Below, piece by piece: positions 1 to 64,000 of a stretch of 64,000 bases of DNA. The DNA comes from Aquimarina intermedia (GTDB lineage: Bacteria > Bacteroidota > Bacteroidia > Flavobacteriales > Flavobacteriaceae), in NCBI RefSeq assembly GCF_008124785.1, contig NZ_VNHU01000006.1:62001-126000 (forward strand), written 5' to 3'. How positions within the stretch are numbered: position 1 is the first letter of the stretch; each line of letters begins with the position of its first letter. The translations under genes were made by a program, and so were the position numbers. The notes under the pieces were generated by a model. That model was not told where the DNA came from. It made no database searches and saw nothing but the letters and a program-made list of their open reading frames with translations.

Positions 1-633
1 GATATTAAATTTATATGCTAATGTTAGATCTACCACACTGGTCAAATAGTTGTCCACAAAAACCAGTTCTCCTTGTGGATACAGCTCATTATAAGCAGCA
101 GTTATTTCTTCAGAATTTCCAAGAGTTTTAAGATAATCCCATGCATAGGTGGTAGCGCCAACATGATCCAATGCCTTTTGTAATGCTACGCTTTCATTCA
201 AGGCCGGTGTAGAGGTAAGTGTCGAAGGTAATGCATAGTATTCTGCGCTAAAACCTAACACTGTACTATTTTTGGACATTGCTTTAAAAACACCGTGTTC
301 AACCTTGATTCCGTTAGTATATTGTTGAAATTTATCGATTTGTATACCATTGACGACAGTAGTTGCTTCGTTTACGAATTGTGTTTCCTGTCCTACACCT
401 AAAGCAGATCTAAAAAACTCTGGAACCTCAGGTAATGACAAAGTAGTACCAGAGTTTTTCATTTTGATAAGTGATGGTGTTCCCCGATTGGGTTCCATAA
501 TAAAGTCTGAGACTCTCACGTCTTTTGATAAATTCGCCGAGATATCCTGAGAGATCTGAGCGTTTGATAAAAATAATCCTTGAAAGCATAGCGTGACTCC
601 AAAAATTATTCTCTTTGGTAATGATGTAATCAT
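1..633 (-). CDS. Secreted metallopeptidase, N-terminal propeptide (partial)
   Basis: The reverse strand is open from an ATG at 633 to the window edge (211 codons), so only the N-terminus is present. It begins with a signal peptide of about 26 residues ending in LSNAQ. The next part resembles the fungalysin/thermolysin (FTP) propeptide found ahead of M4 and M36 zinc metallopeptidases: the stretch around KFQQYTNGIKVEHGVFKAM is typical, followed by a PepSY-like segment (about residues 140-200). The HExxH catalytic domain would lie beyond the window. Such proteins in flavobacteria are usually exported and often carry a C-terminal sorting domain, which cannot be checked here. The choice between M4 and M36 is open. 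Confidence 0.6.
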   Translation of the reverse strand, partial: MITSLPKRIIFGVTLCFQGLFLSNAQISQDISANLSKDVRVSDFIMEPNRGTPSLIKMKNSGTTLSLPEVPEFFRSALGVGQETQFVNEATTVVNGIQIDKFQQYTNGIKVEHGVFKAMSKNSTVLGFSAEYYALPSTLTSTPALNESVALQKALDHVGATTYAWDYLKTLGNSEEITAAYNELYPQGELVFVDNYLTSVVDLTLAYKFNI

Positions 634-1243
634 TTTGCGTTTTGATTTTAAAAAATTAATACTAGGGTATAAATAAAACCTTATAGAATTCACATGGAAT
701 TCTGCTGCAAAATGGGGATGCTACGTAACTTAAACATGTGAAATGTCTTTTACCCTACCACTATCCTTAGTTAAATTAGCAACTTTTTAAGGAAAAAAGT
801 AGATATTTTGTAAAAAGAGTCAGGAAAAAAATAAGAAAAATGCCCACCATATCAACTGATATATTGATCTAGACTACTACTCTTAAATGTTTGCGTACCT
901 ATTTAAACACGACTTCGATTTATACTCCGTCGGGTATGCAATTGTTTTGTGATAATGATAAAAGTCTACCAAATTAAGGTAGCTGTTTTCTAAAAGTGTG
1001 TCATTAAAGTCTAAGCATTTAGTAAACTTCTGATATTGGTTACCTAAGAAGAGGTCTATAGAATCCCATGCTTAAAAATAATAATCTTTTACTGGTAAAA
1101 GCATTACGATGATAATAATATGGAAAGACTAAGCGCTAGATAAAGTTAAAAAATAGCTAAATATGATGTTACTAGCCTTTTATTTCAGATAAAAAGGTAG
1201 ATTAATTTGTAAAGATAAAATAATCAAAATAAAGACCACCCCT
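634..1243. other. Intergenic region, no gene seen
   Basis: About 610 bases between the divergent peptidase and oxidoreductase genes. No convincing reading frame, tRNA or strong hairpin was seen. It must hold promoters for both flanking genes, but no clean TTG-N19-TAnnTTTG pair was found for either. Confidence 0.5.
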
Positions 1244-2257
1244 ATGAAAGCTATAGGATTTAAAACCTCCCTCCCGATTACTGAAAAAGAAAGTTTTATC
1301 GCTTTTGAAACTGATAAACCATCAGCTTCAGGCTATGATCTCCTGATTAAAATTGCAGCTGTTTCTGTGAATCCGGTGGATTTTAAAATCCGACAAAATG
1401 CTGCAAAGGACACTGCATTGGATACTCCTAAAATAATTGGCTGGGATGCCGTAGGAACAGTAGAAGCCGTAGGTGATAAAACTTCCAGATTCAAAGTCGG
1501 GGATCAGGTGTATTATGCAGGAGATCTTACACGTAGCGGAAGTAATGCCGAATATCAATTGGTTGATGAACGTATCGTAGGTAAAAAACCACAAAAATTG
1601 TCGAATGCTGAATCGGCAGCCATCCCGCTCACCGGACTTACGGCATGGGAATCCCTTTTTGACCGAATCAAAGTAAACCCCGACACTGACCGTGGAAAAT
1701 CTGTATTAATTCTTGCCGGAGCGGGTGGCGTAGGTTCTATTGCCATACAAATAGCAAAAAAGATTGCAGGACTTACCGTGATAGCAACCGCATCAAGGAG
1801 CGAAACCCAAGATTGGTGTAAAAAATTGGGAGCTGATTTTGTGGTAAATCATTATCATCTAAAAGATGAACTAAACAAAATTGGTCATAGAGAAGTAGAT
1901 TATATTTTGGATTTTGTGGATATGAATGCGTATTGGGAAACTATGATCGATACTATCAAACCGCAAGGTCACATCGTATCCATTACGGGGAGTAGCGATC
2001 CTGTGGACCTCTCACTTCTTAAAAATAAAAGCGTTACCTTTTCTTTTGAATTTATGTATACTCGATCGATGTTCACTACCGATGATATGGAGCGGCAACA
2101 TGAGATTTTGAATAGAATAGCAGATTTATTAGATGATAACACTTTACTAACAACTTTAAACAAAACAATGCAAGGTCTAACGGTGGAAAATCTAAAAGAG
2201 GCACATGCTTTACAAGAATCCGGTAAAGCAATAGGTAAAACCGTAATTGAATTTTAA
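1244..2257 (+). CDS. Zinc-type alcohol dehydrogenase-like MDR oxidoreductase
   Basis: A 337-residue medium-chain dehydrogenase/reductase of the quinone-oxidoreductase-like group, probably using NADPH to reduce a small carbonyl or enone; the substrate is unknown. The N-terminal GroES-like domain (about 25-110) contains AVSVNPVDFKIR, typical of the family annotated as zinc-binding alcohol dehydrogenase although zinc ligands are not obvious. A Rossmann fold follows, with the dinucleotide motif AGAGGVGSIAIQIAK near residue 160. Length is normal and the gene looks intact. Its last 171 bp recur at 16713-16883, and 29 bp after its stop lies the 17-bp repeat that marks the left end of the island. It is therefore the host gene at the ancestral junction with tRNA-Pro. 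Confidence 0.85.
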   Translation: MKAIGFKTSLPITEKESFIAFETDKPSASGYDLLIKIAAVSVNPVDFKIRQNAAKDTALDTPKIIGWDAVGTVEAVGDKTSRFKVGDQVYYAGDLTRSGSNAEYQLVDERIVGKKPQKLSNAESAAIPLTGLTAWESLFDRIKVNPDTDRGKSVLILAGAGGVGSIAIQIAKKIAGLTVIATASRSETQDWCKKLGADFVVNHYHLKDELNKIGHREVDYILDFVDMNAYWETMIDTIKPQGHIVSITGSSDPVDLSLLKNKSVTFSFEFMYTRSMFTTDDMERQHEILNRIADLLDDNTLLTTLNKTMQGLTVENLKEAHALQESGKAIGKTVIEF

Positions 2258-2286
2258 GTTAAAGGTTTTTTTATACAGTTAATTTA

Positions 2287-2303
2287 GTCGGGATGACAGG
2301 ATT
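2287..2303. repeat. att-like direct repeat, displaced tRNA-Pro(GGG) 3' end
   Basis: The 17 bases match 21524-21540 exactly; the flanking bases differ on both sides. On the reverse strand they read as the 3' acceptor arm and part of the T-stem of tRNA-Pro(GGG), with no tRNA body attached. Interpreted as the original tRNA end displaced by integration. Confidence 0.75.
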
Positions 2304-2374
2304 ATTTTAATCATGATACTGCACTTCATCAAATTTTATTATAAATTATTTGATGATGAGTTTTTTGCAATTTT

Positions 2375-3973
2375 TTAGAATAGATATTCAGTGGACATAA
2401 AATTAGAATCCTCGGACTCAACTAACTTTTTTAAAATTGACGTGTTTATCTCATTATCTTTAGAAGCCACAAATGTTCTTATGGAAAATGTTCTTAGCGC
2501 ATCAAATACACTTAATGTAGCAACGGCTGAATTTTTTCTTCCAGTAAACGGATAAACATCTGGTCCACGTTGACAAGCGCTATTCAAATTTATCCTGCAA
2601 ACCAAGTTTGCTAAAATATCTACTAACGGACCTATTGATTTGGTATCTTTTCCAAAAATACTTACTTGCTGTCCATAATTGGATTCGGCAATATCATTTA
2701 AAGGTTCATTAATATTAGAAAAAGAAACAATAGGAACTACGGGGCCGAATTGTTCTTCATGAAACACTTTCATCAATTTGCTTACCGGGAATAATACTGC
2801 TGGGTAACAATAATTTGATGTCATTTCTCCTCCTCTGGCATTAAGAATTTTCGCACCATTTTGCAAAGCATCATCAACTAAGTCTCTAATATATTCAGGT
2901 TTATTAGGTTCTGGAAGGGGAGTTAAAAATACATTTTCTTCCCAAGGCATACCGTACTTTAACTCATCAACAGCTTTTGCAAAGCGTTTGTTAAATTCGT
3001 CTACAATACCATCGTGTACATACAAAATTTTAAGTGCCGTACATCGTTGTCCATTATAAGATAAAGATCCGCTAATACATTCTTTTACAGCAATGTCTAA
3101 ATCGGCATCCGGCAATATTATAGCCGGGTTTTTTGCTTCCAAGCCCAGCGCCAATCTTAATTTATTTTTATTGGGGTGCTGGTCTTGAAGGGCTACAGCA
3201 GAACTGCTATGGCCAATGAGTGCCAATACATCTATTTTTCCCGTTCGCATAATTGGAGATGCAATCGTTCTTCCTCGTCCAAAGACTATGTTAACCACTC
3301 CTGGCGGAAAACTTTCTTGAAAGGCCTTAAGTAGTGGGGTAATTAGCAAGACACCTAGTTTTGCCGGTTTAAAAACAGTCGTGTTACCCATTAAAATAGC
3401 GGGAATTAATAAACAAAATGTTTCGTTTAAAGGATAATTGTAGGGGCCTAGGCATAAAACTACACCAAGAGGGCTTCTTCTTATATGGGCGTGAATTCCG
3501 GACTCTTTTTCAAAACGCGCACTTTTTCTATCTAACTTTTTATATGCTTCAATAGTATCTGTAATGTAAGTGATAGTTTTATCGAACTCTTTGTAAGAAT
3601 CTATACGTGTTTTTCCGATTTCCCACATCAAAAGTTTAGAAACCAATTCTCGTTCTAATCTCATTTTTTCCACAAAATTTTCAAGACATTTTATACGCTC
3701 CTTGACGGGTAAAGTGGGCCATAGTCCCTGTCCGCGGTTAAAAGCTTTTTCTGCGGCGTATGAAGCTTCTAAAGCTGTCTCTTCTCCCATATCTGGAACG
3801 GATCCTAGCAGTGTTGGCTTCATTACATTTTCTTTATTTGGACTCTGTATGCTCGAAAATACTTTTGTAGTTGATCCTTTCCATTCTTTAATTTCTCCAT
3901 CAATAAGATATGATGTATTAAAAATTGGATCTATTTTAATACCATCTGGAATTATCTGCTGAATATTTGACAT
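2375..3973 (-). CDS. GapN-like NADP-dependent aldehyde dehydrogenase
   Basis: A 532-residue aldehyde dehydrogenase of the non-phosphorylating glyceraldehyde-3-phosphate dehydrogenase-like group. The nucleophile lies in NGQRCTALK, and PYNYPLNE matches the cofactor-side motif. The usual LELGGK glutamate motif reads [10 protein letters not shown] here, a variant I recall from this subgroup. The C-terminus has [16 protein letters not shown], also typical. Known: GapN oxidizes glyceraldehyde 3-phosphate to 3-phosphoglycerate with NADP. Inferred: because KDPG aldolase yields pyruvate and glyceraldehyde 3-phosphate, this enzyme would be the last step of the local pathway and supply NADPH. It is the last gene of the leftward run, 205 bp after eda, so it may have its own promoter. 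Another aldehyde substrate is possible. Confidence 0.8.
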
Positions 3974-4178
3974 TTTAAAAGTTTTTATATTCGATATATT
4001 AGTTTGAAGCTATACAATAGCTTTTGGATAAGCTTTCTCTTGAATGTAAATTATAATTCCTTGAATTCATCATCATAAATTGCTTGAATGTTTGGGGAAC
4101 TATTGGATATAGTGCTACTGTTTAAACAGAAAATCCTACGAAAAATGACAATTCTTTTAGATCAAGGTATTATAGAAC

Positions 4179-4847
4179 TCATTTTTTAAGATCTGAAATG
4201 ATCTGTAACGATGTTTTGGTTAGTTCCTCAATACGAGTGAAATCGTACATACCTTTTGAATCTTTTACCACGAGTTTTGAACCCATACCAACACAAGTAA
4301 CTCCTGCTTTAAACCAACTTTCCAAATTTTCCTTCGTAGGAGAAACTCCTCCGGTTGGCATAATACTAGTCCATTGGGAAGGTCCCTTTATAGCTTTAAC
4401 GAAGTCCGGGCCATAGATCCCACCGGGGAAAAGCTTTACGATTTCGCAACCTAACTCCTCGGCTTTCACAATTTCAGTTAAAGAACCACACCCGGGTGAC
4501 CAAAGCACTTTCCTACGATTACATACAACGGCAACATCTTCTCTTAAAACTGGAGTCACAATAAAATTGGCTCCTAATCCCATGTATCTTGATGCAGATG
4601 CTCCATCGGTTACAGAGCCAACTCCTAAAACCATTCCAGGTAATTTTGATAGTGCATATTTATTTAGTTCACTAAAAACGTCTTCGGCAAAATCGCCTCT
4701 TGCAGTGAACTCTGTTAATCTTGCTCCACCACTATATAGAGCATCCAATATTTTTTTGCATGTTGAAATGTCGCTATCATAAAACAATGGTACTAAACCT
4801 GTTTTATTCATGATATTTGCAACTTCAATTCTTAAGTATTGTGCCAT
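4179..4847 (-). CDS. eda: KDPG/KHG aldolase
   Basis: A 222-residue class I aldolase (TIM barrel) that splits 2-keto-3-deoxy-6-phosphogluconate into pyruvate and glyceraldehyde 3-phosphate in the cytoplasm. Family signatures seen: GGARLTEFTARGD (containing the catalytic-glutamate region), GVGSVTDGASA, and CEIVKLFPGGIYGPDFVKA, where the lysine of VKLFPG forms the Schiff base. MPTGGVSPT forms the phosphate-binding end. Length is normal. Its start lies 11 bp after the kdgK stop, so the two are co-transcribed and adjacent in the pathway. Confidence 0.93.
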   Translation of the reverse strand: MAQYLRIEVANIMNKTGLVPLFYDSDISTCKKILDALYSGGARLTEFTARGDFAEDVFSELNKYALSKLPGMVLGVGSVTDGASASRYMGLGANFIVTPVLREDVAVVCNRRKVLWSPGCGSLTEIVKAEELGCEIVKLFPGGIYGPDFVKAIKGPSQWTSIMPTGGVSPTKENLESWFKAGVTCVGMGSKLVVKDSKGMYDFTRIEELTKTSLQIISDLKK

Positions 4848-4858
4848 TGTAGTGTAAT

Positions 4859-5881
4859 TTATCTTGAGACTTTACCAGATGAATCTCCATTTAATAATTT
4901 TTCAATTTCAGCGAGTGTAATTAAATTGTAATCACCAGATATAGTATGTTTTAAACAACAGGCAGCAACGGCGATATTTAAAGCCCTTTGTTTGTTGTTG
5001 TTATCATTTAATAATCCGTAAATTAATCCGCCCATAAATGCGTCACCACTACCCACTCTATCAACTACAGGAGTTACTTCCTTTATATCTGCGTTATATA
5101 TAGTTTTGCCATCATATAAAATACCTCCAATTCGTTGATGAGAAGCACTAACAGAATATCTTAATGTTGTGGCCACAGTTTGTAAATTAGGACATAATTT
5201 AAATAATTGATCATATAAACCTGGTAATGATTTTTCGTTTTGATAGTTAGGGTTTACTTTATCTTTCCCTAACATAAATAATGCAGTGTCAATATCTCCT
5301 AAAATAAGGTTAGTATATTTTAAAAGTTCAGGCATCACTTGGCTTGGTTCTTTACCGTATTGCCATAACTTAGATCTATAATTTAAATCTGAAGAAATTG
5401 TAACCCCTAATTTATGTGCAACCTTTACTGCTTCTAGACATACTTCGGCAGCAGATTTTGAAATGGCAGGAGTAATACCACTCCAATGAAACCATGTTGC
5501 ATCTTTTAAAATAGACTCCCATTTTATTGAGCCTTTTAAGATTGTTGCCATAGAGCTATTTGCTCTATCATATACAACATTGCTACCACGAGTACCGGCA
5601 CCTGTTTCCAGATAATAAATACCTAGTCTATCTCCGCCATATACAACGTTTTTGGACTCTACATTTAACTTACGCATCTCCTTTAGTGCACAGGCTCCGA
5701 TTTCATTATTAGGTAATCTAGTAATAAACTCGACAGGCACTCCATAATTTGCCAAAGATACAGCCACATTAAATTCTCCGCCACCATAAGAAGCTGCAAA
5801 TGTTTTTGCTTGAGAAAATCTTAAATGACGCTCTGTGGAGAGTCTTAACATGATTTCTCCAAATGTGACAACTTTATTCAT
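4859..5881 (-). CDS. kdgK: 2-keto-3-deoxygluconate kinase (PfkB family)
   Basis: A 340-residue sugar kinase of the PfkB/ribokinase family. The N-terminus VVTFGEIMLRLS and the GGGEFNVAVSLANYG segment match KDG kinases, and the C-terminal VVDRVGSGDAFMGGL carries the anion hole and catalytic aspartate. Predicted reaction: KDG plus ATP gives KDPG, in the cytoplasm. It sits directly before eda, which uses its product, and 129 bp after the SDR reductase, which makes its substrate. 2-keto-3-deoxygalactonate specificity is conceivable, but the alginate context favours KDG. Confidence 0.92.
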   Translation of the reverse strand: MNKVVTFGEIMLRLSTERHLRFSQAKTFAASYGGGEFNVAVSLANYGVPVEFITRLPNNEIGACALKEMRKLNVESKNVVYGGDRLGIYYLETGAGTRGSNVVYDRANSSMATILKGSIKWESILKDATWFHWSGITPAISKSAAEVCLEAVKVAHKLGVTISSDLNYRSKLWQYGKEPSQVMPELLKYTNLILGDIDTALFMLGKDKVNPNYQNEKSLPGLYDQLFKLCPNLQTVATTLRYSVSASHQRIGGILYDGKTIYNADIKEVTPVVDRVGSGDAFMGGLIYGLLNDNNNKQRALNIAVAACCLKHTISGDYNLITLAEIEKLLNGDSSGKVSR

Positions 5882-6010
5882 AGTTTATTCTTCTGTACTA
5901 TTGTATTTTTGAAAACTAAAAGGAATTATTATTTAATGTCTCTTCCTCACTTAACTTAAGTTTAGAAAATCATAATTTAAAATACAATTGCTTTACAGTT
6001 TATTACTGTC

Positions 6011-6775
6011 TTAAATTCCTAGAGCTTGTCCCCCGCCCACTTGAATAGTTTCAGCAGTTATGAAAGCTGCATCCTTACTGGCTAAGAATGCAACTACAGA
6101 AGCTACATCTTCTGGTTTCCCTAGACGACCCAACATAATATTATTTGCCCAAGATGCAAAAACTTCTGGCTTTGTGGCTTTAATTTGGGCGTGAAACGGG
6201 GTATCTATTGTACCCGGAGATACTGCATTTACTCTAATACCATATTCAGCAAGATCTTTTGCTAATGCTCTAGTTATTGCATGAACGCCCGCTTTAGAGG
6301 TTCCATATATTCCTGCTCCGGGACCTCCCGCGGTCCATCCAGCATTTGATGTATAATTAATAATAGAAGGATGTTCTCCTTTTTTAAGGAATGGTATTGC
6401 TGCTCTTGAAGCAAAAAATACAGAATCGAGGTTAAGAGCCATTACATTTCTGTAAAATTCAGTGGTCATTTCTTCAAATCTAGATCTTCCTCCTAACCCT
6501 CCTGCGTTATTAACAAGAAGATCAATTTTACTATACTTTTGCCCAATTGCGGTTATGTTAGATGTTACAGCTTCTTCGTTCGTAACGTCGAACCCGTAAT
6601 ATTCAGCAGTGATTCCTTCAGCAGCAAGTTCTTTCACTCTTTTAGCTCCAGCTTCATTATTGATCCCGTTTATTAGTACCGTATAACCATCATTGCCTAA
6701 TCTTTTTGCTACTGCAAAACCTATTCCTCCTGTTGCTCCGGTTATTACAGCAACTTTTTCTTTTACATTACTCAT
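6011..6775 (-). CDS. SDR oxidoreductase, probable DEH reductase
   Basis: A short-chain dehydrogenase of 254 residues when read from MSNVKEKVAVITG. This start at 6775 is chosen over an upstream ATG at 6814 because it gives the usual family length and leaves the transporter gene free of overlap. Seen: cofactor motif TGATGGIG, NNAGG, the active-site serine in YTSNAGW and the YGTSK dyad. Known: alginate-degrading bacteria reduce 4-deoxy-L-erythro-5-hexoseulose uronate (DEH) to KDG with an SDR enzyme. Inferred from position: this is that reductase, between the inner-membrane transporter and KDG kinase. NADH or NADPH preference cannot be settled here. Confidence 0.82.
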   Translation of the reverse strand: MSNVKEKVAVITGATGGIGFAVAKRLGNDGYTVLINGINNEAGAKRVKELAAEGITAEYYGFDVTNEEAVTSNITAIGQKYSKIDLLVNNAGGLGGRSRFEEMTTEFYRNVMALNLDSVFFASRAAIPFLKKGEHPSIINYTSNAGWTAGGPGAGIYGTSKAGVHAITRALAKDLAEYGIRVNAVSPGTIDTPFHAQIKATKPEVFASWANNIMLGRLGKPEDVASVVAFLASKDAAFITAETIQVGGGQALGI

Positions 6776-6800
6776 ATTTCTTAAATTTATTTTTTTTGTT

Positions 6801-8090
6801 TTACTTGTTTTCAACTGGTTCTATCTTTTTAATCAGTATAAATATTGATATTAGGGCCATTGGGGCTAAAATGGCAATTACTATAAACGCAGGCGTATAG
6901 GATACAGAGGCAATAGTTGGTATTAGCGAGTTCATTATGATTACCGAAACTGCAGCAACACTTCCTGCCAATCCCGCTAAGGTACCAACCGATGGTCCTT
7001 TTAATAAATCACTCGAGATGGTTTGTATATTTCCTATTGCGAATTGAAACCCGAAAAGAACGACAGCGACTATATATATAAATGTCATCGGATTATTTTC
7101 TGTTATCAGGAAAATAATACCTAGTAATCCTAAAAATATCAATGAACAACCAATGGCAATTGTAATCTTTCTGGCTGCATCGACTGATTTTTTCTCCATT
7201 AACTTTCCTGAATACCAGCCCCCTATTATACTCCCTGCCATACCTCCTAAATATGATATCCATATAGTAGAACCAATTTCTTCGATACTAAATCCAAATT
7301 TTGAGTTCAAATAAAGAGGCATCCATCCAACAAATAGCCACCAGATAGGTTCAATAAAAAATCTAGAGGCTAGTACTCCCCATGACTCTTTATAACTTAA
7401 AATTTTCCCTATAGTTAATCCTTTTTCTTTTTTTGAATCACAAGCCTCTTTTTCAATTCGACTGTTCAAAATAACATTTCTCTCTTTTTCTGTAATCCAA
7501 GGATGTGTTTCTGGCGTCGTCTTGTTTATAAATAACCAAGGAATTACCCAAAGTAAACCAACAGCTCCAATAATTATAAAAGTTGTTCTCCAACCAAAAT
7601 GTCCATATAGATATGCAATTAGGATGGGTGCAATAACACTACCGAGTGAAGCGCCAGCATTGAAAATTCCTTGCGCTATGGCGCGTTGTTTGACTGGAAA
7701 CCACTCTCCATTACTTTTAACTGCTCCAGGCCAGTTTCCAGCTTCTCCCAAACCTAAGAGCGCTCTAAATAGCGTTAGAGAGAATAATCCTCGAGCAAAT
7801 GCATGAAATATAGATGCAACAGACCAAACAATAATAGATACCGTAAAGCCCATTCTCGTTCCAATAATATCATATAATTTTCCTGATAAAAATTTTCCTA
7901 AAGCATAGGTAATCATAAAAACATTCAACATAATCGCATAGTCCGATTCGTCCATCCGTAGGTCTTTCCCCATCTCTGGCCACATAACTCCAAAAGCTGT
8001 TCTATCGACGTAATTTATAACAGTAGCTAAACAAATTAATGTTATAATCCACCACCTAAGTCCTTTTATCTTCATGTTTTTATTGTTCAA
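6801..8090 (-). CDS. MFS transporter, hexuronate-type (ACS family)
   Basis: A 429-residue major facilitator protein with about twelve hydrophobic segments. NYVDRTAFGVMWPEM after the first membrane segment and LGLGEAGNWPGAVKSNGEWF are typical of the anion:cation symporter family containing hexuronate and galactonate carriers. Predicted job: carrying unsaturated uronate or DEH from periplasm to cytoplasm. The SDR that would reduce the import follows 25 bp downstream. An inner ATG at 8075 is an alternative start. The 193-bp gap before it may hold its own promoter, but none fitting the consensus was seen and no copy of the locus operator lies there. Confidence 0.85.
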   Translation of the reverse strand: MNNKNMKIKGLRWWIITLICLATVINYVDRTAFGVMWPEMGKDLRMDESDYAIMLNVFMITYALGKFLSGKLYDIIGTRMGFTVSIIVWSVASIFHAFARGLFSLTLFRALLGLGEAGNWPGAVKSNGEWFPVKQRAIAQGIFNAGASLGSVIAPILIAYLYGHFGWRTTFIIIGAVGLLWVIPWLFINKTTPETHPWITEKERNVILNSRIEKEACDSKKEKGLTIGKILSYKESWGVLASRFFIEPIWWLFVGWMPLYLNSKFGFSIEEIGSTIWISYLGGMAGSIIGGWYSGKLMEKKSVDAARKITIAIGCSLIFLGLLGIIFLITENNPMTFIYIVAVVLFGFQFAIGNIQTISSDLLKGPSVGTLAGLAGSVAAVSVIIMNSLIPTIASVSYTPAFIVIAILAPMALISIFILIKKIEPVENK

Positions 8091-8283
8091 TAATCTGTCA
8101 TATTTTTAAAATATGGCAGCTAATTATTATTTCATTCTACTTATGTAGTTGAATAACTTACAATCCTAAATACGCAGGTAATTTGAATCTCGTGTAGAAT
8201 AAATAATTCTTAAACGTAAATACTACCTCCCTCCAATAATTTTAATCTTTGTTAAATACAAGCGTGCAACAATGCATCTAACA

Positions 8284-8991
8284 TTACAATTCTACATTGT
8301 AACAATATTTATAAAGTTCATTAAAATGTTTTTTCATTCTTTTTTTAGCTAATTGAGGATCTTGATCCTTAATAGCCTCATAAATAAGTCGGTGTTCTTC
8401 GATTCCCGAATAAGCCGAGGCCTTATCACAAACATGATACTTTCCAAAATTCGTGATTATCTCGGGAGTTATTATTAACATAAACGTATTCATTGTACTA
8501 TTACGGCTTGCTCTTGCAATGGCTAAATGGAAGAGGAGATCTTCTTGCACCGCGTCTTCCCCGTTTTCAACTTTAGCAGCATAGGCTTCCAAGCAATCTT
8601 TCATAATCACAAGATCTTCTTCTGTTCTTCTTAGCGCTGCTAATCTTGAAGTTTTCAGCTCTAAAAGAATTCTTGTTTCAACAAGGGATTTAAAATCAGG
8701 ATCTTCAAGACTTAAGATGTCATCTATCATACCATTCATTGCAACCACCCCAATATTTGCTACAAAAGTGCCGCTTTGTGGGATTGACTTAAGTAATCCA
8801 TAAAACTCCAATTTCTGAATAGCTTCACGAATGGTGCTTCTAGGAACTTCAAATTTCTCAGAAAGCATTCGTTCGGAAGGTAGTTTATCTCCCGGCTCCA
8901 AATTTTTATGATTGATCAGTTTTCTAATCTTATCAATCACCTTTTCCTGAACGGAATAGTTTTCCATTAAATTAAGAATTTCAACCTTCAT
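8284..8991 (-). CDS. GntR/FadR-type transcriptional regulator of the alginate locus
   Basis: A 235-residue regulator. The winged-helix DNA-binding domain is at about residues 15-80, with LEPGDKLPSERMLSEKFEVP and STIREAIQKLEFYGLL. An FCD ligand-binding domain follows (about 95-225), which in FadR-type proteins binds organic acids. Single ORF, normal length. The palindrome TTGGTTAACCAA lies 20 bp before the start codon, and the same palindrome occurs in tandem at the susC and lyase promoters. FadR-type operators have the GT..AC core seen here. I infer that it represses all three promoters, including its own, until an alginate-derived intermediate binds. An ATG at 8967 is a possible alternative start. 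Confidence 0.88.
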   Translation of the reverse strand: MKVEILNLMENYSVQEKVIDKIRKLINHKNLEPGDKLPSERMLSEKFEVPRSTIREAIQKLEFYGLLKSIPQSGTFVANIGVVAMNGMIDDILSLEDPDFKSLVETRILLELKTSRLAALRRTEEDLVIMKDCLEAYAAKVENGEDAVQEDLLFHLAIARASRNSTMNTFMLIITPEIITNFGKYHVCDKASAYSGIEEHRLIYEAIKDQDPQLAKKRMKKHFNELYKYCYNVEL

Positions 8992-9010
8992 ACATTTTTA
9001 TTTTCATAAA

Positions 9011-9022
9011 TTGGTTAACCAA
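9011..9022 (-). promoter_or_regulatory. Operator palindrome upstream of gntR
   Basis: TTGGTTAACCAA is a perfect 12-bp palindrome 20 bp before the gntR start. On the reverse strand ATATTTTG (9027-9020), a weak -7 box, overlaps it in the same register as at the susC and lyase promoters. A single site without a visible -33 element fits weak autoregulated expression. Confidence 0.65.
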
Positions 9023-9222
9023 AATATTTTTTCTTAAAGTTATATAAATCTCTTTTAACACCACGATTAACTATTCATTTTTTATTATTCAGATAAGTTT
9101 TATCGGCTCTCAACTATGACTAATAAAAATTTTAATGAATTTGATATAGCTAATCCAATATCCTTTAATGAGACCCCTTTCAATTATTGTTCTTTAATTA
9201 AATCCAACTGCTCTTGAATAAA

Positions 9223-10542
9223 TTAGTAGCCAGGATTTTGAGTGATAACTCCTTCACTCACAAGAACTTCTGAAATTGGAATTGGGAACACATAATAATT
9301 AGGGTCAATCGTTTGGCCCATTTCAGCGTCAACGGTTCCTGTTCTAACCAAATCAAACCATCTTTGTCCTTCAAAGGCAAACTCTAATCTTCTTTCATCT
9401 TGAATGGCTTGTCTAACCAACGCCTCCGTATTAAGTACCGTATGATCCAGAGGAGCTAATCCAGCTCTGGTTCGAATAGGATCCAAAAGATTAAGTACAT
9501 CTTCTGGAGAAGAACCATTCTCATTTAATGTTTCTGCATATAACATAATAACATCTGCTAATCTTATTTCTATCCAGTCATGATCTGGCCCTCCCGATTG
9601 AGTATACTTTGGCGATCTTAAAGCTATCTCATCTATATTTACCGCTCTTCTTAAATCTCCAGGACTTGCATCAAAAGCAGCAATTAAATCTGTATCTAAC
9701 GGAGTAGGCGATTTTGTGTCTTGACCTAAATACCATTCCCAAAACTCTGAAAAACCATATTCATCTATCACAGAACTAGATATTTGAGTTGCGAATATTA
9801 CTTCTGAATTTTCAATGTTTTCTACCTTAAAAATGTCAGCATAATTTGTTTCTAAACTAATCCCAGCTACGGTGGCTGCATTAAAAAAAGCTTTGAATTG
9901 TGCTTCTGCACTAGTAAAATTACCCATATGTACATATGTTTTACCTAATAAGGCTTGCGCAGCGAGTTTTGAAGCTTTACCATTTGCATTCGTGTTATTC
10001 AAAACACTTATTGCAGCTTGTAAATCCGGAATGATCACGCTGTTGTAAACATTATCAACCGGTTGTCTTGTTAAATCGAAAGTAGGGATATCGCCTATAT
10101 CTGGTGATGTTAGAATTACAGTTACATCACCAAAAGCTTGCACTAGTTTAAAATAGGACAAAGCTCTTAAAAATTTAGCCTCCCCTATTTGAGCAGTATC
10201 TTCTGAATTTTCAATTACATTGTTCGAGCTTAATATTGATTTGTATAAAGCTGTGTACAAAGGTCCAAAAAATTGATCTTCCATTGCTGTTAAACCAGGA
10301 CCGTAGACATCAAATTCGGTATATGGAGATTCGAACATAAAAGCATTGTCTGCTCTAAAGTCGCCCATCACTGCTATTGGAGTAACAGCACCAAGCTGAT
10401 AATAATATGCCGCATTCAAAACTCCCTCAAAATCGGTCAAAGAATCTGAACTAGCAATATTTGGTGGAAATTCATCCAAATCAGTACTACATGAGATTGT
10501 TAATAATACTGCTCCTAAAAATAATATATATACTTTTTTCAT
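9223..10542 (-). CDS. SusD/RagB-like surface glycan-binding lipoprotein (alginate PUL)
   Basis: About 439 residues from MKKVYILFLGAVLL. That ATG at 10542 is preferred over one at 10554, which overlaps the susC stop, because it starts the signal peptide directly. Lipobox LTIS/C, so a lipoprotein, probably on the cell surface. Family features: the N-terminal TPR-like region, the C-terminal block IRLADVIMLYAETLNENG and RLEFAFEGQRWFDLVRTG, typical of SusD/RagB. It caps the partner SusC channel and hands over oligosaccharides. It follows susC directly and shares its transcript. The size is on the small side for SusD proteins. The alginate ligand is inferred from neighbours. Confidence 0.92.
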   Translation of the reverse strand: MKKVYILFLGAVLLTISCSTDLDEFPPNIASSDSLTDFEGVLNAAYYYQLGAVTPIAVMGDFRADNAFMFESPYTEFDVYGPGLTAMEDQFFGPLYTALYKSILSSNNVIENSEDTAQIGEAKFLRALSYFKLVQAFGDVTVILTSPDIGDIPTFDLTRQPVDNVYNSVIIPDLQAAISVLNNTNANGKASKLAAQALLGKTYVHMGNFTSAEAQFKAFFNAATVAGISLETNYADIFKVENIENSEVIFATQISSSVIDEYGFSEFWEWYLGQDTKSPTPLDTDLIAAFDASPGDLRRAVNIDEIALRSPKYTQSGGPDHDWIEIRLADVIMLYAETLNENGSSPEDVLNLLDPIRTRAGLAPLDHTVLNTEALVRQAIQDERRLEFAFEGQRWFDLVRTGTVDAEMGQTIDPNYYVFPIPISEVLVSEGVITQNPGY

Positions 10543-10553
10543 TATTTCTTTCA

Positions 10554-13500
10554 TTAAAAATTAACATTAAAACCGAACGTAAAGCTTCTGACAATTGGAC
10601 TGGCACCTATTTGAACGCCATAAGTAGTTGGCCCTAAGTAATTATTTTGTGTAGTATTCACACCCTCCGGATTAAACGAAGTATAATCATCCCCCCACAC
10701 ATACAACAAATTTGTCGATGCCACATATACTCTTGCCGAACTTATACCAATTTTACTTATCAATTCTGGCTTAAGGGTATACCCGAAAGTCAAATTTCTC
10801 AACGCTAAATAAGAAGCGTCTTGTATTTGCGCATCTAGTTGATTATTTGAATCTAAATAGTATTCTCCATTATGATCGGCAATACCATCATTATTAGCAT
10901 CAAAACTACCCCGTACTCTTCCTCCAAATTCTGAATTATAGTAAATCGGGTCGACATTCCAAACATCCCCTCCCTGGGCTCCTTGAATTTGGAAAGACAT
11001 ATCAAAAGCTTTATAGCTAATTGAGCTATTGAAACCATAATAAAAATCCGGGGTATTTTGTCCTATTTTGACTAAATCTCCACCCTCTTCAACTGTTTTT
11101 GTCTTATCAATTACACCATCACCATTTTGATCTACCACATAAAACGCTGAACTATTAACGTCGATAGCTCGCGTGGGATCTTCTATAAATCTATCTTCAA
11201 CTTGTCCAATGGTTTCTAATCCCCACATTTCACCAATTTCTCCACCTACATGATTTCTAAATACGGGACCTCTACCACTTTGACCATAAATTGATTGAGG
11301 TAGTTCTTCCAGCCCCCCTAGATCTGTAATTTCTGTTTTCACCGTTGATAGGTTACCTCCAAAATCCCAATTGAAATCTTCTTTTCGAATAATGCCTGCT
11401 GTTAGTTCAATCTCCAAACCAGAACTTCTCACATCACCAGCATTGACTCTTATCGAAGGGGTACCGAAAACTTCAGATACACTTAGATTAATTAATATAT
11501 CTTCAATATCAGATGTGTAATAATCTGCACTTAATCTTAATCTGTTATTTATAAAACCTAAATCAATTCCGTAGTTAGTCTCCGTATTAGTTTGCCAGGT
11601 TAGATTCGAATTGGCTATATCATCAGGAATTAAAAATCCAGTCCCTAATACTGTTGGTTGAGAGTTTAAAAGACTTAATGAATTGTAAGCCCCCAGATCT
11701 GAAGTAGACCCTAAAGAGCCGGTACTAAACCTTGGTTTCAATAAACTCAAGAATTCAAAGTTGTAAAAAGATTCGTTATGCACATTCCATCCTAAGGAAA
11801 TCGCCGGGAATGTTGCGTATCTTTCGTTAGCCCCGAAACGAGAATCACCATCTCTTCTTATTGATGCCGATATCAAATAACGATCGTCAAAGGCATAGTT
11901 AACTCTTCCAAAAATGCTCCATCTTGAAATAGTTTCGTCTCTTTCTCTTACTATAATATCCTCAGGTTCTAGGAGATTATAATTTACAATATCACTAAAG
12001 GGCACGTTTGAACCCGTTGTAGAAGTACCTCTAAAATAGATCTTTTGAAATTCAATTCCAGCTACTGCAGATATGTCATGACTTCCTATTTCTTTCGCAT
12101 AATTCAAAGTAGTTTCACTTAGCGTTGAGGTTTGTTTTACATTAGTTTCATCCAAGGCAGTTTGATTAGAGCGTGCCCTGGAATCAAACTCAAGTCCTCT
12201 CCAGAAATAGTCTTTGGTATCTCTGATATCTGCTCCTAGAACAGCTTTTAATTTTAACCCTTCCATAAGGTTATATTGTAAAAAAGTAGATACGTTTGCA
12301 AAGTACGTTTTTTGATATCGGTCTGTGTTGTCAAGCTTCGTTGCAGGGCCTGCATCTCCAGATCCTCCGATACCATTACCACTTCTTCCATAATGCCAAT
12401 CTTGGGCCGTATCACCAGGCTGTAATGTATAGATACTCTGATTAAATGGGGCATCAGGACCTGCTCGATAGCCATTATCAAATGGATCAAGTCCCAAAAT
12501 CTGTGCTTGTTGATCTAATTGTTGTACGAACGCAATAGAGGCTTCTGTATGATAAATAGGGCTGATATTATACGCTCTTAAAAGATCTCTCTGATCATGA
12601 CCTACAATATCTCTATCGGCTGCAAATCCATTGAAACTCAATCCTGTTTTAAACTTGTCTCCCAATTTTGCATCGACATTTATACGCGCATTAAGTCTTT
12701 CGTAACCTTCAGTTCTTACAATACCATCGGTATTTTGATAACCAATTGAAGCAAAATAATTTGAATTTTCAGTACCACCGCTATAGCTGAAGTCATGATT
12801 AGTAGTATAACCGCTTACATAAAGCCAATCTTCTACAGCCTGTACATCGGGTGAGTTTTTGTAGGCATTTATTTTGTAATTTAAAAAATCCGGATCCAAT
12901 TCAGAAACATCATACTTGCCACTGGTTATGCCAGTTTCTAATGTGTTTGCCCATTCTCCGGCTGTCATATTTATTCTATCACCCTTATATTTATTTGATA
13001 TACTAGCGTAAGCATTGTAACTAAAACTTGGTTTGCCTTCTTTTCCTTTTTTGGTTGTAATTAAAATAACTCCGTTAGCTCCTCTGGAACCATAAATAGC
13101 AGCTGAAGCAGCATCTTTTAATACCTCCACGCTTTGGATATCATTTGGGTTAACCGTTGCTAAACTTCCTGAAATTGGATATCCATCAACAACAATTAGT
13201 GGATTTGAATTGCCATTAATAGAAGAAGCAGCTCTGATTTGGATTTTAGGATCTGCTCCCGGTGACCCATTCTGATTCTGAATCAGTACCCCCGCTAATT
13301 TACCTGCTAACGCTTCATCCACACGAGTCGTTTGAATTGCTGCCACATCATCTCCTCCTACTTTAGCAATCGCACCTGTTACGTGACTTTTCTTCTGTGT
13401 ACCATAACCAACCACCATCACCTCATCTAAAGTATTAGCATCTTCGGCTAATGCAATCGTGAGATTATTTTGATTTGTAATGGTTATATTTTGAGTAACA

Positions 13501-13736
13501 AATCCTAGATAAGAAAATTGTAGTATATCGCCACGTTTTACCTCGAGTTGAAAATTTCCATTAAAATCTGTGGATGTACCTTTAGAGGTACCTTGAATAA
13601 GAACGTTAGCGCCAGGGATCCCAAGTTGGTCGGTGGCGGAAACCACAGTACCTGTTAGGGTATAGTTGTCTTGTGCTATAATTACAATGCAACTAAAAAG
13701 CATTATGATTAAAGTTAGCTTCGTTTTTAAATTCAT
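10554..13736 (-). CDS. SusC/RagA-like TonB-dependent transporter (alginate PUL)
   Basis: A 1060-residue outer-membrane transporter. Signal peptide of about 21 residues; a carboxypeptidase-like regulatory domain (about 25-110, LTGTVVSATDQLGIPGANV); the TonB-box region near DEVMVVGYGTQKK; a plug domain with DAASAAIYGSRGANGVI (about 205-225); and a long barrel ending in FTFGFNVNF with the terminal phenylalanine. No STN domain, so it is not itself a FecR-type transducer. It imports alginate oligomers with SusD. The predicted transcript starts near 13957, giving a leader of about 220 bases that contains hairpins and overlaps a possible antisense RNA. Confidence 0.93.
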   Translation of the reverse strand: MNLKTKLTLIIMLFSCIVIIAQDNYTLTGTVVSATDQLGIPGANVLIQGTSKGTSTDFNGNFQLEVKRGDILQFSYLGFVTQNITITNQNNLTIALAEDANTLDEVMVVGYGTQKKSHVTGAIAKVGGDDVAAIQTTRVDEALAGKLAGVLIQNQNGSPGADPKIQIRAASSINGNSNPLIVVDGYPISGSLATVNPNDIQSVEVLKDAASAAIYGSRGANGVILITTKKGKEGKPSFSYNAYASISNKYKGDRINMTAGEWANTLETGITSGKYDVSELDPDFLNYKINAYKNSPDVQAVEDWLYVSGYTTNHDFSYSGGTENSNYFASIGYQNTDGIVRTEGYERLNARINVDAKLGDKFKTGLSFNGFAADRDIVGHDQRDLLRAYNISPIYHTEASIAFVQQLDQQAQILGLDPFDNGYRAGPDAPFNQSIYTLQPGDTAQDWHYGRSGNGIGGSGDAGPATKLDNTDRYQKTYFANVSTFLQYNLMEGLKLKAVLGADIRDTKDYFWRGLEFDSRARSNQTALDETNVKQTSTLSETTLNYAKEIGSHDISAVAGIEFQKIYFRGTSTTGSNVPFSDIVNYNLLEPEDIIVRERDETISRWSIFGRVNYAFDDRYLISASIRRDGDSRFGANERYATFPAISLGWNVHNESFYNFEFLSLLKPRFSTGSLGSTSDLGAYNSLSLLNSQPTVLGTGFLIPDDIANSNLTWQTNTETNYGIDLGFINNRLRLSADYYTSDIEDILINLSVSEVFGTPSIRVNAGDVRSSGLEIELTAGIIRKEDFNWDFGGNLSTVKTEITDLGGLEELPQSIYGQSGRGPVFRNHVGGEIGEMWGLETIGQVEDRFIEDPTRAIDVNSSAFYVVDQNGDGVIDKTKTVEEGGDLVKIGQNTPDFYYGFNSSISYKAFDMSFQIQGAQGGDVWNVDPIYYNSEFGGRVRGSFDANNDGIADHNGEYYLDSNNQLDAQIQDASYLALRNLTFGYTLKPELISKIGISSARVYVASTNLLYVWGDDYTSFNPEGVNTTQNNYLGPTTYGVQIGASPIVRSFTFGFNVNF

Positions 13737-13829
13737 AATTGAGTTTTTAAGTTTTTTGATTTGTAATCGATAGGAACTTAAAAAGACTGTTTGTCGAAAA
13801 ATAATAAACTAATTAGTATTTTTGCGACT

Positions 13830-13916
13830 CATGTTTTAGTTAGCTACTACGTGAATTATTACTTCCCTCCAAAGAAGTAGTTGTTAAAAGGATGGGCGTG
13901 CACCTGTCCTTTTTTT
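13830..13916 (+). ncRNA. Candidate antisense small RNA over the susC leader
   Basis: The forward strand has a full-consensus -7 box, TATTTTTG (13817-13824). Downstream is a short hairpin TACTTC/GAAGTA (13860-13879) with loop CCTCCAAA, then a terminator-like hairpin ending in seven T. That would give an RNA of about 87 bases antisense to the susC 5' leader. The upstream TTTG (13790-13793) is 23 bases away rather than 19, so the promoter is imperfect. Known: cis-antisense RNAs at susC leaders repress PULs in Bacteroides. No ORF fits this strand. Confidence 0.4.
13886..13916 (+). terminator. Terminator-like hairpin in the susC leader region
   Basis: AAAAGGA (13886-13892) pairs with TCCTTTT (13907-13913), with a further GG/CC pairing inside, and runs into seven T on the forward strand. 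No forward-strand protein gene lies upstream, so it either ends an antisense RNA or acts as a structure in the susC leader. Confidence 0.5.
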
Positions 13917-13928
13917 ATGGGGTTCTAT

Positions 13929-13966
13929 TTGGTAAACCAAACTGGTAAACCAATTTGGTTTACCAA
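13929..13966. promoter_or_regulatory. Three tandem operators at the susC promoter
   Basis: Three 12-bp sites of the form TTGGTwwACCAA: TTGGTAAACCAA at 13929, CTGGTAAACCAA at 13942 and TTGGTTTACCAA at 13955, spaced exactly 13 bp apart. The last overlaps the susC -7 box and the others fall at and after the predicted transcript start, a layout expected for repression. The FadR-like GT..AC core points to the adjacent GntR-family regulator. Confidence 0.72.
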
Positions 13967-13993
13967 ATATATTAAATTTCTGATAACTAGCAA
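13964..13993 (-). promoter_or_regulatory. Promoter of the susC-susD operon
   Basis: Reverse strand: TTG (13993-13991), 19 bases, then TATATTTG (13971-13964). This matches the Bacteroidota consensus (-33 TTG, -7 TAnnTTTG). Predicted start near 13957, inside the tandem operators. The lyase promoter has the same sequence and spacing. Confidence 0.7.
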
Positions 13994-14016
13994 GAACTTA
14001 ACGAGTTAAATTTATT

Positions 14017-14364
14017 TTATTCCATAAAATCTTCTCTAATCGGACTAAAAACGTCAATAAGTACGCCTGCTTTGATACATATAGCACCATGCATTACATG
14101 GGGTGGAATGTAGAATGAATCTCCACCTTTAACGATTTTTGTCACATCGCCAATAGTTAACTTATATTCGCCACTTTCCACATAAGTAACTTGAGAATGA
14201 TGGTGTTCATGCATAACTCCAATTGCACCTACTTGAAAGTCGACCTTAACCAGCATAATTTTATCGTCGTAACCCATAATCTTACGTTTCAGTCCTTCTC
14301 CCACTATCTCCCATTCAATTTCGTCTCCAAATATAAATTCCTTACTTGGTCCAAATGATTTCAT
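14017..14364 (-). CDS. kdgF: KdgF-like cupin, unsaturated uronate ring opening
   Basis: A 115-residue single-domain cupin. The metal-binding motif HEHHHSQVTYVESGEYKLTI (about residues 56-75) and the second motif with HVMHGAIC match KdgF. Known: KdgF speeds conversion of the 4,5-unsaturated uronates released by pectate and alginate lyases to linear keto-sugars. Its position 39 bp after the PL7 lyase gene, with a shared promoter, makes alginate-derived uronate the likely substrate. No signal peptide, so it acts in the cytoplasm. Length is normal. Confidence 0.85.
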   Translation of the reverse strand: MKSFGPSKEFIFGDEIEWEIVGEGLKRKIMGYDDKIMLVKVDFQVGAIGVMHEHHHSQVTYVESGEYKLTIGDVTKIVKGGDSFYIPPHVMHGAICIKAGVLIDVFSPIREDFME

Positions 14365-14403
14365 AATATATTCTGTTTTTGAGATTAGTTATAAAGTATA
14401 TTC

Positions 14404-16476
14404 TTACTTGCTTTTCCTAAGTTTATTGTGTGGTACCCCGGGACCGATGGTAGCCTCTCTAAACCATACTTCAGTATAACAGCCATTTTCATATTGCTTG
14501 GCAATATCACCTCCATAAGTTTCGGCGCCTGCACACCAGACCATATTTGTTTCCGGGGCCTTTCCATTAGTCTGATTATAGGCTCCTTGTTTGAAGTAAT
14601 TTAACTCCCCGCTGTATGCCGTGGGACGTTCGCTTCCATCTTGTCCTATTGGCACAAATAATTTCTTGACTTGATTTGGAATGTCGGATTGCTTTACATA
14701 TTGGGATGTAATCAGATTTTTAGTAAACGTTTTTGTTTTATGGTTTTCACTTTTAAATGTGAGGTACATAATACCATTATATACATTTACTTCATAACTA
14801 AACTCTTCACCTAATGCAATCCCATCCTTGGGTTCTGCAGGATAGTCATTTTTGCTTTTTCCAATGACAGACATATCATGCCCCCATACCGCAGTTGAAT
14901 AATCCCACCTACGGGAATTATCATCGCCTGCTGTATTGATTTCATAATTCCAAAAGACAGAGCCTTTATCGTGTCCCGGGAATTTCTTGTAAAAGATTTT
15001 TAGAGGTTCGTTTTCGTGACCTTCGCCACTATGGATCTGCCCAACCACAACGGCGTAAGAGGCAGCAACTCTGGCATCGCCAGAGATGGAAACTTGCATA
15101 ACCTTGCAGGTGCCAGTTAACTTACCTCCCTCTTCTGGTGTCCAGTTTCTTTTTTCTTGTAACTCTGTTCTCGTATTACTGGAGTTGGGTGAAGTGACAC
15201 CGGAATTTGGCGTTTTATATACCACCCAACGCCGGGTGCCATCGATTACGCTGTAGAAATAGTCCTTGTGCTCAAACTCAGTAAGATCTTCTACCGTTGT
15301 TCCATTCCCCATCAATATTTTAAATTTATCCATATGTGGAATTACCTCATTGGGATAAACCGTTTTTTGGGCCAATCCATCATTTGCCTCAAAATATCCT
15401 GAATTGGATATGGCTTCATTACTGATCTCGATACTTGCTGATTTAAACCAAACTTCGGCATAATTACCATCTGCATATTGTTCTTTAAGATCACCACGGT
15501 GGATTTCGGCACCAGAACACCAAACTTTGTTTATTTTAGGGTCTTTACCATTAGTTTGGTTGTAACAGCCCATTTTAAAAAAGAGACCTTCTTTAGCATA
15601 AGCACTTGCTCGCTCCACCCCATCTTGGTCTATTGGTACAAATAATTGTTTGACTTGTTCTGGAATATTTTTGCGTTGAACATATTCAGAAGAAACGAGA
15701 TTTTTAGTAAAAATTTTAGTTTCATGACCTTCACTAGTAAAGGCTAGATGCATGATACCGTCTTTAATTTCTACTTCATAGCTAAATTCTTCTCCTATGG
15801 CAATTCCATTTTTTGGTTCTGGCGGATATGTACTCTCTTCACTACCGACTACTGAAAAATCATAGCCCCAAACGGGATAGGAATAATCCCACCTTTTGGA
15901 ATTATCTTCTCCCTCAGTATTGATTTCATAATTCCAAAAGACTGAACCTTTAGTATGACCGGGAAATTTTTTGTAAAATATTTTAAGAGGCTCATTCTCA
16001 TGACCATCTGCACTATGGATCTGTCCAACAACCACCGAGTACGTTGCCGCCACGCGGGCATCCCCTGTGCTTGACACATTCATCACCTTAAGAGTAGCAC
16101 TCATTTTGGCATCGGTTGTGGGCAACCATTTTCTTAGTTGCGCCAGTTCTGTCCGTGTGTTATTTGAAGTCCCATGGGTGTTCCCTGCGTTGGGACTTTT
16201 AAATACTACCCAGTCTTCGGTACCATCATTTGTGGTATAAAAGAAATTCTCGTTCTCATAGTTTGTTGCAGGACCTACGTTAGTTCCATCACCCAAGATT
16301 AAATTCCAATGTTGAAAAAATGGTATAACCTCATTTGCATTGGTACGTATTGCTGCTTCCTCTGAACTGTTCACCGAAGTCTGCTTCCTGTTTTTCACGC
16401 AGCCTGAAAAAAGTAATAAAGCAATTGTGGCAAAAAGATAGAAGGTAGAAACATAGCTAGATTTTCTTGAACGCAT
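14404..16476 (-). CDS. Tandem-domain alginate lyase lipoprotein (PL7-PL7)
   Basis: A 690-residue lipoprotein (lipobox LFSG/C, Cys26) with two full PL7 alginate-lyase domains, about 48-345 and 375-680. Both keep the family motifs: RTEL (residues 108-111 in domain 1), QIH (152-154), and the third motif, FFKMGCYNQ in domain 1 and YFKQGAYNQ in domain 2. The Arg, Gln, His and second Tyr of the catalytic set are thus present twice; only the first Tyr of the third motif is Phe in domain 1. The two domains are similar throughout, pointing to internal duplication. Sequence style recalls PL7 subfamily 5 (from memory). Probably surface-exposed, making oligomers for SusC/SusD. It is first in its own operon with kdgF. 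Confidence 0.9.
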   Translation of the reverse strand: MRSRKSSYVSTFYLFATIALLLFSGCVKNRKQTSVNSSEEAAIRTNANEVIPFFQHWNLILGDGTNVGPATNYENENFFYTTNDGTEDWVVFKSPNAGNTHGTSNNTRTELAQLRKWLPTTDAKMSATLKVMNVSSTGDARVAATYSVVVGQIHSADGHENEPLKIFYKKFPGHTKGSVFWNYEINTEGEDNSKRWDYSYPVWGYDFSVVGSEESTYPPEPKNGIAIGEEFSYEVEIKDGIMHLAFTSEGHETKIFTKNLVSSEYVQRKNIPEQVKQLFVPIDQDGVERASAYAKEGLFFKMGCYNQTNGKDPKINKVWCSGAEIHRGDLKEQYADGNYAEVWFKSASIEISNEAISNSGYFEANDGLAQKTVYPNEVIPHMDKFKILMGNGTTVEDLTEFEHKDYFYSVIDGTRRWVVYKTPNSGVTSPNSSNTRTELQEKRNWTPEEGGKLTGTCKVMQVSISGDARVAASYAVVVGQIHSGEGHENEPLKIFYKKFPGHDKGSVFWNYEINTAGDDNSRRWDYSTAVWGHDMSVIGKSKNDYPAEPKDGIALGEEFSYEVNVYNGIMYLTFKSENHKTKTFTKNLITSQYVKQSDIPNQVKKLFVPIGQDGSERPTAYSGELNYFKQGAYNQTNGKAPETNMVWCAGAETYGGDIAKQYENGCYTEVWFREATIGPGVPHNKLRKSK

Positions 16477-16492
16477 AATTAATTATATAAAA

Positions 16493-16517
16493 TTGGTTTA
16501 CCAGATTGGTTTACCAA
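16493..16517. promoter_or_regulatory. Two tandem operators at the lyase promoter
   Basis: TTGGTTTACCAG (16493-16504) and TTGGTTTACCAA (16506-16517), 13 bp apart as at the susC promoter. The second overlaps the -7 box in the same register. A degenerate half-site, AGTAAACCAA, lies upstream near 16588. Confidence 0.7.
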
Positions 16518-16544
16518 ATATAGATTATATTTTTTAACTTGCAA
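16515..16544 (-). promoter_or_regulatory. Promoter of the lyase-kdgF operon
   Basis: Reverse strand: TTG (16544-16542), 19 bases, TATATTTG (16522-16515). Elements, spacing and operator position are the same as for susC. Predicted start near 16508, giving a short leader of about 32 bases. Confidence 0.7.
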
Positions 16545-16672
16545 TAAAATCGTGATTTTTTAACAACTTCTCTTTCAACAATTAAACAGTAAACCAAATT
16601 TCAATAAGGGAAGGGGCTAATGTTAGACCATCTTTTAATTCAACGAATCTAGTATGTAAACAAAACAAGAAT

Positions 16673-16688
16673 GGAGCATTTCTGCTCC
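16673..16688. terminator. Small hairpin before the duplicated gene fragment
   Basis: GGAGCA, a four-base loop and TGCTCC, followed on the forward strand by TTTC. It lies 24 bp before the duplicated oxidoreductase tail. A weak terminator or a junction feature; no gene upstream on this strand. Confidence 0.3.
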
Positions 16689-16712
16689 TTTCAATATAGA
16701 TACAGATTAACT

Positions 16713-16883
16713 ATGAAGCGGCAACATGAGATTTTGAATAGAATAGCAGATTTATTAGATGGTGGCACTTTACGACCAACTTTAAACAAAACAATGCAAG
16801 ATCTAACGGTGGAAAATCTAAAAGAGGCACATGCTTTACAAGAATCCGGTAAGGCGATAGGTAAAACCGTGATTGAATTTTAA
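16713..16883 (+). pseudogene. Duplicated 3' end of the MDR oxidoreductase gene
   Basis: These 171 bp match 2087-2257 with no gaps and 10 mismatches by my count (about 94% identity). They encode the last 56 residues and stop codon of the oxidoreductase, with six residue changes. There is no Rossmann or GroES-like domain, so it cannot be functional. Similarity ends shortly after the stop. It marks a second junction inside the island, 14.6 kb from the intact gene, and suggests the island was built in more than one step. A longer reading frame from 16671 exists but its first residues match nothing. Confidence 0.85.
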
Positions 16884-17035
16884 GTTGCAGGCCTTTTTAA
16901 AATTCTTAAATTAAAGCATTCATATCTTTCTTGATTTTTGTTATGCAAATATATCAATATACAACTCACTAAATAATAGATATCTAATTACCTAAGTTGA
17001 ACACAAAATCTCATAAAAACCTTTAACTTTTAAAT

Positions 17036-17425
17036 ATGGTAAAATCAAAAGGACTTAATAGAATTCTTGAGGAGATAGATAAAAGAGGCCTATCAGCTTA
17101 CAAAATCAGCCAGCATACAAACCTAACTCCAAAGGGAATACGGAAAATTAAGGATAGAGCTACAGAAAACCCAAGAATTGCCACTTTGAATGAGATCGCA
17201 TCCTTTTTAGGTATAAGCACAAATACGGATCAAACTTCATCTATAACAAACAGGGATACTCTCAATGATGAAGATTTAGTTATTCTATCTTATCAGGTGA
17301 AAAAAAATTGGAATCAATTATTACGACTTGAAGATTTTAAACCCTTCTTTTTTTATCAGATTGCAAAAACACTTGATATGGAGATAGAGGATATTTTTAC
17401 TGCAGCATTGAATAAAGGAAAATAA
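17036..17425 (+). CDS. Small HTH (XRE-like) protein
   Basis: A 129-residue protein whose first 65 residues resemble a Cro/C1-type helix-turn-helix (LSAYKISQHTNLTPKGIRKI, then ATLNEIASFLGIS). The rest (about 80-129) includes FFFYQIAKTLDMEIEDIF, which looks like a second partial repressor-like helix pair. Probably binds DNA; target unknown. Stand-alone, in the accessory part of the island between the duplicated gene tail and a gene-poor region. Small regulators of this kind are common on integrated elements, and it may be a leftover control gene. Confidence 0.65.
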   Translation: MVKSKGLNRILEEIDKRGLSAYKISQHTNLTPKGIRKIKDRATENPRIATLNEIASFLGISTNTDQTSSITNRDTLNDEDLVILSYQVKKNWNQLLRLEDFKPFFFYQIAKTLDMEIEDIFTAALNKGK

Positions 17426-17642
17426 AATAGACTGACTAAAAGTCAAGCATCTATCATTATTTGCAATACAATTTTTCGTCGTTCGAACAGCTTGACAAAA
17501 CAAATGTGCTAATTACTATAGCTGAAGAAGAGAATTAAAAAAATTTAATGAAACAGAAATTGTCAGAAATACTTATTAGCATTAGAATAATTTCTACAGG
17601 GTTTGCAATAAAAATAGTTTAAAAAAAAAGTATACAAACTAT

Positions 17643-18044
17643 TTATTCTATAAATATTAAATCTTTAGAATAAATTTTCCCGTCATTAGCAAAAATTACA
17701 GTACAGCTGTAATAATTACGAGTAGTAAAAGCTTTTAAAGTCTGGGAATCAACATAATTTATAACTCTAAAAGTAGAATCATTAATTATTGTTACATGTT
17801 CTATACTTTCTCCAAAAATAGCGCTGCTCGGTATTTTTAATTTTTTTATTACTAAAGGTTGTGAATGTAATAGCGCCTTTGTTTTAGAATGTGATTTAGT
17901 ATTTTTTTTATAATTATTTTCCAAAATTTCTTTTGAATTAGATTGTGTCACAATGGAAGTGACAATGATTATGATGAATAATACAATTAACATAATACAT
18001 CCTGTTGCCACTCCATTACTTTGTTTGTGGTGAGTTGGTTCCAT
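17643..18044 (-). CDS. Hypothetical membrane-anchored protein
   Basis: 133 residues, family not recognized. A short polar N-terminus is followed by one strongly hydrophobic segment (about 16-36, CIMLIVLFIIIIVTSIV), then a region of about 95 residues. The C-terminal part (about 65-133) looks like a small beta domain. Probably inner-membrane anchored with the C-terminus in the periplasm. Stand-alone, in a gene-poor part of the island; no partner gene. Confidence 0.55.
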   Translation of the reverse strand: MEPTHHKQSNGVATGCIMLIVLFIIIIVTSIVTQSNSKEILENNYKKNTKSHSKTKALLHSQPLVIKKLKIPSSAIFGESIEHVTIINDSTFRVINYVDSQTLKAFTTRNYYSCTVIFANDGKIYSKDLIFIE

Positions 18045-18633
18045 AAGAGACTTGATTAGTCTACAGCATTAGATTAAGTAATAAATCAGTGACTATAGAG
18101 AAAATTGGATAATGGAAGATTTTGAGGTTTAGAAAATGGTTGCATTCTCTTACAAGATACTAGGCCGAAACATTTGTGTTTCTTTTTCTATTTTACTTTT
18201 ATTGAATCGTTTTAAAAGACCAACATCTAAAGTAATAGTTATTGAAGATAATGCTTTCATAGTATATAGTGCTTGGTAAAACGTTATAGGGGTTTTACTA
18301 TTAAACATGTATTTAAAATAAATGTAAGAAAAAACTTTCTATAATTAAGCGGTGATCACAGATATTTAATACTTTAACACACTAATATTCAATTGTTTTT
18401 ACACACTTCTTAATATATATACATTGTTTAGAAGCACCTAATAACTCTATTATGTTAATTTAAATCGTATGATTATGGGTGAGTTCACGATCTTAGGTAG
18501 TGTATGATATAAATAGAGAGATTAGAAAGAGAGGCTTACAGAACTATCGTAATTACAGAATGGTTTATTCGATTAATTGCTAATAAAGTTATTAGCAAGG
18601 AATCTGTACGTAGCCTTTTAATATCAGGAATTA
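18045..18633. other. Gene-poor stretch in the island
   Basis: About 590 bases with no credible reading frame, RNA gene or strong hairpin, AT-rich like the surroundings. It leads into an 8-bp tandem repeat. Possibly decayed mobile-element DNA, but no family could be recognized. Confidence 0.5.
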
Positions 18634-18689
18634 TTGTTTGGTTGTTTGGTTGTTTGGTTGTTTGGTTGTTTGGTTGTTTGGTTGTTTGG
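18634..18689. repeat. Microsatellite: seven perfect copies of an 8-bp unit
   Basis: TTGTTTGG is repeated seven times without error (56 bp). It is open in several frames on both strands, giving low-complexity translations, but no real gene contains it. Copy number is likely to vary between strains by slippage. Confidence 0.95.
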
Positions 18690-18710
18690 TTAAGTATTTT
18701 ACTAAAATTA

Positions 18711-18740
18711 AGAAAATATATCCGCTCGGATATATTTTCT
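18711..18740. repeat. 30-bp near-perfect palindrome
   Basis: Two 14-bp arms (AGAAAATATATCCG and its complement) around CT. It lies 21 bp after the microsatellite. It could be a dyad-protein site, a cruciform or a transcript end; no T-run follows. Confidence 0.8.
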
Positions 18741-19061
18741 GAAAGCAGCTTATATCTCAAAAATTTGCAGCCTCTAATATACTATCCTCAATTTCATAAA
18801 TCCCTACTGACCAAAGTGAAAAGAAATATTTTTTAAAGGATTTTTTTATGGGCTAATTCTTTAACACCTGATATGTCGTGAAATTTCCATATCGTCTATT
18901 TACCATTCAAGTCTATTTTTTATTTTTTTTGAGATTCCCTTTAATAAAATAACTATTTATGAATTTTAAATAATTTTTTAGTTAAAAAAATACAAATATA
19001 TTAATTATATAACTTTTTCTCTAAATTTGTTATATTATTTTTTAACTTAAACACACAACTC
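18741..19061. other. Intergenic region before the metalloprotease gene
   Basis: AT-rich, no gene seen. TAAATTTG at 19022-19029, 33 bp before the start codon, fits the -7 consensus, although no -33 element lies at the right distance. It is the best promoter candidate for the metalloprotease gene. Confidence 0.4.
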
Positions 19062-19901
19062 ATGAAAAAAAGGAGCCTATTGTCCCTCTTCGGGGTAATT
19101 TTACTAGCAGCCAGTATATTTATTTCCTGCGAAAAAGAATCTACTGCCATCGAAGAGGTGTCTGAACATGTTATTTTTAAAGAAGCACTTTCAAAATTAG
19201 AGAAAGCTCATTTTAAGACACAAAATGCACGTCAAATAGAGTTTATGGGAGAAACAGGGATCGCTGTAGAGGATATGTTTTTTACCCTTGAGCAAATTGA
19301 TGAATTATCTCAAATTGAGATTGGACCTAATCAAAAGCAGTATCGTACAACCAATTTGGTTACTGGTCTCCCAAGGTTAATTACAGTAAGCGTTGATCCA
19401 TCTCTAGGAACCTTAGGATCTAACGCCTTAGATGCTATGATAAACATGTATAATTCTGAAAATTTACAATTGACATTTCAGCGTGTTGCATTTGGACTAA
19501 AAGGTAAAAATCAAGCAGCTATTGAAGTAACCGAATTTTATGAATTAGAATCTGGAGGCTTTATTACTTTGGGGAGAGCTGCCGGGTTCCCCACACGGAA
19601 AGGAGATCCAGCTAAAGGGTTTGGAATTAATAGTCGCTGGTTTGAACTTCTCAACCCATCATTGGCCGAAGTTACAGGAACTATGGCTCATGAAGTTGGA
19701 CATTGCATTGGGTTTCGTCATACTGACTATATGACTAGAGAAAGTTGTGGTCAAAATGTTAACGAAGGAAGTGCGCGTGTGGGAGCCATTCATATTAGTG
19801 GGACACCCACGGTTTCTGATGCCACTTCGTTAATGCAATCTTGCGGTCCTGCAAATAATTTCAATAACAATGATAAGATCGCATTAGATGTATTATATTA
19901 A
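19062..19901 (+). CDS. M57-type (HEIGH-like) zinc metalloprotease lipoprotein
   Basis: A 279-residue lipoprotein (lipobox FIS/C near residue 23). The zinc motif TMAHEVGHCIGFRHTDY, with the metzincin-like third ligand spacing HExxHxxGxxH, is at about residues 208-224. A downstream stretch ending SLMQSCGP resembles the Met-turn region. This matches Pfam M57, dual-action HEIGH metallopeptidases, common in Bacteroidota. Expected to be a surface or periplasm-facing protease; substrate unknown. Stand-alone gene in the accessory part of the island, apparently intact while its neighbours are decayed. Confidence 0.8.
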   Translation: MKKRSLLSLFGVILLAASIFISCEKESTAIEEVSEHVIFKEALSKLEKAHFKTQNARQIEFMGETGIAVEDMFFTLEQIDELSQIEIGPNQKQYRTTNLVTGLPRLITVSVDPSLGTLGSNALDAMINMYNSENLQLTFQRVAFGLKGKNQAAIEVTEFYELESGGFITLGRAAGFPTRKGDPAKGFGINSRWFELLNPSLAEVTGTMAHEVGHCIGFRHTDYMTRESCGQNVNEGSARVGAIHISGTPTVSDATSLMQSCGPANNFNNNDKIALDVLY

Positions 19902-20161
19902 TTAGCACTGTTTAATTTTTCATTTAAAATTTTAAAAGTATCGTGACTTGAACAGTCACGATACTTATATATATACTCCTCAAAATACTCTATCTCAGAT
20001 TTAATTTTATACCGACCGAGTAAATACGCTTTTGTTTTATTCCACCACAACCCTATATCCCTAGGTTGTAATGTTGTTTCTTCTGATTCATCATTTCCAA
20101 ATTTCTTGAGTAAAAGAATATAGAGCTCTTTTTGATTACTTTCCGCTTAAAATTTGTTCAT
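19898..20161 (-). pseudogene. Broken small reading frame, unknown family
   Basis: From an ATG at 20161 the frame reads MNKF, then a TAA stop, then 82 open codons to a stop at 19898. The product is charged and protein-like (for example ELYILLLKKFGNDE, then IGLWWNKTKAYLLGRYK) with balanced composition. I do not recognize the family. No start codon follows the early stop, so it is either a disabled gene or a remnant. It overlaps the convergent metalloprotease stop. Confidence 0.4.
19936..19966. terminator. 13-bp perfect stem-loop after the metalloprotease gene
   Basis: AAGTATCGTGACT, loop TGAAC, then AGTCACGATACTT: a perfect 13-bp stem 35 bp after the metalloprotease stop. No T-run follows, only an AT repeat. 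It also lies inside a broken reverse-strand frame, so its role is uncertain. Confidence 0.55.
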
Positions 20162-20339
20162 GGTATGCTGTAAATCCTAGGTGCTTTTATACATTTTGAT
20201 CAAAACTATAGCGCCTTAGACCTAAGAAAGATTCAGTATTAGGATGTATTCTATTACCTCAAACTTCACCCCCTCCCTATAAACCGGGCCATTTAAAATC
20301 AAAGCGAATAAAAGGTTAACTTCAAACAACTATTTGCTT

Positions 20340-20639
20340 ATCAAACGATCGAAGTATTCAGAGTCGTAGATTGTATTTACGATCAGAAAGGTGAAAACGG
20401 GTACAAGTATTCAAGAGATCTGCCAAAAGGTAGGAAACAGCGAGACCACCTTTCACAATTGGAAGAAGAAATACGGTGTACTAGGCGTATCAGAGCCACG
20501 TAGACTGAAGAACCTCGAAGAGGTGAACTCGCATTTAAAGAAACTGATGGCCGACCTTAGTTCGAACAAACAGATTCTACAGGACGTACTTAAAAAACGC
20601 TTTTACAATAATTTGAGAACCAACACTTACAACGCTTAA
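20340..20639 (+). pseudogene. IS3-family transposase OrfA remnant
   Basis: The frame reads IKRSKYSES, a TAG stop, then IVFTIRKVKTGTSIQEICQK and on to LKKLMADLSSNKQILQDVLKK. This is the helix-turn-helix and leucine-zipper part of IS3-type OrfA (HTH_Tnp_1). The TAG replaces an expected glutamine codon of the common ESQIV motif. A GTG at 20391 could start only a truncated product. No OrfB (DDE domain) follows and no terminal inverted repeats were found, so the element is dead. Confidence 0.7.
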
Positions 20640-20704
20640 CAAGGTTCAAGAACCATTTCTCAAGAACGAAATAAGGCGATAATCTATTTGAGTAACTATT
20701 ACAG

Positions 20705-21272
20705 TGGTCTATTTACCGACGGTTGCTCATTTGTTTTTGATGATCGACAGGTATCTAACTCCTTAAATATTTTTCAAATTTGAGCATGGAATTATAGTTC
20801 AGTTCCTTTAATTACACATAATTAGTCTTAAAGGAATTCAATAAAAATTTAGGAATATAGCTTTGAGTTGTGAAATAATTCTTGTGTGTTCCCAATTTCA
20901 ATTTACCTTCCATATCCATATCATGGTAGGAGATAATATCCATTATTGAATGATTGCCTCATCTGATCCAAGGAATCCTACCTTTATGGCTTTTGAAGTA
21001 ATCAATTTATTCATCTTCATTAAATCACGGTATCATTGAAATAATGGATTATAGGTCTCATCCAAATAACTGTTTAGAATCCTTGTCTTCTGACTTGTAC
21101 CCCTGGCTCTGTTCTTGTTGACACCCCAATCAGTAAATAAAACTTTACGCTTCTGTCTAATGGTAGCTCTTTTACCATTTACTGTGATTCTTCCGTAAAG
21201 AGATGCTTAGTTTTCCTTTACTCTGGAAAAGTAAGCACAGAACAACATATTGAATGTTGAAGTTATTTTCAT
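20705..21272 (-). pseudogene. Decayed tyrosine integrase of the island
   Basis: Reading leftward from an ATG at 21272, the frame gives MKITSTFNMLF, a stop, then LYGRITVNGKRATIRQKRKV, GTSQKTRILNSYLDETYNPL, KLITSKAIKVGFLGSDE, and after a frameshift IISYHDMDMEGKLKLGTHKN, YLKELN-like LKELNYNSMLKFEKYLR and IPVDHQKQM. This is the arm-binding and core-binding N-terminal part of Bacteroidota site-specific integrases. At least five in-frame stops and one frameshift are present, and the catalytic domain (R..HxxR..Y) is not seen. It lies about 250 bp inside the tRNA end, where an island integrase is expected. Confidence 0.75.
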
Positions 21273-21366
21273 GATTTCGTCTTTTAGTTAACACTATATA
21301 TGTTTGTCAGACGAAAGTCAAATCACTTATAAAGATACATTTATTTAGCAAAAACATTAACATTTT

Positions 21367-21416
21367 AACAAATCGGTCAACACTTTCCAAATTATAAATT
21401 TGGTGACCGATTTGTT
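21367..21416. repeat. Interrupted inverted repeat beside the integrase remnant
   Basis: Outer arms AACAAATCGGTC / GACCGATTTGTT (12 bp, perfect) enclose inner arms CCAAATT / AATTTGG (7 bp). It lies between the dead integrase and the tRNA, where recombinase or excisionase arm sites often occur; it could also be a hairpin transcript end. Confidence 0.7.
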
Positions 21417-21466
21417 GACGGCTTTATAGGTAACAATTAATTTATTTCGATACTATTAAAAACAAC

Positions 21467-21500
21467 AAAAACCTGAAATTCATAAGATTAACAGGTTTTT
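21467..21500 (-). terminator. Terminator after tRNA-Pro(GGG)
   Basis: AAAAACCTG (21467-21475) pairs with CAGGTTTTT (21492-21500), a 9-bp stem with T-runs on both strands, 25 bp beyond the tRNA 3' end. A smaller hairpin AGTATT/AATACT lies between them. In the integration model this was supplied by the incoming element. Confidence 0.65.
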
Positions 21501-21523
21501 AGTATTGATTAATACTTTAATAT

Positions 21524-21540
21524 GTCGGGATGACAGGATT
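21524..21540. repeat. att-like direct repeat at the tRNA end of the island
   Basis: The same 17 bases as 2287-2303, here forming the 3' acceptor strand and part of the T-stem of the intact tRNA-Pro(GGG) gene. Confidence 0.75.
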
Positions 21541-21599
21541 TGAACCTGCGACCACACGGCCCCCAGCCGTGTACGCTAACCGGACTGCGCCACATCCCG
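21525..21599 (-). tRNA. tRNA-Pro(GGG)
   Basis: A 75-base cloverleaf on the reverse strand. Acceptor stem CGGGATG/CATCCCG, anticodon stem CACGG/CCGTG around loop CTGGGGG with anticodon GGG, T-arm with GGTTCAAATCC. CCA is not encoded. The T-loop reads TTCAAAT, as in standard tRNAs. Its 3' end is the integration target of the island. Confidence 0.95.
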
Positions 21600-21611
21600 A
21601 TTTGTGAGGTG

Positions 21612-21619
21612 CAAATATA
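21612..21619 (-). promoter_or_regulatory. -7 box of the tRNA-Pro(GGG) promoter
   Basis: TATATTTG on the reverse strand, ending 13 bp before the tRNA 5' end. The second tRNA-Pro has the same box. No clear -33 TTG at the expected distance. Confidence 0.6.
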
Positions 21620-21859
21620 ATAATCCTGAATAAATTTAGAACTTTTTTAAAATTTTTCTACCATCTTTAATCATAATAAATATGAGATATCCCTAGAACT
21701 AAGCAAGAATTATTCCTTATTACCATTAGCAAACAATTAGTACCTCACAGCATGGAGGAAATGCTCCATAACGTCTTAGAATTCTCCATTATTACTAATA
21801 ATACATCTAATGACTACAGTTTTATCTATACTTAACCTAAGTATTTCAGAATAGTAGCG

Positions 21860-22327
21860 ATGAACGTTGAGACTATACTCTTTTATGAATGGTGCCAATT
21901 TGCAGCCTGTTTGTTTTCATTGATAGCATTACTGGCAATTTGGTGGCACATAGGTAAAAAACAAAATGAATTTGGGCAGGTATGGCTGGCCTTATCCATT
22001 TTATGTTGGTCATTTTCCATACTTGCTGAAGTATATTTTACGCTAAGCAATATACAGAGTAACTTTCTTGTTGAAGGTTTTGGGAGTGTTTTGATCTTAC
22101 TCAACAGCTTGTTTAGACTATTAGCACTCCCCTGGTTTCGGTGCCTTCCCAAACCAATTGTGCATATTATCAAATCACCCTATTGGTTATATATAATCGG
22201 CATTCCCTTTTTGTTCTCTTTGCTTCCAATACCAAATAAAAAATCCAACCACTTTAGTGATTGGATTTTCTTAGTCGGGGTGGCAGGATTAACTTCGTTG
22301 ATCCTTTTAGAGGTTGTGACAAATTAA
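21860..22327 (+). CDS. Hypothetical membrane protein, C-terminus possibly artefactual
   Basis: 155 residues with about four to five hydrophobic segments (for example FAACLFSLIALLAIWWHI near residue 13). Family not recognized. The last 30 or so codons cross a terminator-like hairpin (22240-22269) and a 17-base displaced tRNA-Pro 3' end (22274-22290). The C-terminus may therefore be read-through into tRNA-derived DNA, and the real gene may have been truncated by the event that left the scar. Stand-alone between two tRNA-Pro genes. Confidence 0.5.
   Translation: MNVETILFYEWCQFAACLFSLIALLAIWWHIGKKQNEFGQVWLALSILCWSFSILAEVYFTLSNIQSNFLVEGFGSVLILLNSLFRLLALPWFRCLPKPIVHIIKSPYWLYIIGIPFLFSLLPIPNKKSNHFSDWIFLVGVAGLTSLILLEVVTN
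22240..22269 (-). terminator. Stranded terminator hairpin of tRNA-Pro(TGG)
   Basis: AAAATCCAACCACT / AGTGATTGGATTTT, a 14-bp stem with one mismatch, running into T-rich sequence on the reverse strand. It directly follows the displaced tRNA 3' fragment, so it is probably the tRNA's original terminator. Confidence 0.6.
22274..22290. repeat. Displaced 3' end of tRNA-Pro(TGG)
   Basis: gtcggggtggcaggatt occurs here and at 22407-22423, in the tRNA itself, same orientation and 133 bp apart. The 17-base extent is the same as for the island repeat at tRNA-Pro(GGG). Confidence 0.75.
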
Positions 22328-22407
22328 AGCGTTGCTTTAACTTTAAATAAATCCCTCCGTTTTCTTAAGAAAGTAAACTTTCTACAAAAACTCCACATTT
22401 TATTTTG

Positions 22408-22482
22408 TCGGGGTGGCAGGATTCGAACCTGCGACCTCCGCGTCCCAAACGCGGCGCGATAACCGGGCTACGCTACACCCCG
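22408..22482 (-). tRNA. tRNA-Pro(TGG)
   Basis: A 75-base cloverleaf on the reverse strand. Acceptor CGGGGTG/CACCCCG, anticodon stem CCGCG/CGCGG around TTTGGGA with anticodon TGG, T-arm GGTTCGAATCC. CCA is not encoded. It lies 0.8 kb from tRNA-Pro(GGG) in the same orientation. Confidence 0.96.
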
Positions 22483-22507
22483 AGAAGGTTATCCCTTTTT
22501 GCGGGTG

Positions 22508-22515
22508 CAAATATA
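22508..22515 (-). promoter_or_regulatory. -7 box of the tRNA-Pro(TGG) promoter
   Basis: TATATTTG on the reverse strand, followed by CACC as at the other tRNA-Pro, 25 bp before the tRNA 5' end. Confidence 0.6.
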
Positions 22516-22637
22516 AATAAACTGTTTTATTAAAACCCAATAAATCGCAAAAACATTTAATTATTTTTTATAAGATCGCATTAAAAACTTTTTCTGCGAT
22601 TCATATTTTATAAGTTTCGGATATTTGAATAAAAAAA

Positions 22638-24770
22638 TTGAAAGCACTCTTACTATCTTTAATTATAGTCTCTTTTACTGCTCATCTCTCTGCGCAAGAA
22701 AGAACTAATAAAGTTTCAACAGATCGCAATGCTTCAGATTCTGTTCAGGTAATCGAATCAGAAGTTATTCCGTTGGACGAAGTAACCCTTACAGGACTTA
22801 GCCTAACTACTAAGCTGACTGAGATCTCACAATCAGTTTCCATAATTGGTAAAAACAAACTAGCATTAGAACGGCCTATTACATTATCCCCACTAATCAA
22901 TCAAGTTCCCGGAGTATTTATGCAAAGCGGTACCCTTAATACCAATCGTATTACGATTCGTGGTATCGGTGCCCGCAGTCTTTTTGGTACTGCTAATATT
23001 CGAGCATATTTTGGAGAAATTCCGCTAACTGATGGTAATGGAGAATCAGTCATTGAAGATCTTGAACTTGCCTCGGTGTCTCAGATCGAAATTTACAAAG
23101 GTCCGGCAGCCAGTAATTTTGGTGTAGGTTTAGGAGGTACTATGATTCTACAACCTCTGTACCATAACAATGCAACACCCGAGGTGACTTTTACTAAACA
23201 ATTAGGTAGCTATAATTTCAAAAAAGTTGTCGGTACTGCTGGCTTTTCAAAAAAAGGACAGTCCATCAACTTAATTTACAGTTCCAATCACAGTGATGGG
23301 TATCGTGAGAACAACGCCTATAATCGCAACACCTTTACCGGTGTCATGAAGTTTGACCTTAGCAACAAGGATGAATTTGTTGTATTGGCTAGTTACATAC
23401 ACCTTAATGCTCAAATTCCAAGTTCGTTAACTCAAGAAGATTTTGACGCTACTCCGAAAAAAGCAGCTTTTACCTGGGGAGCTTCCAAGGCTTTTGAACA
23501 TGTTAATCAAGGTCTTTTAGGTTTGACCTGGACACATGATTATAGTGACAACCTCTTACAAAGCACTAGCATATTCACTTCTGCAAAAGACAACAAAGAA
23601 CCGCGTCCTTTTAATATTCTTGAGGAACAAACCCATGGTCTCGGCTTAAGAACTAAACTACAAGGAAATAATCAATTATTAAACTTAGCCGTAAAATGGA
23701 TGGTCGGTGTCGAAGGTTTTACTGACTCCTACAATGCGCAAACCTTTGAAAATACTTACGGAGATACTCCTAAAGGCAGTGGCAGCAGTTACGGAGAGCA
23801 ATTATCCGATCTTGAAGAGCGGCGAAGTTACATCAATCTTTTTGCAGAAACTACCTGGGACTTGACTTCGAAATTAAAATTTAATACAGGGGTTCATGCC
23901 AATTACACCTTTTATACATTAGATAATCGACTCACCAGTACTACCATAAATCAACTGGGAGATTATAATTTTGATCTCATTCTTTCGCCAAAATTTGGTC
24001 TCATACATACCTTTACAAAGAATCTAAATATTTACGGAACTGTTGCCCATGGCTTCTCCATGCCTACCACTGCCGAAACCATTTTACCCGATGGCACACG
24101 TAACAGGAATTTACAGCCGGAGATTGGCTGGAATTTTGAGATTGGAACACGTTTTAGCTCATTCAATAATAAATTGAACGGCAGCTTAGCGCTGTATACT
24201 ATGAGTATTGACGATTTATTGGTTTCAAGACGTACACAGCAAGATAATTTTTTTGCTATTAACGCAGGTAAAACAAGACATTCCGGTATTGAAGCCCAAC
24301 TATCTTACCCGATTTTTACTCACAAAGAGACTCGTATTACAGCCTATGCTAATGCTACATTAAATAACCACCGATTCAGAACCTTTATTGATAAGGAACA
24401 AGATTTTTCGGGCAATGAGCTGACCGGGGTACCTTCTGAAGTTTTAAATGCAGGCCTCAATCTGGTGACAAGAAATTCATTTTACGGCATGTTAAGCATG
24501 CAATATGTAGGGGATATTCCGGTGAATGATGGAAACACTGTGTATACTGACAATTATACACTACTCAATGCACAGCTTGGCTATAAAAACAAAATGCTGA
24601 AACGACTGCACTATGATCTTTTCCTGAACGTCAATAATATAACAGATTCTAAATACGCCGCACAGGTTCAAGTGAATGCCATTGGATTTGGAAACAATGC
24701 TCCCCGCTATTTTTATCCGGGGATACCATTCAACTATTCTGCTGGCATTAACATAAAATATAGCCTTTAA
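22638..24770 (+). CDS. TonB-dependent receptor, possibly for PQQ
   Basis: A 710-residue outer-membrane receptor starting at TTG; no better ATG precedes the signal peptide (about 19 residues, ending HLSAQ). A TonB-box-like segment lies near DEVTLTGLS. The plug (about 60-175) contains ITIRGIGARSLFGTANIRAY and EIYKGPAASNFGVGLGG, and the barrel ends in AGINIKYSL. No carboxypeptidase-like domain, so it is a vitamin/siderophore-type receptor rather than SusC. The next two genes encode a PQQ-dependent dehydrogenase and a cytochrome c. The plug recalls E. coli YncD/PqqU, a PQQ importer. PQQ uptake is my inference; another cofactor or metal complex is possible. Confidence 0.88.
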   Translation: MKALLLSLIIVSFTAHLSAQERTNKVSTDRNASDSVQVIESEVIPLDEVTLTGLSLTTKLTEISQSVSIIGKNKLALERPITLSPLINQVPGVFMQSGTLNTNRITIRGIGARSLFGTANIRAYFGEIPLTDGNGESVIEDLELASVSQIEIYKGPAASNFGVGLGGTMILQPLYHNNATPEVTFTKQLGSYNFKKVVGTAGFSKKGQSINLIYSSNHSDGYRENNAYNRNTFTGVMKFDLSNKDEFVVLASYIHLNAQIPSSLTQEDFDATPKKAAFTWGASKAFEHVNQGLLGLTWTHDYSDNLLQSTSIFTSAKDNKEPRPFNILEEQTHGLGLRTKLQGNNQLLNLAVKWMVGVEGFTDSYNAQTFENTYGDTPKGSGSSYGEQLSDLEERRSYINLFAETTWDLTSKLKFNTGVHANYTFYTLDNRLTSTTINQLGDYNFDLILSPKFGLIHTFTKNLNIYGTVAHGFSMPTTAETILPDGTRNRNLQPEIGWNFEIGTRFSSFNNKLNGSLALYTMSIDDLLVSRRTQQDNFFAINAGKTRHSGIEAQLSYPIFTHKETRITAYANATLNNHRFRTFIDKEQDFSGNELTGVPSEVLNAGLNLVTRNSFYGMLSMQYVGDIPVNDGNTVYTDNYTLLNAQLGYKNKMLKRLHYDLFLNVNNITDSKYAAQVQVNAIGFGNNAPRYFYPGIPFNYSAGINIKYSL

Positions 24771-24814
24771 AAAATAATTCTTCGTATTTTTCAATCTTTA
24801 AAAACTCACTATTT

Positions 24815-25933
24815 ATGAGACAGCATTTTTTTAGAATTTTATTCTTGCTTCCGCTATTTTTTGCTTGTGCACAAGAAAAAATTAATGATATTGAACTTCA
24901 AGAAGATCCAAAAAATTATTCAACAGAGCTTGTCGTTTCCGAATTACAAATTCCGTGGGGAATGACCTGGCTGCCTGATGGAAGTATGCTTATTACGGAA
25001 AAAAGCGGCGAACTAATCCATTTTAAAGATGGAAAGAAAACTTTAGTTACTAATGTTCCCGAGGTATATAATCGTAATCAAGGAGGTTTGTTAGATATAG
25101 AGGTGCATCCCAAATATGAAGAGAATGGTTGGCTCTATATCACATATTCATCGACAGAGGGGGAACAGAAAGGAGGACACACAGCGCTAATTAGAGCAAA
25201 ACTGCAAAATAATTCGTTAACTGATATTGAAAAGCTATATAAAGGAAGCCCAAACACCACAAAAGGACATCATTTTGGTTCCAGAATTGAATTTGATAAT
25301 GATGGCTATGTATATTTTAGTATTGGAGATCGTGGAGATCGCGATCAAAACCCACAGGACATCACCCGTGACGGAGGTAAAATTTACAGATTACATGATG
25401 ATGGACGTATCCCTACCGACAACCCATTTATAGATAAAAAAGATGCTAAAAAAGCAATTTTCTCTTACGGTCATCGCAATCCGCAAGGAATGGCTATACA
25501 TCCTGAGACCGGAATGATTTGGGTGCATGAACATGGTCCTCGTGGTGGTGATGAGATAAACCCTATTAAAAAAGGGGTTAATTATGGATGGCCTGTAATT
25601 ACTTACGGCATTAATTATAGCGGCACCTCTATAACAGATCAGACTCAAAAAGAAGGTATGGAACAACCACTCTATTATTGGGTTCCCTCAATTGCTCCCA
25701 GCGGAATGGATTTTGTTACCAGTCCAATCTATCCGGACTGGAAAAACGGAATTGTTGCGGGTTCTTTAAAATTTCAATACTTGGAGTTATTAATCCTTGA
25801 AGAAAACAAGATAGTCAAAAGACAAAAGTTGCTAGCCGATATTGGCAGAGTACGTAATGTACGTCAAGGACCTGATGGCTATCTGTATGTAGCTGTCGAG
25901 TCAAAAGGTATTATTAAAATTATTCCTAATTAA
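24815..25933 (+). CDS. PQQ-dependent sugar (aldose) dehydrogenase lipoprotein
   Basis: A 372-residue lipoprotein (lipobox FFA/C, Cys18) of the soluble glucose/sorbosone dehydrogenase family, a six-bladed beta propeller. Seen: IPWGMTWLPDGSMLITEKSG at the start of blade one, GLLDIEVHPKYEENGWLYI, and YSYGHRNPQG-like SYGHRNPQGMAIHP followed by HEHGPRGGDEIN, which carry PQQ- and calcium-binding residues in this family. It oxidizes aldoses in the periplasm or on the surface. The following cytochrome c gene starts one base later and is the natural electron acceptor. Exact sugar unknown. Confidence 0.9.
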   Translation: MRQHFFRILFLLPLFFACAQEKINDIELQEDPKNYSTELVVSELQIPWGMTWLPDGSMLITEKSGELIHFKDGKKTLVTNVPEVYNRNQGGLLDIEVHPKYEENGWLYITYSSTEGEQKGGHTALIRAKLQNNSLTDIEKLYKGSPNTTKGHHFGSRIEFDNDGYVYFSIGDRGDRDQNPQDITRDGGKIYRLHDDGRIPTDNPFIDKKDAKKAIFSYGHRNPQGMAIHPETGMIWVHEHGPRGGDEINPIKKGVNYGWPVITYGINYSGTSITDQTQKEGMEQPLYYWVPSIAPSGMDFVTSPIYPDWKNGIVAGSLKFQYLELLILEENKIVKRQKLLADIGRVRNVRQGPDGYLYVAVESKGIIKIIPN

Positions 25934-25934
25934 T

Positions 25935-26396
25935 ATGAGTTATTTAGTAACACTACCCGGTATCATATTGAGTACTATACTCTTTTTGAACCTGCATGAT
26001 TATTCTAAATCACACGAGTTATCAGAGTACCAGCCTATAAAAGAAAACATGTTTCAAGTAAAAACACTTGAAGAAAGCATGGTAGCCGGTGAAGAAATAT
26101 ATCTTGATTTTTGCATGCAGTGTCACCTGGCAGATGGCAAGGGTGTTCCCAACGCGTTTCCGCCCCTTGCAGGCTCTGATTGGCTCACTAACAAACGAAA
26201 GGAAAGCATTCATGCTATCAAATATGGGCTGAATGGCGAAATTAGAGTGAATGATGTGATCTACAACAGTGCTATGACACCCCTCGGACTGGAAGATGAA
26301 GAAATTGCAGATGTCATGAATTATATTATGAATAGTTGGGGAAACACACAAAAAACTATGGTAACCATTGAAGAAGTCGCAGCAATTAAAAAATAA
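25935..26396 (+). CDS. Cytochrome c, class I
   Basis: 153 residues, with an N-terminal hydrophobic segment (about 3-18) that is a signal or anchor. One heme site, CMQCH, at about residues 57-61, then GKGVPNAFPPLAGSDWL and a likely methionine ligand in SAMTPLGLEDEE. The family is the single-heme cytochrome c often fused or linked to PQQ dehydrogenases. It starts one base after the dehydrogenase stop, so it probably takes electrons from PQQH2 towards the respiratory chain. Confidence 0.9.
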   Translation: MSYLVTLPGIILSTILFLNLHDYSKSHELSEYQPIKENMFQVKTLEESMVAGEEIYLDFCMQCHLADGKGVPNAFPPLAGSDWLTNKRKESIHAIKYGLNGEIRVNDVIYNSAMTPLGLEDEEIADVMNYIMNSWGNTQKTMVTIEEVAAIKK

Positions 26397-26409
26397 ATTT
26401 TTAAGAGCT

Positions 26410-27492
26410 ATGACAGTTATTAAAGAATATCGTGTAATTGGTTTAATGTCGGGTACCTCTCTTGATGGTTTGGATATCGCCTACTGCAATTTTAAATTAG
26501 AAAATGGTCGATGGTCCTATCAAATTTTAGAAACGGATAGTATTAACTACAATCCCGATTTTAAAGCACAGTTAAAAAAAGCAATTTACTTGCAAAGTCA
26601 TGCTATGATAGCGTTACACAATACTTTTGGCTCATGGATGGGAACTCAGGTTGCTGATTTTATTAAAAAGCACGAACTCGTAGTTGATTTTATAGCAAGT
26701 CACGGACATACTGTACTACATCAGCCGGATATAGGAATTACATATCAGATCGGATCAGGACAACATTTAGCAAATAGCTCAGGACAAAAAGTGATCTGTG
26801 ATTTTAGAACAAATGACGTCTATTACGGGGGACAAGGTGCTCCGTTAGTGCCTATTGGTGACGAGTTATTATTTTCAGAATACGATTATTGTTTAAATCT
26901 TGGCGGTATAAGCAATATTTCTCTCAAACAAAATAAGGTTCGTATTGCCTATGACATCGCTCCGGTAAATATGTTACTAAATCATATCTGTAATAGCGTC
27001 AACCTCGACTATGATGACGAAGGTAAACTAGGAAGAAGCGGACAGCTAAACACTGCATTACTCCAGCACTTAAATTCTCTGGACTATTATTCGCAATCCA
27101 TACCCAAATCATTAGGATATGAGTGGTTTGCATCACAGATACTACCTGTACTGGATCGTCATCCTGATACTACAGAAAATTTATTACACACTTCTGTTCA
27201 TCATATCGCACAACAACTTGCCAAAGCAATCCATTCACACAAACTTTCAAATGCAACAATACTTGCGACCGGAGGTGGCGCAAAAAACATCTATTTTATA
27301 GAAGTACTTCGACAAAAATTAGGGGATCAATTTACCATCGTATGTCCTGAAGAAGAACTGATTGATCATAAAGAATCTCTTATTTTTGCATTCATGGGGG
27401 TACTCAAAGAACGAAATGAGATAAACTGCTTAAGCGCAGTTACCGGTGCCAGAAAAGACAGCTCTTCGGGAGTAATTTTTAATCCAGCGTAA
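26410..27492 (+). CDS. anmK: Anhydro-N-acetylmuramic acid kinase
   Basis: 360 residues from the ATG at 26410; an upstream frame extension would overlap the cytochrome gene and adds no conserved sequence. Seen: VIGLMSGTSLDGLDIAYC (first phosphate-binding loop), SHGHTVLHQP, NLGGISNIS and ATGGGAKN. Converts 1,6-anhydroMurNAc plus ATP to MurNAc 6-phosphate during cell-wall recycling in the cytoplasm. Thirteen bases after the cytochrome gene, so possibly on the same transcript, although the functions are unrelated. Confidence 0.95.
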   Translation: MTVIKEYRVIGLMSGTSLDGLDIAYCNFKLENGRWSYQILETDSINYNPDFKAQLKKAIYLQSHAMIALHNTFGSWMGTQVADFIKKHELVVDFIASHGHTVLHQPDIGITYQIGSGQHLANSSGQKVICDFRTNDVYYGGQGAPLVPIGDELLFSEYDYCLNLGGISNISLKQNKVRIAYDIAPVNMLLNHICNSVNLDYDDEGKLGRSGQLNTALLQHLNSLDYYSQSIPKSLGYEWFASQILPVLDRHPDTTENLLHTSVHHIAQQLAKAIHSHKLSNATILATGGGAKNIYFIEVLRQKLGDQFTIVCPEEELIDHKESLIFAFMGVLKERNEINCLSAVTGARKDSSSGVIFNPA

Positions 27493-27546
27493 AACTTTAT
27501 CAAAAAGATTACATAGCTTTCCTTAAATTTGCCGAAAAATCAAGAA

Positions 27547-28155
27547 ATGCTAATTATTGGGATCGCAGGAGGTACAGGTTGTGGAAAAACCACAGTGGTG
27601 AATCAAATTATCAACGAACTATCTGATAATGAGGTGTGTGTGATATCGCAAGATTCATATTATAAAGACACAAGCCACCTAAGCTATGAAGAACGTACAA
27701 AGATTAATTTTGACCACCCAAAATCCATCGATTTTGAACTGCTGGTAGAACATTTGAGAGAATTAAGAAAAGGTAACACTATTGAGCAACCCAATTACTC
27801 ATTTGTAGAACACAATCGCACCGGCGAAACTATCACCACACGCCCTAGTAAAGTTATAATTGTAGAAGGTATTCTGATATTAACGAATCCGCAAATTCGG
27901 GAAATGTTCGATATTAAAATATTTGTTCATGCTGATAGTGACGAACGTTTAATACGTCGTTTGAAAAGGGACATTGCAGAACGTGGTCGTGACATGCAGG
28001 AAGTTTTAGATCGTTATCAAACCACGTTAAAGCCCATGCATCAGCAATTTATAGACCCCACAAAAGAATTTGCCGATTTGATTATTCCCAATAATCATTA
28101 TAATACGGTGGCCGTTGATGTAGTTCGTTCAATTATTAAGGAACGCTTGGATTAA
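27547..28155 (+). CDS. udk: Uridine kinase
   Basis: 202 residues from the ATG at 27547, chosen over a TTG 18 bases upstream because the family starts right before the P-loop. Walker A GGTGCGKTT (about residues 8-16), SQDSYYKD, NFDHPKSIDFELL and RLIRRLKRDIAERGRD are typical. Phosphorylates uridine and cytidine in pyrimidine salvage. Followed 39 bp later by the FtsB-like gene. TAAATTTG at 27524-27531 could be a -7 box, but it lies very near the start codon. Confidence 0.95.
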   Translation: MLIIGIAGGTGCGKTTVVNQIINELSDNEVCVISQDSYYKDTSHLSYEERTKINFDHPKSIDFELLVEHLRELRKGNTIEQPNYSFVEHNRTGETITTRPSKVIIVEGILILTNPQIREMFDIKIFVHADSDERLIRRLKRDIAERGRDMQEVLDRYQTTLKPMHQQFIDPTKEFADLIIPNNHYNTVAVDVVRSIIKERLD

Positions 28156-28194
28156 CTTTTTGTACCTTTACACAGCAACAAATCCTATTACTGA

Positions 28195-28554
28195 TTGAAG
28201 TTTAAAAAGTTTCTTAACGATTTAAAAAGTAAGCCAGCACTGATTCCTGTCTTTGCTATTCTATTTAATAAATACGTTCTTATTATTCTCGTATTTGTAA
28301 TTTGGATGCTTTTTTTGGATACAAACTCTTGGCTTATCCATCGAGAATTAGATGGTGAAATACAAGAACTTAAAAATAACAAAGAGTATTACATAAAAGA
28401 AATTATAAAAGATCAAAAAGATATAAAAGTTCTGAAAGACAGTAGTGAACTTGAAAAATTTGCAAGAGAGACCTACTTTATGAAACGGGATGATGAAGAA
28501 ATTTACATTATCGAGTATCAGGACAGCATTTTAAATTTTAAAGACAATGACTAA
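28195..28554 (+). CDS. FtsB/DivIC-like septum formation initiator
   Basis: 119 residues starting at TTG. One membrane segment (about 26-44, YVLIILVFVIWMLFLD), then a coiled coil (about 50-85) and a short C-terminal region with LEKFARETYFMKRDDEEIYI. This is the layout of bitopic divisome proteins FtsB/DivIC, which join FtsL and FtsQ at the septum. The stop overlaps the mutA start by 8 bp, so translation is likely coupled. Confidence 0.8.
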   Translation: MKFKKFLNDLKSKPALIPVFAILFNKYVLIILVFVIWMLFLDTNSWLIHRELDGEIQELKNNKEYYIKEIIKDQKDIKVLKDSSELEKFARETYFMKRDDEEIYIIEYQDSILNFKDND

Positions 28555-29914
28555 ATCTTTATTTGAAGGTTTTGACGAAGTTACAGCAAAACAGTGGAAG
28601 CAAAAAATTCAGGTGGACTTGAAAGGTGCGGATTATAATGAAGCATTGATATACAAATCACTTGAAGGAATTGACATTAAACCTTTCTATAATCAAGAAG
28701 ATCTTGAAGGTTTACATATTCAAAATTACCATCCCTCCCGTTGGAAGGTTACTCAAAAAATTGAAGTTAAAGATAGTAGTCAAGGCAATGAAGCAGCTCT
28801 GGATAGTATTTCTAAGGGCGCTGAATCATTATACTTTGTCATTGAGAATGACGCCGTCGACATAAGCATACTCCTAAATAATATTCCTGAAGAGACACCC
28901 ATATATCTTGCGCCACAATTTTTATCTATTTCCTTTAGTGAGACAGTAAACACTTTTGCAGCACATAATAAGTATGCCATTTATCTCCTTACAGATAGCA
29001 TAGGTAATTTGGCAAAATCAGGTAACTGGTATGAGACATTAGAGAAGGATCAGAGTAATGTAGATACAGTTTCAAAAACCGGAACACATTTAAAAAGCAC
29101 CCTTTCAGTTGATATAAGTTTATATCAAAATGCAGGAGCAACCATGGTACAGCAACTAGCATACGGTCTTGCTCAGGCTAATGAATATTTAAATCAGTTT
29201 GAACAATCTGGTTCCGAAGGGTTGAATAAAAAGGAAATCGTTTTTACGGTTGCTGTTGGTGGAAATTATTTTTTTGAAATTGCAAAATTAAAAGCGTTGC
29301 GATTGCTATGGAAAAGCTTAAGTACCGAATATAATAATTTTACCTCTTCTTGTCATATAGTAGCCTTTCCTTCTACGCGTAATAAGACGATATTAGATTA
29401 TAACGTTAATATGTTGCGAACAACAATGGAAGGTATGAGTGCCATATTAGGAGGTGCTGATGCAGTCTACAATATGCCCTATGATGCGGTTTATCACAAT
29501 GAAAATGAATTTGGAAATCGCATTGCCATCAATCAGTTACTCGTGCTCAAACATGAAAGTAATTTTGATATGGTTAGCAATCCGGCATCCGGCTCGTATT
29601 ATATAGAAACCTTAACTGATCAATTAGCAAAGGAAGCATTGGATATTTTTAAAAGTATCGAAAAAGGCGGTGGTTTTTTAACTCAATTAAAATCCGGACA
29701 AATTCAGAAGAAAATTAAAGAAAGCGCCACGCGTGAGCAAATTTTATTTGATAAGGCGAAGATTAAATTAACCGGTGCAAATACTTATAGAAATAATGAC
29801 GAAGTGCTCCCGGAATTCGAGAAATCTCCCTTTTTAGAAAAAAAATCACGTAAAACGTTAATTGAACCTGTAATAATGCGAAGATTGGCTGAAAAAATCG
29901 AGAAAAACTTATAA
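28547..29914 (+). CDS. mutA: Methylmalonyl-CoA mutase small subunit
   Basis: 455 residues, the small subunit of adenosylcobalamin-dependent methylmalonyl-CoA mutase. The barrel domain is recognizable (NMLRTTMEGMSAILGGADAV, ASGSYYIETLTDQLA), but the sequence ends without a cobalamin-binding domain, as expected for this non-catalytic subunit. It pairs with the large subunit encoded at 30683; together they interconvert methylmalonyl-CoA and succinyl-CoA. Unusually, a separate gene and about 770 bp lie between the two subunit genes. Confidence 0.92.
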   Translation: MTKSLFEGFDEVTAKQWKQKIQVDLKGADYNEALIYKSLEGIDIKPFYNQEDLEGLHIQNYHPSRWKVTQKIEVKDSSQGNEAALDSISKGAESLYFVIENDAVDISILLNNIPEETPIYLAPQFLSISFSETVNTFAAHNKYAIYLLTDSIGNLAKSGNWYETLEKDQSNVDTVSKTGTHLKSTLSVDISLYQNAGATMVQQLAYGLAQANEYLNQFEQSGSEGLNKKEIVFTVAVGGNYFFEIAKLKALRLLWKSLSTEYNNFTSSCHIVAFPSTRNKTILDYNVNMLRTTMEGMSAILGGADAVYNMPYDAVYHNENEFGNRIAINQLLVLKHESNFDMVSNPASGSYYIETLTDQLAKEALDIFKSIEKGGGFLTQLKSGQIQKKIKESATREQILFDKAKIKLTGANTYRNNDEVLPEFEKSPFLEKKSRKTLIEPVIMRRLAEKIEKNL

Positions 29915-30004
29915 TTTCAGATGTTTTTCAGAATATATTCTTACATTTAACATCTATTTAACTTAACCCTTTTATTAAAGCTACTAAATCTGAATCACCC
30001 CCCT

Positions 30005-30628
30005 ATGATTAGATCTAGATTACTTTTGATGTTGTTCATCATTGTGACAACTCAATCCATCTATGCGCAAGAATCTTTTGATTGTTCAAGCATCGACGAT
30101 ACCGGTTTAATTACTAAAGCCTTTCAATCGTTTGAGAAGGACATTTTCAGTCATTATAATTTTGGCAATGATTCTATAAAAACATACCGAACCTTTTTGG
30201 CAGAGGTAGCTAGTTTATCTATAGATCTAAAGAAATTACCTTCTAAAAATTCCATAACTCATACACGTCTTTTTAAAAAAGGTGTCAAAAACAAAGGATC
30301 CATATGGATACCTTTGAGCGAGTATGAAAACCAACGTGCTGAAAATAAGACAGCAACAACAGTAGCAAAAAAGAAAAACGAAGAAGCGATCATGATTTTT
30401 AACTACAGAGGTGGTTTTATTCAATGCTTAAAAAATACCAGTAAAGGCGATAATTTAAGAGAAATCATAGACATCCTTGAAGAAGACGGCAATGTTAGCA
30501 CCTCGCTTATTGCGCAACGAATTTATTACATTCCGGATTCAGAATTTAACTCTATTTCAGTAAAAAAATTCATTGCATTCGATATTTACTATTCTATCCT
30601 AATGGTTATCGAAAAAGCCTTTGGGTAA
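30005..30628 (+). CDS. Hypothetical secreted protein between the mutase genes
   Basis: 207 residues with a signal peptide (about 1-22, ending IYAQ). Mature part mixed alpha/beta with a lysine-rich middle (about 95-125) and a C-terminal section IIDILEEDGNVSTSLIAQR. Family not recognized. Probably periplasmic. It is in the same orientation as mutA and mutB, but a strong promoter just before mutB suggests the latter does not depend on it. Confidence 0.7.
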   Translation: MIRSRLLLMLFIIVTTQSIYAQESFDCSSIDDTGLITKAFQSFEKDIFSHYNFGNDSIKTYRTFLAEVASLSIDLKKLPSKNSITHTRLFKKGVKNKGSIWIPLSEYENQRAENKTATTVAKKKNEEAIMIFNYRGGFIQCLKNTSKGDNLREIIDILEEDGNVSTSLIAQRIYYIPDSEFNSISVKKFIAFDIYYSILMVIEKAFG

Positions 30629-30650
30629 TCCCTATAAAACATTAAATTTG
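30620..30650 (+). promoter_or_regulatory. Promoter of mutB
   Basis: TTTG (30620-30623), 19 bases, TAAATTTG (30643-30650): a full match to the Bacteroidota consensus, 32 bp before the mutB start. The -33 element lies within the last codons of the preceding gene. Confidence 0.65.
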
Positions 30651-30682
30651 GTCATTCGTATTGTTACACCAATATATCGTAC

Positions 30683-32815
30683 ATGACCCGAAAAGACATT
30701 CAACATATAACTCTTGAGTCGAACTCATTAAATTCACCTCAGAAAGAAATAGTTAGCAACAAGATGCCAGAAGGTATCGAAGTAAAATCTGGCTATACGA
30801 AGCAGGATATTGACTCCCTTACACATCTTAATTTTGCTGCAGGACTTCCTCCTTTTTTACGAGGTCCATATTCTACAATGTATGTCAGGCGTCCGTGGAC
30901 TGTTAGACAATACGCAGGATTTTCTACAGCAGAAGAAAGTAATGCCTTTTACCGACGTAATTTGGCTGCGGGTCAAAAAGGATTATCGGTAGCTTTTGAT
31001 TTGGCAACGCACCGAGGTTACGACAGTGACCATGAACGCGTCTATGGAGATGTGGGTATGGCTGGTGTTGCTATTGATACCGTAGAAGACATGAAGGTGC
31101 TGTTTGATCAGATACCACTCGATAAAATGTCCGTTTCTATGACAATGAACGGCGCAGTACTACCCATTATGGCTTTTTATATAGTTGCAGCCGAGGAACA
31201 AGGCGTAGACAAAAAGCTACTCGCCGGTACCATTCAAAATGATATTCTTAAAGAATTCATGGTACGCAATACCTATATCTATCCTCCTACTCCTTCAATG
31301 CGAATTATCAGTGATATTTTTAGCTATTGTTCTCAAAATATGCCTAAGTTTAATCCTATCAGTATTTCGGGCTATCATATGCAAGAGGCAGGAGCTACCT
31401 GTGATATTGAATTAGCATACACCTTGGCTGACGGACTCGAATATATCCGTAAAGGTATTGAAGCCGGTATGGATGTGGATTCTTTTGCCCCTCGCCTTTC
31501 ATTTTTCTGGGCCATCGGCATGAATCATTTTATGGAAATTGCAAAAATGAGAGCTGCCCGCATGTTGTGGGCAAAACTTATTAAACAATTTAATCCAACA
31601 AATCCTAAATCGCTAATGTTGCGTACACATTGTCAGACTAGTGGATGGAGTCTTACAGCACAGGATCCCTTTAACAATGTCGCAAGAACGTGTATAGAGG
31701 CTAGTGCCGCAGCTTTTGGAGGCACACAAAGTTTGCACACCAATGCGTTGGATGAAGCCATAGCCTTACCAACTGATTTCTCAGCAAGAATAGCACGTAA
31801 TACCCAGATTTTTTTGCAGGATGAAACACAAATTACTCGTACGGTAGATCCATGGGCCGGGAGTTACTATGTAGAATCACTTACGCAAGAGATTGCTGAC
31901 AAAGCTTGGCAATTGATTGAAGAAGTTGAAGCTTTGGGCGGAATGACAAAAGCCATTGAAGCAGGAATTCCCAAAATGAGAATCGAAGAAGCTGCTGCAA
32001 GAAAACAGGCGCGGATCGATAGTGAACAAGATGTAATAATTGGCGTCAATAAATATCAACTTGAAGAAGAAGATGCCATAAGCACTTTAAAAGTTGATAA
32101 CAACGCAGTACGAAAACAACAAATTGACGGTCTTAATCGCGTAAAAGCAACCCGAGATAATCATGCAGTTTCCCTTACCTTAGCAGCTCTTGAAAAAGCA
32201 GCCGAAAGTAAACAGGAAAACTTATTAGAACTTGCGGTTGAAGCTGCTAGAAAAAGAGCTACCTTAGGAGAAATAAGTGATGCTTTAGAAAAGAAATTTG
32301 GACGCTATAAAGCAGAAATAAAATCATTTACAGGAGTGTACTCAAAAGAAATAAAGAATGACGCCGCTTTTGAAGAAGCCAGAAAATTAGCGAATCGTTT
32401 CGCTGAGCTTGATGGACGACGACCAAGAATCATGATTGCCAAGATGGGTCAAGACGGACATGATCGCGGTGCAAAAGTGGTAGCTACAAGCTATGCTGAT
32501 GTAGGATTTGATGTGGATATAGGCCCCTTGTTTCAAACCCCAAAAGAAGCTGCCAAACAAGCGGTTGAAAATGATGTGCATGTTGTAGGTGTATCCTCAT
32601 TAGCAGGAGGACACACAACATTAGTCCCACAAATTATTGATGAACTTAAAAAGTACAACCGAGAGGATATTATGGTTATCGTTGGAGGCGTTATTCCGCC
32701 AGATGATTATGACTATCTTTTTGATGCCGGAGCTGTAGCAATTTTTGGACCTGGAACCAAAATAAGCAAAGCTGCAATTACTATACTGGATATCTTGATT
32801 GATGTTCGCAGTTAA
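30683..32815 (+). CDS. mutB: Methylmalonyl-CoA mutase large subunit
   Basis: 710 residues. The TIM-barrel substrate domain (about 40-560) has [40 protein letters not shown] and [12 protein letters not shown]. The C-terminal cobalamin domain (about 575-710) has [17 protein letters not shown], containing the DxHxxG motif whose histidine binds cobalt. Catalyses methylmalonyl-CoA to succinyl-CoA (or the reverse) with the small subunit. Full length and intact, with its own promoter. Confidence 0.97.
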
Positions 32816-32818
32816 TTT

Positions 32819-32834
32819 ACTATGCATGCATAGT
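32819..32834. terminator. Palindromic terminator after mutB
   Basis: ACTATGCATGCATAGT is a perfect 16-bp palindrome followed by TTTTT, three bases after the mutB stop. A plausible but short intrinsic terminator. Confidence 0.45.
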
Positions 32835-32884
32835 TTTTAACGTATTAATTGTATCTTTCACACAAATATGATACATATACGCTC

Positions 32885-33766
32885 ATGAATTATACAAATA
32901 AAATGCTTCGTGATGGAGCGCTCAAAGGAAAAAACATCGTAGTTACAGGTGGTGGAAGTGGATTAGGAAAATCAATGACCAAATACTTCTTGGAACTGGG
33001 GGCAAAAGTGGCAATCACTTCCCGTAATTTTGAAAAATTAAAGACCACAGCAAAAGAATTAGAGGATGAAACCGGCAGCGTGTGTTTACCATTGCAATGT
33101 GATGTGCGTCATTATGACCAGGTCGAAGCGATGCGAGATCAGGTTTTAGATGCATTTGGTACAGTTGATATTTTGCTGAATAATGCTGCTGGAAACTTCA
33201 TTTCACCTACAGAACGTTTATCTGCTAATGCTTTTGATACCATTATTGACATTGTACTAAAAGGCACAAAAAACTGCACCTTAGCTTTTGGTAAGCATTG
33301 GATTGACACCAAATATGAAAATACGGTGGTATTAAATATTGTTACCACCTATGCATGGACTGGTTCTGCATATGTAGTACCAAGCGCTACGGCTAAGGCT
33401 GGTGTTTTGGCATTAACCAGATCACTCGCGGTAGAATGGGCAAAATACGGAATGCGTTTTAATGCAATTGCTCCGGGACCTTTTCCTACTAAAGGAGCAT
33501 GGGATCGTTTACTTCCCGGTGAATTAAAAGAAAAATTTGATCTAGCCAAACGTGTGCCTTTAAAACGCGTTGGGGATCATCAGGAACTTGCTAATTTAGC
33601 CGCATATCTAGTATCAGATTTTGCTGCATATGTCAATGGAGAAGTTGTCACGCTGGATGGAGGAGAATGGCTCAAAGGTGCAGGTCAATTTAATCTTTTA
33701 GAAGAAGTTCCTTCAGAAATGTGGGACATGCTAGAGGCTATGATTCGATCAAAGAAGAATAAATAA
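32885..33766 (+). CDS. SDR oxidoreductase, 2,4-dienoyl-CoA reductase-like
   Basis: 293 residues from the ATG at 32885; a longer frame from 32849 adds nothing conserved. NADP motif TGGGSGLGK, LLNNAAGNF (NNAAGN is typical of the dienoyl-CoA reductase subgroup), and the C-terminal LDGGEWL. The usual Tyr-x-x-x-Lys reads SATAKAG here; dienoyl-CoA reductases of this type lack the classical tyrosine. Predicted role: reducing 2,4-dienoyl-CoA during unsaturated fatty-acid breakdown. Position next to methylmalonyl-CoA mutase fits acyl-CoA metabolism. Confidence 0.82.
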   Translation: MNYTNKMLRDGALKGKNIVVTGGGSGLGKSMTKYFLELGAKVAITSRNFEKLKTTAKELEDETGSVCLPLQCDVRHYDQVEAMRDQVLDAFGTVDILLNNAAGNFISPTERLSANAFDTIIDIVLKGTKNCTLAFGKHWIDTKYENTVVLNIVTTYAWTGSAYVVPSATAKAGVLALTRSLAVEWAKYGMRFNAIAPGPFPTKGAWDRLLPGELKEKFDLAKRVPLKRVGDHQELANLAAYLVSDFAAYVNGEVVTLDGGEWLKGAGQFNLLEEVPSEMWDMLEAMIRSKKNK

Positions 33767-33793
33767 AATAAGCTATCATACTATTTTTTTTTC

Positions 33794-33822
33794 AAAAGAG
33801 TCGCTTATTCAGTGGCTCTTTT
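33794..33822 (+). terminator. Terminator after the SDR gene
   Basis: AAAAGAG pairs with CTCTTTT, with further wobble pairs inside, and a T-rich tail follows. It separates the acyl-CoA genes from parA. Confidence 0.7.
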
Positions 33823-33940
33823 CCTTGTTTGTCTCATTTTAAAACTTCTTTGTAGAGAGTTATAAAGTACTGTTAATATTTTTCATTTTTATAATGTATA
33901 ATAAATTGTATTTTTACCTCTTAAATCCAAATCGTCCCCT

Positions 33941-34705
33941 ATGGGTAAAATTATCGCTATTGCCAATCAAAAAGGAGGTGTAGGTAAAACTACAACCTCA
34001 GTTAACCTAGCTGCTTCTTTAGGTGTACTTGAAAAAAAAGTATTACTTATAGATGCTGATCCTCAAGCCAATGCAACCTCAGGGCTTGGATTGGATGTTG
34101 AGAGCATTGAGAAGGGAACCTACCAAATTCTGGAGCATACCATAACTCCCGAAGAGGCAATTATTCCGACCAATTCTCCAAATGTTGATATTATACCGGC
34201 TCATATTGATCTGGTTGCTATTGAGATCGAGCTGGTTGATAAAGAACAACGCGAGTATATGCTTAAAAAAGCTATTGGTCACCTCAAAGAACAATATGAT
34301 TATGTATTGATCGATTGCGCTCCTTCGTTAGGGCTATTAACGCTTAATGCATTAACCGCCTCAGATTCTGTGATTATACCGATACAGTGTGAATATTTCG
34401 CTCTAGAAGGATTAGGTAAGCTTTTGAACACAATTAAAAGTGTACAAAAAATTCATAATAAGAATCTGGATATAGAAGGATTACTTCTTACCATGTATGA
34501 TTCGAGGCTTCGTTTATCTAATCAGGTAGTGGAAGAGGTGCAAAAACATTTTAACGAGATGGTGTTTAAAACCATCATCCAAAGAAACATTCGATTAAGT
34601 GAAGCCCCAAGTTATGGAGAGAGCATAATTAATTATGACGCTGCTAGTAAAGGAGCAAGTAATTACTTAAGTTTGGCGCACGAAATTATCAAGAAAAACA
34701 GTTAA
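33941..34705 (+). CDS. parA: Chromosome-partitioning ATPase ParA/Soj
   Basis: 254 residues. Deviant Walker A KGGVGKTTTSVNLAASL near residue 10, LLIDADPQANATSGLG (Walker A') and YVLIDCAPSLGLLTLNAL (Walker B). A nucleoid-bound ATPase that moves ParB-parS complexes and helps control replication. parB starts 6 bp downstream. The pair next to core genes marks a chromosomal, not plasmid, setting. Confidence 0.96.
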   Translation: MGKIIAIANQKGGVGKTTTSVNLAASLGVLEKKVLLIDADPQANATSGLGLDVESIEKGTYQILEHTITPEEAIIPTNSPNVDIIPAHIDLVAIEIELVDKEQREYMLKKAIGHLKEQYDYVLIDCAPSLGLLTLNALTASDSVIIPIQCEYFALEGLGKLLNTIKSVQKIHNKNLDIEGLLLTMYDSRLRLSNQVVEEVQKHFNEMVFKTIIQRNIRLSEAPSYGESIINYDAASKGASNYLSLAHEIIKKNS

Positions 34706-34711
34706 GGATAC

Positions 34712-35617
34712 ATGGCGAAGGCAACAAAAAAACAAGCATTAGGCCGAGGATTATCGGCATTGCTTAAGGATCCCGAAAATGATATAAAATCCGCAGAGGA
34801 TAAGAATGCTGACAAGGTAGTTGGAAATATCATAGAACTAGAACTTGAAAGCATCGATGTCAACCCTTTTCAACCAAGAACCAGTTTCAACGACGAGACA
34901 TTGCAAGAACTCGCAACTTCGATCAGAGAAGTAGGTGTGATACAACCTATCACCGTTCGTAAATTGGATTTTAACACGTACCAACTGGTAAGTGGAGAAC
35001 GTCGATTTAGAGCTTCAAAATTAGCAGGTCTAGAAACGATTCCAGCATATATTCGTATAGCCAATGATCAGGAATCTCTGACAATGGCCTTGGTAGAAAA
35101 TATTCAACGTCAGGATCTCGATCCTATCGAGATTGCACTCTCCTATCAACGTTTGATTGATGAGATTGATTTGACACAGGAGCAATTAAGCGACCGTGTA
35201 GGTAAAAAACGATCTACCATTGCAAACTACCTGCGTTTATTAAAACTGGATCCAATTGTACAGACGGGAATCCGAGATGGATTTATTTCTATGGGACATG
35301 GTCGCGCAATGATTAATATCGACGATCAGCAAAAGCAACTTGATATTTATGAAAAAATCATTGCCAACACCCTTTCAGTAAGAGAAACGGAAAAGTTGGT
35401 TAAAACTATTGATCAAGAAGAAACTGCCGTTACAAAACCTGCACCTTCTTCAAAGGTTCCAAAATATGTGGAAAATAGCATGAATGAGTTTTCTGATTTT
35501 TTCGGAGCAAAAATTGATGTCAAGGTTTCGGGTCGCGGTCGCGGAAAATTAATCATACCCTTCTCTTCTGAAGAAGATTTTAACCGCATAAAGAAATTAA
35601 TAAGTAGTGAAAAATAA
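34712..35617 (+). CDS. parB: Chromosome-partitioning protein ParB/Spo0J
   Basis: 301 residues. N-terminal ALGRGLSALL, the CTP-binding ParB/Srx domain (about 45-135, with NPFQPR, SGERRFRASKLAGL and ALVENIQRQDLDPIE), the helix-turn-helix KKRSTIANYLRLLKL and GHGRAMI, and a C-terminal dimerization end. Binds parS and spreads as a clamp. The stop overlaps the next start by 11 bp. No parS copy was identified in the window. Confidence 0.95.
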   Translation: MAKATKKQALGRGLSALLKDPENDIKSAEDKNADKVVGNIIELELESIDVNPFQPRTSFNDETLQELATSIREVGVIQPITVRKLDFNTYQLVSGERRFRASKLAGLETIPAYIRIANDQESLTMALVENIQRQDLDPIEIALSYQRLIDEIDLTQEQLSDRVGKKRSTIANYLRLLKLDPIVQTGIRDGFISMGHGRAMINIDDQQKQLDIYEKIIANTLSVRETEKLVKTIDQEETAVTKPAPSSKVPKYVENSMNEFSDFFGAKIDVKVSGRGRGKLIIPFSSEEDFNRIKKLISSEK

Positions 35618-36191
35618 ACATGCTTATATATTCTTAATTCTTTGTCTCTTGTCAAGCACTATGTTGTTTGCACAGGACGTAGATTCATTGAAAATAGACA
35701 CAGAAATTCAGGAGGTTAAGGTAAAAAGAAAGAGAAAAATTCGACCTTATGAACCGTTGGCACCGGCCAAAGCCGCTTTTTATTCGGCAGTACTCCCGGG
35801 TTTAGGACAAGCATACACAGGTAAATATTGGAAAATGCCGATTGTATATGCTGCCTTAGGTACCGGTATATATTTTTACGTTGACAATACAGACAAGTAC
35901 AATACAGTACGAGATATTTACAAAAGGAGATTAGCTGGTTTTACAGATGATGAGTTCGCTAACATTAGCGATGATCAGTTGATTCAACTACAACGTCGTT
36001 TTAGACGAGAGCAAGAACTATCGCTTCTTGTAACGGTAGGAATTTATATTTTAAACATTATTGATGCAAATGTCACGGCACATTTACAGCAATATAATAT
36101 TTCTGATGACCTGTCTTTTAAACCGAAAGTAAATATGAACGATTTTAATGCCAAGCCAAGTTATGGCGTGTCTTTAAACTACAGCTTTTAA
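35607..36191 (+). CDS. DUF5683 membrane protein
   Basis: 194 residues from a GTG that overlaps the parB end by 11 bp. Signal peptide of about 22 residues (ending LFAQ), then a basic linker KVKRKRKIRPY and the conserved core AAFYSAVLPGLGQAYTGKYW with two hydrophobic segments. This matches DUF5683, common between parB and dapB in Bacteroidota. Function unknown; probably inner membrane or envelope. The coupling to parB is conserved-looking but may only be transcriptional. Confidence 0.82.
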   Translation: MKNKHAYIFLILCLLSSTMLFAQDVDSLKIDTEIQEVKVKRKRKIRPYEPLAPAKAAFYSAVLPGLGQAYTGKYWKMPIVYAALGTGIYFYVDNTDKYNTVRDIYKRRLAGFTDDEFANISDDQLIQLQRRFRREQELSLLVTVGIYILNIIDANVTAHLQQYNISDDLSFKPKVNMNDFNAKPSYGVSLNYSF

Positions 36192-36200
36192 CTAATCACT

Positions 36201-36911
36201 ATGAAAATCGCATTATTAGGCTATGGTAAGATGGGAAAAACCATCGAACAAATTGCGTTAGAACGTGGTCACGCTATCATTCTTAAAGTTGGTAAAAATG
36301 ATAAGAACTACGATTTAACAAGCGCAGATGTAGCCATAGATTTTAGCATTCCGGACGCGGCGGTTGAAAATATTACTAGATGTTTTGAAGCTTCTGTTCC
36401 TATTATTTGTGGAACGACTGGTTGGCTTGATCATTTTGAGGAAATGGTAAGCTTGTGTCATCAAAAAAAGGGTGCTTTTATATATGCTTCAAATTTTAGT
36501 TTGGGTGTAAACCTTTATTTTGAACTAAACAAAAAACTAGCGCAAATGTTGAAGCCTCTGGACACCTATGCCGTTGCTATCGAAGAAATTCATCATCTAC
36601 AGAAACTTGACGCTCCTAGCGGTACCGCAATTACCTTGGCTGAGGACATTATAGCTAATAGTGACACTACCAATTGGTTCTTAAAAGATACAACTGATAC
36701 AATTGCCACCAATGGTATCCCAATTACTGCAAAACGCGAACCCGAAGTTCCGGGAACGCATACTGTGCAGTATACATCACAAGTAGATACCATCGAAATT
36801 AAACATACTGCCCATAATCGCAATGGTTTTGCATTAGGTGCAATAGTCGCCGCAGAGTGGCTTCAAAACAAAACCGGCGTCTATACGATGAAGGATGTGT
36901 TGGGATTATAA
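36201..36911 (+). CDS. dapB: 4-hydroxy-tetrahydrodipicolinate reductase
   Basis: 236 residues. N-terminal cofactor motif ALLGYGKMGKTIE and the signature EIHHLQKLDAPSGTA, containing the catalytic histidine and lysine. Reduces HTPA to tetrahydrodipicolinate with NAD(P)H, in lysine and cell-wall synthesis. Slightly short for the family, as in other Bacteroidota. Nine bases after the DUF5683 gene, so the same operon. Confidence 0.95.
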   Translation: MKIALLGYGKMGKTIEQIALERGHAIILKVGKNDKNYDLTSADVAIDFSIPDAAVENITRCFEASVPIICGTTGWLDHFEEMVSLCHQKKGAFIYASNFSLGVNLYFELNKKLAQMLKPLDTYAVAIEEIHHLQKLDAPSGTAITLAEDIIANSDTTNWFLKDTTDTIATNGIPITAKREPEVPGTHTVQYTSQVDTIEIKHTAHNRNGFALGAIVAAEWLQNKTGVYTMKDVLGL

Positions 36912-36980
36912 AATAATATATTATACAAACTACGTAACGTTGCCGTGACTTGAGCGACGTATACTAAAACATATTTTGAG

Positions 36981-38552
36981 ATGACAATTTACGAATGGTT
37001 TATATTTTTTCTAATAGTACAGCTGATTCACTTTGCAGGTACATGGAAGCTCTATCAGAAAGCAGGCAAAAAAGCGTGGGAGGCTGCAGTACCAGTTTAT
37101 AATGCTGTGATTCTAATGAAAATTATAAACCGTCCTTGGTGGTGGGTTATTCTCTTATTTGTTCCTATGATCAATGTGATCATGTTACCCGTTATTTGGG
37201 TAGAAACTATCAGAAGTTTTGGTAAGCACGAGACCAAAGACACCATTTTGGTTGTACTTACCTTAGGTTTTTATATTTATTATGTGAATTATGCCTTGGA
37301 TGTAAAGCATATTGCCGATCGTAGTTTAAAGCCACGTACTGCGGCAGGAGAATGGACAAGCTCTATACTTTTTGCAGTCGTTGCAGCGACTATTGTTCAC
37401 ACCTATTTCATTCAGCCGTTTACCATTCCAACCGGATCGCTCGAACGTACGTTACTCGTTGGAGACTTTCTGTTTGTAAGTAAGTTTCATTATGGTGCCC
37501 GAACGCCGATGACTGCTGTTTCTTTTCCTATGGTTCATGATACAATTCCTGTAATTAAAACAAAATCCTATTTATCTGAACCACAATACCCGTATTTTAG
37601 ATTGCCGGGATTTCAAGATATAGAAAGAAATGATATTGTTGTTTTTAGTTGGCCCATCGATACGGTGCGCTATTTTAGAGATCGCTCAGGTATGAGCTTT
37701 TATAAACCAATTGATAAAAAATCTAATTACGTAAAGCGTAGTGTAGGGATACCGGGAGATACTTTGTCTGTCGTAGATGGTTATGTTCATATCAATGGTA
37801 AGCGTACAGAATTACCGGACCGTGCCCAACTACAGTTTTCATACAGAGGCACTACAAAAGGATCCGGATTCAACCGTCAAAATCTATACGATCGTTATAA
37901 AATAAAGCCTAACGAATTTGGTTTAACCTCAGCTACAGAATTTGGTGCTCAGGGACTCACTGAAGAGGCTGCTACTAAATTTGCAAATCATCCAAATGTT
38001 GCGAGTTTAGAGCGTGCCATTTTACCTAAAGGGGTAAAAGATCCCAGAATTTTTCCGAATAATGGGAAGGTTGACTGGAACATTGATAATTTTGGTCCGA
38101 TTTATATTCCTAAAGCGGGTGCGACTATACCAATGAACTTAGAGAACTTTTCGTTGTATCGTCGTGTTATTGAGGTATACGAAGGATCCGAAATGGGCAT
38201 TGATAACACCTTAGAAGCTAGAGGGAATCAAATATTACTGAATAATCAGCCTATAACCAGCTACACTTTTAAACAAAATTATTACTGGATGATGGGTGAT
38301 AATCGTCACAACAGTGAAGATAGTCGTGCCTGGGGATATGTACCTGAAAATCACATTGTGGGTAAACCAGTGTTTATTTTCTTCAGCTATGATACGTATG
38401 GAAAAGGGTTATTTAATAAAATAAGATGGGAGCGCCTGTTTACAACCGTAGGCGGTGATGGCGAACCTGTATCCTATTTCTATTACTTTTTAGCTGCATT
38501 GATTTTATGGTTGGGCTATAGTCGCTATAAAAAAAGTAAGAAAAAATCTTAA
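36981..38552 (+). CDS. lepB: Signal peptidase I with N-terminal membrane domain
   Basis: 523 residues, larger than the usual enzyme. An N-terminal domain (about 1-110) with three hydrophobic segments resembles DUF5684, then an S26 peptidase: catalytic Ser153 in PTGSLERTLLVGD, catalytic Lys252 in NYVKRSVGIPGD, and the box MMGDNRHNSEDSRAWG near residue 440. The motif residue after the serine is Leu where Met is common. A long insertion (about 260-430) separates the boxes, as in other Bacteroidota. A final membrane segment lies near residue 500. Cleaves signal peptides on the outer face of the inner membrane. Confidence 0.93.
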   Translation: MTIYEWFIFFLIVQLIHFAGTWKLYQKAGKKAWEAAVPVYNAVILMKIINRPWWWVILLFVPMINVIMLPVIWVETIRSFGKHETKDTILVVLTLGFYIYYVNYALDVKHIADRSLKPRTAAGEWTSSILFAVVAATIVHTYFIQPFTIPTGSLERTLLVGDFLFVSKFHYGARTPMTAVSFPMVHDTIPVIKTKSYLSEPQYPYFRLPGFQDIERNDIVVFSWPIDTVRYFRDRSGMSFYKPIDKKSNYVKRSVGIPGDTLSVVDGYVHINGKRTELPDRAQLQFSYRGTTKGSGFNRQNLYDRYKIKPNEFGLTSATEFGAQGLTEEAATKFANHPNVASLERAILPKGVKDPRIFPNNGKVDWNIDNFGPIYIPKAGATIPMNLENFSLYRRVIEVYEGSEMGIDNTLEARGNQILLNNQPITSYTFKQNYYWMMGDNRHNSEDSRAWGYVPENHIVGKPVFIFFSYDTYGKGLFNKIRWERLFTTVGGDGEPVSYFYYFLAALILWLGYSRYKKSKKKS

Positions 38553-38573
38553 GTAAGAAACGTTGAATTGACA

Positions 38574-38593
38574 AACCTGAGTTTGATCAGGTT
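38574..38593 (+). terminator. Hairpin after lepB
   Basis: AACCTGA pairs with TCAGGTT around a six-base loop, 21 bp after the lepB stop and before the WbqC gene. No strong T-run, so a weak terminator at best. Confidence 0.35.
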
Positions 38594-38611
38594 ACTTTGA
38601 GTACTGGTATA

Positions 38612-39247
38612 ATGACATCAACTAAAAAGGCTACATTACTTCACCCGGCATATTTTGGATCTATTGCGCAGTTTGTGGCAATTGCAAATGCTGACCAAAT
38701 ACTTTTTGAAGATCAGGACAATTATCAAAAACAAACCTATCGCAACCGCACCTATATCTATGGAGCCAATGGTAGACTACTTTTGACCATTCCGATTAAG
38801 CATTCGCAAGATAATCGACGTCAATTGTACAGAGATATTCGAATAGAGAATGATTTTGAATGGCAGAAGTTACATTGGAGATCCTTGGAGACCGCCTATC
38901 GCACCTCTCCTTTTTTTGAATTTTATGAAGATGACTTAGCTCCGCTTTTTGAGAAGAAAAAAGAATTTCTTCTGGATTTTAATTATGAAACGTTAGAAGT
39001 TGTCGCTGATTGTTTACAACTGGATCTGTCCTATCAAAAAACTAATCGTTATAAAAAGGAAGTAACTGAGCATAGAGATTTACGATCTTTAATTATAGCC
39101 AAGAACGAAAAGCATGAACTTGCTTCCTACAATCAGGTTTTTCAGGATAAGCATGGCTCTCTTAAAAATTTGTCCATACTTGACCTTATTTTTAATGAAG
39201 GAACCAATGCATTAACGTATCTGGAAGAACAAAGTATCGCCTTGTAA
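38612..39247 (+). CDS. WbqC-like family protein
   Basis: 211 residues from the ATG at 38612; a TTG 15 bases upstream is less likely. Family features: LLHPAYFGSIAQFVAIANAD near the start, the DNYQKQTYRNR segment and WRSLETAYRTSPFFEFY. WbqC-like proteins occur near glycan-synthesis genes in some bacteria, but their reaction is not established to my knowledge. Here it follows lepB, a common order in flavobacteria. Cytoplasmic, no signal peptide. Confidence 0.85.
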   Translation: MTSTKKATLLHPAYFGSIAQFVAIANADQILFEDQDNYQKQTYRNRTYIYGANGRLLLTIPIKHSQDNRRQLYRDIRIENDFEWQKLHWRSLETAYRTSPFFEFYEDDLAPLFEKKKEFLLDFNYETLEVVADCLQLDLSYQKTNRYKKEVTEHRDLRSLIIAKNEKHELASYNQVFQDKHGSLKNLSILDLIFNEGTNALTYLEEQSIAL

Positions 39248-39282
39248 CAAGCGCTAAGGCTAAGCGATTAATCGATCTGTAT

Positions 39283-39603
39283 ATGACCAGGACTTTTATC
39301 CACTATGGTTTTCATTTTATACTACCTCTGATAGTAAGTCTCTATTGGTATCGAAAAGAATGGAAACAGGTATATATTTACTTCTTACTTGCAATGTTAA
39401 TTGACATCGACCATCTCTGGGCACAGCCAATTTTTGATCCGGATCGCTGTAGCGTAGGCTATCATACATTGCATAGCACTCTCGCAATAGCAATATATAT
39501 TTTACTACTACTCCCAAAAAAAAGTAGAATCATGGCAATCGCATTGTTATGGCATATAACCACAGATGCTATTGATTGCCGGCTTATGAGTTATTATAAT
39601 TGA
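39283..39603 (+). CDS. Small membrane protein (DUF6122-like)
   Basis: 106 residues with three to four hydrophobic segments. Conserved-looking polar points inside the membrane region: IDIDHLWAQPIFDPDRCSVG, YHTLHST and a C-terminal WHITTDAIDC. The Asp/His pattern suggests metal binding and resembles DUF6122. Function unknown. Its end overlaps the convergent nuclease-like gene by 10 bp. Confidence 0.7.
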   Translation: MTRTFIHYGFHFILPLIVSLYWYRKEWKQVYIYFLLAMLIDIDHLWAQPIFDPDRCSVGYHTLHSTLAIAIYILLLLPKKSRIMAIALLWHITTDAIDCRLMSYYN

Positions 39604-40613
39604 ATTTTGGTAACAACAGGATAATGATCTGACAGTTTGGTGTCAAAACTTTTAAACGTCAGCACCTCGAATTCTTCTTCCACTAGAATAAAATCAATTC
39701 GCACAGGAAACAACTTAAATTCATAGGTTTTCCCAAAGCCCTTCCCCGCTTCCTTAAATGCATCTTTAAGCCCTTGGGCTAACACTGTATTATAAACATA
39801 GGAATATGCAGAGTTATTAAAGTCCCCCATGACCATGACCTTATAGGGCGATGTCTTAATATGATCGGTAAGCAGATCCACCTGTTGCTGTTGCTTAATA
39901 AATGACATTTGCATTCTGGAGAGCAATTTTTGAGAACCTTCTTTGGCTATGGCATCTGTACTGGGTGTAATACGATGCGATTGTAAATGTACATTATACA
40001 CGCGTAGCGTATCCATTTGGACAACAATATCAGAAAAAATAATATTGTTTGCCGTGCCTTCAAATTGTAGAGATCCTTTGTTAATAATTGGATATTTGGA
40101 AAGAATAACTAGTGCTAATTCTCCATTATCATTATTAAAATCCTGATACGAATACGGATACTGAGAAAAATCAATATCGGGATTATTATAAAATTCCTGT
40201 CCGCAAAAAATATCAGGATTTTGCTCCTTCACCAACGCTGAAATCTCTTGAGGAATACGTTCATTATCAATCCATTCGAATCGATTAAAACTATGAACAT
40301 TATAACTCAGTAAAGAAAGGGTATTCTCTTTATCAGCCTTAACAGATTTGCCACGAAATTTATATAAAGAAAATACATGAGAGATTCCCAATAACAATAC
40401 TATAAACGAAAGCAAAAACCGTCTGTTCACCAAGAGGATCCAATACACCATAAAGAGGGCATTTATCAAAATCAAGATGGGCACTGTTAAACTTAGTACT
40501 GAGAGTAAAGGAAATGTTTTAGGCGAAATATAGGGTAGCAAATAAGATAATAATAACGCAAAGGCAACTATCGAATTCAATAAGAAAACAAATCGATTAA
40601 CTAACTTTCTCAT
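39594..40613 (-). CDS. Endonuclease/exonuclease/phosphatase family membrane protein
   Basis: 339 residues. Three N-terminal membrane segments (about 8-85) precede an EEP-fold domain with LSYNVHSFNRFEW, FCGQEFYN, VMGDFNNSAYS and the final SDHYPVV, which hold the metal and catalytic residues. Such fused proteins are common in Bacteroidota; substrate (phosphodiester or phospholipid headgroup) unknown. The catalytic domain probably sits on the periplasmic side, but topology cannot be fixed by eye. Two bases after a rhomboid gene, likely one transcript. Confidence 0.85.
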   Translation of the reverse strand: MRKLVNRFVFLLNSIVAFALLLSYLLPYISPKTFPLLSVLSLTVPILILINALFMVYWILLVNRRFLLSFIVLLLGISHVFSLYKFRGKSVKADKENTLSLLSYNVHSFNRFEWIDNERIPQEISALVKEQNPDIFCGQEFYNNPDIDFSQYPYSYQDFNNDNGELALVILSKYPIINKGSLQFEGTANNIIFSDIVVQMDTLRVYNVHLQSHRITPSTDAIAKEGSQKLLSRMQMSFIKQQQQVDLLTDHIKTSPYKVMVMGDFNNSAYSYVYNTVLAQGLKDAFKEAGKGFGKTYEFKLFPVRIDFILVEEEFEVLTFKSFDTKLSDHYPVVTKIQL

Positions 40614-40615
40614 GC

Positions 40616-41500
40616 TTACTCCTTACCGGCTTTAAACAAAAAGTCTTTTTCTTTTTTTGTAAGGCTCTCATAACCACTCTTACTTATTTTGTCAAGAATA
40701 GCATCAATTTGAGCTTGATCCTTATTTTTTTGAACTGTTTTGGCATTGGAGCTTGGTTTTTTAGGCTGTTTTTTAGCACTGGCCTTGTAAACCGTCTTTA
40801 ACGGACTTTTCTTTTTAAAGCTAAAAAAAGTTGTCAACGTATCCATAAAACGTTCGAAGCCTGCTCCAATATCATTACCTTTTTGAAGTTGAAGTGCATA
40901 AATGTATCCAAATAAGGCGCCACCCATATGTGCAATAAGTCCGCCGGCATTGCCAGAATTGGGCAATTGTATTAAATCAGATAATACTACAAATACGCCT
41001 ATATGCCAGAGTTTAACATTAAAAAAAATAATACGAACCTCGGTGTTTGGCGTATATGCTGCGATAAAAATCATAATAGCACGAACTGCAGCAGAAGCTC
41101 CGATTAAGTACGCCATCGAGCCTTGAAGCACAGGAAACAGATTATAAGCAGCAACAAACAATACTCCTCCACTAATTGCTCCCAACAAATAGATGGTCAA
41201 AAACCGTTTCTCATCAAACAGATTTAGTACAATCTTACCAAACCAATACAATACCAGCATATTCCAGAAAATATGCCAAAAGTCAAAATGAAGAAAGCTA
41301 TAGGTTAACAGACTCCAAGGTTGTATCACCAATTCCTCTAATTGAATAGGCAGTACAAACCATTGCATCAAAGCTCCCGGGTTACTTTTTATCACCCAAG
41401 AAACTAAGGTAGCCAGCAAAAAAAGCAACACATTAATGACAATAAGCTTTATTAATATAGAAGCCGTCTGATATTGATATTTTAATGAATTTGATGTCAT
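40616..41500 (-). CDS. Rhomboid intramembrane serine protease (first of two)
   Basis: 294 residues with six hydrophobic segments. The catalytic serine is in LIGASAAVRAI (GxSx), the histidine in AHMGGALFG, and FLHFDFWHIFWNMLVLYWFG is the L1-loop/TM2 region. The C-terminal tail (about 225-294) is basic and cytoplasmic, with a motif YESLTKKEKDFLFKAG seen in other Bacteroidota rhomboids. Cleaves membrane-anchored substrates, not identifiable here. It lies one base after the second rhomboid gene. Confidence 0.9.
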   Translation of the reverse strand: MTSNSLKYQYQTASILIKLIVINVLLFLLATLVSWVIKSNPGALMQWFVLPIQLEELVIQPWSLLTYSFLHFDFWHIFWNMLVLYWFGKIVLNLFDEKRFLTIYLLGAISGGVLFVAAYNLFPVLQGSMAYLIGASAAVRAIMIFIAAYTPNTEVRIIFFNVKLWHIGVFVVLSDLIQLPNSGNAGGLIAHMGGALFGYIYALQLQKGNDIGAGFERFMDTLTTFFSFKKKSPLKTVYKASAKKQPKKPSSNAKTVQKNKDQAQIDAILDKISKSGYESLTKKEKDFLFKAGKE

Positions 41501-41501
41501 G

Positions 41502-42254
41502 CTAATACCATCTATTTTGATTAAACGAGTTACGCTTCCAATACCACATAGTTATAAACCCTATAACCGCCCCACCAATATGTGCCCAGTGAGCTACGTT
41601 TGATGGTCCTAAAATAGCCTGTCCGGTAATCCCTCCGTATAAATCCATCAAAAAGTATCCTCCAATTAAGTATTTAGCTTTGATAGGAATAGGTATAAAA
41701 ATAATATATAGTGGCAGGTTGGGAAACAATACAGCAAACGCAGCCAAAACTCCAAATATTGCACCAGATGCACCAACCATAGGGGTGACAAAAGCTTTTA
41801 TCATTCGCTCTGTTACTTCTTTAGGAATAGTATCATATACCCGATACTGGCCCGTAGAAATTACATCATTAATAAAGATTTGTATTTGATCCGGAGTAAA
41901 TCCTGCCTCAATGTACGCCTGATATCCTGGTTGAAACTGAAAATACGTAAACAGAATCTGAAAGGCAACAGCACCCAATCCCGCGGAAAAATATATAAAA
42001 AGAAATTTCCTTTGACCGATAGCGCTCTCTAAATGGCTACCAAACATATAGAGCGCAAACATATTAAAAAATATATGCCCGGCATCACCGTGCATAAACA
42101 TATGCGTGATTATTTGCCAAATCTGAAAATTATCATTTTTGGGAAACCATAACGCAAAAAAGTTATACGCTTGTTCTCCAAGACTCAATGTTCCCAAAAA
42201 GAAAATCACGTTAATTATCAGTATGGCTTTTACCGTGTCAGTAATTCTACCCAT
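41502..42254 (-). CDS. Rhomboid intramembrane serine protease (second of two)
   Basis: 250 residues, six hydrophobic segments. Catalytic serine in MVGASGAIFGVLAAF and histidine in AHIGGAVIGF; HMFMHGDAGHIFFNMFALY is the TM2 signature. A long loop (about 115-155) lies before the serine. Shares fold but little sequence with its neighbour, so an old duplication. The run mutL, rhomboid, rhomboid, nuclease-like is tightly packed (7, 1 and 2 bp gaps). Confidence 0.9.
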   Translation of the reverse strand: MGRITDTVKAILIINVIFFLGTLSLGEQAYNFFALWFPKNDNFQIWQIITHMFMHGDAGHIFFNMFALYMFGSHLESAIGQRKFLFIYFSAGLGAVAFQILFTYFQFQPGYQAYIEAGFTPDQIQIFINDVISTGQYRVYDTIPKEVTERMIKAFVTPMVGASGAIFGVLAAFAVLFPNLPLYIIFIPIPIKAKYLIGGYFLMDLYGGITGQAILGPSNVAHWAHIGGAVIGFITMWYWKRNSFNQNRWY

Positions 42255-42261
42255 ATTTTTT

Positions 42262-44142
42262 TTAAAATTTTTTATCTATTTCATCTACAGTAATAGTCGT
42301 AAATGTTGGTTTATGATCTGGTGTTATCGTCGGTTCTGTACAGGCAAATAAACTATTGACAATATGTTGTTGCTGTTCTTGCTCTAAAACAATACCTGTG
42401 CGCACCGCAATACTTTTTGCCATAGATTTAGCCAAAAAATCTGTTTGAGAAAATCCGCTATCCGGAACTTCATTTTGTAAATCCCCCAATAACTGCTCTA
42501 GCAATACACTGACTTCACTCTCTGTAATAGCTGTAGGAATACCACTAATACTTACTTCCTCCTCAACAATAGCATCAAAAACAAATCCCGTATGCTCTAA
42601 TTGTTCTCTAACCATTTGCAAAAGTTCAATTTCTTGCGTTGTTAAAGAAATTTTTAACGGAAAAATAAGTTGTTGGCTTACGGCATTAGCCATTGTTATG
42701 TTGCGCAGTAACTCTTCATATAAAATACGCTGATGTGCCCGATGTTGGTTGATAATAACCATACCGCTCTTAATAGTGGTAATGATATATTTTCGCTTTA
42801 GCTGATAGGTAGGGTTATGACTAAGATCAGACTCTTTTTTCTCATCAAATAGAGATCCCGTAATTGCCGTACTTTCAAACTGTACAGAAGAAAAATCATT
42901 TGATTTTTTGTGTTGATCAATAGCCGAGGTATCCGCTTGTAACCCCACGTACAGATTCTCCCAGTCCGAAGACTTCTTTTCTTTATGCCAAGTTCTGCCC
43001 ATACTACTATTAGTAGTGGGTCTGGTTTTTTCGTCTTTAAAGGGGTTAAAATTGCGATCTACCTCTATAGTGGGTACGCGTGCTTCCTTATTCTTAAAGT
43101 CGTACGGTGTCTCCATCGATGCATCCTTATTGAAGTCTAATACAGGCGCGACACTAAATTGTCCCAGGCTATGTTTAATTGTAGAACGCAACATAGCATA
43201 AAGGGAATGCTCGTCATCAAATTTAATCTCAGTTTTGGTAGGATGTATATTAATATCGATAGATTTTGGATCAACATCCAAATACACGAAATACGTAGGA
43301 AACGTTTTTTCTTTGCATAAACCCTCAAATGCCGAAGTTACGGCATGATTGAGATAGGCACTTTTTATAAACCGATTATTCACAAAAAAGAATTGCTCTC
43401 CCCTACTACGTTTTGCAAACTCAGGCTTGCCTACAAAACCACTAATTTTAACAAGATCCGTTTCTTCCTGAATCGGAACTAGTTTTTCGTTTGTTTTACC
43501 GCCGAGAATATGCACTATTCGTTGTCTGTGGTTTGCTACTGGCAAGCTAAATACCTCACTGTCATTATGGTACATATCAAACTTGATTGACGGATGTACC
43601 ATCGCTACTCTATGAAATTCATCTATGATATGACGTAGTTCGACTGTATTTGACTTAAGGAAATTACGGCGGGCAGGAATGTTATAAAAAAGATTTTTCA
43701 CACAGATAGAGGTTCCTGTAGGCGTAACGCACACCTCTTGCGAACTCACTTCGCTCCCCTCAATTTTGATTTCGGTTCCTACTTCATCACCAGCTTGCTT
43801 TGTTTTAAGTTCTACATGAGCAATGGCAGCAATAGAAGCCAATGCTTCTCCTCTAAAACCTTTGGTATCTAATTGAAATAAATCTTCGGCTTTTCTAATT
43901 TTTGAAGTTGCATGCCGTTCAAAACTAAGTCGGGCATCTGTGACACTCATACCGATCCCATCATCGATCACTTGGATACGAGTTTTACCTGCTTCTTTTA
44001 CCAAAAGCTTGATATGAGATGCTTGTGCATCAATAGCATTCTCTAATAGTTCTTTAACTACAGATGCGGGACGTTGAACAACCTCTCCTGCAGCAATTTG
44101 ATTTGCTACATGATCAGGTAATAATTGAATAATATCAGACAT
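42262..44142 (-). CDS. mutL: DNA mismatch repair protein MutL
   Basis: 626 residues. N-terminal GHKL ATPase with VVKELLENAIDAQASHIKL, IDDGIGM, and FRGEALASI; a transducer domain follows (HPTKTEIKF), then a variable linker (about 340-430) and the C-terminal dimerization domain (about 440-620). I did not see a clear DQHAxxE endonuclease motif: the matching place reads INQHRAHQRILYEELL, with Arg where Ala is typical. Couples MutS mismatch recognition to excision. Full length. Confidence 0.95.
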   Translation of the reverse strand: MSDIIQLLPDHVANQIAAGEVVQRPASVVKELLENAIDAQASHIKLLVKEAGKTRIQVIDDGIGMSVTDARLSFERHATSKIRKAEDLFQLDTKGFRGEALASIAAIAHVELKTKQAGDEVGTEIKIEGSEVSSQEVCVTPTGTSICVKNLFYNIPARRNFLKSNTVELRHIIDEFHRVAMVHPSIKFDMYHNDSEVFSLPVANHRQRIVHILGGKTNEKLVPIQEETDLVKISGFVGKPEFAKRSRGEQFFFVNNRFIKSAYLNHAVTSAFEGLCKEKTFPTYFVYLDVDPKSIDINIHPTKTEIKFDDEHSLYAMLRSTIKHSLGQFSVAPVLDFNKDASMETPYDFKNKEARVPTIEVDRNFNPFKDEKTRPTTNSSMGRTWHKEKKSSDWENLYVGLQADTSAIDQHKKSNDFSSVQFESTAITGSLFDEKKESDLSHNPTYQLKRKYIITTIKSGMVIINQHRAHQRILYEELLRNITMANAVSQQLIFPLKISLTTQEIELLQMVREQLEHTGFVFDAIVEEEVSISGIPTAITESEVSVLLEQLLGDLQNEVPDSGFSQTDFLAKSMAKSIAVRTGIVLEQEQQQHIVNSLFACTEPTITPDHKPTFTTITVDEIDKKF

Positions 44143-44436
44143 TTATTGTCGTGAAGTAAAAATTGATAAATCAAAATCTATGATATACAAAAAGATAAAG
44201 ATTAAAACCATCGCAATATAAATAACTCGCTTGTTAATCTCACGATTTCCGCGCGTTCGACTTGCTTTTCGCACTTCGGCCCAATGCGCTCCAAAATCTA
44301 TGTCGTTAGTAGTCTCTCGATATTTAGTAATTCTATTTTCAAAACTATAGATATTACCACTACTTTTACCCTTGTAATATCGGGGAGTGTAGTTAAATCT
44401 TCTACTAACCTTCTTCTTTAAAATATTTACTTTCAC
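44143..44436 (-). CDS. Hypothetical small membrane protein between ribH and mutL
   Basis: About 97 residues read from a GTG at 44436. This start is preferred over a TTG at 44466 because GAGGAG, a Shine-Dalgarno-like sequence, lies a few bases before it. A basic N-terminus (KKKVSRRFNYTPRYYKG) is followed by a C-terminal membrane segment (about 75-95). No domain recognized. A similar small gene occurs at this place in other flavobacteria, where it is sometimes labelled as a riboflavin synthase subunit; nothing in the sequence supports that. It ends one base before mutL. Confidence 0.65.
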   Translation of the reverse strand: MKVNILKKKVSRRFNYTPRYYKGKSSGNIYSFENRITKYRETTNDIDFGAHWAEVRKASRTRGNREINKRVIYIAMVLIFIFLYIIDFDLSIFTSRQ

Positions 44437-44569
44437 GATCAGCTCCTCTCTTTTTATAAGTTTCAAATATACTCAAAATGGATTGTAATGTAAAGTCTTT
44501 ACGCATACAATCCAGAATAATACTCATAGCAAGAAACGTTCCAGAGGCGTCCTGATAAAGCTACATCTG

Positions 44570-45067
44570 TTAGAAATGCGCCTCTTTCTTAAGTTGTGCC
44601 ATTTTTATGGCTGCGATTGCGGCTTCGGTCCCTTTATTACCATGTTTGCCACCAGAACGATCAATCGATTGTTGCATGGTATTATCAGTAAGCACACAAA
44701 AAATAACGGGAATATCACTTGTTACATTAAGATCTTTAATCCCTTGAGTCACCCCTTGACATACAAAGTCAAAATGCTGCGTTTCGCCTTTGATAACAGA
44801 TCCAATGGCAATAACTGCATCAAGCATATCATAACTTTTTTGCATTTTTTTGCATCCATAGATAAGCTCAAAGCTTCCGGGAACGTTCCATCGTACGATA
44901 TTATCCTTTAACGCTCCGCAGTCTATTAAAGCATCGAATGCTCCTTGAAAAAGACCTTCGGTAATAGTGTCATTCCACTCAGAAACAACAATCCCAAACC
45001 GAAAATCTTTCGCGTTTGGGATTGTAGCTTTATTATAATGAGATAAATTTTTATTCTCTGTAGCCAT
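44570..45067 (-). CDS. ribH: 6,7-dimethyl-8-ribityllumazine synthase
   Basis: 165 residues. FGIVVSEWNDTITEGLFQGA near the start, the substrate-loop motif VPGSFELIYGCKK, and AIGSVIKGETQHFDFVC, which contains the catalytic histidine. Condenses 5-amino-6-ribitylaminouracil with dihydroxybutanone phosphate, the step before riboflavin synthase, as an icosahedral or pentameric assembly. Length is normal. Confidence 0.96.
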   Translation of the reverse strand: MATENKNLSHYNKATIPNAKDFRFGIVVSEWNDTITEGLFQGAFDALIDCGALKDNIVRWNVPGSFELIYGCKKMQKSYDMLDAVIAIGSVIKGETQHFDFVCQGVTQGIKDLNVTSDIPVIFCVLTDNTMQQSIDRSGGKHGNKGTEAAIAAIKMAQLKKEAHF

Positions 45068-45143
45068 AATAAAATTATATGTTAGTCATTCATGCTATTT
45101 AAGCAGCACTTATAACCGTGATCAAAGGAACAAGTGAAAGCGA

Positions 45144-45917
45144 TTAATTAGTTGCCGCTTTTGCTCTACCTAAGTGTACTTCAACTTGATTAGCTTCAAC
45201 ACTTGAAGGAAACTCTTCTTTAATTCTTTCCAAATAAGTAATTGCAACATCTGCTTTATCCAGTGATAGTGCAGTTATAGCTGCTTTCAATAAAAACTTC
45301 GGAGTTGTTAAAGAATTCGTCTTCGTTTCTGCCGCTTTCACATAATACGATAATGCTTGTTCTGGCTGATCAAGTTGTGCAAATGCATCCCCGATACCTC
45401 CTAAGGCTAACGGACCTAGCATTTGATCATCACTTTTAAACTCATCCAAGTAGGCAATCGCCTCTTCGTACTTGCTCATATTAAGATACGAGAATCCTGC
45501 ATAATAGTTAGCCAGATTTGCAGCTTTAGTTCCACCGTAATTTTCAATGATTTCAATAAAACCATATTTTCCTTCTCCCCCGTTAAGCGCTAAGCCATAT
45601 AAAGAATCACTGATTTTTTCATTACCGGTCACAGCATCGTTAAAATACTGTTGTGCTCTAAACATTTCGTTAGATGCCTCTTGCTCTTTTGGCTCCTGAA
45701 CCAATTTTTGATACCCAAGATATCCTAAAACTATAAAGGCTACAACGCCAATAAAAATAAAGATATACTTTTGATTAGCCGCTACCCACTCTTCAGTTTT
45801 TGAAGCACCTTCATCTAAGGTATTGAATACTTCGGCAGTAGTTGATTGATCTTCTACTTGCTCAACTTCTTCTTCTTTACTTTTAGGTTTGTATCCTCGT
45901 TTCTTGTAAGTTGCCAT
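45144..45917 (-). CDS. Tetratricopeptide-repeat membrane protein
   Basis: 257 residues. A cytoplasmic N-terminus rich in charge, one membrane segment (about 48-68, YIFIFIGVVAFIVLGYLG), then a periplasmic TPR region (about 80-255) with repeats such as AANLANYYAGFSYLNMSKYE and GIGDAFAQLDQPEQALSYY. The layout resembles YfgM-like envelope chaperone partners. No enzyme motif. Upstream of ribH and divergent from recF. Confidence 0.8.
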   Translation of the reverse strand: MATYKKRGYKPKSKEEEVEQVEDQSTTAEVFNTLDEGASKTEEWVAANQKYIFIFIGVVAFIVLGYLGYQKLVQEPKEQEASNEMFRAQQYFNDAVTGNEKISDSLYGLALNGGEGKYGFIEIIENYGGTKAANLANYYAGFSYLNMSKYEEAIAYLDEFKSDDQMLGPLALGGIGDAFAQLDQPEQALSYYVKAAETKTNSLTTPKFLLKAAITALSLDKADVAITYLERIKEEFPSSVEANQVEVHLGRAKAATN

Positions 45918-46053
45918 AAATTTTCTTTAATGAAGGGCAAAAATAAAATTTTTATTCATATTTAAAAGCGAAAATATTTGTTATTTTTCGATAATTTGCA
46001 GTACTTTTCTATGAATAACACAATCCATAGTACACCTTGACTACCAGTAGTTT

Positions 46054-47133
46054 ATGATTTTAAAATCGCTTTCTCTTTTAAATTACAAGAATTTTGACTC
46101 CATATCTTTTGAATTTGATAACCATATTAATTGCTTAGTCGGGAATAATGGGGTTGGTAAAACGAATGTTCTGGATGCTATCTATCACCTGTCGTTTGCA
46201 AAGAGTTATTTCAATCCTATTACCAGTCAAAATATAAGACATTCGAGCGATTTTTTTGTAGTGGAAGGCATTTATGAAAAAGAAGCGCGAACAGAACATG
46301 TACTGGTAAGTGCGAAAAAAGGACAGAAAAAAGTAGTAAAACGAAATAATAAGGTATATCCTACAATTAGTAAGCACATTGGTTTTTTGCCGTTAGTTAT
46401 TATTTCTCCTGCCGATCGGGATCTAATTACAGAAGGAAGCGAAACTCGTAGAAAATTTATAGATGGAGTCATTGCGCAAAGTGATGCTCAATTTTTGAAA
46501 ACACTACTTAATTATTCCAAAGTTGTTTCTCAACGTAATTCGCTTTTAAAATACTTTTCGGCTAATGCTACATTCGACAAAACTACTTTGGACGTTTATA
46601 ACCAACAATTACATGACCTGGGTACTGTTATCTATAATAAAAGAGAAGATTTTTTAGAGACATTTACACCTATTTTTACCGAACGATATAAAGCCATCAG
46701 CTCTGGAAATGAAGTGGTTTCTGTTACCTACCAAAGCAGGTTGTCAGAGCTGCCTTTGATTAACCTATTAGAAGAAAACCTTTCTAAAGATCGGATGTTA
46801 CAATATACCAGTGTAGGTACACACAAGGATGATTTATCTTTTGAAATCGATCAACATCCCATCAAAAAGTTCGGAAGTCAAGGGCAACAAAAATCTTTTC
46901 TGATTGCTCTAAAATTAGCTCAATTTGATTTTATTAAACAAAAAAGTAACGTCAATCCAATTTTACTTTTGGATGATATCTTTGATAAATTAGATGAAAC
47001 CAGAGTCGAACACATTATTAAGCTGGTAAATGAACAAAATTTTGGTCAATTGTTCATAAGCGACACACATGCTGACCGAACTGAAACTGTCGTAAAAAAA
47101 ATATCTCAGTCTTATAAAATATTTAAATTGTGA
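46054..47133 (+). CDS. recF: DNA replication and repair protein RecF
   Basis: 359 residues, SMC-like ABC ATPase. Walker [21 protein letters not shown] near residue 30, the signature [20 protein letters not shown] and Walker [17 protein letters not shown]. Helps load RecA at gaps. Followed by a lipoprotein gene and a DUF721 gene, a common grouping. Confidence 0.95.
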
Positions 47134-47137
47134 GCAT

Positions 47138-47566
47138 ATGAAATGTTATAAAGGAATTATTATACTCATTATAGTATTCGGAACTCTTTCTTGTAATAAG
47201 GTGAGTCCTAAAGATCAGATAGCTAACTTAAACGGCTATTGGGAAATTAGTAAGGTTCAAACCGCTGAAGGTAAAGAAAAAGTATATAATTTTAATCAGT
47301 CCATAGATTTCATCGAACTAGCAGGAGATTCTGTAGGTGTGAGAAAGAAATTACAACCTCAATTGAATGGCACCTTTATCACCTTTAAAAACAGTGAAAA
47401 ATTTAGGGTTATGATTCAAAATGACAGTGTGTATTTAGAATATAGTACGCCTTATGACTCCTGGAGAGAGACTTTAATTTCTGCAAAAGAAGATGAGTTA
47501 ATTCTGCGCAACCCGGATGGAAATTTGTACTTTTACCGACCATACGCTAAACTTAATTTAGAATGA
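47138..47566 (+). CDS. Lipocalin-like lipoprotein
   Basis: 142 residues, lipobox TLS/C at Cys19. NLNGYWEISKVQTAEGKEK followed by a run of predicted beta strands resembles small lipocalin-like families of Bacteroidota. No ligand or function can be named. Starts 4 bp after recF and overlaps the next gene by 4 bp, so it sits in the recF operon. Confidence 0.72.
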   Translation: MKCYKGIIILIIVFGTLSCNKVSPKDQIANLNGYWEISKVQTAEGKEKVYNFNQSIDFIELAGDSVGVRKKLQPQLNGTFITFKNSEKFRVMIQNDSVYLEYSTPYDSWRETLISAKEDELILRNPDGNLYFYRPYAKLNLE

Positions 47567-47859
47567 AAAAAAGAGGCGAAGATTCTTTTAGTATAGGAGA
47601 TGTTCTAAAAGATTTTGTTGACTCAAACAAACTGCAAACAGGACTGGACAAGGTAGCTGTGCAAGATGTTTGGGCTGATGTTATGGGTCCGGCCATTGTA
47701 AATTATACCCGATCCATAAAATTAGATAGAGACACATTGTATATTGAACTCACCTCATCTGTTTTGCGAGAAGAATTAAGTTATGGCCGCGAAAAAATCA
47801 TTAATAATCTCAACGAAGCTTTAAAAAAAGATTTAATTAAAAAACTAATCCTTAGATAG
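47563..47859 (+). CDS. DUF721 protein, DciA-like
   Basis: 98 residues. The DUF721 core is seen in VQDVWADVMGPAIVNYTRSI and LSYGREKIINNLNEAL. Members of this family include DciA, which loads the replicative helicase in bacteria lacking DnaC-type loaders; the link to recF is frequent. Its last 15 bp overlap the convergent thioesterase gene. Confidence 0.85.
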   Translation: MKKRGEDSFSIGDVLKDFVDSNKLQTGLDKVAVQDVWADVMGPAIVNYTRSIKLDRDTLYIELTSSVLREELSYGREKIINNLNEALKKDLIKKLILR

Positions 47860-48246
47860 TTCTTCCAGTCGGTCTCGCACATATTCGATTTTGGTCTTAT
47901 TATGAGGTACAGGGATCCCGTCTTCATTCAAATTTACCAAGGTGATATTCTCAACTTTAAGAATCGTTTTTCTACTTAGTTTATTACGAACTTCACAGCG
48001 CAAGGTTAAGGAGGTTGAACCAAACTTAACAACATCCATTCCTATTTCTACGATATCCCCTTGAACTGCTGAGCTGATAAAATTAATTTCAGAAATAAAC
48101 TTGGTGACTACCCGTTTATTATCCAATTGTATGACGCCGTATAAAGCAGCTTCTTCATCTATCCATTCCAGCAGTCGACCGCCAAACAAAGTCTCATTAG
48201 GGTTTAAATCTTCGGGTTTCACCATTTTCCTTGTATGGTATCTCAT
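47845..48246 (-). CDS. Acyl-CoA thioesterase (hotdog fold)
   Basis: 133 residues, single hotdog domain of the YciA/BACH type. NPNETLFGGRLLEWIDEEAA carries the conserved N-terminal helix and catalytic aspartate, followed by FISEINFISSAVQGDIVEIG. Hydrolyses acyl-CoA in the cytoplasm; chain length cannot be told. Convergent with and slightly overlapping the DUF721 gene. Confidence 0.87.
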   Translation of the reverse strand: MRYHTRKMVKPEDLNPNETLFGGRLLEWIDEEAALYGVIQLDNKRVVTKFISEINFISSAVQGDIVEIGMDVVKFGSTSLTLRCEVRNKLSRKTILKVENITLVNLNEDGIPVPHNKTKIEYVRDRLEELSKD

Positions 48247-48406
48247 AGTAAAAGTATCATTAGGTTAACATTTTAAAGTTACGAAAAACCTAACCAAACA
48301 AGTTAAGAGCGAAAGGGAATCTTATAAGATTTATCAGCTTTAAAAAAACATGAAGTTTTTTTGAACGATCCATAAAATGTAATGATCCTTTTTACAGTTT
48401 TAGTAA

Positions 48407-50143
48407 TCACAAAACTGTTACTGTCTCACAAAATTCAATTCCGTCCGGACATTCCGGTGATTGATACCGTATGCAGACTTCATAGACCCCCACAAGTAAA
48501 TTATATTGCATGACATTATCACCTCCTACACCTCCACCATCTTCTTCTATAAACACATTATCAATATACCACGAATAGGTCACGTCATTCTTTTCAGGGA
48601 AATCTGCAGTAAAGCTGTAAAGCGGCAGCAGTAATAGTTTTTCATAAGTAAATTCTAATTGTGGACAGATTGGCGCGACCTCTATCTGCATACAATATTG
48701 CATTCCCTGAGGACAAGAAGCTGATACTGCTTCAATACAGACAGTATACGATCCTGGAGCAAAAGTATAATTAAGTAAATTATCACCGGTGGGACCCCCA
48801 TCGTCTGCCTCTATCAATACTCCATTAATTAACCAATTATATTTTTGAACATCTCTATCTTTAAAATCTGCTGTAAATGTATAGTCCAAACTATTAGGCA
48901 CTTGAGATGCTACAAAAGAAAGCAAAGAGCAATATTCAGGAACTATAATTTCTTCACAATATTCCATTCCCTGAGGACAAGAAGCTGATACTGCTTCAAT
49001 ACAGACAGTATGCGATCCTGGAGCAAAAGTAAAGTTAAATACGTTATCACCTAGAAGACCACCGTCATTCGCCTCAATCAACACCCCGTCAATAAACCAA
49101 CTATACTGTAAAGCATCACGGTCTGCAAAATCTGCTGTAAAATTGAATTCTAAACTATTAGTCACTTGTGACGATATAAATGAGAGTGGTGCACAATATT
49201 CTGGTACCACAATTTCTTTACAAAATTGGGTTGCATCTAGACACGCTTCTTGAGACTCTATACAAACCGTATAAAATCCGGGTTGAGAAAAAGAATACTC
49301 CAGCAAATTATTTCCTGAGGCACCACCGTCTGATTTGACAGCTACACCATCAACCGACCACGTATAGGGTGAAAACTCAATGGAAGTAGGATTACTTCGC
49401 ACAAAGGTGGAGGTAAGCTCCAGTGAAGAAGTTGATTCTACAGAAAAGTCATATGCAGGACATAGCTCAAAAATATCAGGACATGAATTTATCGTCTGAT
49501 AAATTTCATAATAGGTAGCTACGGTTCTCTTTACCTGTGTTTCTTTATCTATTAGTGTAATAGGAAAATCGAAAACAGGCTGAAAACCAGTTTGTTGGCT
49601 TTGTAGAAAAATATTAAACTCCTGCGATGTATTGATTACAGTAGGCTGGTTGTTTGATTGAAGTATAGAAAAAGGGAAATCTAAATCAAAACAACGATTA
49701 TAAAACTCATTAAATTCAGTTCTAAATGAACGAATACGACAGTTATTAAGAACCTCCAAAAACTCATTTTCAGAAGTAATTTTTAGCGTTGCTAAATTTT
49801 CGGGAAATGAAATTTCTATCGGAAATACGAGCCCTACTATGTTAAAATTATCGCTTTGATTCGTAATTGTTGTACGAAGACCTGCATACGAATTTAACTC
49901 AACTGTAGCGTCAGTGTTATAAGAAAGTTTAATAGGATACTTAAAACTAAAACATTGGTCGGTCTCTGGCTGTTGCGCGATATTTTTGGAAAAATCGTTT
50001 AAAACTGATACCAAGTGGATACTTTGATCATATAACGCCGGCTCATTAGTAGTACTTATAGTAGTATCATCATTGACACAACTAACAATGACTCCCAAGC
50101 TTAGCATCAGAAAACCTCTCAAAAAATAGTTTAAAAATCTCAA
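48407..50143 (-). CDS. Lipoprotein with four cysteine-bearing PKD-like repeats
   Basis: 578 residues, lipobox VIVS/C (Cys22). After an N-terminal region (about 25-240) come four repeats of about 88 residues up to the C-terminus. Each has a W-x-I/V-D/N-G/N-V motif, a Gly-rich turn such as DDGGPTGDN, then SYTVCIEAVSASCPQG and a closing YC...I.V. Every repeat has conserved cysteines that could form disulfides. Similar to PKD-type beta-sandwich folds, but I do not recognize a named family. The 228-residue-frame lipoprotein at 55801 has one copy of the same repeat. Placed just upstream of, and divergent from, the second susC gene. Probable surface adhesin or ligand-binding partner. Confidence 0.7.
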   Translation of the reverse strand: MRFLNYFLRGFLMLSLGVIVSCVNDDTTISTTNEPALYDQSIHLVSVLNDFSKNIAQQPETDQCFSFKYPIKLSYNTDATVELNSYAGLRTTITNQSDNFNIVGLVFPIEISFPENLATLKITSENEFLEVLNNCRIRSFRTEFNEFYNRCFDLDFPFSILQSNNQPTVINTSQEFNIFLQSQQTGFQPVFDFPITLIDKETQVKRTVATYYEIYQTINSCPDIFELCPAYDFSVESTSSLELTSTFVRSNPTSIEFSPYTWSVDGVAVKSDGGASGNNLLEYSFSQPGFYTVCIESQEACLDATQFCKEIVVPEYCAPLSFISSQVTNSLEFNFTADFADRDALQYSWFIDGVLIEANDGGLLGDNVFNFTFAPGSHTVCIEAVSASCPQGMEYCEEIIVPEYCSLLSFVASQVPNSLDYTFTADFKDRDVQKYNWLINGVLIEADDGGPTGDNLLNYTFAPGSYTVCIEAVSASCPQGMQYCMQIEVAPICPQLEFTYEKLLLLPLYSFTADFPEKNDVTYSWYIDNVFIEEDGGGVGGDNVMQYNLLVGVYEVCIRYQSPECPDGIEFCETVTVL

Positions 50144-50417
50144 AATTAGTGTTTTATACTAATGTAACGTACTACTTACCTACTACCCTACCTCGTTATA
50201 TTCAATTTAAAGATACAAATTCAATATTAATTTACGTAGTTGAAAAATTGGATTGGTTAAATGCTTTGCAAAAATTATAGATTTATGCATTATGTAACAA
50301 AATTTACTCAATATTAAATAAACATTAATAAGATCAACAAATTGTTAACAACAATCCTTGATAAATCGAATTCTTTTACTCAATTTTGAGGAATCTAATT
50401 CAAATATTTAAACAATA

Positions 50418-53400
50418 ATGAAAACAAGAACAACAAAAATTCTAATGCTATTTTTTGCATTAGTTGTGCAACTATCGTTTGCGCAGGAAAAATCTATTTC
50501 CGGTAAGGTTACTGATGGGGGTGGCATGCCACTTCCTGGAGTTAATATTATTATCAAAGACTCCAATTCGGGAACACAAACTGATTTTGATGGGCTTTAT
50601 ACTATTCAAGCATCTACAGGTAGCACCTTAGTTTTTAGCTATCTAGGTTTTACAAATAAGGAAATAACTGTTGGTGGTGATGATACTGTGAATGTAGTAT
50701 TAGAAGAATCTGCAGCCCAACTTGATGAAGTGGTTGTTACAGCTCTTGGTATTTCAAGAGAAAAAAAATCATTGGGATATTCTACTCAGGAAGTTGGTGG
50801 AGAAGAAGTTAATCAGGTAAAAACAGCCAATTTCGTAAACTCTTTATCAGGTAAAGCATCTGGTGTTCAGATTAGAAAAAACACCAATATGGGTGGTTCG
50901 ACTAATGTTGTAATTAGAGGAAATTCATCATTGACCGGAAACAACCAAGCATTATTCGTTATTGACGGTGTACCAATTAACAACAATAACTCTAACTCTA
51001 GAGCACAAGAACAAGCTGGAACAGGATATGACTATGGTAATGCTGCATCAGACATTAATCCGGATGATATCGAAAGTGTTAACATATTAAAGGGAGCAGC
51101 TGCTTCGGCCCTATATGGATCTAGAGCAGCCAACGGTGTTGTTATTATTACCACCAAAAGAGGTACAAAGGGTGATGGCTATGGAGTAACCGTTAATTCT
51201 GGTGTAACTTTCGGAACGGTAGATGAATCTACTTTTGTAAAGTATCAGGATCAGTATGGAGCTGGCTATGGCCCTTACTATTCTAGCAGTGATGGTTTCT
51301 TTAATACAGAAGATATCGATAACGATGGGAATTTAGATCTTGTTGTGCCCTTTACAGAAGACGCCTCATACGGAGGTAGATTCGATCCAAATCTTTTGGT
51401 ATATCAATGGGATGCGTTTTATCCGGAGTCTCCGAATTATTTAAAGGCTACTCCGTATGTGAATGCAGCAAATGGCCCGATCGAATTTTTTGAAACTCCT
51501 TTTACATTGACTAATTCTGTATCACTTGACAGAGCAACTGACAAAGGGAGCTTTAGATTAGGATATACTAATTTTGATCAAAAAGGCTTATTGCCAAATA
51601 GTGAATTAAGGAAGAATAACTTTTCGCTTAACGCCGATTACAAATTGACAGAAAAATTAACTGCCAGAGGTTTTGCCAATTATATCAAAACAGATGCTGT
51701 CGGTAGAAACTCAACGGGTTATAATGACAACATCATGGGAATGTTCCGTCAATGGTGGCAAACAAATGTTGATTTAAAACAACAAAGAGATGCTTACTTT
51801 GCAACAGGTAGAAATGTTACTTGGAACAGAAAAAGCACAACTAACCCTGCTCCGATTTATTGGGATAACCCATATTGGACACGTTACGAGAACTATCAGA
51901 GTGATGAGCGTAATCGTTTTATCGGAATTGCATCTTTAAATTATAAGGTAGCGGATTGGTTTGACGTTTTAGGAAGAGTTTCTGTCGATACCTATAATGA
52001 ATTGCAGGAAGAACGTAGAGCTATCGGAAGTGTTCCTTCAGCTTTTGGTTTGGGAACAAGCGGAGCAGATCGTAGTGGTGGTCGTATCGCAACTGAGTCC
52101 GGTTATTCAAGAAAGGATATTGTTACAACAGAATATAATTATGACTTAATTGCAAACTTCAATAAAGACATCACAGAAAAGTTAAACTTAAGCGGATTGG
52201 TTGGTCTTAACGTACGACGTTCTTCCTACAAATCTGTGTTTGCCTCTACTAATGGTGGACTTGCAGTACCAAATATTTATGCTTTACAGAACACAAAATC
52301 ACCTTTGCTCTATCCTTTTGAGAGAGATGAGAAAATTGGCGTAGATGGTATTTACGCAAGTGCTTCTATTGGTTACGACGACACGTACTATTTAGATGCT
52401 ACCATTCGAAGAGATAAATCCTCAACGCTACCTGCTGACAACAGTACTTTTTACTACCCATCTGTTTCAGGAAGTTTTATATTTTCAAAATTATTGGAAG
52501 TTGATGCCATTTCATTTGGTAAGTTTAGATTAAATTATGCAGAAGTTGGTAATAGCCCGGGCTTTGATCGTGTCCTAGACACATATGCTATCAACACGGC
52601 TTTTGGAGGTGCTAGCGCGAGTGTAAAAAACACGAAAAACAATCCGGACTTGAAGCCTGAGACGACTACTAGTATAGAAGCTGGTTTAGAAATGTCATTT
52701 TTAACCGGACGTGTTGGTTTTGACTTCTCTTATTACAAAAATAATACGAAGGATCAGATCATTCCTTTAAGTATCTCTACCGCGACTGGTTATTCTTACA
52801 GACTAATTAATGCTGGAGAAATTGAGAACAAAGGAGTAGAAGTTTCTTTATTTGGAAAAGTTATAGACAACCCAGATTTTGGATGGGAAATAAATGCCAA
52901 CTGGAGTAAAAATGAAAATGCAGTCATTTCTTTATTTACAGATGCAAACGGAAATGAAATCACTAACTATCAACTAGGAAGTTTCCAAGGAGGAGTATCA
53001 GTGAATGCCACAGTTGGTCAACCATTCGGTACCATCCAAGGAACGGATTACACTTATATCAACGGAGAACGAGTTGTTAACGCAAGCAGTGGCGAATACA
53101 TAAAAACGGGAACCTCTGATAATGTTATTGGAAACATAACACCTGATTGGAATGGAGGAATTAACAACAAATTCCGTTATAAAAACATTGGGTTTAGCTT
53201 CTTAATTGATATACAAAAAGGAGGAGATATCTTTTCTTTGGATCAATACTATGGTCGAGCTACTGGATTATACGAAGAAACTGCTTTCACAAATGATTTA
53301 GGAAACCCTGTTCGTAATAGCCTAGCCGATGGTGGAGGTTTTATCAATCCTGGTGTGAACCCTGATGGATCTACAAATACTACCAGAATCCGTGCTGATC

Positions 53401-53699
53401 GATTTGGAGCTTTTGGATACCGTAGAGGACTTCCTAACGCTGCATTTGTTTATGATGCTAGCTATGTAAAATTGAGAGAAGTAGTATTATCTTATAATTT
53501 TCCAAAGAAATTACTTGATAAAACCTTCTTAAATACTGCCACTTTTAGCTTTATCGGATCAAATCTTTGGATTATTGATAAAAACCTTCCACATGCAGAT
53601 CCGGAATCTGGATTAGGTGCTGGAAATTTACAAGGATATTCAACTGGTTCTTTACCTTCAACACGTGATTTTGCATTCAATGTAAAACTTCAATTTTAA
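50418..53699 (+). CDS. SusC/RagA-like TonB-dependent transporter (second locus)
   Basis: 1093 residues. Signal peptide of about 22 residues, carboxypeptidase-like regulatory domain (ISGKVTDGGGMPLPGVNIII), TonB-box region LDEVVVTALGISREKKSLGY, plug with AAASALYGSRAANGVVIITT, and a barrel ending in FNVKLQF. No STN domain at its start. Paired with SusD 11 bp downstream. The locus has no glycoside hydrolase or lyase, so the ligand may be a peptide, protein or glycan; no substrate can be assigned. Confidence 0.93.
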   Translation: MKTRTTKILMLFFALVVQLSFAQEKSISGKVTDGGGMPLPGVNIIIKDSNSGTQTDFDGLYTIQASTGSTLVFSYLGFTNKEITVGGDDTVNVVLEESAAQLDEVVVTALGISREKKSLGYSTQEVGGEEVNQVKTANFVNSLSGKASGVQIRKNTNMGGSTNVVIRGNSSLTGNNQALFVIDGVPINNNNSNSRAQEQAGTGYDYGNAASDINPDDIESVNILKGAAASALYGSRAANGVVIITTKRGTKGDGYGVTVNSGVTFGTVDESTFVKYQDQYGAGYGPYYSSSDGFFNTEDIDNDGNLDLVVPFTEDASYGGRFDPNLLVYQWDAFYPESPNYLKATPYVNAANGPIEFFETPFTLTNSVSLDRATDKGSFRLGYTNFDQKGLLPNSELRKNNFSLNADYKLTEKLTARGFANYIKTDAVGRNSTGYNDNIMGMFRQWWQTNVDLKQQRDAYFATGRNVTWNRKSTTNPAPIYWDNPYWTRYENYQSDERNRFIGIASLNYKVADWFDVLGRVSVDTYNELQEERRAIGSVPSAFGLGTSGADRSGGRIATESGYSRKDIVTTEYNYDLIANFNKDITEKLNLSGLVGLNVRRSSYKSVFASTNGGLAVPNIYALQNTKSPLLYPFERDEKIGVDGIYASASIGYDDTYYLDATIRRDKSSTLPADNSTFYYPSVSGSFIFSKLLEVDAISFGKFRLNYAEVGNSPGFDRVLDTYAINTAFGGASASVKNTKNNPDLKPETTTSIEAGLEMSFLTGRVGFDFSYYKNNTKDQIIPLSISTATGYSYRLINAGEIENKGVEVSLFGKVIDNPDFGWEINANWSKNENAVISLFTDANGNEITNYQLGSFQGGVSVNATVGQPFGTIQGTDYTYINGERVVNASSGEYIKTGTSDNVIGNITPDWNGGINNKFRYKNIGFSFLIDIQKGGDIFSLDQYYGRATGLYEETAFTNDLGNPVRNSLADGGGFINPGVNPDGSTNTTRIRADRFGAFGYRRGLPNAAFVYDASYVKLREVVLSYNFPKKLLDKTFLNTATFSFIGSNLWIIDKNLPHADPESGLGAGNLQGYSTGSLPSTRDFAFNVKLQF

Positions 53700-53710
53700 A
53701 ACATACTATA

Positions 53711-55261
53711 ATGAAAAAGATAATATATCTATTAATTGCCATTATTGGGATAGCTTCATGTTCTGATAATTTGGAAAGTTTAAATGAGAACAAAAAGGAT
53801 CCCTTATCGGTTCCCGGAGAGGCCTTATTCACAAGTGCTCAAAAAAGCCTGGTAGATCTAATGGTTAGTACTAATGTGAATCGTAATATATTCAGATTAG
53901 TGATGCAACAATGGACAGAAACTACCTATACAGATGAAAGTAACTACGATATAGTGACTAGAAACATCCCTCAATCTCAATGGGATGCATTGTACAAGGA
54001 TGTGTTAAAAGATCTGGATGAAGCTTCTAAAGTTATTGAAGAAACGCCTTTATTAGCTACTGATGATCCTGCGCAAAAAGCTAATAAATTAGCGATTATA
54101 GAGATCCTAAATGTCTATGCGTACTCTGTGCTTGTCGATACTTTTGGCGATGTCCCGTATTCTGAAGCATTAGATTCAGATAATTTACTACCAAGATATG
54201 ATGATGACGCTGCTATCTACAGAGATCTTATTGCTAGAATTAATACCGCTATTGATCAGCTAAATACTTCATCAGCTAGTTTTGGTATTCAAGATAATAT
54301 GTATAATGGTGATGTTTCTAAATGGTTAAAATTTGGAAATTCACTGAAACTAAAGATGGGAATTACCATATCAGACTTATCCTCAGAAGCTGCCTTAGCG
54401 CAAGCCACGATAGAAGATGCTGCTACTAATGTTTTTGAAAGCAATGAGGACAATGCAGCGCTGACGTATTTGAGTGCTACACCGAATACCAACCCTGTTT
54501 ATGTAGACCTTACGCTAAGCGGACGAGATGATTTTGTTCCAACAAGTACAATTGTTGATCAAATGCAGCCTAGAACTTATGAAATATTAGAAGACAGTAA
54601 TGAAGACGGAGTTATAGATGAGAATGATAATGAAACAGTTGTTCCAGGTTCTGTTACTTATACAGATCCAAGAGCAAAGTTTTATTTTGATAACAATGTC
54701 GATGCTGATGAATCGATAGCTCAGACAGTTTATTTAGGTGGAACTCCCGGAGCAAGTAATTCTTATAGTGATTTTACTCATATCAGTGAGAAAATTTCAA
54801 AAGATCCTACCTTAGAGGGGGTGATCATGGACTATGCTGAAGTCAAGTTTCTTTTAGCTGAAGCTGCAGCCAGAGGCTATGTGGTGCCTGGGACTGTTGA
54901 AACTAATTACAACGATGCAATCGAAGCATCAATCCTTTACTGGGGTGGTACTATGGATGAGGCCGCAACTCACCTAGCTAGAACTGAAGTTGCTTATGCT
55001 ACCGCTTCTGGAGATTGGAAAGAAAAAATTGGAACTCAGAAGTGGATAGCTCTTTACAACAGAGGTTATGCTGCTTGGAATTCATGGAAACTTCTTGACT
55101 ATCCGGTTTTAGAGCTTCCTGCAGATCCCGTTTCCGATACTCCTGTTAGATACACTTACCCGATAGTAGAACAAACATTAAACGGTTCTAGCTACGGTGC
55201 AGCTTCGGCAGCAATTGGTGGTGACCTTGTAACTACAAAGGTTTTTTGGGACGTTAATTAA
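53711..55261 (+). CDS. SusD/RagB-like lipoprotein (second locus)
   Basis: 516 residues, lipobox GIAS/C (Cys17). Sequence style matches the SusD_2-like group (for example VDTFGDVPYSEALDSDN and AEVKFLLAEAAARGYVV, then KEKIGTQKWIALYNRGYAAW). Surface partner of the SusC encoded just upstream. A strong terminator lies 25 bp after its stop, ending the two-gene operon. Confidence 0.9.
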   Translation: MKKIIYLLIAIIGIASCSDNLESLNENKKDPLSVPGEALFTSAQKSLVDLMVSTNVNRNIFRLVMQQWTETTYTDESNYDIVTRNIPQSQWDALYKDVLKDLDEASKVIEETPLLATDDPAQKANKLAIIEILNVYAYSVLVDTFGDVPYSEALDSDNLLPRYDDDAAIYRDLIARINTAIDQLNTSSASFGIQDNMYNGDVSKWLKFGNSLKLKMGITISDLSSEAALAQATIEDAATNVFESNEDNAALTYLSATPNTNPVYVDLTLSGRDDFVPTSTIVDQMQPRTYEILEDSNEDGVIDENDNETVVPGSVTYTDPRAKFYFDNNVDADESIAQTVYLGGTPGASNSYSDFTHISEKISKDPTLEGVIMDYAEVKFLLAEAAARGYVVPGTVETNYNDAIEASILYWGGTMDEAATHLARTEVAYATASGDWKEKIGTQKWIALYNRGYAAWNSWKLLDYPVLELPADPVSDTPVRYTYPIVEQTLNGSSYGAASAAIGGDLVTTKVFWDVN

Positions 55262-55285
55262 TGACATCAACAAAATAATTAATCC

Positions 55286-55311
55286 AAGCCCTTCCTTGTG
55301 AAGGGCTTTTT
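55286..55311 (+). terminator. Terminator of the second susCD operon
   Basis: AAGCCCTTC pairs perfectly with GAAGGGCTT and is followed by a T-run, 24 bp after the susD stop. Confidence 0.9.
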
Positions 55312-55741
55312 AATTTAAAGACCTCACATCTTTTTTTGTAAAGTGACTTTACCCAACAATCTAAAACCCAGCTTCTGCGGATAGACAATCTTAAAATAAT
55401 AAATATAGCATGATGATGCATTATTCTTTTAACCTACCACAAACAACATGGAGTATCTAGATAGCACCGTAAGACTAAAAATGATCTCGATGTCTTAGAT
55501 ATTTCAGGTATACATTTAAATTATGAAAAAAATCTTTTTATAGAGCATCCTCTATAACTAATAGTCGATTGATTTATACAATCTGCTAAGAAAAATTATC
55601 ACAGTTTTTTAACTGTATAACCTCACTTCTCTAGCTCTTGTCCAGTTAAAGCTCAATAGCATAAAAATATTTTAGATTAATTCCATATTCGTCACATCAG
55701 TTTTGACAGCAATATATTCTTTCTGTGTCACCACAAAAAAT
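55312..55741. other. Intergenic region, no gene seen
   Basis: About 430 AT-rich bases between two terminators. No credible reading frame; one small hairpin ACAGTT/AACTGT near 55599-55614. It may be decayed sequence, but no family was recognized. Confidence 0.5.
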
Positions 55742-55770
55742 CCCCCGAAAGCTACTACAGCCTCCGAGGG
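55742..55770 (-). terminator. Terminator after the small repeat lipoprotein gene
   Basis: On the reverse strand a 12-bp stem, including G-T wobble pairs, is followed by six T. It lies 31 bp after the stop of the 55801 gene. Confidence 0.75.
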
Positions 55771-55800
55771 AATAACCTAATCACTCTAACCAATCTTTAA

Positions 55801-56418
55801 TTACTTTATATATATTTCCGTACAGAAAATAATTTGTTCGCACGATTCAGAACTTGTAACCATACACACTTCATGTGTTCCTGCGATGAATTGGTATTTT
55901 AGGTAATCATCCTTCCCAATTCTATGGTTTACCATTTCTTTGTCCACTATCACTCCGTTTATCGTCCACCAGTATGAAGTTTTGGATACGTTTCTAAACA
56001 TGGAATGAAAATTAAATATTTTGTCATTTGACTTATCCTTTTGTACCTCAAAAAATAGCTTAGGACATTCAGTTCTTTTCTTCGTATTATCAACTTCAAC
56101 ACATTCTTCAATAAAACGACCATCTTTTGATGCGATAAAACAAATGATATTTAATTCATCATCTAATTGAGAAATAAAAGTGCCTTTTGAGGTTTTGTCT
56201 ATAGTTTCATTTGCTATTTTTCTTCCATTTACAGTCCACATACTATCGTATTCTCCAGACGACTGATATGCTGCTGCAAAAGTATACAGAGAATTAAATG
56301 AACTATTCTCAGAACCTATACTAAACTCTGGACTCTCATCAATCTCATTTTTTTCACAAGAGTATAATCCAAATGTTAGCAATTGCGACAAAAAAAACAG
56401 CTTACTGAGTATGCGCAT
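55801..56418 (-). CDS. Lipoprotein with one copy of the cysteine-bearing repeat
   Basis: 205 residues from the ATG at 56418 (MRILSKLFFLSQLLTFGLYS/C), preferred over an upstream start because the signal peptide begins there. The C-terminal 75 residues match the repeats of the 578-residue lipoprotein at 48407: YWWTINGVIVDKEMVNH, YQFIAGTHEVCMV and EQIIFCTEIYIK. The middle region has a similar but weaker repeat (SMWTVNGRKIANE). Divergent from the ECF sigma gene and on the other side of the susCD pair from its larger relative, so the two are probably parts of one system. Function unknown. Confidence 0.65.
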   Translation of the reverse strand: MRILSKLFFLSQLLTFGLYSCEKNEIDESPEFSIGSENSSFNSLYTFAAAYQSSGEYDSMWTVNGRKIANETIDKTSKGTFISQLDDELNIICFIASKDGRFIEECVEVDNTKKRTECPKLFFEVQKDKSNDKIFNFHSMFRNVSKTSYWWTINGVIVDKEMVNHRIGKDDYLKYQFIAGTHEVCMVTSSESCEQIIFCTEIYIK

Positions 56419-56580
56419 CGTCAAAATGTTAAAAGTTGTTGGATGTAAAACAAATGTATTATCATTGCCTACAGATATTAAACGCACTAAATAGGAGACA
56501 CCCCACCCTCACTATTAAAAAATATTTTTTTTGTATCTTTTAATATCTATAAAAAGAAACTGCATCTAAAACCAACTATA

Positions 56581-57102
56581 ATGCAAAATGAGGAAGGAAC
56601 GATCTGTAATGAACGTATTTTTAATGATTTTTTTAAAAGCAATGCCAGGCTTTTAAGAAACTATCTTTACTACAAATTTGGCGATCTAGATCAGGCAGAA
56701 GATTTAGTTCAAGAATCCTTTATAAAGTTATGGAACAATTGCTCTAAGGTATCTACTGGTAAAGCTAAAAGCTACGTCTATACTGTTGCTACAAATTTAG
56801 GAATTAGCATTACGCGTCATCAAAAAGTTAAATTTAAATATCAGGATTATGTAAAACATGTGAAGTCTGATGTAGATAATCAGTCTCCCGAGTTTTTAGC
56901 TTTAGAAGATGAATTTAAAGTTAAGCTCGATAACGCCCTTGCTAAACTTTCTGACAGACAACGTGAAGTTTTCCTACTTAGCCGAATTGACAAAAAAACA
57001 TATAAAGAAATTGCGCAATTATCCGATGTTTCTGTAAAGGCAGTTGAAAAGCTGATGCACAAAGCTTTACTATCTTTAAGAGAAAGTATCGGAAATATTT
57101 AA
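56581..57102 (+). CDS. ECF-type RNA polymerase sigma factor
   Basis: 173 residues. Region 2 (about 12-80) has FGDLDQAEDLVQESFIKLW; region 4 (about 110-170) has LSDRQREVFLLSRIDKKTYK and VSVKAVEKLMHKALLSLR. Typical of the FecI-like sigma factors of Bacteroidota. FecR follows 51 bp later and a TonB transducer after that, giving the classic surface-signalling trio. The genes it turns on may include the nearby susCD pair, but this is not shown by the sequence. Confidence 0.93.
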   Translation: MQNEEGTICNERIFNDFFKSNARLLRNYLYYKFGDLDQAEDLVQESFIKLWNNCSKVSTGKAKSYVYTVATNLGISITRHQKVKFKYQDYVKHVKSDVDNQSPEFLALEDEFKVKLDNALAKLSDRQREVFLLSRIDKKTYKEIAQLSDVSVKAVEKLMHKALLSLRESIGNI

Positions 57103-57153
57103 AAAAGGTAGGGTGTATTCATTTTTACGCGTTTACCTTATATATACAGTATT

Positions 57154-58068
57154 ATGATTGATTTAAAAAAAGATGAGACTTTTCTTGCTCGTTGGTTAAA
57201 CGGCGAATTGACAGAAATTGATTTAAAGGAGTTTGAGAAACATCCTGATTACAATTTTTATGTCAAATTAAAGCAGTCAACAGAACACCTGCCTTCACTC
57301 GCCTATGATGTAGATACGCATTTACAACGTATCCACGACAACAAGGAACGAAAAGAAACAAAAGATTCTAAAAAAGTGTTTAGACTGTTTCCAGTTCTCG
57401 CAATTGCTGCGTCGATACTAATTATCTTTGGTTTGTTTTTTTACAATCCCGACACCACAATTAGCACCGGACATGGGCAAATGCTAACCGTTGATCTACC
57501 TGATGGTTCACAAGTTATGCTTAATGCCATGTCACAAGTTGTTTTTAACAAAAGAGATTGGAACGCGCAAAGATCACTTAATCTGATTGGAGAGGCATTC
57601 TTTAAAGTTACTAATGGCAATACTTTTACGGTACACACAAAACATGGAGATATAACGGTACTGGGTACACAATTCAATGTTAATGTTGAAGATTCATTTT
57701 TTGAAGTTAGCTGTTATGAGGGGAAGGTCAAAGTTAAAAGCGCCACTCAAGAAAAAATACTTGTAAAAAATCAAATATTTCGTTCTATAAAGAATACCCC
57801 GCAAGATTTCTCTTCACAACTTCAAGAAAAACCTACATGGATAGATAATACAAGCAGTTTTTCTAGCGTACCTTTAAACACTGTTATTCAGGAACTTGAA
57901 GATCAATACAACATTAAAATTAACAATAGTAATCTCAAACTAGACATATTATATACAGGAACGTTCCCAAACGACAATTTAGATGTGGCACTTAGAAGTG
58001 TTTTTAGTACCTTAGGGATGAATTACAGATTATCAGAAAACAAAAAAGATGTGATGATCGAAAAGTAA
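57154..58068 (+). CDS. FecR-like anti-sigma factor
   Basis: 304 residues. A cytoplasmic N-terminus that binds sigma (about 1-75), one membrane segment (about 78-98, LFPVLAIAASILIIFGLFFY), the periplasmic FecR domain (about 105-200, ISTGHGQMLTVDLPDGSQVM and GEAFFKVTNG) and a C-terminal DUF4974 domain (about 230-300). Holds the ECF sigma factor until the transducer signals across the periplasm. The transducer gene starts 4 bp after its stop. Confidence 0.93.
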   Translation: MIDLKKDETFLARWLNGELTEIDLKEFEKHPDYNFYVKLKQSTEHLPSLAYDVDTHLQRIHDNKERKETKDSKKVFRLFPVLAIAASILIIFGLFFYNPDTTISTGHGQMLTVDLPDGSQVMLNAMSQVVFNKRDWNAQRSLNLIGEAFFKVTNGNTFTVHTKHGDITVLGTQFNVNVEDSFFEVSCYEGKVKVKSATQEKILVKNQIFRSIKNTPQDFSSQLQEKPTWIDNTSSFSSVPLNTVIQELEDQYNIKINNSNLKLDILYTGTFPNDNLDVALRSVFSTLGMNYRLSENKKDVMIEK

Positions 58069-58072
58069 TCAC

Positions 58073-60622
58073 ATGCCTAAAAAAATTTGCGTAATTTTAT
58101 TCCTTTGTAACGTATTGGTTTTCTCTCAAGAGAAAACCAATATTGTTATGTTTAAAGATGCTTATTTAATAGAAGCTTTACCTCAAATTGAGCAGTATTA
58201 CAATATTACGTTTTCTTATCTCGATCAAATTCTAGTTGACAAAACTATTTCTATACGTCTAACGCCTGAATTGAAACTGACTGATGTTTTAACACAGATC
58301 GAGCAACAAGCTTTATTGAAAATTGAAAATATCGGAACCACTATTTATTCTTTGAGACCTTATCAGTCACAAGACCGTATAACACTCTGCGCAACTTTAC
58401 TAGACGAACAGCAAATCTCCATCTCAAATGCTCAAATCACTACGCTACCAGAAAACAGCGTGGTTGTTACAGATGACAGAGGATATTTTATTATTGAAGA
58501 AATCCCTTACGGTTCTATTCTGGAAATCGATCTGCCAGGCTATGCTAAGAAACAGGTTTTAGCTTCAGAAATTTTTAATTCTACTTGCACCTATCTACAG
58601 TTATTTAGCGCTACGCTATCGTTGGATCAAGTGTTGATCAAGGACTTTATAGCTAAGGGGATTTCATTAAACCGTAAAACCATACAGATTAAAATCAAAG
58701 ATCTTCAAGCCCTACCAGGGCTAACAGAACCTGATATTCTCTACAGCATTCAATTAATCCCCGGTGTAAATAGTCCCTATGAGACTGCTTCCGGATTATA
58801 TGTACGCGGTAGCACTCCCCATCAAAATCTAGTATTATGGAACGGAATCAAGACATACCATCACTCACATTTATACGGTATGTTATCAGCCTTTAATCCC
58901 TATGCGGTCGATGAAGTTTTGTTTTATAAAAGTGGTACTCCGGAACATTATGGTGACCGCTTAGCAAGTATTATTGATATTCGAACCAGCTCGGAAATTT
59001 CAGATACCTTCAAGGGAAGTTTTGGGATCAATATGATCAATGCTGATGCCATCGTTGATATCCCGATTATAAAAGATCAGATGTCAATTAAACTCTCCGG
59101 AAGACGCTCTTATACCGATCAACTGGAAACATTTACTTATAAAAAATTAGCGGATAGAGCTTACCAAAACACTAAATTAAGAGATACACAACAATCAGAA
59201 TTAGGAGACAATACATTTTACTTTTTAGATTACAATGCCAGTATAAATTACAAAATAACCAAAAATGATACGCTTCAACTAAACACCTTATACAGTAAAA
59301 ACACCTTACAATTTGATCAAAATACTGACCAAAAATTCTATACCGATAATTTATTTACCGAAAATGAAGGATATAACGTAAAATGGAATCATAGATACGG
59401 TTCAAACCTAAAGCAAGAAATTTCACTTTACTATACAAAATATGCATTGAATTATGCCTTCAAAACTGATTCTATCACCAAAACTGTTGAAGTACGCGCT
59501 AAGGAAAATAGCATACGTGACCTTGGTGGAGCAATTAGTCTAAACTACGCTTTTGACAAAAAAAATACTATTTCTACAGGATATCAATATTCCAAAAAAC
59601 GCTTTAAACATGGTTTTGCTACTTCTACCCCTGAATATTTCTTAATTTTGGATCAAGATGATCGAAAATTAGAAACTCATGCAGGGCATTTTGGCTATCA
59701 GTATGATGATGCAAAAAATTGGTTTTTCTCCACGGGTGTGCGACTAAGTCATTATGCAGGATTACAAAAGACTTTTATAGAACCAAGAATAGTCATTCAA
59801 AAACATCTAACTCCTAATTTTGAAATTAATGCAACAGCAGAGTTTCGTTCACAAAGTGATAGTAACATCCGAGAATCTGTATTAAGTGATCTTGCCTTAG
59901 AGAACGAGATATGGAAACTTGCAGACACCATCAATTACCCTATTGCTACGAGCTCACAGTATTCAATGGGAGCAAGCTTTAAAAAAAGAGGATGGAATTT
60001 TGATACTGATTTTTATCACAAACACATAAAAGGAATTACAACACTTACTGCCGGCTTTATAAACCCTATTGATAATCAATATCATGAAGGAAAAAGCGAA
60101 ATCTATGGAATGGACGTTTTTGTCAAGAAAAAAATTAAACGCTTTAACTCTTGGTTGAGTTATTCGTACATTAATACTCAAAATTTTTTTTCTGGTGTTA
60201 ATGATAATAAATATTTCCCTGGTAATTGGAATATTAGACACTCCGTTCGATGGACCAGCTTTTACGATTTAGACAATTTCCGTTTTTCTCTAGGATGGTT
60301 TTGGCATTCTGGAAAAGCTTATACGCAAGTTAAAGAGGTTGAGGATGAAAATGGCATGGTAACGTTGCAATATGGAACTATTAACAGTACTTCTTTGCCA
60401 ACCTATCATCGAATGGATTTTTCAGTGATTTATAATTTTCAATTAAAACAACAATCTAAATTAAAATACAGACTTGGCCTTTCAATTCTTAATATTTATG
60501 ACAATAAAACTTTAATTAATAAAGAGGTACGATCCACCAATACCCTCGAAAACGAGTATATCTTTTCTGACAAGTATGGCATACGTTTTACCCCTAACGT
60601 TAGTTTAAGAGTTTTATGGTAA
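58073..60622 (+). CDS. TonB-dependent transducer with STN domain
   Basis: 849 residues. Signal peptide (about 1-19, ending VFSQ), then an STN domain (about 25-95, containing LPQIEQYYNITFSYLDQILV), a carboxypeptidase-like domain (about 105-180), a plug (about 200-330, GLYVRGSTPHQNLVLWNG) and a barrel ending in LRVLW. The STN domain contacts FecR in the periplasm, so this receptor both senses and perhaps imports a ligand. With sigma and FecR it forms a three-gene operon, closed by a strong terminator. Confidence 0.92.
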   Translation: MPKKICVILFLCNVLVFSQEKTNIVMFKDAYLIEALPQIEQYYNITFSYLDQILVDKTISIRLTPELKLTDVLTQIEQQALLKIENIGTTIYSLRPYQSQDRITLCATLLDEQQISISNAQITTLPENSVVVTDDRGYFIIEEIPYGSILEIDLPGYAKKQVLASEIFNSTCTYLQLFSATLSLDQVLIKDFIAKGISLNRKTIQIKIKDLQALPGLTEPDILYSIQLIPGVNSPYETASGLYVRGSTPHQNLVLWNGIKTYHHSHLYGMLSAFNPYAVDEVLFYKSGTPEHYGDRLASIIDIRTSSEISDTFKGSFGINMINADAIVDIPIIKDQMSIKLSGRRSYTDQLETFTYKKLADRAYQNTKLRDTQQSELGDNTFYFLDYNASINYKITKNDTLQLNTLYSKNTLQFDQNTDQKFYTDNLFTENEGYNVKWNHRYGSNLKQEISLYYTKYALNYAFKTDSITKTVEVRAKENSIRDLGGAISLNYAFDKKNTISTGYQYSKKRFKHGFATSTPEYFLILDQDDRKLETHAGHFGYQYDDAKNWFFSTGVRLSHYAGLQKTFIEPRIVIQKHLTPNFEINATAEFRSQSDSNIRESVLSDLALENEIWKLADTINYPIATSSQYSMGASFKKRGWNFDTDFYHKHIKGITTLTAGFINPIDNQYHEGKSEIYGMDVFVKKKIKRFNSWLSYSYINTQNFFSGVNDNKYFPGNWNIRHSVRWTSFYDLDNFRFSLGWFWHSGKAYTQVKEVEDENGMVTLQYGTINSTSLPTYHRMDFSVIYNFQLKQQSKLKYRLGLSILNIYDNKTLINKEVRSTNTLENEYIFSDKYGIRFTPNVSLRVLW

Positions 60623-60627
60623 ACTAA

Positions 60628-60661
60628 AAAAGTCCATTTTGAAGCTTCAAAATGGACTTTT
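60628..60661. terminator. Bidirectional terminator between the transducer gene and ndk
   Basis: A perfect 34-bp palindrome with arms AAAAGTCCATTTTGAA and its complement and T-runs on both strands, located between two convergent genes. Confidence 0.92.
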
Positions 60662-60680
60662 CTTATAACTCTCTACTATA

Positions 60681-61100
60681 TTAGAATTGCTCTCTACCCG
60701 AAAAATGAAAAGCACCTTCGATAGCAGCGTTCTCATCGCTATCACTACCGTGTACTGCATTCTCACTGATTGAAGTTGCAAATTTTTTACGGATTGTTCC
60801 CTCTGCCGCGTCTTCAGGATTTGTAGCTCCGATTAACGTTCTGAAATCCTCAACTGCATTCTCCTTTTCAAGAATTGCTGCCACGATAGGTCCACTTGTC
60901 ATATACTCAACAAGTTCTCCATAAAAAGGACGTTCGCTATGAACAGCATAAAACGCTTTGGCGTCATCTGTAGTAAGTTGAGTTAATTTCATCGCTACGA
61001 TTCTAAAACCTGAAGCTGCAATTTGCTCAAGGATTGCTCCGATATATCCTTTTCTTACCGCATCCGGCTTAAGCATTGTAAATGTTCTGTTTGTTGCCAT
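60681..61100 (-). CDS. ndk: Nucleoside diphosphate kinase
   Basis: 139 residues. [34 protein letters not shown], and the active-site region [12 protein letters not shown] with the phosphorylated histidine. Balances nucleoside triphosphates at the expense of ATP. Length is normal. Confidence 0.97.
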
Positions 61101-61348
61101 TATTATTGTATTGATTATTTTCCTCTTAACGAGGCTTTAAATTAATTTGGACACACCTAGCATATCCTTTTTTTTTGCAAAAGTATATATAAAAGCTTCA
61201 AATACAATATAAAATCTTAGAAACAATCAGTACCGTATATAATTCTGCCTTCCAATTTAATAATCTCGTTGCACTCCTAGCCCATCAGTTGTTTCCTAGA
61301 CCCATCTCTACAACAATTTAATAACATTTATTGTATATTCGCTGCTCT

Positions 61349-62365
61349 ATGAAAACACAAGAAATTGAAGCTTTAAAAGCACTCTTACAAGAATCAAAAA
61401 AAATTGTTATCGTGCCTCATAAGAATCCTGACGGTGATGCAATTGGCTCTACATTAGCGCTTACCCATTATTTAACCTCATTACATCATCAAGTAACTAT
61501 TATTTCACCTAATGATTATCCTGATTTTTTAAAATGGATTCCAGGTCAAGAAAATATCATAAATTATGATACTAATAATGAGCTAGGAGAACAATTAATC
61601 GCAGCGGCAGATCTTATTTTTACCTTAGATTTTAATCATCTCGGACGCTGCGGCGCATTAGAGACTCCATTACGCAATGCAGCGGCTACCTTTATAATGA
61701 TTGATCATCATCAACAACCTGATGACTATGCTTTTTTTACGTATAGCGATGTCACCATGAGTTCTACTTGCCAAATGGTATATCATTTTATAGAAATGAT
61801 GGGAGATCAAAATAACATTACGCCAGAAATTGCTACATGCATTTACGTAGGTATAATGACAGATACGGGATCATTCAGATTTAGATCCACAACAAGCACC
61901 ACACATAGGGTGATCGCTTCATTAATAGATCATGGTGCAGACAATACCGCAATTCATGAAAAAATTTATGACACAAATACCTACTCTCGACTTCAACTAC
62001 AAGGTGTTGCGTTGAAAAACTTGAAAGTACTACCCGAATATCGTACTGCATACATTACCATTACGCAAGAAGAATTGGATAAGCATAATTTTCGCAAAGG
62101 AGATACCGAAGGGTTTGTAAATCTCGGTTTGTCGCTACATAATATCGTATTTGCTTTAATATTTATTGAAAACAAAAGTGAAGGGATCATTAAGATATCA
62201 CTTAGATCAAAAGGTGACTTTTCTGTCAATGAATTTTCCAGAGCTCATTTTGAAGGTGGCGGGCACCATAACGCAGCCGGAGGAAAAAGTAATCTTTCGA
62301 TTGAAGAAACAGTTGCTAAATTAATTAGTATCTTACCCGACTATAAAAATGCCTTGAATTCATGA
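61349..62365 (+). CDS. nrnA: DHH-family oligoribonuclease/pAp phosphatase, NrnA-like
   Basis: 338 residues from the ATG at 61349. The DHH domain has PHKNPDGDAIGSTLALTHYL, FTLDFNHLGR and MIDHHQQPDDYA; the DHHA1 domain ends with GGGHHNAAGG. Degrades short RNA oligomers and dephosphorylates pAp. The stop overlaps the gldI start by 4 bp (ATGA), so translation is coupled. Confidence 0.92.
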   Translation: MKTQEIEALKALLQESKKIVIVPHKNPDGDAIGSTLALTHYLTSLHHQVTIISPNDYPDFLKWIPGQENIINYDTNNELGEQLIAAADLIFTLDFNHLGRCGALETPLRNAAATFIMIDHHQQPDDYAFFTYSDVTMSSTCQMVYHFIEMMGDQNNITPEIATCIYVGIMTDTGSFRFRSTTSTTHRVIASLIDHGADNTAIHEKIYDTNTYSRLQLQGVALKNLKVLPEYRTAYITITQEELDKHNFRKGDTEGFVNLGLSLHNIVFALIFIENKSEGIIKISLRSKGDFSVNEFSRAHFEGGGHHNAAGGKSNLSIEETVAKLISILPDYKNALNS

Positions 62366-62919
62366 GAACGATATGTCTAATTTTTGGCTTTCTAACCCTG
62401 ATGGTTACAAGTTGCAAGACACCCGAAGCTAGAAAACCGGTAAATATAAAGACGGGTTCATTTTTGGATGAATCTATTACCAGAAATAAAAAATTATCTG
62501 CTAAGGAAGAATCCCGCATTCTCAAAATTATCGAACAAGATACAATCCACGACTATAAAGCATCCGATGGGGGTTTTTGGTATTACTATCATACAAGAGA
62601 CACAACCTCAACGGTCGAATTTCCTAAATTTGGAGATCATGTTACCTTCAGTTACCAACTTAATGACCTTAATGATAATGTTATTTATACTAAAAAGGAA
62701 TTAGATACCGTTTCTTATACTATTGACAAAGAAGAATTATTTCTAGGTTTGAGAGAAGGACTTAAACTCATGAAGCCGGGAGAAATTATCACTTTCTTGT
62801 TTCCATCATATCAGGGCTATGGATATTATGGAGATGATAATAAAATAGGAACTAACATTCCGCTTAAAGCGAAAGTTACCTTACATACAATTAAACGAGA
62901 ATCAACACTTAAAAATTAA
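62362..62919 (+). CDS. gldI: Gliding-associated peptidyl-prolyl isomerase GldI
   Basis: 185 residues, lipobox VTS/C near Cys18. A FKBP-type domain (about 85-180) with LFLGLREGLKLMKPGEIITF and FPSYQGYGYYGDDNKIG. GldI lipoproteins are needed for gliding or type IX secretion in flavobacteria, probably by folding envelope proteins. Followed 14 bp later by a second isomerase gene, forming a folding-factor pair. Confidence 0.88.
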   Translation: MRTICLIFGFLTLMVTSCKTPEARKPVNIKTGSFLDESITRNKKLSAKEESRILKIIEQDTIHDYKASDGGFWYYYHTRDTTSTVEFPKFGDHVTFSYQLNDLNDNVIYTKKELDTVSYTIDKEELFLGLREGLKLMKPGEIITFLFPSYQGYGYYGDDNKIGTNIPLKAKVTLHTIKRESTLKN

Positions 62920-62933
62920 TATTTACTTAAAAA

Positions 62934-64000
62934 ATGAAAAAACTCAATCTTTTATTCCTAGCCGTATTAACGCTAATTATAAGTAGCTGTGAAGAGAAAT
63001 ATCCAGATCTAAAGGATGGTATGTACGCAGAAATAATTACTAATAAAGGTACTGCGGTTGCCGAATTATTTTATAAAGAAACACCAATGACGGTTGCCAA
63101 CTTTGTATCATTAGCCGAAGGTAACAATACTAAAGTTGACAGTGCTTACCAAGGTAAAAAATTCTATAACGGTATTATATTTCACCGTGTGATTAAGGAT
63201 TTTATGATACAAACGGGAGATCCGTTAGGAACAGGCTCGGGAGATCCGGGATATAAGTTTCCAGACGAAATCGTTGATAGCCTGACACATGATAATAAAG
63301 GAATTTTATCTATGGCCAACTCTGGACCAAACACCAACGGTAGCCAATTCTTTATTACCCTGAAGGCAACTCCATGGTTAGACGGTAAGCATACTGTTTT
63401 TGGTGAAATCGTCGAAGGTCAAGAAGTTGTAGACAGTATCGGAACAGTAACAACTAAAATTGCTGACAAGCCTGAAACTGATGTAAAAATGCTTGAGGTT
63501 AACATCATTAGAAAAGGTAAGGATGCTAAATCATTTGATAGTGAAGCCGTTTTTTCTGATAGAATTAAACAAATAGAAGAAGAAACTGCCGAAAAAGAGC
63601 GTATTCAAAAAGAAAAAAGTGAAAAAATCGCAGCACGCTACAGTGAATTAAAAACAAAAGCTGAAAAGCTAGAAAGCGGATTAGAAATTGTTTTTATTAA
63701 CAAAGGTGAAGGTAAACAACCTAAAATTGGCGATGTGGTTTTAGTAAATTACGAAGGATATTTTGCTGACGGTACTGCTTTTGATACAAACATTGCTGAT
63801 AAAGCCAAGGAGCTAGGTGTATTTAATGAGCGCAGAGCAGCCGATCCGAGAGGCTACGCTCCCATGCCGGTACCCTACTCTCCCGATGCACAAATGATTG
63901 CCGGATTTAAAGAAGGGATCCAACAAATGAAAGTTGGGGATAAAGCAGTTTTATTTTTACCGGCCCATTTAGCCTATGGCGAACGTGGTCAAGGTCCTAT
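62934..64000 (+). CDS. Cyclophilin-FKBP fusion isomerase lipoprotein (partial)
   Basis: Open from the ATG at 62934 to the window edge, with 355 complete codons. Lipobox ISS/C (Cys19). A cyclophilin domain (about 27-185) has FHRVIKDFMIQTGDP, MANSGPNTNGSQFFITL and WLDGKHTVFGEIVEG. A charged helical linker (about 205-240) leads into an FKBP domain starting near VVLVNYEGYFADGTAFDTN and reaching GFKEGIQQMKVGDKAVLFLP. The C-terminus is missing. Two different isomerase folds in one envelope lipoprotein suggest a periplasmic chaperone working with GldI. Confidence 0.9.
   Translation, partial: MKKLNLLFLAVLTLIISSCEEKYPDLKDGMYAEIITNKGTAVAELFYKETPMTVANFVSLAEGNNTKVDSAYQGKKFYNGIIFHRVIKDFMIQTGDPLGTGSGDPGYKFPDEIVDSLTHDNKGILSMANSGPNTNGSQFFITLKATPWLDGKHTVFGEIVEGQEVVDSIGTVTTKIADKPETDVKMLEVNIIRKGKDAKSFDSEAVFSDRIKQIEEETAEKERIQKEKSEKIAARYSELKTKAEKLESGLEIVFINKGEGKQPKIGDVVLVNYEGYFADGTAFDTNIADKAKELGVFNERRAADPRGYAPMPVPYSPDAQMIAGFKEGIQQMKVGDKAVLFLPAHLAYGERGQGP

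Follow-up and report, generated by a model that had tools for sequence, protein, structure and literature searches.

A probable decayed tRNA-Pro(GGG) island holding an alginate PUL in Aquimarina intermedia

Known systems and the alginate PUL

In gut Bacteroides, PULs for porphyran and agarose are carried on integrative conjugative elements (ICEs). An integrative element would likewise have moved the catabolic PUL described here, although this case differs in its substrate (alginate), its insertion site (tRNA-Pro), the dead state of the element and its flavobacterial, presumably marine, host. Within a limited set of literature queries, no paper on a tRNA-borne element with an alginate PUL was found. 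Among the alginate utilization loci (AULs) of flavobacteria, those of Flagellimonas and Allomuricauda (L087 and L113; PMC12323373) have the same one-strand gene order, PL7-cupin-SusC-SusD-GntR-MFS-SDR-KdgK, with L087 containing one extra SDR. The cited study emphasizes that inheritance of the AUL was vertical within Flagellimonas after an early horizontal transfer (PMC12323373), whereas in A. intermedia a transfer into the genus is indicated.

The stretch of A. intermedia DNA analysed, referred to as the window, is 64,000 nucleotides long, and its annotated features are listed in Table 1. A SusC/D pair together with at least one alginate lyase is present, and the PUL is of the usual flavobacterial type, with a GapN-like gene in addition. 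It differs from the flavobacterial AULs in being flanked by copies of a tRNA-Pro 3' end and an integrase relic, and in ending with the GapN-like gene.

Table 1. Features annotated in and around the segment between the two repeat copies
Feature	Position	Strand	Evidence
Distal 17-bp copy of tRNA-Pro(GGG) 3' end	2287..2303	+	exact match; putative attachment site
Aldehyde dehydrogenase, GapN-like (non-phosphorylating GAP dehydrogenase)	2375..3973	-	Pfam Aldedh 1e-90
KDPG/KHG aldolase	4179..4847	-	NCBIfam NF005499, 345 bits, cut-off 275
Probable KDG kinase (PfkB)	4859..5881	-	Pfam PfkB 1e-27; same place in related PULs
SDR, probable DEH reductase (from its place)	6011..6814	-	adh_short_C2 2.3e-63
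MFS transporter	6801..8090	-	MFS_1 1.7e-60; <=80% identity to Flagellimonas/Allomuricauda PUL copies
GntR/FCD regulator	8284..8991	-	family match
SusD	9223..10554	-	family match
SusC	10554..13736	-	TIGR04056, 753 bits
Cupin, KdgF-like	14017..14364	-	solved KdgF 5fq0, E=2.3e-20
Two-domain PL7 alginate lyase	14404..16476	-	Alginate_lyase2, two stretches, 5.7e-97
HTH protein	17036..17425	+	HTH_26 6.9e-6
M57-type metallopeptidase	19062..19901	+	Peptidase_M57 2.7e-41
Transposase remnant	20370..20636	+	HTH_Tnp_1, 7.1e-11; adjoins break-off point of integrase relic
Tyrosine integrase relic, limited to the N-terminal part and interrupted by stops and frame breaks	20758..21287	-	family match and congeneric integrase
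Integrase-side element end	21288..21523	-	arm-like site; terminator-like hairpin seen by eye
tRNA-Pro(GGG)	21524..21599	-	its final 17 bases form the proximal repeat copy

The original prediction placed everything needed from alginate cleavage to glycolytic intermediates inside the segment. Family and structure matches bear out the gene content, with the qualification that completeness rests on the PL7 protein; Hepar_II_III_C, a domain of PL17/PL15-type lyases, has no match in the genome. The C-terminal domain of the PL7 protein (residues 372-681) matches 4be3 at E=5.4e-145, a structure that is presumably the exolytic Zobellia AlyA5. The best structural match of the KdgF-like protein is 7zyb (1.3e-38), which is named only 'Cupin', and the KDG kinase candidate scores 413 bits against the kinase part of NF041633, under the cut-off of 700. 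The best solved relatives of the GapN-like protein are NADP-dependent GAP dehydrogenases (3prl, E=1.6e-73), and none of the 25 NCBIfam matches listed passes the cut-off of its model. At E 1e-100 this gene was found in two of 66 genus genomes, own genome included. By their family assignments, SusCD would import the substrate, the PL7 lyase would cleave it to unsaturated uronate and KdgF would open the product, which would then be reduced by the SDR, phosphorylated by the kinase and split by the aldolase into GAP and pyruvate; the GapN-like enzyme may return NADPH.

Related PUL loci were compared using 80 loci kept of 365 matching relatives, with gene matches taken at >=50% coverage and >=38% identity (the identity limit was not applied to the cupin). 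The window PL7 is 74-82% identical to the PL7 of these 80 of 365 loci, and the SDR is 77-90% identical to the SDR adjoining the MFS gene of related PULs. A relative of the GapN-like gene occurs in one of the 80 and is distant (25%, L119); 11 of the 80 loci reach the aldolase. A tRNA lies beside the PUL in eight of these 80 loci, among them L095, where the PL7 gene follows tRNA-Pro(TGG) at a distance of about 9 kb.

The two borders of the segment

The sequence GTCGGGATGACAGGATT is an exact 17-mer found at 2287-2303 and 21524-21540, and these are the only two exact copies in the genome. As tRNA-Pro(GGG) occupies 21524-21599 on the minus strand, the proximal copy begins at the extreme 3' end of the tRNA, and as the oxidoreductase ORF stops at 2257, a spacer of 29 bp separates it from the distal copy; both coordinates agree with what had been predicted. 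The 3' end of the tRNA is thus repeated exactly at both borders, as expected of a tRNA island. A chance origin of the repeat was rejected from the genome-wide count and base composition, as about 0.00015 exact copies are expected per genome. With up to three mismatches, four matches were found in the window against 0.06 expected. An Rfam scan of 1-30000 returned two tRNAs and nothing else.

At the tRNA-side border a site-specific integrase is present as a relic with no detectable catalytic part, in agreement with the decayed tyrosine integrase originally noted beside the tRNA. Two relic stretches correspond to residues 1-105 (66%) and 107-204 (53%) of a 421-aa congeneric integrase, and the remainder of that protein, including the catalytic domain (278-389), has no match in the island at E 1e-3. 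A 57-aa piece (21036-21206) matches Arm-DNA-bind_5 (E=1.2e-5), while the three other pieces submitted to family search matched no integrase family. An arm-like site, GTCAACAAATCGG, was located by an arm scan at 21407-21419. The tRNA-side 805 bp are 74% identical to the DNA directly after tRNA-Pro(TGG) in the congener G020.

The distal border is less typical. An inverted arm site inside the repeat is absent at 2287, whereas it is present at the far end of all three related elements; similarly, no terminator-like site was found outside the 2287 copy, whereas a hairpin was seen by eye outside the far repeat in all three. Just inside the 2287 copy, the initial 70 bp do not resemble any of the three other far ends, although those of G020 and G064 are also unlike each other, so this dissimilarity alone says little. 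A canonical far end with an arm site and a displaced terminator is not supported at 2287. A search for an older far border found no arm site with up to two mismatches outside the tRNA end; with up to three mismatches there were ten places, the tRNA end included, compared to 6-15 in eight shuffles. Between -12000 and 23000 the only other copies resembling GTCGGGATGACAGGATT (<=4 mismatches) are a pair belonging to tRNA-Pro(TGG) at 22274 and 22407.

Related elements and the tRNA-Pro neighbourhood in the genus

In G020, the 421-aa integrase ORF (Phage_integrase, SAM_5, Arm_5) opens a conjugative element of 50.4 kb at tRNA-Pro(TGG), the last 17 bases of which are repeated 50,399 bp away. This element carries TraG, a coupling protein and RteC with a metal-efflux-type cargo. 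It is alike to the A. intermedia island in its integrase family, its position at a tRNA-Pro 3' end, its 17-bp repeat, the integrase adjoining the tRNA and the arm site at the integrase end. The A. intermedia island, in contrast, is 19.2 kb long, has a broken integrase and lacks the conjugation genes and the metal-efflux cargo. The same integrase family occurs in G044 (399-aa) and, in pieces, in G064, where islands of 11.5 kb and 7.8 kb have far copies matching at 15/17 and 14/17 bases respectively; their listed ORFs, read by eye, are unlike conjugation genes. An exact-only scan for far copies, in which copies followed by NG were skipped, is blind to the far copies of G044 and G064. Distinct tRNA-Pro trailers were counted in the retrieved loci, which are a subset of the tRNA-Pro genes of the genus. 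At E 1e-3 the integrase is the single ORF of the G020 element with a match in the island; thus conjugation genes as in CTnDOT-like ICEs (TraG, coupling protein, relaxase) were not found by comparison with the G020 ORFs at this threshold.

The neighbourhood of tRNA-Pro(GGG) was compared in 25 relatives, a part of 65, and in the own genome; G001, G028, G049 and G061 entered this sample because the tRNA was already known there. Fifteen genomes had both the tRNA and a shared gene block in reach, and in 14 of them this block lies opposite the tRNA 3' end; the two are 160 bp apart in G020, roughly 3 kb in both G045 and G061, and 30 kb in the window. The stretch on the 3' side of tRNA-Pro(GGG) thus varies within the genus. 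Orthologs of the oxidoreductase (E 1e-60) occur in nine of 65 congeners, with no tRNA in the 4-kb loci of these nine. Among the matches listed, the ortholog is 7.7-23.5 kb from tRNA-Pro(TGG), on its upstream side, in G016, G034, G032 and G009, a position other than the one predicted. The empty site anticipated by the original prediction (oxidoreductase stop, about 29 bp, tRNA-Pro(GGG)) was seen in no relative examined. The further 10 kb left of 2287 are also not beside tRNA-Pro(GGG) in the relatives examined.

Origin of the PUL and alternative explanations

The window SusC is up to 73% identical to Eudoraea and Flagellimonas copies compared to 63% for congeners. MutL runs opposite, with identities of 73-79% in 12 of the 13 congeners tested (67% in G002) and 58% to Flagellimonas allohymeniacidonis. 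A SusC tree was built from the window and 31 loci (>800 query residues aligned, >50% identity), including four of the six congeners at 63-64%, namely those with loci. The AU test rejects a clade uniting the window SusC with the four congeneric copies (p=4e-62), a clade chosen after tree inspection. The window SusC forms a long branch, and the support for placing it with Eudoraea and Flagellimonas (92/96) falls short of the star threshold. The SusC tree and the MutL contrast point to foreign cargo, as in tRNA islands. G+C content is uninformative, with 33-39% in both the PUL and the flanks; only the 17-19 kb stretch is lower (28%).

We consider that 2287-21523 is probably a decayed tRNA-Pro(GGG) genomic island, inserted by a tyrosine integrase and holding a transferred alginate PUL. 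A dead tRNA-Pro island is the best reading of the repeats, the integrase-end homology to G020, the relic, the congeneric islands, the variable tRNA gap and the SusC tree taken together. The island originally predicted at this tRNA is thus supported, with an integrase side homologous to G020, a variable tRNA 3' side and a PUL not conserved here. The 19.2 kb would be what remains of an island inserted at the tRNA 3' end, and bordered since then by the 17-bp repeats, through an integrase whose family also occurs at tRNA-Pro of congeners, in a conjugative element and in small islands with differing cargo; the alginate cargo would derive from another flavobacterial lineage, and the integrase would afterwards have lost its catalytic half, fixing the block. 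The 2287 copy would be the element's own far end, and the PUL presumably arrived together with the integrase element. Points against the island reading are the far end with no arm site or outer terminator, the unseen empty site, the lack of any G020 ORF but the integrase, and the SusC long branch with its 92/96 support. The predicted gain of alginate use in one step was not shown, as congeners carry related SusC or PL7 elsewhere and the PUL could have arrived apart from the integrase.

The chief alternative is such a separate arrival, next to the scar of an old integrase, which we regard as rather unlikely. The relic would then mark an older element at tRNA-Pro(GGG), the PUL would have come later by homologous recombination or another element, and the 2287 repeat would belong to whichever element was there. 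The absence of G020 conjugation genes (E 1e-3) and of the far-end arm site seen in the other elements fits this account, as do the rearrangement marked by the transposase remnant, the largely lineage-specific DNA in the 30 kb that separate the tRNA from the conserved block and the single, weak integrase-like sequence (L107) among 80 of the 365 related PUL loci. However, GTCGGGATGACAGGATT has no additional copy between the two repeats at <=4 mismatches, and the G044 and G064 islands, whose ORFs by eye are not conjugation-like, demonstrate that small islands with this integrase family exist.

It is very improbable that the 2287 copy is a downstream echo of a tRNA-Pro 3' end, parted from its tRNA by later DNA. 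Echoes of this kind are found in the genus about 110-160 bp downstream of some tRNA-Pro genes, and copies with <=2 mismatches lie near tRNA-Pro in eight genomes, including 22274-22290 in the window. All eight, judged by eye, are preceded by a strand pairing with ATCCT, ATCTT or ATCCA, a T-arm mimic that is missing from both the 2287 copy and the far repeat of G020. Vertical inheritance of the PUL with a chance 17-mer is strongly disfavoured, and we give it hardly any credence. Scoring at most 11 candidates per genome, we did find related SusC in seven congeners (63-64% in six, 38% in the other) and relatives of the PL7 C-terminal half in at least five, but these copies sit elsewhere than the tRNA-Pro(GGG) place, so that conservation of the alginate genes there across the genus, named originally as a refuting outcome, is not observed. 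The ~1.5e-4 exact 17-mers expected per genome and the rejected SusC clade with the four tested congeners also argue against vertical inheritance.

Beyond this locus, we tentatively suggest that one tRNA-Pro-specific integrase family may serve as a cargo-swapping carrier in the genus, by which whole nutrient pathways could enter at tRNA-Pro(GGG/TGG), the alginate cargo bringing its own NADPH-returning GapN-like enzyme that would couple the sugar-acid reductase step to glycolysis. Under this reading, the carrier would hold metal-efflux genes in G020, the alginate pathway in the window and different cargo in G044 and G064.

The island reading offers a physical mechanism for the transfer of alginate PULs among flavobacteria, which is usually inferred from gene trees alone, and an element family and an insertion site are now named for scrutiny. 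Transfer is directly testable, as one congener has a related carrier in which the integrase ORF is whole and conjugation genes are present.

The 17-bp repeat and the integrase relic

The 17-mer GTCGGGATGACAGGATT was found 29 bp past the stop codon of the MDR oxidoreductase gene and again as the final 17 bases of tRNA-Pro(GGG), which confirms the repeat originally noted between these two places. No further exact copy was found in the whole genome (3.49 Mb), where composition predicts about 1.5e-4 copies; with two mismatches allowed, three more were found: the 3' termini of two tRNA-Pro(TGG) genes and one free-standing copy at 22274. Across the genus, the tRNA-Pro(GGG) 3' end at this site occurs in two forms, GTCGGGATGACAGGATT (own genome, G049 and G061) versus GTCGGGTAGAGAGGATT (for example G020, G045 and G033).

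The decayed tyrosine integrase proposed beside the tRNA end is present as several pieces, of which one of 57 aa matches Arm-DNA-bind_5. The 0.8 kb inward from tRNA-Pro(GGG) shares 74% identity with the DNA directly 3' of tRNA-Pro(TGG) in the congener G020. The loci examined yielded 63 distinct tRNA-Pro trailers, of which five (G020, G044, G000, G064 and G023) open with a window-type integrase or its relics; a sixth match, in the trailer of the window's tRNA-Pro(TGG), is the window relic again at a greater distance, and a different kind of integrase lies 3' of another tRNA-Pro (locus L033, Pfam check). The best reading, which we consider probable, is a dead tRNA-Pro island bearing a transferred alginate PUL.

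Features of the window (contig positions C6:62001-126000) and of related loci; negative coordinates lie to the left of the window (C6:62000 = 0)
Feature	Position	Strand	Description
Distal repeat	2287-2303		exact 17-mer
tRNA-side repeat	21524-21540		exact 17-mer
Alginate PUL	16476 to 2375	minus	two-domain PL7 lyase, KdgF-like cupin, SusC, SusD, GntR/FCD regulator, MFS transporter, SDR, KDG kinase, KDPG aldolase, GapN-like dehydrogenase
GapN-like gene	2375-3973	minus	last PUL gene
Integrase pieces	21287 to 20758	minus	relic
tRNA-Pro(TGG) unit	22274-22482	minus	tRNA and second 3' end copy
155-aa ORF	21860-22327	plus	no Pfam match
Conserved gene block	C6:48.4-53.5 kb		tRNA-Pro(GGG) comes next in many congeners
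G020 element (L240-L242)	G020:C40:15651-66048		50.4 kb, at tRNA-Pro(TGG); conjugative, metal-efflux-type cargo
G044 small island	L243:8141-19621		at tRNA-Pro(TGG); 399-aa integrase, 62% identical
G064 small island	L244:11438-19300		at tRNA-Pro(TGG); integrase in pieces
G045 tandem copies	G045:C8:73336-74389		four tRNA-Pro(TGG)-like copies, 317-bp spacing

Related elements and the far end of the probable island

The G020 integrase is a whole 421-aa ORF with Arm_5, SAM_5 and Phage_integrase. It is followed by an ORF6N gene, a cation-efflux gene, TraG, an HTH_17 gene and RteC and, further on, by DUF5712, a coupling protein, a TonB receptor, P-type ATPases and RND efflux genes; Pfam named no relaxase among the ORFs searched. 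Because this integrase adjoins tRNA-Pro(TGG) and a free copy of the last 17 bases of that tRNA lies 50,399 bp off, the integrase family shared by the window and G020 uses tRNA-Pro 3' ends with a 17-bp repeat. A terminator-like hairpin was seen by eye outside the free copy. The small islands in G044 and G064 belong to the same integrase family, and their far copies retain 15 of 17 and 14 of 17 bases of the tRNA-Pro(TGG) 3' end, 11.5 kb and 7.8 kb off respectively.

On the far side of the window island, the support comes from the 17-mer only. In G020, G044 and G064 an inverted copy of the tRNA-end arm site lies inside the far end; the window island has no such copy there. The first 70 bp inside the 2287 copy are not homologous to any of the three other far ends, although those of G020 and G064 also lack homology to each other, and no terminator-like site lies outward of this copy. 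Deletion or replacement beside the far end, or accretion, would account for the missing features.

The 17-bp copies might instead arise as echoes, free second copies of the 3' end lying 3' of tRNA-Pro in this genus, since such a copy (up to two mismatches) occurs about 110-160 bp past tRNA-Pro in eight genomes (43 sources scanned, plus G048 from a separate search). However, each of the eight echoes is preceded by a T-arm-like strand able, by eye, to pair with its ATCCT, ATCTT or ATCCA, whereas by eye no such strand precedes the 17-mer at the 2287 copy or at the G020 far repeat, and therefore the 2287 copy belongs with element ends and not with echoes.

The window also contains an echo unit of its own, in which the last 17 nt of tRNA-Pro(TGG) recur 116 nt later, with a T-arm-like hairpin before and a 13-bp terminator-like hairpin after. 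In the predicted fold (z -5.5), the 5' acceptor strand of the tRNA would pair with the echo copy. Seven more genomes have similar units 3' of tRNA-Pro, among which G047/G060 show paired changes by eye, and Rfam reported no family except tRNA. Spacers within the Ser-Pro-Arg tRNA clusters of G057 and G010 match the one in this unit at 79% (117 bases) and 86% (87 bases) identity, respectively. The 155-aa ORF extends at its 3' end across the terminator and echo of tRNA-Pro(TGG) and is probably a remnant.

The tRNA-Pro(GGG) site across the genus

Among 25 relatives and the own genome, the conserved block and tRNA-Pro(GGG) both lay within the examined stretches in 15 genomes, with the tRNA 3' end toward the block in 14 and reversed in G011; no GGG tRNA was found inside the 20 kb examined in 11. 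Block and tRNA are separated by 160 bp in G020, by 2.9-6.3 kb in eight genomes, by 9.8-19.8 kb in five and by 30.0 kb in the own genome, and the island is thus in a place that varies within the genus. On the other flank, tRNA-Pro(TGG) beside a TonB receptor block is common across the genus. ARAGORN calls one of the four tandem G045 copies (L173).

The island interpretation is right in the main, but the empty site predicted with it, the oxidoreductase gene beside tRNA-Pro(GGG), failed in the relatives examined, and the gain of alginate use "in one step" is unproven. No tRNA was found within the 4-kb loci of the oxidoreductase orthologs in nine congeners. The 10 kb from -7970 to 2287 lie beside tRNA-Pro(GGG) in none of the relatives examined, and therefore this tRNA did not originally adjoin the oxidoreductase. 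G010 has relatives of two genes from this stretch at a distance of about 8-11 kb from the block; by eye, one is a SulP-type transporter and the other a metallo-beta-lactamase-type gene. In four of the nine congeners (G016, G034, G032 and G009), the oxidoreductase ortholog is 7.7-23.5 kb from tRNA-Pro(TGG) on the same contig.

Origin and content of the alginate genes

In the SusC tree, the copies tested from four congeners make up a single clade (100/100), and the window SusC falls outside it, together with Eudoraea and Flagellimonas (92/96, not starred; the window row is a long branch). Forcing the window SusC into the congeneric clade is worse by 123 log units (p-AU 4e-62), for a group named after the tree was seen. 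MutL gives the opposite order, with 73-79% identity to 12 of the 13 congeners tested and 67% to the other (G002), so that no very close relative was found, against 58-67% to 16 flavobacterial PUL hosts and 50% to a Saprospiraceae MAG. The MFS transporter is 80% identical to Flagellimonas/Allomuricauda copies from hosts with 58-59% MutL identity. In the genus sample of 66 genomes, own included, eight have SusC matches with E of 1e-180 or better (own, six at 63-64% and one at 38%) and six have PL7 matches at E 1e-20 (own, plus five in which just the C-terminal half is matched). The congeneric matches all lie elsewhere than at the island's site, either on a different contig or, in G024 and G033, whose genomes are single contigs, at a distance of hundreds of kb.

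The Flagellimonas allohymeniacidonis PUL (L087) has the same gene order from PL7 lyase through kinase, differing by one additional SDR. The aldolase is reached by 11 of the 80 alginate loci. The island was originally said to contain everything needed from alginate cleavage to glycolytic intermediates; the genes from PL7 lyase to aldolase are indeed present. The own genome has no Hepar_II_III_C lyase, and the closest solved structure to the PL7 C-terminal half is 4be3, which we take to be an exolytic enzyme; a complete route is therefore plausible, though unproven. Of 65 congeners, one (G021, 65% identity) has a relative of the GapN-like gene above E 1e-100, and the 80 alginate loci contain a single distant one (25%); the gene is not a usual member of the alginate PUL in the loci compared. 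Its enzyme, at the end of the PUL, could return the NADPH spent by the SDR.
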